Shown piece by piece: positions 1 to 33,410 of a stretch of DNA of 33,410 nucleotides (positions are counted from its first letter, which is position 1; the number at the start of each line of letters is the position of its first letter). Source of the stretch: a bacterium (GTDB taxonomy: Bacteria; Patescibacteria; JAEDAM01; Absconditabacterales; Absconditicoccaceae); NCBI GenBank assembly GCA_030528665.1, contig JAUMYK010000010.1, positions 1-33,410 on the forward strand, given 5' to 3'. The notes beneath the pieces were generated by a model. The model searched no databases, was not told where the DNA came from, and saw only the letters and a list, made by a program, of their open reading frames with translations. The position numbers and the translations under genes are program-made.

Positions 1-505
1 TGATAAATTCTCAGTTCACATATCCGATCTGTGCTGCACCAACTGGTCCATCAAATGGAATCCCAGCCGCGAGGATCGAAAGCGAAGCTCCGATAATATG
101 CATTACTCCAAGTGGCATCTCGTGATCGAGCGCAAGTGGCGTGATCGAAACGACAATATCATTGATCATTCCCTTTGGAAACATCGGTCTGAGCGCTCTA
201 TCCGTGAGTCTTGCGTTGAGAATCGCTTGATCAGAAGGTCTTCCTTCTCTTCTTCTATAGACTGCGCCCCCGATTCTCCCAGCAGCTGCAAAGCTTTCTC
301 TCATATCAATCATCAGTGGGAGAAAATCCATTCCTTCTCTAGGATTTTTCTCCATCACCGTAGAATAAAGCATTACATTTTCTCCCATCTGCATTCTGAT
401 ACTCGCATCAGCTTGGACAGCGAGTTTTCAGGTTTCAAGTGAGATTTCTTTTCCGTGCCAGTTCATCGATTGGCGAGTGGTTTCAAATTGTTTTTGTACA
501 ACCAT
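1..505 (-). CDS. pnp: Polynucleotide phosphorylase, N-terminal part (runs off window)
   Basis: PNPase is a phosphorolytic 3'-5' exoribonuclease of mRNA decay, normally a trimer of about 700 residues; 168 codons of the first RNase PH-like domain lie in the window. Recognisable stretches are ENVMLYSTVM, GRIGGAVYRRREGRPSD, RLTDRALRPMFPKG and the segment IPFDGPVGAAQIGYV, matching the PNPase pattern of gene-product assembly around the REGRPS loop. Codon 26 (ETGKLA) and a codon near the left edge (YVNGEF) are TGA and must be read as Gly. The ATG at 505 gives the usual short N-terminal extension. No clear Shine-Dalgarno sequence is present. A promoter at 675-702 implies a leader of about 160 nt, long enough for the leader autoregulation known for pnp elsewhere, though that is inference. 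Confidence 0.95.
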
Positions 506-674
506 TTTTTTGTTCGCGAAAAATAAAAGTGATCGCACTTTCTCAGCATTGTTTGCATTTAGATTAAAAGGCAATAAAAGTCTGATTTTTCTTTTTTATG
601 AACTTCTGATTTGAGTTCTCTAGTCCTTTAGTGCGTTTTAATCCATCTGCATGATGAGAAACTGCAACAGCACA

Positions 675-702
675 AGTATAGTTTTTTTTGGAGAATTTGC
701 AA
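675..702 (-). promoter_or_regulatory. Promoter of pnp
   Basis: On the minus strand TTGCAA (702-697) is followed after 16 nt by TATACT (680-675). The same pair with the same spacing occurs in front of several other genes in this window. It lies just inside the end of the upstream methyltransferase gene, so pnp appears to be uncoupled from the restriction-modification operon. Confidence 0.65.
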
Positions 703-710
703 CTGGAAGG

Positions 711-1781
711 CTAATTTTTTACAATCACATAATGTAGGTATTCAGTTACCTTATCTTTTTTGTAGGATCTGTTGTGATCTTTGTCTGCTTTAAATCTAGG
801 ATATTCTTGAGTGAAAAATCAGTATTCACCTTTTGTCTCCATAATTTCTTTAATATCCTCTAGACTCATCAATCCTTCATCATTATAACTCAGAAAAATA
901 TATTTTGCTTTGACATTTCTAATAAGTTCAGAAAATGCTCTTTTTACTGCATTTTTACTGCAATATTTAGATTTTTGATTGCTGGTATCTCTCATTCCTG
1001 TTTTTCCTTTGATTGTGGGGTAATCATATTTTGCAATTGTTTCTAAAATATGATAATTTGAACTATATTGTCTCGCATTGTAAGGAGGATCAAGATATAC
1101 TACCTCATGTTGAGTATGTTTAATCAGTTCGTTAATATCTTGATTATATACGGTATGCTCATGATGATTGAGTTGAAACTCTGCTGGAGTAAGTTTCATC
1201 GCTTTTTGAGCAGATTTTTTGAGTTTTTTGAGAAAAGCACCATATACTGAAGCAGTATTCGCAACTTTATCAATACTTTCTAGTAAGCTTGCTAAAAGGA
1301 AAAAATATTCATTTTCATTGATTTTTTTACTAGTGTACCAGTTTTCTATTTTTTCTCTGATTGCATCGCATTTTTGTGCATTTTCATCAGAAAAATAGCA
1401 TCTTTTAAATTCCTGTTCTTGAGTACCCTCCTGTGAGTAATTGCAATATATAAAGCCTTTTTTCCCTGGCAAAGCATCTAAATATTCAAGTACGATATGT
1501 TTATATGTTTCTATTGTTCCTAGTAAAAGTGCTGGGATTTCTTTTGTTAGATTTGAAAAATAAAGATCGCTATGATTGCCGATATAGTTTTTATTGAGGA
1601 CATAGCTATAATACTGAAGATCGTTAGCAATTACCTTGTGTCCCTTTGCTTTGAAATACCTGCCAACGATTCCTGTTCAGGCGAACAGATCAGAAAAAGT
1701 ATAGTTCTTATTTTTTACGATCTTTGAGATAGATTGTTCCAAAAATTCTAGGAGCGATTTTTTTGATCAAATATAGTTCAT
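711..1781 (-). CDS. D12-class DNA adenine N6-methyltransferase (modification subunit)
   Basis: 356 residues, likely methylating adenine in the recognition site of the linked endonuclease. It starts with MNYIGSKKSLLEFL (the D12-class motif X signature), has motif I FSDLFAGTGIVGRYF near residues 32-46, and the catalytic motif IV VVYLDPPYNARQYSSNYH in the middle. The C-terminal half has YIFLSYNDEGLMS and ends with a basic YKKDKVTEYLHYV segment typical of type II modification enzymes. TGA encodes Gly in YIG, FAG and GEYG; under the standard code only a 217-residue fragment is seen. It is the last gene of the operon, 53 nt after the endonuclease stop. Recognition sequence cannot be told from the sequence. 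The class assignment is firm; the pairing with the neighbouring endonuclease is inferred from position. Confidence 0.93.
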
Positions 1782-1834
1782 GATTATAAATCTAGAAATA
1801 ATGTGAATTGATATTTATAGTATTCAAAATGGTG

Positions 1835-2917
1835 TTAATTTCAAGAGATTTTTAACCTAATTGTAATGTCTCCAAATCTTTGACTACTATGTTTTCATCT
1901 CTGATGTTTGGTTTGAAAAGATACAAAAGTCTGATTTTTAAACTTAATTCATGGTTCTGTTCCATATCAGTTGGGTTTTCTAGAACGAGCAGGTAAAAAG
2001 GAAAAATCATTTAAGTTTATATTATTTAAATCTATTTCATCTAATATCGTATTTGGAAGTAATGCACCTGTTAATCTATCAACCCCTATAAGAATTGATC
2101 CATCTGAAGATCTTTCATAAAATTTTAGTTGCTTTAAGAGGTATTTTAAATTTTTTATATTAGTAATTTTACCTTTTCCCATATTATTTACTTCTGCTCC
2201 TTGTAGTCCAAGCTGTTGTATAAAGATTCTTTGTGTTAAATGTGCTATATTTTGATAGTTTGATTTGATTTGCTCAATATCTTGAGATCAAAAAAGCTCT
2301 CTTTTTAAATTGTTAAAATCTTGATCGTTTAGGTTAAAGTATCTTTTATATACTTTTTCTTGAATCAGTGGAGTTTGTCCTTCTGAAATAGCAACTTTTC
2401 AAGACTTATCTGTTTTAAGACTAAAGTTTACTTCTTCTCAAGATGTTAAAGTAATTACAATATCTCTTGCATTGCCATTTCTAAAGTCTTGTGCTGAAGA
2501 GCGAACAGACGTTACTGTTTTATTCTGAATTAAACTTATTATTTTTTCCATTGCCTTTTCTGCTCCTAGTTCTATATTTTTCTTTTCTTGAGCATAGTTT
2601 TTCTTATACTCATTATTCTTAAAAAAGATTGAATAAAGATCAATGCCAAGTTGCAGTTTTTTTATGACTTCTGTTTTATCACTGAGTTCTTGGGCAAGAT
2701 GGTAGTATTTAACTGTACAATCATATACTAATAATTCGAAGTATGTTCCTAATCCATCATGAAATATCCCTTCTATTTTTTCATAAATAGTTTTTTTCTC
2801 AGCAGGATGCCTTAAATAATTTGGAAAAATCCTTAGTATTTCTTTCAATTTCATTGTGATATTAAAGCTATTATTTGTTAGAATTTCATAAATTTGAATT
2901 TTTTCTTCTGGAGTCAT
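1835..2917 (-). CDS. Probable type II restriction endonuclease, PD-(D/E)xK-like
   Basis: 360 residues. It sits between a controller-protein gene (6 nt upstream) and a D12 methyltransferase, the standard place for a restriction endonuclease. The central segment ARDIVITLTSGEEVNFSLKT, around residues 150-170, has the spacing of a PD-(D/E)xK core: an acidic residue on one strand, then S-L-K on the next. This is followed by SEGQTPLIQEKVYKRYF. The C-terminus has FVSFQTKHQRGKHSSQRFGD, a pattern I associate with type II enzymes. Five TGA codons (for example LTSGEE, DKSGKV, LFGSQD, KPNGYG, EPGIKF) are read as glycine; without this the gene appears as two fragments. Specificity is unknown. No experimentally characterised homologue is recognised, so the function rests on context plus the core motif. 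Confidence 0.75.
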
Positions 2918-2923
2918 TACATC

Positions 2924-3130
2924 TTATTCGGAAAATAAATCTTTAACTTTTACTCACAAAGCCTTTGCTAGAATTTCAATATTTTCTAAGCAAATATTTT
3001 TTTCCCCTCTTTCAATGATGCCAATGTAGGTTCTATGTAGTTTACATTTCTCAGCAAGTTTTTCTTGAGAAAGGTGTTGTTGTTTCCTAAGTGTTCTAAT
3101 TTTTAATCAAAAGCTTTTTCTGATATTCAT
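2924..3130 (-). CDS. XRE-family controller (C) protein of the restriction-modification operon
   Basis: A 68-residue helix-turn-helix protein of the lambda-repressor type. The sequence contains LSQEKLAEKCKLHRTYIGII followed by ERGEKNICLENIEILAKAL, the classic C-protein signature. C proteins delay endonuclease expression relative to methyltransferase and bind palindromic C-boxes upstream of their own gene. Two TGA codons (FGLKIR and LGVKVK) are read as Gly; for this reason the gene is invisible under the standard code. It is followed after 6 nt by the endonuclease, consistent with co-expression. A 36-nt palindromic region directly upstream (3154-3189) is the likely operator. Confidence 0.93.
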
Positions 3131-3153
3131 TTGAAAATTATAGAAATAAAAAA

Positions 3154-3189
3154 AGTCATCATTTAATATGATGATAAATAATGATGACT
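3154..3189. promoter_or_regulatory. Candidate C-box operator for the controller protein
   Basis: AGTCATCATT (3154-3163) is exactly repeated in inverted form as AATGATGACT (3180-3189), with a further ATCAT/ATGAT pair between them, so several ATGATGA-like half-sites are stacked within 36 nt. It lies 24-59 nt upstream of the controller gene, where C-boxes are found. It could alternatively form a hairpin in the operon transcript, but no T-run follows on the minus strand. Confidence 0.65.
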
Positions 3190-3202
3190 ATAAATCTACA
3201 GA

Positions 3203-3844
3203 CTATAGGTAGTTATTTTGCTCGCTAAGTATATATTTTCATCTTTCTTTTCTTATCACTTTTTTTGTATCTAAAAAATCTCTATAAAAGATTCCTCTTA
3301 AAGTTGCTTTGGGATTTATATTATTTGGATATTTTGTTTGGATAGTATCTTTTATTTCATTGTATAGGTCATCTAACGAGAAGCTTTTATTATTTGTATT
3401 TAGTTTTCAAATTGCTTGTTCTATGAGTGAATTTCGATTTTCAAGATTGTTCTCTAGTGAGTTTCAATTTTCAGAACTGTCCGCTAAAGCAATTGCTCCA
3501 GATATTCTTTCGATAAACATCTCATTTCTTGCTATCTCTTTTATGATATTTTCATTCTCTAATAGTGTACCTATATTTTTTTCTAATCCTTTGTGGATAT
3601 GGTTTTTTACCATGTCACTAATATTCAAGTCATTAAGGTAATTTTCTATTTTATTTTTTAGAAAGATTATGATTTCTATACCAAAAAATCAAAGTGATAG
3701 CAAAATCCCTATAATGATGTAGAAGTCCTTATTTAACCCTTTTTCATTTAAAGGATAAAAAATATCAATAAATACTAGCAGTACTCCTATCCATCCTAGC
3801 ATTAAAGATAATATACTAAACTTTTTGAGTAATTTTTCTCCCAT
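3203..3844 (-). CDS. Two-TM protein with winged-helix-like C-terminus, in the restriction-modification operon
   Basis: 213 residues, function unknown. Residues about 8-30 (LSLMLGWIGVLLVFIDIF) and 41-64 (FYIIIGILLSLGFFGIEIII) are two hydrophobic segments, leaving a long soluble region. The middle is helical and charged. The last 60 residues, from SFSLDDLYNEIK through KATLRGIFYRDF to ERGKYILSE, have the layout of a winged helix: helices followed by a recognition-like helix and a short beta wing ending in YIL. Three TGA codons are read as Gly. The gene starts 3 nt after the upstream methyltransferase stop, so the two are co-transcribed, and it ends 13 nt before the candidate C-box. Its location suggests a role linked to restriction or its control; that is inference only. 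Confidence 0.8.
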
Positions 3845-3847
3845 CCT

Positions 3848-4627
3848 CTACCTCTTAAAAACTAAAATATACTCATGCTTAAAAATAAAATAATCACTGC
3901 TCAAAGCTCTATATCTCCAAATTCATCCACTTCACAACTTACCTCTATTTCCTTCCATATTTTTTATAATAATAGATTTTAATTTAAATCAAACTTCAAT
4001 TGCTTTTTGCATACACCCAAATCCTAAAGGAATCCACTCTCCATTTTGATACTTATCTCAGATAACAAGGATCATATAGCCTCATTTTTTTGTAAGTTCA
4101 AAAGTATTTTTAAGAACCTTTCAAAACTGAGTATAGAAATCTTCAACTGATTTGCAATTAGATAAATCTTCTTTTTGATCACTAAATTTTATTATATCTG
4201 CATAAGGAGGATGAAGAATTGAAAGAGAGAATCCTTCGTTTTCTTCTTTGGCTAAATAGGCTTGAATAACTTCTTTTGTTTTTTGACTGCTACTATCTCA
4301 AACAAGAAAATATTTTTTTATTTTATCTGTTATGAGTTCATTAGTTCTATCTATTAACTTTTTTTGAATATCAATTCCTATAATATTTCTCCCTAATTCT
4401 TCACATTCTATTGCTGTTGTTCCACCTCAGAGAAAAGGATCAAATACCCAATCTCCCTTTTTCGTATATCTTTGGATGAATTCATTAGGGATTTGGGGAA
4501 CAAAATTTCAATGATAAAAATTAGAGTGTTTTCCTCATTTTTTTCTTTCAGGAATAATTCGCAAACTATCCGTATTAAGAGAAATATCTTTCCATTTTTT
4601 TAGATCAAAATCGTTAAATTTTGGCAT
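3848..4627 (-). CDS. DNA methyltransferase, N4-cytosine/N6-adenine type
   Basis: 259 residues. An AdoMet-binding motif I, VFDPFLGGGTTAIECEELG, lies at about residues 60-80, and a catalytic motif IV-like LSILHPPYADIIKFSD follows near residue 130. The C-terminal part, with IGDKYQNGEWIPLGFG and GFKLKSIIIKNMEG, then HEYILVF, matches the family of DNA-modification methylases that end with this block. The catalytic tetrapeptide is HPPY rather than the usual SPPY or DPPY. TGA codes for the motif I glycine in LGGG and for several others, so under the standard code the gene cannot be seen at all. It is the first gene of the operon, behind the promoter at 4657-4684. A second methyltransferase in one operon is common in systems with asymmetric recognition sites, which is a plausible but unproven explanation here. 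Confidence 0.9.
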
Positions 4628-4656
4628 TGTTGAAGAGGATGATATAAACTAGGAAC

Positions 4657-4684
4657 TTTATAAGTTTTTGATCACTTTTTGCAA
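4657..4684 (-). promoter_or_regulatory. Promoter of the restriction-modification operon
   Basis: Minus strand TTGCAA (4684-4679), 16-nt spacer, TATAAA (4662-4657), about 30 nt before the first methyltransferase start. It is back to back with the plus-strand promoter of the rhodanese gene. Confidence 0.65.
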
Positions 4685-4717
4685 ATGAAAGCATCATAGA
4701 AAATACTTCGATTATTC

Positions 4718-4745
4718 TTGCATTTTCCTCCTGATCTGCTAAAAT
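4718..4745 (+). promoter_or_regulatory. Promoter of the rhodanese-domain gene
   Basis: TTGCAT (4718-4723), 16-nt spacer, TAAAAT (4740-4745), 28 nt ahead of the ATG at 4773. Confidence 0.5.
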
Positions 4746-4772
4746 GTGGCTATTTATTTTGTTGCTATACTG

Positions 4773-5162
4773 ATGAAAAAACAATCCTTAGTTTTTGTTG
4801 TTTTGGGAGTTTTGAGTGTACTATGATTGTGAGGGTGGTATTTATATTCTTCGTGTACTGTGTTTTCTTTTTCTTGTGTTCAGGATTCTTCTTTTCAGGA
4901 GCAAAAGTTGTATCTTGATGTGCGTGAAGATGAGGAATGGCTTGCTGGGCATGTAAAGGGGGCCTTGCATCTCAAAATGGGCGATATTTTAGCTGGAAAC
5001 TATGAAGAGATTCCTCAGGATCAGCCGGTGTATGTATATTGCCGTTCTGGTCGCCGTGCTAGTGAAGTAATTCGTTTTTTGGAGGAAAGAGGATTTAAAA
5101 ATCTGATCAATGCAGGAGGGTTGCGTGATCTTGAAGGAGTAGAAATTGTTGAGGGGATTTAA
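4773..5162 (+). CDS. Exported rhodanese-domain protein
   Basis: 129 residues. The N-terminus MKKQSLVFVVLGVLSVLG followed by Gly/Trp and a small-residue region is a signal peptide or membrane anchor, so the domain should sit outside the membrane. The rhodanese fold is shown by LYLDVREDEEWLAGHVKGAL, the active-site loop VYVYCRSGRRAS with the catalytic Cys, and the C-terminal NLINAGGLRDLEG. Rhodanese domains carry sulfur as a persulfide on this Cys. Two TGA codons in the hydrophobic N-terminus are read as Gly; ignoring them removes the true start and the export signal. The protein stands alone with its own promoter and has no sulfur-metabolism neighbours. Confidence 0.88.
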
Positions 5163-5233
5163 TTGTTATGTTTTTTCAGTAGTATGTTGTACTCATTGTT
5201 TGTGGTGGATGGTCTGTAGGGGTAGTGGTTTGA

Positions 5234-5851
5234 TTATGCTTGGTTTTCTGAGGGAGGGATTCAGATTTCTCCTTTTTTGAGTTTGAAATAGCAGCGACTA
5301 CATACGGATTCATAGTTGATAGCTCCAGTTCCATCAATTGCTACCTGTTCTCCTTCAAAGATTGCTTGTCCATCGAGGAGTCTAAGATTGCAGGTAGCTT
5401 TTTTTCCGCAGCGACAGATGGTTTTGAGTTCTTCGATGCTGTGGGCAAGGGCGAGGAGTCTGGCACTGGCTGGGAAGCTTTGGAGTTGAAAATCGGTTCT
5501 GAGTCCATAGCAGATGACAGGAATATCTCGTAGGGCAGCAATTTCAAAGAGTTCATCGATTTGGTTTGGTTCCAAAAATTGTACTTCGTCTACAAGGATA
5601 CAGGCAGGTTTGTTCGCTTTTGTATGGTAGTTTTCAAGCAGTTTTAGAAGCTGGTCTTGTGGATGTATTCGATAGTCAATAGCTCTTTGGAGTCCAATTC
5701 TCGAGCTAATATGTTTGCCTGCTTTGGTATCAGATTGGGGTTTGAGGAGCAGTGTCTGCATCCCTCTTTCTTGGTAATTGTAGGCCACTTGGATAAGTGC
5801 GGTTGATTTTCCAGCATTCATTGCGCCGTATCTAAAGTAGAGTTTTGCCAT
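5234..5851 (-). CDS. tdk: Thymidine kinase
   Basis: 205 residues, phosphorylates thymidine with ATP in the dTMP salvage pathway. The Walker A loop GAMNAGKSTALI is at residues 9-20, the Walker B/DEVQ motif ILVDEVQFL is in the middle, and four zinc-binding cysteines appear as CRCGKKATC and CSRC. Length agrees with type II bacterial thymidine kinases. The apparent standard-code stop after KLKKGEI is TGA; read as Gly, the protein gains a nine-residue tail and ends at TAA (5234-5236). Salvage of thymidine fits an organism with reduced nucleotide synthesis. Confidence 0.95.
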
Positions 5852-5901
5852 AGGGATCGTGGTATAGGGAGTAAAAGTGTTGTATTTTTTCGCTTTTAGG
5901 C

Positions 5902-5930
5902 TTGATATTTCCCTCAGAAAAAAGTATACT
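5902..5930 (+). promoter_or_regulatory. Promoter of the 58-aa acidic protein gene
   Basis: TTGATA (5902-5907), 17-nt spacer, TATACT (5925-5930), 28 nt upstream of the ATG at 5959. Both boxes are close to the sigma-70 consensus. Confidence 0.7.
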
Positions 5931-5958
5931 CTTGTTATCTTAACAAAAATAGTAGGTT

Positions 5959-6135
5959 ATGAGTTATTATGATCCAATTTTAGATGATGCTCCTTGTGGA
6001 GATGAAGTCCTAGGCTATGAATCTTTGGTCTTTTATGATCAGGCTCATCAAACAGCTGATGAGCATAGTCTTTCTGATGAAGGAGAGCAGGATGTCCCTG
6101 CTGATGCTGAGGTCTCTACCTCGGATGGTAATTAA
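5959..6135 (+). CDS. Small acidic protein of unknown function
   Basis: 58 residues beginning MSYYDPILDDAPCGDEVLGY and ending in a run rich in Asp, Glu, Ala and Ser. I recognise no domain. Support for it being real is a near-consensus promoter 28 nt upstream, a TAA stop and a rho-independent hairpin directly after the stop. It has no signal peptide or membrane segment and is probably soluble and partly disordered. It is convergent with the GNAT gene; the two stop codons overlap by two bases. Confidence 0.7.
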   Translation: MSYYDPILDDAPCGDEVLGYESLVFYDQAHQTADEHSLSDEGEQDVPADAEVSTSDGN

Positions 6136-6617
6136 GAGGGGATTTTTATCCTCTTTTTTTCATGTTTTGATGGGGAGAGGGATTCAGGTTTTTCTCTCCT
6201 TTTCATAATGAGCATAGTTTTGTGGTGTTCTTTAGCTCGTTGGAGGGTGCCGAGGAGTTTTTCGGGGATAGAGCTGGTTATTTTTACGAATCCAAGTTTT
6301 TTGTAAAACTCATAGAGCTCCTCTTTGCAGGCAAGGTAGAGTTCGTATCCTGCTTTGAGTTTGCTATGTATGGCATCTTGGATGAGTTGGCGAGCATAGC
6401 CCTGATTTCTATATTGGGGAGCTACAAAAAGAGAGGAAAGTTCAGATTTATGGTGTTCGATTTCAAAAATTCTTACATAGCCAAGGAGCTGATCTTTGTG
6501 GAAATAGGCGATACAATCTTCTTGCTGAAGTCCATAGTCTGAGAGTCAATTTTTTTGAATAGCGTGGCGAATTTGTTCGTATTCTTCAGCTGTAAGTTTT
6601 ATTGTTTTCCTGATCAT
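6132..6617 (-). CDS. GNAT-family N-acetyltransferase
   Basis: 161 residues. The GNAT core is visible: IAYFHKDQLLGYVRIFEI as beta strands 2-4, then the acetyl-CoA loop segment SSLFVAPQYRNQGYARQLIQ (V-x-P-x-x-R-x-x-G-x-A), and the C-terminal strand region EFYKKLGFVKI. These features are typical of ElaA/YjcF-like small acetyltransferases; the substrate is unknown. The N-terminal RKTIKLTAEEYEQIR resembles the binding arm of that group. One TGA near residue 24 (KNGLSDYG) reads as Gly. The basic C-terminal tail (about 25 residues) extends past the domain and overlaps the neighbour's terminator. Confidence 0.88.
6134..6160 (+). terminator. Rho-independent terminator after the acidic protein gene
   Basis: AGAGG (6135-6139) pairs with CCTCT (6150-6154), followed by a run of T. 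It lies within the last codons of the convergent GNAT gene. Confidence 0.7.
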
Positions 6618-6661
6618 ATTTGCTTTGTGAACTAAAAAAGGAAGTCTGCATTTTTATGATT

Positions 6662-7168
6662 TTATGTTTTGGTAGCATAACTTTCTCTAGGGGTAAGGAA
6701 AAAGTAGAGCCAAAGTAAGCAATAAAAAAGAAAAGTAATAAAAAGGCTGGTTAAAAATTGCAAAGTATGACTCCATGCAATATAAAGATAGTGATTAATA
6801 TAAAAAGCTCAAGTAATAATTCAAAAAATACTGCTATATATGCCTGGGATGTGTCTTTTGAAGAGGAGTGATTGTATGATATGGATAAAAAAATGTAGAT
6901 AATACCATAAGCTAATTCCAAATAAAAAAGGATAAAAAGCTTCTTCTCATCGATAATAAAGAAATATTCCAGTAAAAAGTACAAGTTGTAAAAGGATTAG
7001 AAGCATCATTTTTCTTGGTGTGATTTGTGTAAGGATTGTTTTTATCCTATGTTGACCTATGGAGAGCTGTTTTTTTCTCCATGAGGCATAAGTTCGTACT
7101 TCTTCGATCTCATGGAAGAGATTCAAAACCAGTACGATGAGGAACCAATATTCAATGGGGTGAGCCAT
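6662..7168 (-). CDS. HXXEE-motif membrane protein
   Basis: 168 residues, hydrophobic throughout with about five membrane segments. The N-terminal NLFHEIEEVRTYASWR contains the H-x-x-E-E motif that gives this family its name; a later HIIQ segment and HIPGIYSSIFG also fit the family pattern. Function of the family is unknown. TGA is read as Gly in YYRGEE, IFGII and ITGAF; under the standard code the gene falls into two overlapping fragments. Its start is 58 nt downstream of the phosphoglycerate mutase stop, with that gene's terminator between them. Confidence 0.8.
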
Positions 7169-7206
7169 TTTTTTTGGGGATGATGAATAAATCTTTTATT
7201 GTTAAT

Positions 7207-7235
7207 AAAAAAAGGAAGTCTGCATTTTACTTCCC
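7207..7235 (-). terminator. Rho-independent terminator of gpmA
   Basis: On the minus strand GGAAGT (7234-7229) pairs with ACTTCC (7219-7214) around a nine-nt loop, followed by seven T. The gpmA stop codon is inside the stem. The loop-plus-3'-arm sequence recurs at about 6639-6657 without the 5' arm. Confidence 0.75.
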
Positions 7236-7973
7236 TTTTCCTTGGTTTGCCACGGCATCCATGAGTTTTTGGATTTCCTCAGGATCTCCGAGAAAATAAT
7301 CTTTTATCAACTGCATATTCTCATCAAATTCAAAAACATAGGGCATTGCATTTGGGAGATTGAGCTTGAGGATTGCTTCATCTGACATATTTTTGAGGAC
7401 TTTGATGATGCCTCTGAGGCTATTTCCATGGGCAGAAACCAGGATTTCTCCTTCTTTTGCCACTGCAGGTAGAATCACTTCTTGCAAATAGGGTAAAGCT
7501 CTGGCAACGCAGTCTTTGAGGGATTCAGTGAGTGGCAAATCGGCTTCTGCAACTTCTGCATAACGCGGATCTTGATGTGGGGCGCGAGGATCATCCTGTG
7601 CAAGCGGAGTAGGCGGGACATCATAACTTCTTCTCCAGAGCAAAACCTGTTCATCTCCATATTTCTCTGCGGTTTCTGCTTTGTTGAGTCCTTGGAGCAT
7701 TCCGTAGTGTTTTTCGTTGAGTCTTCGTGATTTTTCTACAGGAATCCAGTCTAAGTCCATGGTATCCAAAATGCCATTTAAGGTTTTGACCGCTCTTTTG
7801 AGATAAGAGGTAAAGGCTTTTTTGAAGTGGAAGTTTTCAGCTTTCAGGAGTTTTCCAGCTTCGAGTGCTTCAGTGATCCCTTTCTCAGTTAGATCAACAT
7901 CAGTTCGCCCAGTGAATCTGTTTTCTTGGTTTCGAGTGCTTTCTCCGTGGCGGATGAGAACGAGTCTTTTCAT
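7227..7973 (-). CDS. gpmA: 2,3-bisphosphoglycerate-dependent phosphoglycerate mutase
   Basis: 248 residues, interconverts 3- and 2-phosphoglycerate in lower glycolysis. The phosphohistidine motif [19 protein letters not shown] is at the N-terminus, with [20 protein letters not shown] in the middle and the second catalytic His in [15 protein letters not shown]. Length is that of the dPGM family. No TGA codon occurs in the frame. It has its own promoter (8012-8039) and terminator. Together with the divergent pyruvate kinase at 17443 it shows that at least part of lower glycolysis is retained. Confidence 0.97.
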
Positions 7974-8011
7974 CAGTTTTTTGTTGCTTAAAAAAAATAA
8001 AAGTCTGATTT

Positions 8012-8039
8012 TTTATAGTGAAAGGCTGGGAGAGATCAA
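8012..8039 (-). promoter_or_regulatory. Probable promoter of gpmA
   Basis: Minus strand TTGATC (8039-8034), 16-nt spacer, TATAAA (8017-8012), about 40 nt ahead of the start. The sequence just downstream of the -10 box is the recurrent AAAAATCAGACTTTT motif. Confidence 0.5.
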
Positions 8040-8143
8040 GTGAGATTTTTTTGATTTGTTTTTTTAGAGAAAGATTTTTTTTTATTTTACTAAAAAGCAC
8101 AAGCTGGACTTGGCTTTTAGTGATATTTTTTTGTCTAGGGTGT

Positions 8144-10018
8144 TTATATTTTTTTTGGACTAAAGAAGCTTTTTCTGGTGCCTTTTTCTTGACCGATATT
8201 CTTTTTGAATGCAGTGACATTAAATTGTACTTTTTTGATATCTTCAGCTGAGAGATCTTGGATAAAGGTGTTGATCATGCCATAAAGTCTTGCTAGTGCA
8301 AGCATATAGTTTGCCTGGTCTCCGTTAAAATTGTCTTTAATGAGATTTGGAGCAAGGATTTGTGCTTGGATATTTGTGAGATAGCTCGTTGCTTCTTGCG
8401 GATTTTGAAATTTAGTGTGGATGGTATCCGTTAGTGTCTTTTGGAGTTTTGGTAGATCTGTAGCGAGTTTTTGTTGGAGATGTTCTGTTACTCTGGTATC
8501 ACTGGTTTCTGCACCAATATCGATTGGTAACCTTCCGCCATCTGCTACTCTTTGTTGGAGAAGGTCTTTGATGTTTTGGATTTCTTTTGTAAAGTCTTTA
8601 TTTGGTTCATATCCTCCTTCATCAAAAAGCTCGGAGTTTCCTTCTGCGTTGACATTTTTTGGTTTCTCAGGGAGGAGTGGAGAGCTAGAAAAAATACTGA
8701 CCATGGTTTCATCTTTCCAACTGGTTTTGTTGATAGCCTCATTCCCTTGTGATTCAATTTGTATTTCAATAGGTCAGTTTTTTTCAAATAATTTTTGGTC
8801 AATGATCAGTTCTCAGTTTTGAAGTGCTATTCCCTTAGGTAATTGTTTTTGAAAGTCAATGATGTTTGCTTGACTGCTTTTTTCTTTTTGTATCCATGTA
8901 TCTCCTCTTTTCTCCCAATTTCCGCGTGTTTGTCCTTGGATAATAACTTCTTCTCCTTGTTTGTTTTTTCAGAGGTTGATATTGATTTTTACTCAAAAGT
9001 CATCCACTCCATTTGCGAGAAAAGCAAGATTCAAAGGTTCCTCTCCTTTTTCTCGTTGAATTCGTTTTTTACTGATATTGGACTTCTCTCTTGGATATTC
9101 ATAGCCTCCTGTTTGCGCTGCACGAGGATCATCGGAGAGTTGATGTCATGGGTACAATCATGTACTGTGACTTTTATCTCCAACTATTACCCCATTCCAA
9201 TCTTTTAGTAGTGGAATCTTTCAGTTTGGGAAGAGTTTTCAAAAAATATAGTTTCTGAGCTTGATTGTACCTTCTTTTCCTTTAAGCCCTTTCCATTTTC
9301 CTAGAAGGTTAAATTGTCCTAATTTCTCATCCCCTCCTGATGATGAAAGTACGGTGGCAAGATAGGTTGCAAATCTCTCTTTTTGTGCGGGAGAGGCTTT
9401 GAGGATTTCAGTTGAAAAGTTTTCAATAGTTAAGGGAGTATCTGCATAATTATTGTACTGATCTAGAAAGGTGGTAAAGATATTTTTTATATTTTCATAT
9501 GATTTGAGGACAGTAAAATTATTGAGTTCAGCTCCTAAAATTTCTTGGATGCTTTTTTGATGTTTTTGGTAATCAATTTCCTTTTCAAATGCTTGTTGTG
9601 CCTCTAGAAAGCTTTTTTGGTTGCTTTGTGCCATTGTTTTTAGTGTTTTCATTGTCATCTTGAGTTCTGGTATATTTTGTTCTAAGCTTTTAAGATCATT
9701 TGGAAAGCTTTGTTCAAAAAATTGTAATACTCTCAGATAGGCATCTATAGTAGCTTTATTTTCTAGTTTACTTGTGTCTGTTAAAAGTTTTATTCCTTGT
9801 TCACTTTTCCCAAAGTCTCTAATTCAGCCTATAATCGCATGCATATTAGTATATTGTAATACTTGTTCTTTAATCTTGTTAGCTGTTTCTTGTTGTTTTT
9901 CAGGACTTGCTTTTATGACTTGATCAAGTTCTTTGAGTTCTTGAGGATCGATCAGCGATTTTTGTTCCCCCTCTTTTAGGTCAAGATATTTTTTTATATC
10001 TGTTTGATTCTCTGGCAT
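8144..10018 (-). CDS. Large helical protein of unknown function (624 aa)
   Basis: Reading TGA as Gly joins three standard-code fragments into one 624-residue frame ending in TAA. There is no signal peptide and no membrane segment. The N-terminal third is rich in Lys, Glu and Gln with predicted long helices (for example KTMAQSNQKSFLEAQQAFEK). The middle, around residues 260-440, contains beta-rich stretches such as VKINI and EEVIIQGQTRGNWEKRGDTW. The C-terminal part, with EIQNIKDLLQQRVADGGRLP, is again helical. I recognise no family. It starts 21 nt after the 97-aa gene, so the two form an operon. At least six TGA glycines are spread through it. It could be a lineage-specific structural or scaffold protein, but no function can be assigned. 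Confidence 0.8.
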
Positions 10019-10039
10019 TGTATCGGATTAAGAGTTAAA

Positions 10040-10333
10040 TTATAGGGCGTCAATGAGTTCTTCAATATTTGCAAGGCTAGCTTGTTCACTTGCTTTTTGC
10101 TGAGCTTCTTTGGCTTTGAGTTGCTCAAGAATATGTATTCCTTTTTTTAACTGTGCTTTTTTTACTTCATCATTAGTAGTTTTGATGGCTTCTGCAAAAA
10201 TCGTGACAAAGACTTCAATGAGCTCATCAGGGACTTGGTCTTGGCTAAGGAGCAATTGTAATGGTTCCTTGATGGGAAGGGTATCTTGGTCGAGGATTTG
10301 CAGTACTCTCAAGAGGTAGTCTTTTTTGGTCAT
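10040..10333 (-). CDS. Conserved-looking helical protein, unknown function (97 aa)
   Basis: 97 residues, MTKKDYLLRVLQILDQDTLP onward, all helical with regular Leu/Ile spacing and a Gln/Ala-rich C-terminal helix. No domain is recognised. It is the first gene of a two-gene operon with the 624-aa protein and has a clear promoter (10363-10391). It may bind or chaperone its neighbour, which is speculation from operon order. No TGA codons occur. Confidence 0.75.
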   Translation of the reverse strand: MTKKDYLLRVLQILDQDTLPIKEPLQLLLSQDQVPDELIEVFVTIFAEAIKTTNDEVKKAQLKKGIHILEQLKAKEAQQKASEQASLANIEELIDAL

Positions 10334-10362
10334 TGTGATGAGGTTGAATAAAGTCTATCTTA

Positions 10363-10391
10363 AGTATATTGGAAAAGATTGTAAAAGTCAA
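10363..10391 (-). promoter_or_regulatory. Promoter of the 97-aa/624-aa operon
   Basis: Minus strand TTGACT (10391-10386), 17-nt spacer, TATACT (10368-10363), 30 nt before the start at 10333. It is divergent from the CAP-protein promoter. Confidence 0.7.
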
Positions 10392-10423
10392 AAAAATCAG
10401 ATTTTTCTTTTGGTTTTGGAAAG

Positions 10424-10451
10424 TTGACAAATTTGCTCAAATCTGTACAAT
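10424..10451 (+). promoter_or_regulatory. Promoter of the CAP-domain gene
   Basis: TTGACA (10424-10429), 16-nt spacer, TACAAT (10446-10451), 28 nt before the ATG at 10479. Confidence 0.7.
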
Positions 10452-10478
10452 TAGGGGTGTTTACTTTTTATTTTTACT

Positions 10479-11096
10479 ATGTACAAAAAAATTTTACCTC
10501 TGATGATTTCCTCGAGTTTGCTCGGTGGGCATCAGAAGATGAATGCAGAGATGAAAGCGGATAGCCATACTTATTTTCAGGAGCAAAAACTTCGTGTAGA
10601 TCAGCAGGTCAATGATGCACTGGCTGTAAATTTTTTGGATAGTGCGATGAGACAGTCACAGGTATTGTGGGATCGTGAGGTGCATAGTTTATCGCTTTCT
10701 GAGCTTCAGACCATTATGCTTGACTATATCAATAGTATTAGAAAAGAGCATAAATTGGCTCCTTTTCAATTGCTAGATCTGCCTTTAGCACAGGAGCATT
10801 CTAAATATTTGTCTGAGAGTGGTGAGGATAAGGAGCTTGACTGGAATGATCATTTTGATGCTAAGGGGAGATCAATTTTTGATAGGATGATGGATACTAA
10901 GATATTTTTTATCAGTGCTGGGGAAAATCTTTCTACAGTTCCTCCAGGGGTAACGGTGAGGCAGATTGTAGACGCGTGGATGGAAAGTACGATGGGACAT
11001 AGAGAAGCTCTACTTGCCTCAAAATATCAGCAGATTATGATTGGACATCATCCTAAATCCAATAATGTGGTGTTGGATTTTGTTGGTTTTGATTAG
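10479..11096 (+). CDS. CAP-superfamily (SCP/YkwD-like) secreted protein
   Basis: 205 residues. MYKKILPLMISSSLLGGHQK looks like an export signal. The CAP domain fills the C-terminal two thirds: LDYINSIRKEHKLAPFQLLD, AQEHSKYLSESGE, a His in WNDHFDAKGRSIFDRM, then SAGENLSTVPPG, and IVDAWMESTMGHREALLASK near the end, finishing with VVLDFVGFD. The His, Glu and His positions of the CAP cavity are present. Bacterial members are extracytoplasmic and generally of unknown activity. It opens a same-strand run of envelope-type genes (DUF4012 protein, HEPN-like protein, two lipoproteins) up to 15158. No TGA codons occur in it. Confidence 0.9.
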   Translation: MYKKILPLMISSSLLGGHQKMNAEMKADSHTYFQEQKLRVDQQVNDALAVNFLDSAMRQSQVLWDREVHSLSLSELQTIMLDYINSIRKEHKLAPFQLLDLPLAQEHSKYLSESGEDKELDWNDHFDAKGRSIFDRMMDTKIFFISAGENLSTVPPGVTVRQIVDAWMESTMGHREALLASKYQQIMIGHHPKSNNVVLDFVGFD

Positions 11097-11224
11097 GATA
11101 GATATGAGTTCTTATTTGCATCTATGCTCTTTGTTGTATTGGGAGGGGTTCAAGTGTCTTGATTCTCTCTTGCATTTTTTTGAGAAAATCCTATGCTCAG
11201 GGTGTTTATCTCCTCGTCTTGTGG

Positions 11225-12856
11225 ATGAAAAAGATTGGTATAGGTAAAGTGCAGTCCTGATCTTCAAGACCGCGTGCATTATGGCTCCTGCGTTTGGCGT
11301 ATGTTGGGATTTTGGTGTTGAGTTTTAGTTTTTTTGCCTTGTATGCGAGGTTGACAGGGTGGCTCTTTGCTAACAATACAATTGATATTTTTCAGGATTT
11401 GGATCAGCTTTCTTTTTTGTTTTGGGTTATTGATCCAGAGCTTTCTAAGCAACTTTTAACGCTTGATACTATTATGAAAGCGTATTGAGCAGGAGCAAAT
11501 GTTTTACAAACTCAAGAGAAGGAGATTTTTCAGCTTCGAGAGTATGCAAGATCTCACAAGCAATATTTGGTTGATAGGGGCTTTGGTAATTATGAGAGGA
11601 TTTTTGCTATGTTGGATGATGCTTGGGAGCTGAGAGATGAGATTTTGAGTTTATTGTGAAAAGAGCAGCGTTTTAATTATTTAGTCCCACTTCAAAATAG
11701 TAATGAAGCACGTCCGAATGGAGGATTTTTTGGTTCTTTTGCTTTTGTCGGGCTTTCTGGTGGTCATATTGTAGATTTGCAGGTGGTGGATTCGTATTTG
11801 CCAGACTATATCGCACCAGAGACTCGTATGCAGTTGCCTGCCTGGATGGCAGAGGTTTTGGGTAGCAATAGTGGGGATGAGAGCTGAGGGAATACTGTTG
11901 GATTTATTGCTGGAAACAAATTTGGATTTACCGATAAAGATGGAAAAAATCTGAAGCTTTTGTACGAAAAAATTTTTCATACCGAGTTTGATCCTGAGAG
12001 AAAGGAAAAGTTATTCAAAGCTGAGGAATGGGGTAGGCTTTTTCAAAAAAATATCAAAGGTGTGATTTTCCTAGATTCGGAATTGATCAGCTATCTTTTG
12101 CCTTCCTTTCGTAGTAAGGCGTGGGAGTGGCAGTTTATCAACGCAAATATCGACCTTATTAGGGGGGAAAATCGTAGCAATAAAAAAGAGCTTTATATTC
12201 AAGATTTGCAGCAGTATCTCAAGCAAAATGTTGTATGACTGGTACGTGCTGGGGTGAACAATGTGCAACATCTCTTGCATAGAGGATATGTCAATATCTA
12301 TCTGTCCAATGTTTCAGGTCAGATGTGGGATTTTTTGGATCGCTATGATCTGACTACGGTGTATGATTCAGATTTTTTGTACTTTTGGAATATCAATACT
12401 GCTTATAATAAGTCTGATGGATTTCTCAAAAAGCAGGTAGAAATTCAGAATAGTGATTGAATGGTCGTTTTGTCTACGGATTTAGATAAGCTTGATATTT
12501 CCGAGTTGCAAACGGGGAGATACAAGGTAAGTATTCATTATACTTTTGATGTGCCAAAGACTTATCAGGATGCGATGCTGGCTCTCCAAAAAAAATATCG
12601 TATCAAGATGACAGATAGAGAAAAATATATTTTGGTTTTGCAGAAACAAACTGCTGATCCCAATGCTCCTCAGCAACGATGGTCGACGAGAGAATTGATT
12701 TATCTGCCTTTTGGTTGGAGGATTGGTGAGATCAGTGGAGAGGTATCTGGGGTAAGGCGCTTTCAGACTGATTTTGCTCAGGGTTTGACTTATTTGGCTC
12801 GTGTTGAGGAGAATCCGCAGTCGCATACGGTGGTCTTTACGGTGCAGGTGCCGTAG
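11225..12856 (+). CDS. DUF4012-type envelope protein
   Basis: 543 residues. A basic N-terminus is followed by one hydrophobic segment (about residues 20-45, RLAYVGILVLSFSFFALYAR), so the bulk should be outside the membrane. The DUF4012 signature is at about residues 148-172: FNYLVPLQNSNEARPNGGFF, then GSFAFVGLSGGHIVDLQVVD. Seven or so TGA codons, including one at KAYGAG, one at LLGKEQ, ESGGN and SDGMVV, read as Gly and unite four standard-code fragments. Function is unknown; the family occurs in Gram-positives and CPR, often near polysaccharide or surface genes. The ATG at 11225 is chosen as the first in the frame with a charged N-terminus before the membrane segment; a more upstream non-ATG start cannot be excluded. 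Confidence 0.8.
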
Positions 12857-12881
12857 TTTTAGTTGTGTAAAGGGGAGTGTG

Positions 12882-13739
12882 ATGTTGAAGTTGATTCAGG
12901 GGTATTATCATTTTTTGGCGTTGGGGAAATTTATGGAACAGGTGGTTGTGCATAATGACCTTTCTGAGCTTGCTATGGACTATCCCCTCAAGACTTGAGA
13001 ACATAGCTCTTTTATGCTTAAGGAGCGTTTGCTGAAAAATTTACTTCATTCTCTCCACAAGCATCCAGATAGGAGGAATGTGTATGGTTATTTGACAGAA
13101 ATTAGTGCATTTAGAGGGATTTTTTCTATTGTGAGGGAGTTGATCGAAACTCATCAGGATTTTCGTGATTTTCTCAAAACTACGCTTCAGGATCAGTATT
13201 TCCCTTTTGAGCAGACGATCAGATTTTTGAGAAATGTGTTAAATCATTCTACGAGTTCTGGACTGCATCTCAAGCAGGAGGATTATGATATTCAAAAGGA
13301 CTATATTCTCTCTCCTAAGCAGCAAAGGATCAACAAACTTAAAGGTTCGGCACAGATTGAGTTGGATTTTGTCTATGCTAAGTATATTGCTCAATGGCAG
13401 GGGAGTAAGGACTATGGTATACATTTGGTATTGGATTTTTCCAAGTTTAGACCAGGTATGGAGCTGGAGAAATTGATGAGTTGGCATACCTTATATTTGT
13501 TGGCTGAGTTGTGTTTCAATCTTTCTCAGCTGGCAGATGTCAAACTTAAGCAGTTTGTTAAGCGCTCATCTTGAGCTGTAAAGGCTCCCTCTGCTCCAAA
13601 AAAAGCTAAAAAGTCTGACTCAGCTCTCCACGATCAGCCTAGAAAATCAGTTAAAAAGTCTCCTTCTTCAGTTTCTCCTGCTGTTGAGCAAAAAGAGCGT
13701 TCTGCTTGAATTAGGAAGCGTGTGTGTAGGAAGAAGTAG
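12882..13739 (+). CDS. HEPN-like protein with basic tail, function unknown
   Basis: 285 residues, predominantly helical. Residues 117-122 read RNVLNH within EQTIRFLRNVLNHSTSS, an exact R-N-x3-H, the active-site motif of HEPN RNases, at the end of a predicted helix, as in that superfamily. The flanking helices (SAFRGIFSIVRELIETHQDF before, AQIELDFVYAKYIAQW after) are consistent with a HEPN bundle, but the assignment is from motif and layout only. The last 55 residues are a Lys/Ser/Pro/Arg-rich disordered tail ending KRVCRKK, suited to nucleic-acid binding. An AGGGGAG Shine-Dalgarno-like sequence sits 8 nt before the ATG. TGA is Gly at KTGEHS, SSGAVK and SAGIRK. It lies 25 nt after the DUF4012 gene, probably co-transcribed. 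Confidence 0.72.
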
Positions 13740-13773
13740 GTTTTTGTGATTTATTTTTATTTTTTCTATATTG

Positions 13774-14394
13774 ATGATGAAAAAAACTTCCTTAATTTTC
13801 TGAGCTTTCCTCCTCTTATTGTTGGGAGGCTGTATAAAAAATCCTAGCCCAGAACTTCCAAAACGTTATTCTGCTCAAGAAAAGCGTGATTGGTATATGA
13901 CTATGGCTAATCCGATCTATCTCTCTTGTGGAGCTAAGGGCTATCGTGATACTCATTATTGTGAGCAACAGAATGCTTATTTTGGCGAAAAGGCTGGAAG
14001 ATTCCAATGGGGAACTGGAGTACTAAGCCAGGAACAGGTACACATTGCCTATGATAATCATTTGGTTATTTCAATGCTTGAGTTTGGAGGCAATACGAGA
14101 AACTCCCAGACAAGCATTGTTGCAAAGCGTGGGGATGTAGAGATCAAGCTTCATGGAGCAGATGTGACTTGTACGCCACAGATGATTGCTCTAGGCAAAT
14201 GCGTGAGTGGTAAGGAGTATGCTGATCAGTATTATCTACTCAAAGCATGAGAAAACTTGACAATTGAGAGGAGTGACTTTTTGCCTTTGTTTGGGAGATT
14301 GGATGATGATGTGAGTTTTGATGTAGAAGTGCGTAGTATTGGTTGGGATGCAGAGATTGCGTATGAGGTGGATTTTAGAGATGATGAGGGTTAG
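13774..14394 (+). CDS. Lipoprotein of unknown function
   Basis: 206 residues (205 if the second of two adjacent ATGs is used). MKKTSLIFGAFLLLLLGGC is a lipoprotein signal with lipobox LGGC; the Gly after IF is TGA. The mature part starts IKNPSPELPKRYSAQEKRDW and is mostly beta-like, for example VHIAYDNHLVISMLEFGG and GDVEIKLHGADVTCTPQ. Three Cys besides the lipid anchor could form disulfides. No family recognised. It follows the HEPN-like gene by 34 nt and precedes a second lipoprotein gene, so the two may act together at the cell surface. The frame continues through TGA at KAGENL to TAG. Confidence 0.8.
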
Positions 14395-14447
14395 CGTCCT
14401 GCTTTTTTGTATCTTATGATTATTTATTTTATATGCGTTGTTTTACT

Positions 14448-15158
14448 ATGATGCTAAGGAAGCTCTTTACGTTTCTCTTTCTCTGTGCTGTTTTGCAGGG
14501 CTGTGCACAGTCTCCTGGGAATGAGGCATTGGAATTGACGCTCGTACCTAAAACATTCTCTACCGATGAGTTTGGTTGTCCTGGCGATTGACCTGTTATT
14601 CCAACTCAGTATTTCCATTGATTTGAAAAACAGTATTTTGCAAAAAATCTTAAGTTGAAGTTTGTAGAGCCGATACGAGCGGATTGTCGACCTCAACTGG
14701 ATTCAAGTTTTTTTGATCCTATGCTGATTCCGAGGTATTATCTTTCAGGAAATACGATCCGTATCTATGATTTTCCTTTGATTAAAAAAGAGGGACTCTG
14801 GGATTATGATTGGGATACAATTGCAAGTGTTTATGCTCAAGATAAAGAGATGGTGCAGTATTATAGCGATGAGGAGGCTGATTTTGCAGATGAGTTTATT
14901 GAATATATCCCTTATGATAAACCTTTGAAAGTAGATGAGTGGCTGAGTGAAATGGGGTTTGATAGCTCTGCAATTGCTCAGGGGGAGTCAGGTTTTTTAG
15001 GGAGTGGTATTGTAGTAGTGTATCATTTTCATGAAGGTATCGCTAATAGGTTTATTTTGAAAGAGGGCTATTCGTATTATTATCGCTATAGTGGTTCTAT
15101 AGTTGCTTTGTCTGATCAGTATCTTGCTGTTCATCCTTTTTATGAGTGAGAGGGTTAA
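14448..15158 (+). CDS. Second lipoprotein of unknown function
   Basis: 236 residues. MMLRKLFTFLFLCAVLQGC is a lipoprotein signal with lipobox LQGC. An in-frame ATG at 14433 would add five residues and is possible. The mature protein is acidic and aromatic-rich (FDPMLIPRYYLSGNTIRIYD, WDYDWDTIASVYAQDKEM, GYSYYYRYSGSIVALSDQYL), suggesting a beta-rich surface domain. TGA is Gly at GDGPVI, FHGFEK and YEGEG. No family recognised. It is the last gene of the plus-strand envelope run and is followed by a bidirectional terminator. Confidence 0.8.
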
Positions 15159-15191
15159 TCTGATTATTTTATTGATCGTATTTTCAAGCAA

Positions 15192-15232
15192 CAAAAAAAG
15201 AGGAATGGAGTCAGCTTTCTTCCTCTTTTTTT
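15192..15232. terminator. Bidirectional rho-independent terminator
   Basis: AAAAAAAGAGGAA is mirrored by TTCCTCTTTTTTT around a 14-16-nt loop. It separates the convergent lipoprotein gene and the TraC-like gene and carries a T-run on each strand. Confidence 0.85.
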
Positions 15233-15233
15233 C

Positions 15234-15944
15234 TTACTTTTCGAGTTGTGATTGAGAAGAGTCTAGGAGTGGATTATAGATTGAGAAGAGGAGTGAGATG
15301 ACCTCTTTGGTAGAGAGTTGATGTGTTTTGATCCCCATGCCTGCCAATCCTTCTTGAATCAGAGCGATCCTGGTATTGAGCATTTTTTGTCCTTTGACAA
15401 AGCTCCTGTATCTGGAGACAATCGTCTCGACATCATCCTTACTATTTAATGTCTCGATAAATTTGCTTCGTCGTGGTTTTTTGACTTGATCGGAGTCGCT
15501 TTGCTCGTAGTAGGGGATCACGACATAAAATTCTTTGATAAAGATGAGTCCTTGTCTGAGATTGATGTCTTCTAGAAAGTTGATATACTGTTGTCCCTGA
15601 TGCTTGAGTGCTCAGGGATCTAAAGCTTCTACATTAGTTGAGATATAGTTGAGATATTCTCTGAGATCCAGATAGGTATTCCTTACGAGAAACTGTAAAG
15701 GAAATTCCAGACTATTCAAAAATCTTTTGTATTGTTCTAGAATTGTTTGAATTTCATCAAAATTTTTCAAATCAAGGTTGATGCCTTCAGCTTTGAGGAT
15801 GGCTCTAATACCACCGTCTTTGAGAATGCAATATCCTTCTTTGATTTCTGAGATTGGTAGCATAGATTCAGTATTGAACTGAGATTCTTGTTTGCCTTTT
15901 TGGATTTGTTTGTTTTGTAGATTATCAAAGAGCATCTTGCTCAT
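15234..15944 (-). CDS. TraC-like protein of a CPR type IV secretion/pilus locus
   Basis: 236 residues, soluble. The segment MLPISEIKEGYCILKDGGIR, then AILKAEGINLDLKN, FLNSLEFPLQFLVRNTYLDL and FIKEFYVVIPYYEQ, is the pattern of the TraC-domain proteins that accompany VirB4-type ATPases in CPR genomes. TGA (ALDPGALKHQ) joins two standard-code fragments. The start at 15944 has a TAGGAG Shine-Dalgarno-like sequence upstream. It lies 26 nt after a VirB2-like membrane protein gene, with another before that. The VirB4 ATPase itself is not in the window. Role: probably a cytoplasmic or membrane-associated component of a secretion or pilus apparatus; the exact step is unknown. Confidence 0.82.
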
Positions 15945-15970
15945 CTCCTAAAAAAGTAAAAAGTCTGAAT

Positions 15971-16492
15971 TTATTTGGGGATTGCCTGTGATTCGTAGAT
16001 CCAGAACAGCATACTTACAATGAGCCATGCGAGTGACATTACAATGATCGCGATGGCAACACCTTTGAGGGTCGATTTGACTTTTGCCCAGCCTTTTTCT
16101 CCATCTCAAACCAGCATCATATAAAAGGCATACAGTACCAGTACAAAGGCAATAAAGCTCACAAATCCTAGTGCATAATTGAGAAGTTTTTTGATATAGT
16201 GGAGGGCTTTCTGATTGCCAGTATAGTCCGTATTCTCAAGTCAAAAAATTTGCATAATCCTTTGGAGAAGTCCATCTTCTGGTTTAACAGCATTTGTAGT
16301 AATAACATCCCCAATATTGGTAGTCTTATCTATCAAAGTATCAGGATTGGAGTTGCTGATAGATGTGCTAGGAATTTCGTAGTGGAAAGTATTTGTATTT
16401 CCTTGTGCAGAGAGGGGGCTTGCTGTGATCAGGAGGTAGCCTCATAGGAAGCTGATCGCTGTTAGGATCAGATTTTTGATTTTTTTTTGCAT
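15971..16492 (-). CDS. VirB2/TrbC-like pilin-type membrane protein (copy 2)
   Basis: 173 residues. An N-terminal signal (MQKKIKNLILTAISFLGGYL, with one Gly as TGA) is followed by a polar region and then two membrane segments near the C-terminus: YALGFVSFIAFVLVLYAFYM and GVAIAIIVMSLAWLIVSMLF, separated by a short basic loop WAKVKSTL. This is the layout of VirB2/TrbC-like subunits. It is a diverged paralogue of the gene at 16527-17039: both share the order signal, polar, TM, G-rich loop, TM. TGA is read as Gly at three places, one in LVGDGEKGW. Co-transcribed with its neighbours. Confidence 0.78.
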
Positions 16493-16526
16493 TGCTAGAG
16501 TGGTGAGACATAAAAGGGAGTTAGAG

Positions 16527-17039
16527 CTAGCTTATTTGGGATATGAGCCAAAAGATTCCGCTAATAATCATCCAGCTTACTGCGATACCGAGCAGTGCTT
16601 TGCTCACTTTTCCGAGAGCAACTTTTCCAGCATTGAATTTACTATCATCTCCTGCTGCAGTCAGCATTTGGATACCAGCTCGAATCAGGATGATGAGTGA
16701 GATCAAACTTGCGAGTCCAAGTGCGAAATTGATCAGTCTTTTGATCAGGTCGAGTACTTTATTGGTAGCTGAGGTTTGATCTGTGATAGCTTCGTTGGTG
16801 CTGATGATATTATTGATTTTGTGTCCTGAGGTATGATGGAAGATATCCAAGGTACCATCCCTCATAGCCCCTTTTTCTGAGAGAGGAGGGATAATCATTT
16901 CTCCACTCGTAGTGAGTATAGTATCTAGATGTTTATTAGGGTCTGGTAAGGGTTTTAATCCCTGATTGGCAAAAGTGGGAGAAAGGAGTACAATAGTGCT
17001 GATGATGAGGGTGGTGATGAGTACTATGATTGTTTTCAT
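16527..17039 (-). CDS. VirB2/TrbC-like pilin-type membrane protein (copy 1)
   Basis: 170 residues. MKTIIVLITTLIISTIVLLS is a signal peptide, followed by a polar spacer with many Thr/Asn, then two C-terminal membrane segments: INFALGLASLISLIILIRAG and LGIAVSWMIISGIFWLI, joined by a loop MLTAAGDDSKFNAGKVALGK. The AGDDSKFNAGK-type loop is typical for the pilin-like TrbC/VirB2 proteins common in CPR. First gene of a three-gene operon with its own promoter at 17070-17097. No TGA codons needed. Confidence 0.82.
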   Translation of the reverse strand: MKTIIVLITTLIISTIVLLSPTFANQGLKPLPDPNKHLDTILTTSGEMIIPPLSEKGAMRDGTLDIFHHTSGHKINNIISTNEAITDQTSATNKVLDLIKRLINFALGLASLISLIILIRAGIQMLTAAGDDSKFNAGKVALGKVSKALLGIAVSWMIISGIFWLISQIS

Positions 17040-17069
17040 TGGATTATGAGGAAAGATAAACTCATCTTA

Positions 17070-17097
17070 AGTATAGTCAGAATTTTCTTTTTTGCAA
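17070..17097 (-). promoter_or_regulatory. Promoter of the pilin-type operon
   Basis: Minus strand TTGCAA (17097-17092), 16-nt spacer, TATACT (17075-17070), 30 nt before the start at 17039. The -10 box and its downstream flank (TATACTTAAGAT) are identical to the promoter at 10363. Confidence 0.7.
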
Positions 17098-17141
17098 CTT
17101 TCTGCTAGGAAAATATGAGGTCTGGGGTTGATTGATGAGAT

Positions 17142-17167
17142 AAAAAAAGGAGCTTGATTGCTCCCTT
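17142..17167 (-). terminator. Rho-independent terminator
   Basis: On the minus strand GGGAGC and GCTCC enclose a six-nt loop and are followed by seven T. It would end transcripts coming from the pyruvate kinase side before the pilin-type operon. Confidence 0.8.
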
Positions 17168-17206
17168 TGCTAGATATTTTGTAGTTTGAATCTCTCAATT
17201 TACCTT

Positions 17207-17400
17207 CATTTACTTTTTGGCATTGCCCCAAAAAGTAACAAAAAACGCTACTCCCAGCAGGGCAAGTTAGTAAACTTGTCTATCACGGACTCCTTACGGA
17301 AGCTCCCTCCTTCCCACTTCGTGGGCTCCGAGGTCGTTCGCTGGAGTTTAGTCTTGCTTTTGCGGGAACCTATGGAATTTGCTCGTGCTGGGAGCTGTTG
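17207..17400. repeat. Structured GC-richer intergenic element
   Basis: This gene-free stretch is richer in G and C than its surroundings and full of inverted repeats. ACTTTTTGG (17212-17220) pairs with CCAAAAAGT (17228-17236). CTCCCAGCA (17251-17259) pairs with TGCTGGGAG (17386-17394), closing a 140-nt domain. Inside are AAGTT/AACTT, CCCAC-TTC-GTGGG and CTCC/GGAG hairpins. The first 17 nt of the element (17209-17225) recur at 31039-31055. No open reading frame with coding character is seen. It may be a noncoding RNA or a dispersed intergenic repeat; it matches none of the RNase P, tmRNA or SRP signatures I know. Confidence 0.5.
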
Positions 17401-17442
17401 TGTTTAGTTTGTTGTGAGTGTATTGAGATGTTTCAGTTTGTT

Positions 17443-18849
17443 TTAGATATTTTTGAAGTTGTAGATTTCGGTTCCATTGATCATATCAGATTTATCACTT
17501 TTGAGGAGTTCATTGGCTTGGATGATGAGGATTTTATCATCTAGAGAGATATTTCCTTTAAAGATGATTCTGATCATTTCTTTCCCGATTCTTTTGAGGT
17601 TTTCGTAGTTGAAGGATTGTGAGATTTTGTAGCCTTTCACTCCCCATACGAGGCTGAGGTATCTATAGGTATCCGTGGATTGTGTAAAGGTAATGATTGG
17701 GATATTTGGCATAAGCGAGGCAAGTCTGGATGCGGTATATCCGTTTTCTGTAAAGCAGATGATCGCTCTGATGTTGAGCTCTTGTGCACTTCTAAATCCA
17801 TTATAGATAATATAATCTCTTACTTCAAAGTCTCCCTCTTGCTCAAATCTTTTTAATGGTTTGGCTTGGAGTTTTTGTTCTAAGCTGTTGAGGATGCTAC
17901 CAGTATGTTCGATAGCAGGAAAGACCTCATCTTCGATGATGAAGGTTTCGAGCATCATACCATCGATTCCTTGGTTTTTGATCTCTTGAGTGAGGGACTC
18001 AAAGTCTTTTTGAAATGTCTTTCCATACTCTGTTTTGGTAAAAGAGAGGAGGAGTGGTTTCCCCATTTTTTTGACATTCTCTATTATCTTGAGTAGTTGT
18101 GCTGGACTTTCAATGGATGGAATTTCATCTGGTACTAAAATGATTCCATCTGCAGCTTCAGTGATGTCTTTTAGATTATCGAGTCAGATTTTGGTTTCTA
18201 TTTTTGCAAAGACTTTCATATGTTTGGCGTTGCTCATATCGAGAAAGTCTTTACAGCTGCTGATATGTTGTGCAGAACTTGCACAGGCTAGACCAATCAC
18301 ATGTGCACCATATTCAAGTCCCCAGAGAATATCTTTTTTGTCTCTCTCTGTGATTTGCATAAATTCTGCTTCAAGTCCCTCAAACCAGACTCTATCAAAG
18401 TGAATCAGTTCTTTATTTTTTGCTTCTACAATTTCAGTTTCTGCAATATCTTCGTGGGTAGAGAGGACTTTGAAAGTGATCTGGCTTTGTTGGCAGATAA
18501 TCAGCGTTCCTACCTCTAATTCTCCAAGCTGTGGATAGTCAATATAGATTTTACTATCGCTTTCTTGTGCGTATTCGGAGTACTCCAGTGTCCATTTTTC
18601 TCCTTTTTTGACTGGGATATTGCTGGTATTTTTGATTCTCAGGTCGATCCCCTTGGTTTCTAGGAGGATGGTTTTGCTATTATCGAGTTTCATCAGGGTG
18701 TCGATGTATTTTTTATTGTTGTCATCGTAGCCTTTGGAGAGTGTGATTCTAAAGACATCTACCATATTAATGATTTTTGAAAGTACGGTTTCTTTTGCGA
18801 GTGTTGGGCTTACTCCGGCGATAATTTTTGTAAACCTAAAATTGTTCAT
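17443..18849 (-). CDS. pyk: Divergent pyruvate kinase
   Basis: 468 residues, joined across a TGA at KIETKIGLDNLKDI. The fold is pyruvate kinase: FTKIIAGVSPTLAKE at the N-terminus, a beta-barrel B-domain region, HVIGLACASSAQ and KVFAKIE in the barrel, and a well-preserved C-terminal domain (ICFTENGYTASRLASLMPNI, then YLSLVWGVKGY). Key active-site positions are altered: the R-x-N-x-S-H-G loop reads FRITLSKG, the metal-site ARGDLG reads LVPDEI, and MLSGETA reads MLETFI. It may be an extremely diverged enzyme or a paralogue that has lost catalysis. It lies 48 nt after the KH-domain ATPase gene. Confidence 0.8.
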
Positions 18850-18897
18850 AGCATAGCAATAAAGATAAAAAAGTCTGATTTTTTATTTCTTTTTATT

Positions 18898-20343
18898 TTA
18901 GGCTTGGAGATCCACGATGACAAAGCCCTTTCTCTTGATGAGCTGTATGCTTTGTTTATTATTGATCACAATATTGGCTTGGGAATTGCTCTTGGCATAG
19001 ACGAGTCCATCATCTACGAGGAGACAGATGGTTTTGTTTCTATACTCTTCTGGGAGTGAGATGACGAGTGGTTCATTTTTTGAGTTTCCACCTGCAATAT
19101 CGACTTTGGCATCTAGGAGTGGGAGTTCGTTAAAGGTTTTGACATGGATTCTGAGTCAGATTTCTTTTTCTAGTTCGTTGATAGCTGTACCTCCTTTTCC
19201 AATGATTTTGCCTTTGTAGTACTCAGGGATAAAGAGTTCAAGCTCACTCCCCTTGATCTCGATCAAAAAGTCACATGGCAAAGTCTGAGCGAGTTTTCTC
19301 TGGATACCTTCTTTGGCATATTGTGAGACTACTTGGGTTTTGGTTGGTGTTTTTGGATTGCCATTTTCATCGGTATCGATAGGCATTACCATGACTTGTT
19401 CTCCAAAAGTATAGATTTCATAGAGTGGTCTTTTTTGCAAGAAACTAGAGACGACAATTACTGGTCTTGCGAGTTCTTCGGACATCATCCCTGCTGGTAC
19501 TTTTGCTGTTAATTCAAGTTGTAGCACTTCTGAGATTTGTCCTTTGTCAATAAAGATCACGGTATCAATAACCTGAGGAATGATTCCCATCTCTATTGTT
19601 CCTACGAATCTCTGGATACTATCGATTGGTTTGGTCGCATGGATGATTCCTACAAGTCCAATCCCAGTCAGTCTGAGGTCTTTGTAGAGTTCAAAGTCAG
19701 GTTTATTTCTTACTTCATCGTAGATGGTATAGTCGGGTCTGGAGAGGAGGAGAATATCTCTGACCTCATCGTGGCTACCATAGGTGAAGCTATACTGCAC
19801 GATGTCATCATTGAGCATCAAGTCTCTTGGAGATTCGATGGTTTTGATAATGTGATGATCCTGATGATAGACATCAATCAATGCTCCTGCAAAGGTTGAT
19901 TTTCCGCTACCAGGGGCTCCCGAAATCAGGATTCCTTTGGATTTGTTTCTCAGGAGGTCAAGGAGTTCTGGCTGGAGCTGGTACTCTTCCATGGTCATTT
20001 TTTTTACTGGTCTCACAACCGTCATTTCCATTCCATCGGAGAGAGGAGCGTAGACGATCACAATTCTGTATGGACCGATTTGGAGGACTTTTGAGAGGTC
20101 TCTATTGATTTCAAGGAAGGCATCTTCTCTGGATTCTACCTCTTTGAAGAGGGTATCTACCAGTTCGAGAAATTTTTCCTTAGTTATGATTTCATTTGGG
20201 TCAACAATTGGTTTCCAGTCTCACGGTTTCCCCTTTTTTCTCAGAATCGGTCTATTAGCTTTGAGGTGGAGCGACATCGTTTGCTCATCAAAATAGTGAT
20301 CAAGGATCGAATTGCCGATGATCGGAGCGGTGTTTGTTTGCAT
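18898..20343 (-). CDS. PilT-like ATPase with C-terminal KH domain
   Basis: 481 residues. The ATPase core has Walker A ILISGAPGSGKSTFA at about residues 139-153, SRPDYTIYDEVRNKPDFELY as the Walker B/Asp box, and GLVGIIHATKPIDSIQRFVG with the His box of PilT/VirB11-type ATPases. Near residue 380, YYKGKIIGKGGTAINELEKE is a KH domain with its GxxG loop, so the protein likely couples ATP hydrolysis to RNA or nucleic-acid binding. This ATPase-KH arrangement is best known from archaeal PIN-ATPase-KH proteins, but no PIN domain is obvious in the 95 N-terminal residues here. TGA is Gly at GKPGDW and KEIGLR. Upstream promoter at 20376-20404; pyruvate kinase follows. Confidence 0.85.
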
Positions 20344-20375
20344 CGTTTTGTTTGTGTAGTGGATAAAATCATTGT

Positions 20376-20404
20376 ATTATATCCGTTTTGGGTCAAAAAG
20401 ACAA
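20376..20404 (-). promoter_or_regulatory. Promoter of the KH-domain ATPase gene
   Basis: Minus strand TTGTCT (20404-20399), 17-nt spacer, TATAAT (20381-20376), 33 nt before the start at 20343. Confidence 0.65.
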
Positions 20405-20473
20405 AAAAATCAGATTTTTTTTATGTTTTTTCCTTTTTGGTTATGAAAATGAAGACAAACGGACAGCTATATA

Positions 20474-20501
20474 TTGATTTTTTCTTTTTTTTCAATATAA
20501 A
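20474..20501 (+). promoter_or_regulatory. Promoter of the 383-aa membrane protein gene
   Basis: TTGATT (20474-20479), 16-nt spacer, TATAAA (20496-20501). A start at about 20508 would exclude the upstream in-frame ATG at 20502 and favours the ATG at 20550. Confidence 0.5.
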
Positions 20502-20549
20502 GTGGAGAATGGGAAAAATCTTTCCAGTTTTTACCGATGTTTTGATGTG

Positions 20550-21701
20550 ATGTTTTTTCATCTTACGGGACTTAAAGATATTTCAGATAAAAACTATACG
20601 CTGGAGGTATTGATTGAGGCTGATGATATTGCGATAGTAAAAAGCTTTCTAGAAGCACAAAAAGTCATAACTTTGGGATTGGAGATCTATAAAGGAGAGG
20701 TGGATGCTTTTGGGCGTGTGTATTTTTTGGTGAAGTATCAGGAGACAGTACTCAGAATTGTTGCTAAATTTGAGGATTTGGAGGATTCTTTGAGGCATGC
20801 GATTGAACTGGGACTGGAGGTAATGGATGCCAACTATCTTGGAGCGGCTGCTCAGGATCCTGTCAAAATTCAGCAGATGATTGCTCGTATTAGAGAACAG
20901 CATGTTGAGCGTTTGGCTCAAGAGCAGGCAAGAAAAGCACAGGCTCAGCAGGATTTAAATCTTAATTTCAACGATAAGAAATTGCAGAGAGCCTATCAGG
21001 CGATTGATGATATTATCAATCAGATTGATCAGCTTTTTGAAATCGGTGGAGATCAAATCGAACCTCTGACTAGGAAAAAGCTAGATGATATGAGAGGAAA
21101 TATCAGCAAGCTCAGACTTGCTACCAATTATGATAAGATTATTGAAGAGCTGCATATTACGATGAATTTGATCGTAGCAACGCAGGATTTTTTGCTAGAA
21201 AGACTCTCTGCAGACAAGGTATTTTCTATTGCGGCTGGGAGCAAGGTATCAAATGTAGAAGTGATTAGAGAGCAGACAAGATTGGCAAAATCCAAATTGC
21301 TGTATACGCTGGGAGCGCAGCTTTCCAGAGAGGAGACAATGTATGTTTCACTTGGGTATCTCAAGTTATTGACCCAGTATTTGCATAAGGATATTAGCTT
21401 TGCTCTGGAGAATAAATTGCTTTTTTGTAGACAGCTTTTTAAGGGAATTGAGGTGCTTACGATCTTTGTATTGCTTGAATTGGTGCTGTTGGCGGTGTTT
21501 GCTCCGCTTTTGAAGATAGAGCTTTCATTACAGAGGTTTGGGATTATGTTTATGTATGTAGCGGTATTGGGAGCATTGGTAGGGGTATTTAATGCTAAGA
21601 TCAAGCCGAGTTCTGTAGCTGCGTATGGGTTTTGGACGGTGCTGATCGCTGCCTGTTATGTAGGGCTAATGTATGGAATCAAGGTGATTTTACTTTTTTA
21701 G
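20550..21701 (+). CDS. Coiled-coil membrane protein of unknown function
   Basis: 383 residues from MFFHLTGLKDI. The first 300 residues are soluble and helical, with a coiled-coil stretch around RIREQHVERLAQEQARKAQA. The C-terminus has three membrane segments: EVLTIFVLLELVLLAVFAPL, FGIMFMYVAVLGALVGVFNA and FWTVLIAACYVGLMYGIKVI. The N-terminal region, with LEVLIEADDIAIVKSFLEAQ, loosely resembles a domain acting on the cytoplasmic side. No family recognised. The start at 20550 is preferred over 20502 because of promoter position. The downstream gene begins 11 nt after its stop, so both are in one operon. No TGA in the frame. Confidence 0.78.
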   Translation: MFFHLTGLKDISDKNYTLEVLIEADDIAIVKSFLEAQKVITLGLEIYKGEVDAFGRVYFLVKYQETVLRIVAKFEDLEDSLRHAIELGLEVMDANYLGAAAQDPVKIQQMIARIREQHVERLAQEQARKAQAQQDLNLNFNDKKLQRAYQAIDDIINQIDQLFEIGGDQIEPLTRKKLDDMRGNISKLRLATNYDKIIEELHITMNLIVATQDFLLERLSADKVFSIAAGSKVSNVEVIREQTRLAKSKLLYTLGAQLSREETMYVSLGYLKLLTQYLHKDISFALENKLLFCRQLFKGIEVLTIFVLLELVLLAVFAPLLKIELSLQRFGIMFMYVAVLGALVGVFNAKIKPSSVAAYGFWTVLIAACYVGLMYGIKVILLF

Positions 21702-21712
21702 GAGGAGAAGCG

Positions 21713-23083
21713 GTGTCGTATGTGATTATTTTGTTGGTATGTTCTGTGTTCATTGCATTTTTTGCTTTGATAGATTTGTGGTATTTTTGATTGTTGCCGT
21801 TTTTTTTCTTGATCTTCTTTTTTTCTCAGGGTTTCTCTGCGATGAAAGTCAGTCTTTCTCATAGTTTTTTGACCAAGAGGTATGGGCTATATCTTTTGGC
21901 TTTGTTGGTGTTTTTTGGTTTGTTTGGGATTTTGACTTTTATGGGGATTGGTGGAGGAGCGGCATTATGGGTATTGATGTTGGTATCTGGGGGATTGCGA
22001 TGATTGTCTTATTTTCTCCCTTATGAGGATGGGAAGCATTTGTTTAAGTATGCTTTTCTCGTGCTTGGTATGCTTTTGCCGATCAATCAGGTAATGAGCT
22101 GATCAGAGGAGTCGGTGTTGCCCTTGATTGGGCAGGTGATAGGAGTATGGTTGCTGGGATTTGGAGTGATGTACTATGGGTTGAGTCAATGGGTCGTAGT
22201 GGATGAGGAGTACTATTATGGATTCTGGTTTTTGGCACTTTTGATGCTAATGTATATGGTATTTGGGATTTATGATGATGTGCTTCCTATGCTTAATCTC
22301 AATATGCTTTTGTATCTTGGGGTATTGGCAGTGCTGGTCTATGCTGATCAGAGGAAGCTCTTGCCTTTTGTCAAAAAGAGAGAGGTGTCCTTGAGAAGAG
22401 TCTTGGCAGGGGAGAGGTTGCTGGTCAAGGAAAAGTCTGATCCTTTGCAGTTTTTGAAAGTATTTTTGGAAAAGGTGAAGGTGTTGCCTGTGTTTTTGCA
22501 GTATTTGCTCGAGTATCTCAATTTGGCTCTCCTCTTGGGGGTTTTGGTCAGTTTTTTATTGCCTTTGTTTCAAGGAGAGAGGGTAAGTCAAGTCTGGTAT
22601 TGGACAGGGATGGGTTTGTTTGTGATGAATGCCTTTTTTCTCAAAAAGATGCAGATTTTTACTTTGATCTCGAGGTTTGCGGTCGCCTTGATTGTGAATT
22701 TTTCGCTCTATATTTCGCTGGTGATGGTGGGAGAGGGATTGCAGGCGATGTTGCCGTGGCTGATTGCTCGAAATATTTTGTGTGGGATTGTCGTGTTTTA
22801 TGTGAGGATGCCAGCGTTTAAAAAATATCTGAAAAAAGCTGATCTGATCTTTTGGCTTTTGACGAGTTTGGTAGCGATGTTGCTCAATATTGTATTGCTC
22901 TTGAAACTGGAGATTTCTGGTCAGTTGGTCTTCTCTTTGATTTTCTTTTATGTGGGAGTGCAGGGAATTATCACTTATTATGCGATTTTGGTAATTAGGG
23001 AGTTTGATCGTGAGTCGATTGAGAAGCAAAAGCCTGGATCATTAGATGCTTTGCTTGAACAGGAGATGTCTCCTTTTCTCTAG
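21713..23083 (+). CDS. Polytopic membrane protein of unknown function
   Basis: 456 residues with about twelve hydrophobic segments, for example YVIILLVCSVFIAFFALIDL, GLYLLALLVFFGLFGILTF and FWLLTSLVAMLLNIVLLLKL. A soluble loop of some 60 residues with VKKREVSLRRVLAGERLL lies in the middle. The GTG start at 21713 is chosen because a strong GGAGGAG Shine-Dalgarno sequence lies six nt upstream and the frame opens there. TGA is Gly at WYFGLL, GLRGLSY and MSGSEE. No transporter family signature is recognised. It overlaps in function with the preceding gene by operon position only. Confidence 0.78.
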
Positions 23084-23104
23084 GAGGGGGTCGCTTTGGG
23101 AAGA

Positions 23105-23136
23105 TAAGAAAACTCAGCTTGGTAAGAGAGCTGAGC
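23105..23136 (-). terminator. Rho-independent terminator after the ftsL-like gene
   Basis: CTCAGCT (23113-23119) pairs with AGCTGAG (23129-23135). On the minus strand the stem is followed by TTTTCTT. Confidence 0.7.
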
Positions 23137-23152
23137 TATGAGCTTGAGAGTG

Positions 23153-23542
23153 CTATTCTCGTTCGTGGGGAGGGATTTCGATGGTAAGGAGGTTTTTTTT
23201 GAGGGTATGCTGGGTGGGTGTGAGTTCATTCCAGTTTTTTCTTTTTTCTTTTACGATCTCGAGTTTGACAATATCGCTTTGTGCGTTGGAGGCATTCAGT
23301 TCCTCTTGGGCTACTTTCATAAAATAGCCTTTGGTAGAGGCAAGATTGATAAAGTAGAGATAAATTAAGAGAAAAATTAGTGCAGAACTGCTAAGTATTC
23401 CGATTTTGATCGCATCTCGGAGGCTTTGCTTGTTTCTATAGGTGGTAAGCCAGCCTTTGTAGGATTTATGAAAAGATTTTATGGACTGATAGGCAAAGGT
23501 TTTGAGCTGTTGTTGAGCAGTATCTTGGGAATGGAGTGTCAT
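23153..23542 (-). CDS. FtsL-like cell-division protein
   Basis: 129 residues, a single-pass membrane protein: a basic cytoplasmic part of about 48 residues, one membrane segment (IGILSSSALIFLLIYLYFIN), then a short extracytoplasmic helical region starting LASTKGYFMKVAQEELNA. This layout and the position directly after rsmH are those of FtsL in the dcw cluster. FtsL joins FtsB and FtsQ (DivIB) in the divisome. Sequence conservation in FtsL is weak, so the call rests mainly on topology and gene order. No ftsI follows; a terminator comes next. Confidence 0.65.
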   Translation of the reverse strand: MTLHSQDTAQQQLKTFAYQSIKSFHKSYKGWLTTYRNKQSLRDAIKIGILSSSALIFLLIYLYFINLASTKGYFMKVAQEELNASNAQSDIVKLEIVKEKRKNWNELTPTQHTLKKNLLTIEIPPHERE

Positions 23543-23583
23543 TGGGGAGCTGAAAAGGACTAAAGGGGAAGGTCAGCATTGTG

Positions 23584-24468
23584 TTATTTTTTCTCAATAA
23601 TTCTGAGTTTTGCGCTTCTGGCGGCTTTGTTGTGCTGGACTTCGGTATAGTGAGGGACGATTACCTTTTTATTGACTAGGGAAAAGTCATCTTGCTCTGC
23701 CAGTGTTTTGAACGCGTTTTTCACGATTCTATCCTCGATGCTATGATAGGTAATAATTGCACATCTTCCTCCTGAGCTGAGTGTGGCTGGGAATTCGGCG
23801 AGAAAGTGTTCGAGTTGCTCGAGTTCATTATTAACCATAATTCTGATGACTTGAAAAATGACAGCGATCTTTTTTTGGTTGCAATGATGGGCGAGGAGAA
23901 AGTCTTTGAGCTGAAAAGTGGTTGAAAAGTCTGATTTTTTTCTCTGTTCACAGATGCTTTTGCTGAGGTAGTCTGCTGCTCTTGCTGAGAAGTCTCCATA
24001 GCTCATAAGTGCATTTTGGAGTTTTTCGAGTGGGGTTTTTGCTAGTCGGTCTTTGGCAGTATGCGGGGTTTTTGTTTGATCAAATCTCATATCGAGTGGA
24101 GCATCTGTTTTGATGGAAAATCAGCGTTCCCCATCTTTGAAATGTTCGAGGTTGACTCACAAATCGAGAAGTTCAAAGTCAAAAGGTCAGTATTTTTGTG
24201 CTATTTTTTGGATATGAGCATAGGAGCTATGGAGAATCGTAATGTTTTCCTGATAGTTTTGAGTTCGTTGTTGTGCTTTGCTAATCATCGCAGTATCGAC
24301 ATCTGTTCCTATGATCTTGAGTTGGTTGATGGGTCTTTTTTGGGCTTCTTGACTGAGAAAGTATTCAGCATGTCCTCCATGTCCAAAAGTCCCATCAAAG
24401 CTGAGTGATCGATTGGTCGGAAGATGATCGTAGATTTCTTGGGCAAGGACTGGGATATGACGGAGCAT
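23584..24468 (-). CDS. rsmH: 16S rRNA (cytosine1402-N4)-methyltransferase
   Basis: 294 residues, AdoMet-dependent methylation of C1402 in the 16S rRNA P-site. Seen in order: MLRHIPVLAQEIYDHL at the start, the AdoMet loop SFDGTFGHGGHAEYFL, GTDVDTAMI, LLDLGVNLEHFKDGERGFSI then DAPLDMRFD, and the C-terminal GGRCAIITYHSIEDRIVKNA. TGA falls on conserved glycines of DLG and RGF, and on KYGPFD, making this gene one of the best proofs of the recoding. The ATG at 24468 is used because the family begins right at the HIPVL block. Promoter at 24504-24531, 36 nt upstream. Confidence 0.97.
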
Positions 24469-24503
24469 TGCTATTGATGAAGCTAAAATTGAGGTTGTTT
24501 GAG

Positions 24504-24531
24504 AGTATAGTGAAGTGGCTGGTTTTTTCAA
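24504..24531 (-). promoter_or_regulatory. Promoter of rsmH
   Basis: Minus strand TTGAAA (24531-24526), 16-nt spacer, TATACT (24509-24504). Confidence 0.65.
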
Positions 24532-24541
24532 TCAAAAAAGA

Positions 24542-24569
24542 TTGCTTTGAATCTAGAAAACATTATGCT
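24542..24569 (+). promoter_or_regulatory. Promoter of the 336-aa exported protein gene
   Basis: TTGCTT (24542-24547), 16-nt spacer, TATGCT (24564-24569). It covers the more upstream in-frame ATG at 24565, which argues for the start at 24601. Confidence 0.5.
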
Positions 24570-24600
24570 TGTATTTGAGTTTTATCTTGGTATTGGAGTA

Positions 24601-25611
24601 ATGATGATCAAAAGTATGATGAAATGCGGGATTCCGCTGGTGGCGATAGGAGCGTTTGCATGGCTTGGTGTACGTGCAGATTATCAGTTTGTCTGCGAAA
24701 AGCCTTTTATGTCCTATGATGTGAGATGGACCTGTAGTGAGGAGGATTGCTATTTGGATGGAGCAGGTAAAGAGGCTGATGTGCGTGACTCTTTTGTAGC
24801 GTATCAAAAGGGCGATTCTCAGGTACAAAAATGGCTTAAAAATCTGAATATAGTGTCTGGTTTATCTTTGGAGGCACTTGATTTTAAGAGTTGGGTATTT
24901 TTCAAAGAAGAACTTTTTGGTCAGCTGGAAAAATGGCCTCAGGCAGTGCAGGATGGTGTAGTTGAGTTTCAGTTTGGGAAACTAAGAATCCGTGAAGATA
25001 CTACTACAGAGGATGCGAGTGTTATGGTCAAGAAAGATGGTGTGTATGAGCCACTTCTTCCAATGATTGTTCCTGAGGATGATTCCTCCACGCGTTATTG
25101 ACAAGCTGCACAGGTATTACCTGATATTTATGATGCCAAATATCAAACTTTTTATGTGATGTATAGGGCTGATGTTATCAAGGAAGAGAACTCTTCTACA
25201 CACTATAGGTATGAACTGGATAGGTATGTACTTGCAGCGTGTGAGTTGGAGTATCGTGATACTGAGCGTTTGATGCAGGAGCAAGTGAAAGAGAAAATCG
25301 AGAGCAATCTCCAGGAACTCAAACAGCATTTATCTTATGTAGAGCATGAGGACAAGCAGCTGGAGTATCTCGAGTCTTTCTTGGATATGACTGATCTGTA
25401 TAAAAAGTATGGTATGGAGAAGCTTGTATCCGCTGCTGAGCTTGCATCCGATCTTTTCCCTAGATCCTTTAGTAAGCAGAATGAGGAATTTCAGCAAGGT
25501 ATTTACGATTATTTGCGTACATGGTTTGAGCAGCTTAAATCCAAGCTTCCTCCACTCCTCAAAGAGCAGCCAGACGCTACGGTGGAACTTGTAGCAGCTC
25601 CTGAAAAATAA
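24601..25611 (+). CDS. Exported protein of unknown function
   Basis: 336 residues. MMIKSMMKCGIPLVAIGAFA then WLGVRA is a signal peptide. The mature part has paired cysteines (FVCEKP, WTCSEEDC), an acidic central region, and a helical C-terminal half (RLMQEQVKEKIESNLQELKQ, then DYLRTWFEQLKSKLPPLL). No domain is recognised. The start at 24601 has GGAG five nt upstream and fits the promoter. One TGA (STRYGQAAQV) links two standard-code fragments. A terminator follows, so it is probably a single-gene unit. Confidence 0.8.
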
Positions 25612-25621
25612 AAAAGTATCA

Positions 25622-25656
25622 AAAGACTGATTTCCTTGATGGGGAGTCAGTTTTTT
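25622..25656 (+). terminator. Rho-independent terminator
   Basis: ACTGA and TCAGT with CC/GG pairs in between form a stem followed by six T, 15-45 nt after the stop of the exported protein gene. Confidence 0.6.
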
Positions 25657-25759
25657 GTATCTCAAAAAATACTTTGAGAAAACTATGGGAACTAAGGAAA
25701 CAAAAATCAGATTTTTTTGCTTGTTTTCTGAGAGCAAAATCATACACTTTGAAGCAAAC

Positions 25760-25780
25760 AAGCAAGAACTTGCTTTTTCT
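25760..25780 (+). terminator. Hairpin with T-run in the leader of the U32 gene
   Basis: AGCAA and TTGCT around a four-nt loop are followed by TTTTCTTT, about 20 nt before the ATG at 25800. It could act as an attenuator or simply be the end of an upstream transcript. Confidence 0.35.
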
Positions 25781-25799
25781 TTATGCGTAAAAAAATACT

Positions 25800-27185
25800 A
25801 TGCACAGACCACAAATTGTCGCTCCTGGTGGCTCACATCAAAAAGCGATTACCGCAGCAAAATATGGAGCTGAAGAGGTATATATGGGAGTTCCCTTTAC
25901 CTCACTGAGAATGAGAAGTAATAAGCTCGGAGATTTTGTAAAACTCAAAAGAACTGTAGATGAAGTCCACGCTTTGGGAAGTAAAGTTTTTTTAACAATG
26001 AATATTTTCCCAAAAAATGTCGACATCAAAATCTTTGAAGCAACCGTAGAAAAAGTATCAGCAATGTGAGCTGATGCGATTATCTTTTCTGATCCAGGGA
26101 CTTTTCATGTCCTCAAAAAATATATGCCCAACACTGCACTCCACCTCAGCACTCAGACCACAACACTCAACTATTCTGCAGTACAGTTTTGGCAGGATTT
26201 AGGTGTAAAAAGAGTAGTCTTAGCTCGTGAACTCCATATCGATGAAATCAAAGAAATCAAAGAAAAAGTACCAGGTATGGAGCTAGAAGTATTTGTTCAG
26301 TGAGCAATGTGTATGACTTATTCGGGTAGATGCCTACTGGGAGACTATATGGGGGGCAGACCTGGGAACAAGGGCGAATGCAATCATGCTTGCAGATTCA
26401 AATACAAGGTATGGCTTGAGGAAGAGAGAAGACCATGAAAATTTTTTCAACTGGAACAAGGAGATGATGGAACAAGTTTTATCATGTCATCTAGAGACCT
26501 TTGCACTATCAATAGACTTGCTGAAATTATTCCCTATGTAGATGCGATGAAAATCGAGGGAAGAAGCAAATCTGAATTTTATGTAGGAGGTATGGTCAAA
26601 GCTTACAAGCATGTCCGTGATGCTATCGTGGATGGAACGCCGATCGATCCAGTGATCCAAGACTTGGTCAATGTGATTCCCCATAGAGAGTACTGGGAGG
26701 GCTTCATGTTTCATAGTCTCAAAGAATTTCCAGATACTGAAAATCAAGACTACGCTTGGCAAAATGACACCACAGTAGCAACAACAGAAGCTAAAATATC
26801 AGAAAAATCTGATTCCAGTTCAGTACAGTTCGCAGACCAAGCGTGACCTCTCACGAGCGAATACTTTGCTCAGGATAGTTCAATTACCCAGACCTGTGCT
26901 GGTCCTCTCTTTGCGAGAAACTATTTTGGACAGGTGAGTGAGAACACCCTTGAACTCAATGGTCAGATTTTTCACCAATTTACTCCAAAAGAAGTGATGT
27001 ATCCTGGGATGGAACTTCTTTATCTTACCCCTACTAGTTACGGAAAACTCAAAATCCTTGCACTCGCTAATGCTCAAGGCAAACCACTAGAGAAAGCTAC
27101 TTGCAATACTCCAAATATCTATATCCATACCGATACACCACTTTTTGGAGGGGAACTTTTTTATCTTCCACCTCCTCAGCACTAA
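25800..27185 (+). CDS. Peptidase U32-family protein (tRNA hydroxylation type)
   Basis: 461 residues. The N-terminal barrel has IVAPGGSHQKAITAAKYGAE, GVPFTSLRMRSN and FLTMNIFPKN. The family signature is at VFVQGAMCMTYSGRCLLGDY, followed by NKGECNHACRFKYKV with the conserved Cys residues, and IMSSRDLCTINRLAEIIPYV, DAMKIEGRSKSEFYVGGMVK. The C-terminal extension with EVMYPGMELLYLTP is the small beta domain of the YegQ/TrhP type. Members have been linked to 5-hydroxyuridine formation in tRNA, and others are annotated as collagenase; the Cys pattern supports the tRNA-modifying branch. TGA is Gly at SAMGADA, QGAMC, RPGKFF and QAGPLT. The 189-nt leader holds a hairpin with a T-run at 25760-25780. Confidence 0.9.
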
Positions 27186-27312
27186 TGTAGGAGCTGATTG
27201 TGCTGAAGCGTTAGCGAGGAGCGTTACTATGTTTTTAGCTATAAGTATGCATTTTTATCTGCCTACGATCCAAAAATTGTAGCTTATGATTGTAGAGTTT
27301 TTTGTGCTTTAG

Positions 27313-27350
27313 AAAAAAATCCCGTGCTGTAGGTGCTAGCGGGATTTCTT
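27313..27350. terminator. Bidirectional terminator hairpin
   Basis: ATCCCG (27319-27324) pairs with CGGGAT (27340-27345), with A-runs before and T-rich sequence after. It separates the convergent U32 gene and the disordered-protein gene. Confidence 0.75.
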
Positions 27351-27354
27351 TGTT

Positions 27355-28821
27355 TTAAAAATTTCTAAAGGCTGAGCGAAACGCTTTTTGTTTTTCTTTT
27401 TCTTGTTGGAGTTCCTCTCGCTGTGTGTGGAGTGTTTTGAGTTTTTCTCCAAGGAGGAATGCAAATTTATTGAGTTTATCGTTGACTTGCATTGCTTTCA
27501 TTGCATCTTCAAAATCAGGTTCTTCTTGATAGAGGAGGAAATCATCGATAGTGACTTGGAGGTTGCTGTTACTCTCTGCAGTGGAGAAGTGTAAGGTATG
27601 TTGCGTGGTGGTATTGTGAATAAGGTCGGTTTCTGTTTTTGTGATAAGGAGTTTTGGTAGTTCTCAAGCTGTTTCTATGCTAAAGGTATAGAGTGTTTGA
27701 TTTTTTGGGGTGGCATTGCCGAGGATATCAAAGCTTTGTTCTTCAGTATTTTGGAGTTTGTTGTGGAGGGCGAGGATTTCTTGTGTGGACTGGAGGAGTT
27801 CCCAGTATTTCTGCACATATTTTGAGTCGGATGTTGGTTGTTCTTGTTCGAGCTGTTGGTGTGCTTGTGGTTCGGTAGTGATGCTAGATCAAGTATTGAG
27901 ACTTGCTTGTTCAGGAGTGGTATCTGTTTTTGTTGGTTTTGGCTCTGTGTTGTCTGGCGAAGCCTTGTTTGTTGGTTTGGAGAGTTGAGTGTGTTCTTTG
28001 ATAGAGTCAGTGTTTTTGTTCTCTTTTTTGGTAGTGTGTGGAACTTGGGTTTTAGTGGTTTCCTCTGTATTGTTTTGAGCTTGGAGAGGAGTGCTTGTTG
28101 CTGGAGCTGAGCTAGGGGAGTTTTGAGTGTTTGTAGTATCTCAGCTGTTTTCCTTAGTTGGTATGGTATTTGGCTCAGCTTGTATGCTGTTTTCTTGCTG
28201 GAGTGTTGTGTTTGCTGCTGTGGTTTTTGGAGAAGTTGGTTTGTCGTCCTGACTGTTTGGAGTGGTGTGTTCGGTGCTGTGTGTTGTTTGCTCTGGTATG
28301 GAGGTTTGAGAAAAGCTAAAATCAGCTTCCATTACTTTTTCTGTGGTAGCAAGTTGGGTAAGTTGATCCTCTGTGTCCTCATTGCTTTCGTTTTCTGGCT
28401 CGAGGGCAGGGATCGTTTCAATCTCAAAAGGGCTTTCCTGTTGAGGAGTAGGATGGGTGAGTTTTTGGAAAATGTTATCGTTTTTGTTGGGGATTGGAAT
28501 TTCTTTGTCTGATGCGGAATTTGTTTGCGTTTCTGAGTCATCAGAGGGCTGATGGAGCTGGCTGAGTTCATCAAAGGTAATAGTATGAGATTCCTTGTTT
28601 TCCTGCTGGTCAGCGTGGGTCTCAGGAGTGTTTTCTTTTTCATACTGCTCCAATGCATCTTCAAATGCAAAATCAAAATCGAGGTCTCCTGTCGGATTGG
28701 AGATTTGTTCAAATTTTTCGAGGTTGTCAAAAACAGCTTGATTTCCACCAAAAAGTTCTTTGGTAGGCGAAGTTTGAGTTGTTGTGGTCTGGGTAGTGGT
28801 GTTTTGGTTGAGATCGGTCAT
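27355..28821 (-). CDS. Thr/Gln/Asn/Pro-rich, mostly disordered protein
   Basis: 488 residues. After MTDLNQNTTTQTTTTQTSPT comes an acidic stretch with FDNLEKFEQISNPTGDLDF, then about 250 residues of low complexity rich in Thr, Gln, Asn, Pro, Glu and Ser. The last 140 residues look folded: KYVQKYWELLQSTQEILALH, LGNATPKNQTLYTFSIE, LHFSTAESNSNLQVTIDDFL, and a final charged helix REELQQEKEKQKAFRSAF. No signal peptide or membrane segment is present, so it is probably cytoplasmic. TGA is Gly at ENSGDTT, NTGSSI and TAGELP. No family recognised. Promoter at 28854-28881. Confidence 0.78.
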
Positions 28822-28853
28822 TGGATTGCTCTAATGAGTAAAAAAACATATTT

Positions 28854-28881
28854 ATTATACTTAGAAAAAATTGTAAAGCAA
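28854..28881 (-). promoter_or_regulatory. Promoter of the disordered-protein gene
   Basis: Minus strand TTGCTT (28881-28876), 16-nt spacer, TATAAT (28859-28854), 33 nt before the start. Confidence 0.6.
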
Positions 28882-28917
28882 ATTTTGCGTGATTTTGTCA
28901 AAAAAAGTGAAATCTGC

Positions 28918-28945
28918 TTGCAAAAATTTGTATAACTCGTATACT
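28918..28945 (+). promoter_or_regulatory. Promoter of the RRM-protein gene
   Basis: TTGCAA (28918-28923), 16-nt spacer, TATACT (28940-28945). The leader of about 45 nt contains GTCA and TGAC as a small hairpin. Confidence 0.65.
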
Positions 28946-28995
28946 TGGGGGTGTCATATTATGTGACGGTTCTTTACTTTATTATTTTTGGTTAA

Positions 28996-29355
28996 ATGAC
29001 TGAAGAAATGATTATCAGCCAAACAAAATTATTCGTGGGTTGATTGAACTGGAAGATGAGGGGAAATGACCTCAAAACTGAATTCTCAAAGTATGGAGAA
29101 GTTGTATTTGCGAGAGTAAACCTCGATCAAAACGTAAAACCTCCAAGAAGTAAGGGATTTGGTTTCGTAGAATTCCAAAATGCAGAAGATGCTGCAAAAG
29201 CTAAAGCTGAAATGGATGGACAAGAGCTTTGGGGAAGAGCTATCAAGGTAGACTTTGCCAAAGAAGATCCGGCAAGATTGGCTGCTAGAGCTGAACAGCA
29301 GGCTGCTAGAGCTGAGGCTCAGTCACAAGATGATGACGAAGATGTAGAATTTTAA
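28996..29355 (+). CDS. RRM-domain RNA-binding protein
   Basis: 119 residues with one RNA recognition motif. RNP2 is KLFVGGLNW at residues 11-19, with the second Gly encoded by TGA, and RNP1 is KGFGFVEF further on; GQELWGRAIKVDFAKEDP closes the domain. The C-terminal tail has two AARAEQQ-type repeats and an acidic end DDDEDVEF. Single-RRM proteins of this type bind single-stranded RNA and are often cold-induced in bacteria such as cyanobacteria; the role here is unknown. No Shine-Dalgarno sequence is visible. It has its own promoter and terminator. Confidence 0.95.
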
Positions 29356-29377
29356 GTGATCGCTGATCATAAGATAG

Positions 29378-29405
29378 ACTCCGTAGTGATGCGGAGTTTT
29401 TTTTC
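29378..29405 (+). terminator. Rho-independent terminator of the RRM gene
   Basis: ACTCCG (29378-29383) and CGGAGT (29392-29397) with an eight-nt loop, followed by eight T. Confidence 0.88.
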
Positions 29406-29553
29406 TTGGAGAATTGCTGAGAATGGGGCTGAGAAATGGAATGGAGTACTGATCGAAACTCTCAAGCGTTTAAAAGTGCAGAGGAAAGTTCTGTAGTAGA
29501 GGAGAGTGAAGTACTGGTGCGAAGCTATGAAAAAAAAAACTTAAATAGGGATT

Positions 29554-30810
29554 TTATTTTTTTGAGTCTTTTGTCTCATCCTCTTTAATGGCTTTTTGGA
29601 TGGCAGGAGTGAGGTACTGGATAATTCCAATCGCAAGTAAAATACCTCAGCAAAGCGAAAACATCACTCAGACACTTCCGAGCATATCAGTCAAACTACC
29701 AACCAAGACAAGTCCAAGTATTGAAGGTAGGCTTGATATGGAAAAATTGATTGACATTACGCGACCGAGTTTTTCTTGCGGAACCTTGAGTTGTTGAAAG
29801 GCTTGCATTGCTGCATATTCAATCGTATTGATGATTCCTACTATTACAAGCAATCCCACAAAAAACCAAATCATATCTTGGGGCAAGAGTCCGCTGATGA
29901 TACAGATCGTACCTACCACTCCTAAAGCGAGGCTCGCAATTTTCAAGGCATGGAGTTTGGGTTTCCATACCGACAGAAGTAGACCTCCGATCATCATCCC
30001 TATCGGATAGGCAGCTTCCACCAGAGTCATCATTCCAACTCCTTTCTGAAAGTGACTCTTGGTCATCAGTGGTAAGAGAGAGATAATCGGCATCACCGCA
30101 AACATTACGACTATTGAATACAAAAAGACCCATTTTACGGGTGGAATTGACCAAATCGTTTGGAATCCTTCTTTCATTTCACTGCATACTTGTCTGATCG
30201 TGTTTGAAGTCTTGGAGGCAAGATGCTTGGGGAATGTTACAAATGTTAAAAACACAATTGCTAGTGCTGCACCAATCACATCAAGCATCAAAATGGTTCC
30301 GAGACTTTTTGGGAACATTCCTACGAGAAACCCACCAAGTGCAGGACCTGCAATGAGAGAAATAGATTGAATACCCTGATTCATCCCTGCAATACGCATA
30401 AACTCTTCCTTTGGAGCTAGTAGTGGCGTACTTGCTTGCATAGCTGGCATATGAAACGCTGATCCAACTGCACGAAGTGCCATCATGGCGTAGATAAAAT
30501 ACACATTATCAAATCCTGACATCATCGTTATTGCCATCACAAGGGTACATAATGCAATCCCTCCATCTGCTAGCATCATGGTGTATTTTTTATTCCGCCT
30601 ATCCACAAAGACCCCTGCAAAGGGTCAAAGCAGCGCCATAGGCAAAAGCCCTGCAATCGTCGCATATGCCAAGACTTCTGCAGATTCATACTGCAATGTC
30701 AAAAAGATCGTAATTGCAAAATTTACTGCTGATGAGGATAAAAGCGAAAATACCTGTCCAGACCAGATCAGTGCAAAGCTGCGTTTCCAATTTTGAGGAG
30801 TATTTGACAT
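29554..30810 (-). CDS. MFS transporter
   Basis: 418 residues with about twelve membrane segments. The start MSNTPQNWKRSFALIWSGQV and ALLGPFAGVFVDRRNKKYTM (motif A-like loop G-x-x-x-D-R-R) identify the major facilitator superfamily, close to the group of MFS exporters with GPFAGVFVDR. Further segments include ISLIAGPALGGFLVGMFPKS and QLKVPQEKLGRVMSINFSIS. The TGA codons at LLGPFA, SVGVMF and LCGGIL read as Gly. The substrate is unknown; macrolide or drug efflux is typical of this group but not shown. The ATG at 30810 is the first in frame. Confidence 0.92.
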
Positions 30811-30960
30811 CAAAATTTTATAGCGTATAAAAAGTATTCTGGTGGTGTATTGTTATTCTTCCTTGTGTGTATACCTTAGCAAGGTAGGCGTAAGCAAAAA
30901 ACAGTGCTAGAGGATAGTGATTATGATCACAGAAGCAAGCATATCTATAAAAGGAAGGAA

Positions 30961-30986
30961 ATCTGAATGCAGTATTCAGGTTTTTT
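30961..30986 (+). terminator. Orphan terminator-like hairpin
   Basis: CTGAAT (30963-30968) and ATTCAG (30974-30979) followed by six T on the plus strand. No plus-strand gene ends nearby, so it may close a short noncoding transcript starting between 30811 and 30950. That stretch also has ACCTT-AGC-AAGGT and GTGAT/ATCAC hairpins. Confidence 0.55.
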
Positions 30987-31038
30987 CTTGTTTTTTTACT
31001 CTTTGAAAAAGATAGGTCTGAATTTGCATTTATTGTTT

Positions 31039-31072
31039 TTTACTTTTTGGCATTGTCCCTACACAGTGTAGC
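31039..31072 (+). repeat. Partial second copy of the 17212 element
   Basis: The 17 nt at 31039-31055 are identical to 17209-17225 and the following CCC is shared after one mismatch. The opposite arm of the hairpin is missing here; instead a short palindrome (CTACAC-A-GTGTAG, 31060-31072) follows. Confidence 0.5.
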
Positions 31073-31180
31073 GTTATGGATATGTTTATTTTCTCTTTAC
31101 GCTAAACGCTTGACTCTTACAGATTTTCTTGATGTATGAAAAGGTGATATATTTATTTTCTGTTTTTTTTGAGGGAAAAT

Positions 31181-31208
31181 TTGCATTTCTTTCAAAAATG
31201 AGTATACT
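31181..31208 (+). promoter_or_regulatory. Promoter of the noncoding RNA gene
   Basis: TTGCAT (31181-31186), 16-nt spacer, TATACT (31203-31208). Seven nt downstream is G31215, the first base of the long stem. Confidence 0.75.
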
Positions 31209-31214
31209 TGCTTT

Positions 31215-31381
31215 GCTTACAAACCAATATTCCATTACCTCAGCACAGTACGCCTCGCGAGGTCTTCGTTTTTTGGGAAAATGGGAAATAACACTCTTAT
31301 GTGTGGAAACCTCATTTTTCGAAAGCAAGACCTTGCTGAGGATATTGGAGTTTGTAAGCACCACATATAGGGGTGTTTTTT
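31215..31381 (+). ncRNA. Structured noncoding RNA, 6S-like
   Basis: A promoter ends seven nt before and a terminator (CACC/GGTG, six T, 31359-31381) closes the unit of about 165 nt. The transcript folds into one long rod: GCTTACAAA pairs with TTTGTAAGC, CCAATAT with ATATTGG, CCTCAGCA with TGCTGAGG and AGGTCTT with AAGACCT. A 7-nt bulge and a bulge of about 14 nt are both on the 5' side, and a terminal ACAC/GTGT hairpin caps the rod. Size, rod shape and the large asymmetric central bulge fit 6S RNA, which binds RNA polymerase holoenzyme. tmRNA, RNase P and SRP signatures are absent. The noncoding gene is well supported; the 6S identity is an inference. Confidence 0.7.
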
Positions 31382-31405
31382 CGTTGTAGAGAGCATACCG
31401 TGGTT

Positions 31406-31434
31406 TTGAGGTCATAGCACAATCATTTTATTCT
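31406..31434 (+). promoter_or_regulatory. Possible promoter of the 401-aa secreted protein gene
   Basis: TTGAGG (31406-31411), 17-nt spacer, TATTCT (31429-31434), 16 nt before the ATG. Confidence 0.4.
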
Positions 31435-31449
31435 TTTATAGACAATCAA

Positions 31450-32655
31450 ATGCAAATGAAAACAAAACTGCTGATGGCGAGTAGCTTTTTGGCGGTAGCA
31501 GGGATAGCGGTAGTATCCTATGCTACAGGGCTACATTCTGGTCAAAATTATCTCAATGCTGATCAGGTCAATTTTAAACCTCTTTACTCTAGTCATCATC
31601 AAAGACAGCTCAAGGATGTGGCAATGTGGGATACGATGCTGACTAAAATCAGTACTTGGGTAGAAAATCACGAAAGTAGATTACAAGCAAGAGCTTCCTC
31701 CTCTGCGGAGTATCCAAATTTGAGTGCAGAAGAAACAAGTTTTAGGCATTTAATCCAAGCAAGAGAGAATAATGGTAACAAGTTAACGGAGCAGATGTGG
31801 GATAGTTTGCAAACCCAGCTGAGTAAGGTAGCACTCAATCACGAGATGAGACTGAGGATGCAAGCTAGTCAGTCTACGCAGCCGAGTGATCCAATTAGAC
31901 CTCAACTCTTTATAGTCAATAAGGATGCTTTGACTGCGACAAGTACTGATTATCAGTCTGATCCTGCTGGTAGGATAGAGATGCAAGTGAAGATTTTCCC
32001 TGCTGGGAATTATACTGTGCAGTATAGTTCTTCGGATATTAATGTGGTGTATCCACTTGGTTGGGCAACTGCTCCTCAGAATACTACAGATTTTTCTAAT
32101 ACTTTTGCTGCAACAAATTATGGAGAGGCTCGTATCTGTGCATTTATTATGCATAATGGTCAAAAAATCCAAGATTGTGCTAAGGCTAGAGTCGTAGATC
32201 CAAATGCTGGTGGAAATTCAGCTGGAGGAAATACTGATGAAAATTCTCCAAATATACCATTTCAATGTAATACTCATGGACTTCTTTTATTTGATAGGGT
32301 AGATGATCCATTATCTTTCAATAATGTCTGATCAATTGGTTGGTCATTTACATTTAATGAGCGTCAAAATCGTTGTATATTTTCACTGAAGGGGGATTTC
32401 TCGGTTCATAGTACTTCTGTTGATCCTAGTCTTGATTCAAGTGTTGCTGCTATTGCAAATAGTATGGATTTTCATCTACTAAAGGCATTAGAACAAATAA
32501 CTCCTATGACTATTTATTCTAAGAATGGCAAAGGGTCTGTAGTCTTGCATAGAGAAGGAGCGCAAAAAATTTATTTGGATCAATGGCAATTAGCCGATCC
32601 TGCTTATGATGATCGTGCGTATTCTATTGATCAAGAATTTACCTATGTACCTTAA
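31450..32655 (+). CDS. Secreted protein of unknown function
   Basis: 401 residues. MQMKTKLLMASSFLAVAGIA, then VVSYATG, is a signal peptide. Residues about 40-140 are helical (HHQRQLKDVAMWDTMLTKIS and QMWDSLQTQLSKVALNHEMR, two similar helical units each with a NHE motif: VENHESRLQ and ALNHEMRLR, suggesting an internal repeat). This is followed by a beta-rich domain with RIEMQVKIFPAGNYTVQYSS, a Gly/Asn linker NAGGNSAGGNTDEN, and a C-terminal domain with Cys (FQCNTHG, NRCIF). The one clear TGA at NNVGSIG joins two fragments. No family recognised. Both repeats carry M-W-D before the NHE motif. Confidence 0.8.
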
Positions 32656-32665
32656 TGTTTTAGGC

Positions 32666-32712
32666 AAAAAAAAAGAAATCTGATTCGAAACAGTCAGCTT
32701 TCTTTTTTCTTT
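32666..32712 (+). terminator. Probable terminator of the secreted protein gene
   Basis: AGAAA-T-CTGA pairs with TCAG-C-TTTCT, followed by a T-rich stretch. Confidence 0.6.
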
Positions 32713-32840
32713 TGGAGTGGAAGTCGGGAGATTGTTCCTGAGTTGAGCTACGAATAGGGAAGAGATTCAAAGAAAAAACATACGCTTGGAGCCTGTGTCT
32801 TGGAAAATATGAAGTAGAAGTTTTTGTAATGAGTGACAAA

Positions 32841-33119
32841 TTAGGCAACTAGTTTGTGGAGTTCGGAACTAATATAGGTTTGATAAGGAATGCCTAGAGC
32901 TTGAGCTTTTGCCTTGATTTTGATCAAATTCTCTTCAAATATCCTAATACTGATGGCTTTTCTTTTGTTCATTTTTTCAATGGTGTTTTTCGCATAGTGA
33001 GCATATCTTGCTTTTTCTTTGGCAATATCTTTGACCGAAGTTCGTTCTCCTTGCTCAAGTTCATTCATGATTTCTAACTCTTCTGTATCATATACAGGAT
33101 TGAATTGTTTTTTTGTCAT
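32841..33119 (-). CDS. Ribbon-helix-helix (CopG/BrnA-like) antitoxin-type protein
   Basis: 92 residues. The N-terminal half (MTKKQFNPVYDTEELEIMNE) is acidic and would be the toxin-binding part; the C-terminal half, NKRKAISIRIFEENLIKIKA then ALGIPYQTYISSELHKL, is a ribbon-helix-helix DNA-binding domain: a beta strand with alternating residues and two helices with G-x-x-Y-Q-T at the turn. This is the layout of the BrnA antitoxin. A fragment resembling the end of the partner toxin lies directly upstream (33132-33251), in the order toxin-antitoxin. No TGA codons occur. Confidence 0.82.
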   Translation of the reverse strand: MTKKQFNPVYDTEELEIMNELEQGERTSVKDIAKEKARYAHYAKNTIEKMNKRKAISIRIFEENLIKIKAKAQALGIPYQTYISSELHKLVA

Positions 33120-33131
33120 TGCGATGGTTTA

Positions 33132-33251
33132 TTACAGATTAAATTGTTTATTGTATCTTCTCTCATATCGTGCGGTTTTGAGGAATATTTTTTCTTCATT
33201 CTCTACAAAAGGCACACAGCAAGTATAACCATTGAGAATAAAAAGCAAAAT
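33132..33251 (-). pseudogene. Remnant of a BrnT-like toxin gene
   Basis: A frame ending TAA at 33132 reads ILNGYTCCVPFVENEEKIFL then KTARYERRYNKQFNL. The order NGY-x-CVPFVE, IFLKT-x-x-x-x-RR is reminiscent of the C-terminal part of small toxins linked to ribbon-helix-helix antitoxins. No good ATG start or N-terminal half is seen; upstream the frame runs into non-coding-looking sequence and then the tRNA. It ends 13 nt before the antitoxin-type gene. Truncation is an inference; an unusual non-ATG start cannot be ruled out. Confidence 0.45.
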
Positions 33252-33355
33252 GCAAGAGAAAAGTGGTTTTTTTGATTGGGGGAATCAATGAGAAAAGCCA
33301 TATAGTATTTTGTAAACTACATGGCTCTATGATAATAGTTGTCAACTTTTCAGTC

Positions 33356-33410
33356 TGGGAGGGGTGGGATTCGAACCCACGACCTTATCCTTAAGGTAGG
33401 GGGCTTTTTT
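33356..33410 (-). tRNA. tRNA, 3' part (class II, long variable arm; Leu or Ser)
   Basis: The T arm GTGGG-TTCGAAT-CCCAC (33380-33364) is followed by CCCTCCC as the 3' acceptor strand and A as discriminator (33356). CCA is not encoded. Before the T arm, CCTT and AAGG form a hairpin that fits a long variable arm, so the tRNA would be of the leucine or serine class; the A discriminator favours leucine. The anticodon lies outside the window or at its edge. Confidence 0.85.

Follow-up and report, generated by a model that had tools for sequence, protein, structure and literature searches.

What do the codons UGA, CGA and CGG mean in the 33,410 nucleotides analysed here, the whole stretch of which is hereafter called the window? 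In 34 genes chosen under code 25 along its full length (1..33410), 84 in-frame TGA codons are present in 27 genes, in agreement with the initial annotation, which had counted at least twenty such genes, and in-frame TAA or TAG codons are absent. The same genes hold 30 CGA, one CGG and 93 TGG codons (31 CGA and 1 CGG per 10,000 codons); the CGA at codon 14 of the PNPase gene and that at codon 12 of the gene at 20502, as well as one TGG (the initial codon when counting from 11222), are probably located before the actual starts. It had also been stated that no gene ends in TGA, and all 33 gene ends are indeed TAA (22) or TAG (11), with the remaining chosen gene leaving the window. However, this result arises by construction, because frames opened under code 25 cannot terminate at TGA, and the independent evidence therefore lies in the positions at which TGA codons fall. 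The loss of small genes under code 11 was borne out as well, as neither the Type II methylase nor the controller gene yields an open reading frame of at least 60 amino acids. No tRNA genes were found in the window, and neither were Rfam matches up to an E-value of 0.1. We consider it highly probable (about 0.92) that the window comes from the chromosome of an uncultured bacterium of the Absconditabacteria (SR1) type, in which UGA is read as Gly, CGA and CGG are read as Trp, and only UAA and UAG serve as stops (Table 1).

Table 1. Genes of the window referred to in the text, with TGA, CGA and CGG codons
Feature	Position	Strand	Codons and remarks
PNPase, cut by window end	2..574	-	TGA codons 49, 188 on Gly columns
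D12-class DNA adenine methylase	711..1781	-	3 TGA
Putative restriction endonuclease, so called for its cassette position alone	1835..2917	-	7 TGA; 41 homologues found
Controller (Cro/C1-type HTH) protein	2924..3130	-	2 TGA; invisible under code 11
Uncharacterised protein inside cassette	3203..3844	-	4 TGA
Type II N6/N4 DNA methylase of cassette	3848..4627	-	10 TGA; PF01555
2,3-bisphosphoglycerate-dependent phosphoglycerate mutase	7227..7973	-	CGA codons 14, 23, 83, all on Trp columns
DUF4012 protein	11225..12856	+	6 TGA; CGA codons 106, 486 (numbered from 11222); profile scan on frame from 11159
Gene without Pfam match	21632..23083	+	CGA codon 380
RsmH	23584..24531	-	TGA codons 115, 125, 137 (Gly); CGA codons 41, 89, 162
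U32 family protein	25800..27185	+	TGA codons 90, 168, 213, 349
RRM protein	28996..29355	+	TGA codon 16
MFS transporter	29554..30813	-	3 TGA; window's only CGG, codon 73 (30597-30595)

In regard to UGA, each codon was scored for all 20 amino acids against the unambiguous codons of relatives in the same alignment column, omitting the relatives' own TGA, CGA and CGG as ambiguous. Over 32 columns and 174 comparisons, Gly was the best of the 20 with +41.2 bits, followed by Asn with -9.6, and the controls were all correct (TGG as Trp, AGR/CGY as Arg, GGN as Gly, TGY as Cys). Solved homologues, with three PDB alignments per protein, have Gly at eight of the ten readable TGA columns, namely RsmH 115, 125 and 137, PNPase 49 and 188, and positions 67, 182 and 190 of the Type II methylase, while positions 40 and 169 of the latter face Ile and Asp; a sequence search of the PDB with the D12 methylase gave no match. 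The motifs from which glycine had originally been deduced were found at the expected codons: DPFLGGGTT at codon 67 of the Type II methylase, DLFAGTG at codon 35 of the D12 methylase, and the remaining sites at RsmH codons 125 and 137, RRM codon 16 and U32 codon 168. Opposite U32 codons 90, 168 and 213 the relatives mostly have Gly codons, and the column of codon 349 is variable.

The initial annotation had named the code as code 25. Its UGA part stands, but the label is incomplete because code 25 leaves CGA and CGG as Arg, while here they are Trp-like. In the column test, which 12 of the 31 CGA/CGG codons entered (12 columns, 146 comparisons), Trp was best with +25.5 bits, much of the weight coming from the mutase gene, where some rows are distant paralogues with other residues at those columns; Ile followed with -5.8, and Arg obtained -22.1. 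At least one TGG was found in relatives at 8 of the 12 CGA/CGG columns, in comparison to 2 of 195 AGR/CGY columns (Fisher p 3e-10), and at least one AGR/CGY codon at 1 of 12 versus 139 of 195 (Fisher p 2e-5). Seen from the other side, the TGG codons of the window are matched in relatives by TGG 132, CGA 95, CGG 24 and AGR/CGY 0 times in 362 comparisons, duplicates kept. All three mutase CGA codons, 14 (7934-7932), 23 (7907-7905) and 83 (7727-7725), are Trp in the structures 1e58, 3lnt and 3ezn (3 of 46 PDB matches aligned), and reading them as Trp raises the scores of TIGR01258 from 347.1 to 367.7 bits, NF010713 from 377.9 to 396.9 and Pfam His_Phos_1 from 124.5 to 127.6. Likewise, RsmH codon 162 faces Trp in 3tka and TGG in six relatives, and codon 380 of the gene without Pfam match faces TGG in all three of its relatives. 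Columns of the DUF4012 protein are mixed, with two TGG, two CGA and one Lys in five relatives at codon 486 (12677-12679), and three Leu, one CGA and one CGG at codon 106.

The possibility that code 25 holds exactly, with CGA and CGG remaining Arg, agrees with the use of this code to annotate an SR1 genome (PMC4463531) and with the column of RsmH codon 89, the sole CGA column with Arg in relatives (Phe 8, Arg 5, Lys 3 and no Trp; Lys in 1m6y). Arg also scores very slightly better for thymidine kinase (Pfam 142.1 against 140.5 with Trp, NF003300 267.7 against 267.2) and HXXEE (42.6 against 42.0), and Trp lowers Mef(C) from 296.5 to 296.3 and Mef(A) from 215.9 to 215.2. In G026, one of 30 genomes of the order, valS lacks the pattern of CGA on Trp columns (of 6, Lys 2, Leu 1, Thr 1 and Trp 1). 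Set against the column scores, the rarity of true Arg codons at these columns and the three mutase codons, such a code is improbable, and CGA and CGG are very probably read as Trp too, a second change that had initially been missed. For CGG the window offers one codon, in the MFS transporter, which is matched by CGA in its single relative; a Trp meaning is suggested by the relatives, where CGG codons of G011 face CGG 6, TGG 3, CGA 2, AGR/CGY 1 and Ser 1 of 13 times in G009.

Code 4, with UGA as Trp, was apparently used for many public proteins of the group, and 19 of 24 U32 rows have W at one or more Gly columns of the window. Those W residues of database proteins nevertheless fall on Gly columns, and Trp obtained -58.0 bits over the 32 TGA columns. 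Replacing Gly by Trp at TGA also lowers the main Pfam score by 3 to 22 bits in 7 of 7 proteins compared, for example from 66.0 to 62.6 bits for RRM_1 in the RRM protein and from 93.7 to 71.9 for PF01555 in the Type II methylase, so the earlier view that Trp fits worse was upheld, and the probability left to code 4 is negligible. Termination at UGA, with the genes being pseudogenes or products of sequence errors, would explain why many are broken under code 11, but it is equally implausible given 84 TGA on Gly-type columns, the complete lack of in-frame TAA/TAG, and the exchange of TGA with Gly codons in relatives (104 GGN and 70 TGA of 221 comparisons).

Homology shows the meanings of UGA and CGA on the window itself; in the relatives the tRNAs match, release factor 2 stays under its cut-off, and CGG falls on Trp columns. 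When identity elements were read by the rules given in PMC8629427, the tRNA(UCA) of G006, G028 and G002 each showed G1:C72, C2:G71, G3:C70 and U73, as for Gly. In all three genomes tRNA(CCG) is Trp-like (A1:U72, G73, no A20), and in G006 and G002 tRNA(UCG) also has G73 and no A20, with 1:72 being G:U in the former and G:C in the latter; the Arg tRNAs with GCG, UCU and CCU have A20 and A73. The 33 tRNAs detected in the draft G028 include neither tRNA(UCG) nor tRNA-Trp(CCA). G011 has tRNA(UCA) as well. The set of 35 tRNAs from G009 lacks it, together with Arg(UCU) and Tyr(GUA), the tRNAs that neighbour it in G006. The release factor 2 model TIGR00020 exceeded its cut-off in 0 of 49 genomes of the order and in 10 of 14 control genomes. 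By analogy, the genome of the window could be expected to have the same tRNAs and to lack release factor 2. UGA would then most likely be decoded by a UCA-anticodon tRNA whose acceptor end is of the glycine type, with the absence of release factor 2 easing this, and CGA and CGG by tRNAs with UCG and CCG anticodons bearing tryptophan identity elements, provided that charging follows these elements, while Arg would retain AGA/AGG and CGU/CGC.

The lineage points in the same direction. In a tree of one marker gene, U32, the window groups with SR1, in line with membership in Absconditabacterales: it joins P0001 and P0003, then P0004 (named SR1; 99/96), and then L003, L004 and L007 (100/99). The genomes of L003 and L007 (G003 and G006) belong to the set of 49 for the order that includes RAAC1_SR1_1 (G004). 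Pointing the other way, a further U32 match, P0005, also with 78% identity, is named Gracilibacteria; it was left out of the tree. Lineage and the tRNAs of relatives together fit the Absconditabacteria code, UGA as Gly and CGA/CGG as Trp (PMC8629427).

A reassignment of UGG where Trp has moved to CGA/CGG was rejected for G011 and G009, as valS TGG (one each) lies on Trp columns and both also have tRNA-Trp(CCA). A link between the two reassignments, in which misreading of UGG by tRNA-Gly(UCA) pushed Trp to CGR, was unsupported: 131/184 CGR and 80/107 TGG codons of G011 lie on TGG, CGA or CGG columns of G009 (p=0.59), and the number of TGA and the CGR share in 30 valS genes are weakly negatively related (rho -0.34, p=0.06, without phylogenetic correction).

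The restriction-modification cassette (711-4627) is AT-rich and TGA-rich. Its putative endonuclease was assigned to no family in Pfam (E<=0.001), nor in NCBIfam or PADLOC (E<=0.01); the sole match at E<=0.5 was DUF7249, whose score of 17.5 bits falls short of the cut-off of 27. Its confidently predicted structure (mean pLDDT 88.3) matched no fold in the PDB at E<=0.001, and a plasmid collection gave no match to the protein. Only three of its 41 homologues carry an organism name (Absconditabacteria, Gracilibacteria, Acidobacteriota), and 13 of 18 aligned ones have W at Gly columns of the window, a sign of a source with UGA as Gly translated by code 4. In L030, no counterpart of the uncharacterised protein lies between the methylase and the controller. 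Because the first TGA is at codon 31 of the methylase, 8 of the controller and 160 of the nuclease, full-length proteins would be made only in cells reading UGA as Gly. The segment 1835-4627 could possibly represent a "code-locked" defence module circulating among such bacteria, a tentative and rather doubtful proposal, and the putative nuclease family, judging from its homologues, may be almost confined to them. One narrow combined query found no literature joining restriction-modification, alternative genetic code and Gracilibacteria.

For annotation of the group, code 25 turns Trp at CGA/CGG into Arg and code 4 turns Gly at TGA into Trp; public U32 proteins have R at Trp codon 299 of the window in 18 of 24 rows. 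An expression construct, an alignment or a search that uses such mistranslated proteins is wrong at conserved residues. Provided that relatives exist, the column test is workable even on a 33 kb contig without tRNAs of its own.

Compared with known systems, NCBI code 4 also has UGA as a sense codon but differs in its meaning, Gly rather than Trp here, whereas NCBI code 25 (SR1 and Gracilibacteria) shares UGA as Gly and differs in having CGA/CGG as Arg. The double code of Absconditabacteria is presumably NCBI table 37. The window shows no difference from that code as published by Shulgina and Eddy in 2021 (PMC8629427): UGA as Gly and CGA as Trp are the same, CGG as Trp is compatible, the tRNA types of relatives match, and the codon frequencies given above are inside the published ranges (CGA below 37; CGG below 7 in all but one species; the paper's counts are of Pfam-aligned codons). 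Nor was a difference found from Absconditabacterales as presented in PMC13092985 (2026). In the wider order, CGA plus CGG exceed TGG in valS of 10 of 30 genomes, which goes beyond the summary of six Absconditabacteria species in PMC8629427. The double code is already published for Absconditabacteria (PMC8629427, PMC13092985), and the window adds another member.

With TGA read as glycine, the window yields 34 plausible genes covering 88% of its length, and 27 of them hold in-frame TGA, 84 codons in total. The ends of 33 chosen genes are 22 TAA and 11 TAG; since the chosen code excludes TGA ends, the informative test is where the in-frame TGA codons fall. Of the 10 TGA columns that could be read in the displayed PDB alignments (RsmH, PNPase, 3848 methylase), 8 have glycine in a solved homologue, and the seven main Pfam scores are all higher with glycine than with tryptophan, the meaning of UGA in code 4.

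Features of the window, with main Pfam bit scores for TGA read as Gly or Trp
Feature	Position	Gly	Trp
AAAARTCWGATTTTT-like motif	567-601, 10383-10417, 18860-18894, 20396-20430, 25693-25727		
AT-rich, TGA-rich island: D12 methylase, putative nuclease, controller, uncharacterised protein, N6/N4 methylase	711-4627		
MethyltransfD12		168.4	154.4
Putative nuclease	1835-2917		
N6_N4_Mtase	3848-4627	93.7	71.9
Phosphoglycerate mutase	7227-7973		
Three neighbouring genes	15234-17039		
RsmH	23584-24531	238.0	225.8
U32	25800-27185	255.3	242.7
Small protein matching CopG_antitoxin	32841-33119		
RNase_PH		66.9	62.1
RRM_1		66.0	62.6
HXXEE		42.6	39.4

The TGA, CGA and CGG codons of the window's genes were also masked as X, the genes were aligned by tblastn to loci of relatives, and each of 20 residues was scored from the relatives' unambiguous codons only, with 36 near-duplicates removed. 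Controls were all correct (TGG as W, AGR/CGY as R, GGN as G, TGY as C). Glycine was best at the 32 TGA columns (+41.2, then Asn at -9.6; Trp -58.0), which bears out the initial annotation's reading of UGA as glycine across the window. Its label of code 25 stands for UGA and very probably fails for CGA and CGG, which that code keeps as arginine: at their 12 columns Trp was best (+25.5, then Ile at -5.8), with Arg at -22.1. At least one relative had TGG at 8 of these 12 columns vs 2 of 195 Arg columns, and at least one had AGR/CGY at 1 of 12 vs 139 of 195. That one column is codon 89 of RsmH, where relatives have Phe 8, Arg 5 and Lys 3 times. Opposite the window's TGG, relatives had CGA 95 times, CGG 24 times and AGR/CGY never (362 comparisons).

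The chosen genes contain 93 TGG, 30 CGA and a single CGG. In the mutase, CGA codons 14, 23 and 83 all fall on Trp in the three homologues whose alignments were displayed (1e58, 3lnt, 3ezn; 46 matched in PDB), and reading these codons as W raises TIGR01258 from 347.1 to 367.7 bits and NF010713 from 377.9 to 396.9. Elsewhere W brings smaller gains (RsmH 3.3 with TIGR00006, Mef(En2) 4.9, MFS_1 1.5, GNAT ArsN2 0.8) and some slight losses, in thymidine kinase (-0.5 with NF003300, -1.6 with Pfam), HXXEE (-0.6), Mef(C) (-0.2) and Mef(A) (-0.7).

No tRNA genes were found within the 33,410-nt window, so the decoding machinery of its organism was inferred from relatives, using identity rules from PMC8629427. 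In three related genomes (G006, G028, G002), the tRNA(UCA), labelled selenocysteine by ARAGORN, has a glycine acceptor end (G1:C72, C2:G71, G3:C70, U73). G73 without A20 occurs in tRNA(CCG) of all three and tRNA(UCG) of two, and their Arg tRNAs have A20 and A73. Among the 49 genomes listed for the order of SR1 RAAC1_SR1_1, none has RF2 above the TIGR00020 cut-off, vs 10 of 14 controls; the sub-cut-off matches in 46 of the 49 are probably RF1.

The U32 protein shares 85% identity with the database match P0001 and 78% with P0004 (named candidate division SR1) and P0005 (named Gracilibacteria). In a single U32 tree it groups with P0001, P0003 and P0004, adjoining relatives' loci L003, L004 and L007; L003 and L007 lie in genomes of that order (G003 and G006).

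The restriction-modification cassette differs from the other chosen genes in GC (28.5% vs 40.0%) and in the TGA share of glycine codons (26/81 vs 58/501, Fisher p 9e-6). Locus L030 (genome G012) has the methylase, controller and putative nuclease in the same order, with identities of 61%, 66% and 53%, and opposite 17 aligned cassette TGA codons it has TGA at 10, GGN at 3 and other residues at 4. Among the first 20 order genomes, a full-length methylase match near 60% occurs only in G012, with weaker ones in three others. For the putative nuclease, 41 homologous proteins were found among about 5.8 billion, three with organism names (Absconditabacteria, Gracilibacteria and Acidobacteriota, the last at about 35%). 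Three distant homologues (P0164, P0166, P0167) have Gly in 3/3 at window TGA codons 323 and 341, 2/3 at 173 and 1/3 at 160 and 210. The AlphaFold model of the putative nuclease is confident, and a fold search of PDB gave no match at E<=0.001. Elsewhere, the three neighbouring genes have no Pfam match and, judged by eye alone, resemble a cluster for type IV secretion or pili, and the recurring motif, mostly intergenic, perhaps represents terminators or regulatory sites.

In compared stretches of G011, G009 and G006, CGA/CGG swap with TGG and hardly with AGR/CGY; opposite 171 CGA of G011, G009 has CGG 51, CGA 37, TGG 32 and AGR/CGY 3 times. In valS of the 30 order genomes with loci, the commonest residue among the others at CGA columns is Trp (TGG) in 176 of 217, Lys in 3 and Arg in none (our tally). 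G026 (L231) departs, with Lys 2, Leu 1, Thr 1 and Trp 1 among its six CGA, so this codon may be read differently there, or in more than one way. CGA+CGG exceed TGG in valS of 10/30 genomes, and UGG is nearly given up in those of G011 (L226) and G009 (L227), each with one TGG left, on a Trp column, and CGA/CGG as the other Trp codons. Two corollaries were tested and neither found support: a reassignment of UGG, given where these TGG of G011 and G009 lie, and a causal link between CGA/CGG as Trp and UGA as Gly. CGA+CGG to TGG ratios in mechanical ORFs are 527:502 (G011), 524:345 (G009) and 304:964 (G006).

We regard UGA as Gly plus CGA/CGG as Trp as the very probable code of the window (about 0.92), with confidence eased slightly because P0005 is named Gracilibacteria and valS of G026 departs. 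Public protein sets (P0001, P0127, other rows of two protein alignments) carry W where the window has Gly and R where it has Trp, the patterns expected of proteins translated by code 4 and by codes 11/25, respectively. Shulgina and Eddy (PMC8629427) inferred CGA and CGG as Trp alongside UGA as Gly in Absconditabacteria, and describe one species with CGA and CGG approaching UGG; the excess over TGG seen in some genomes of the order is therefore an extension of degree, and the window is a new member of an already-known code.
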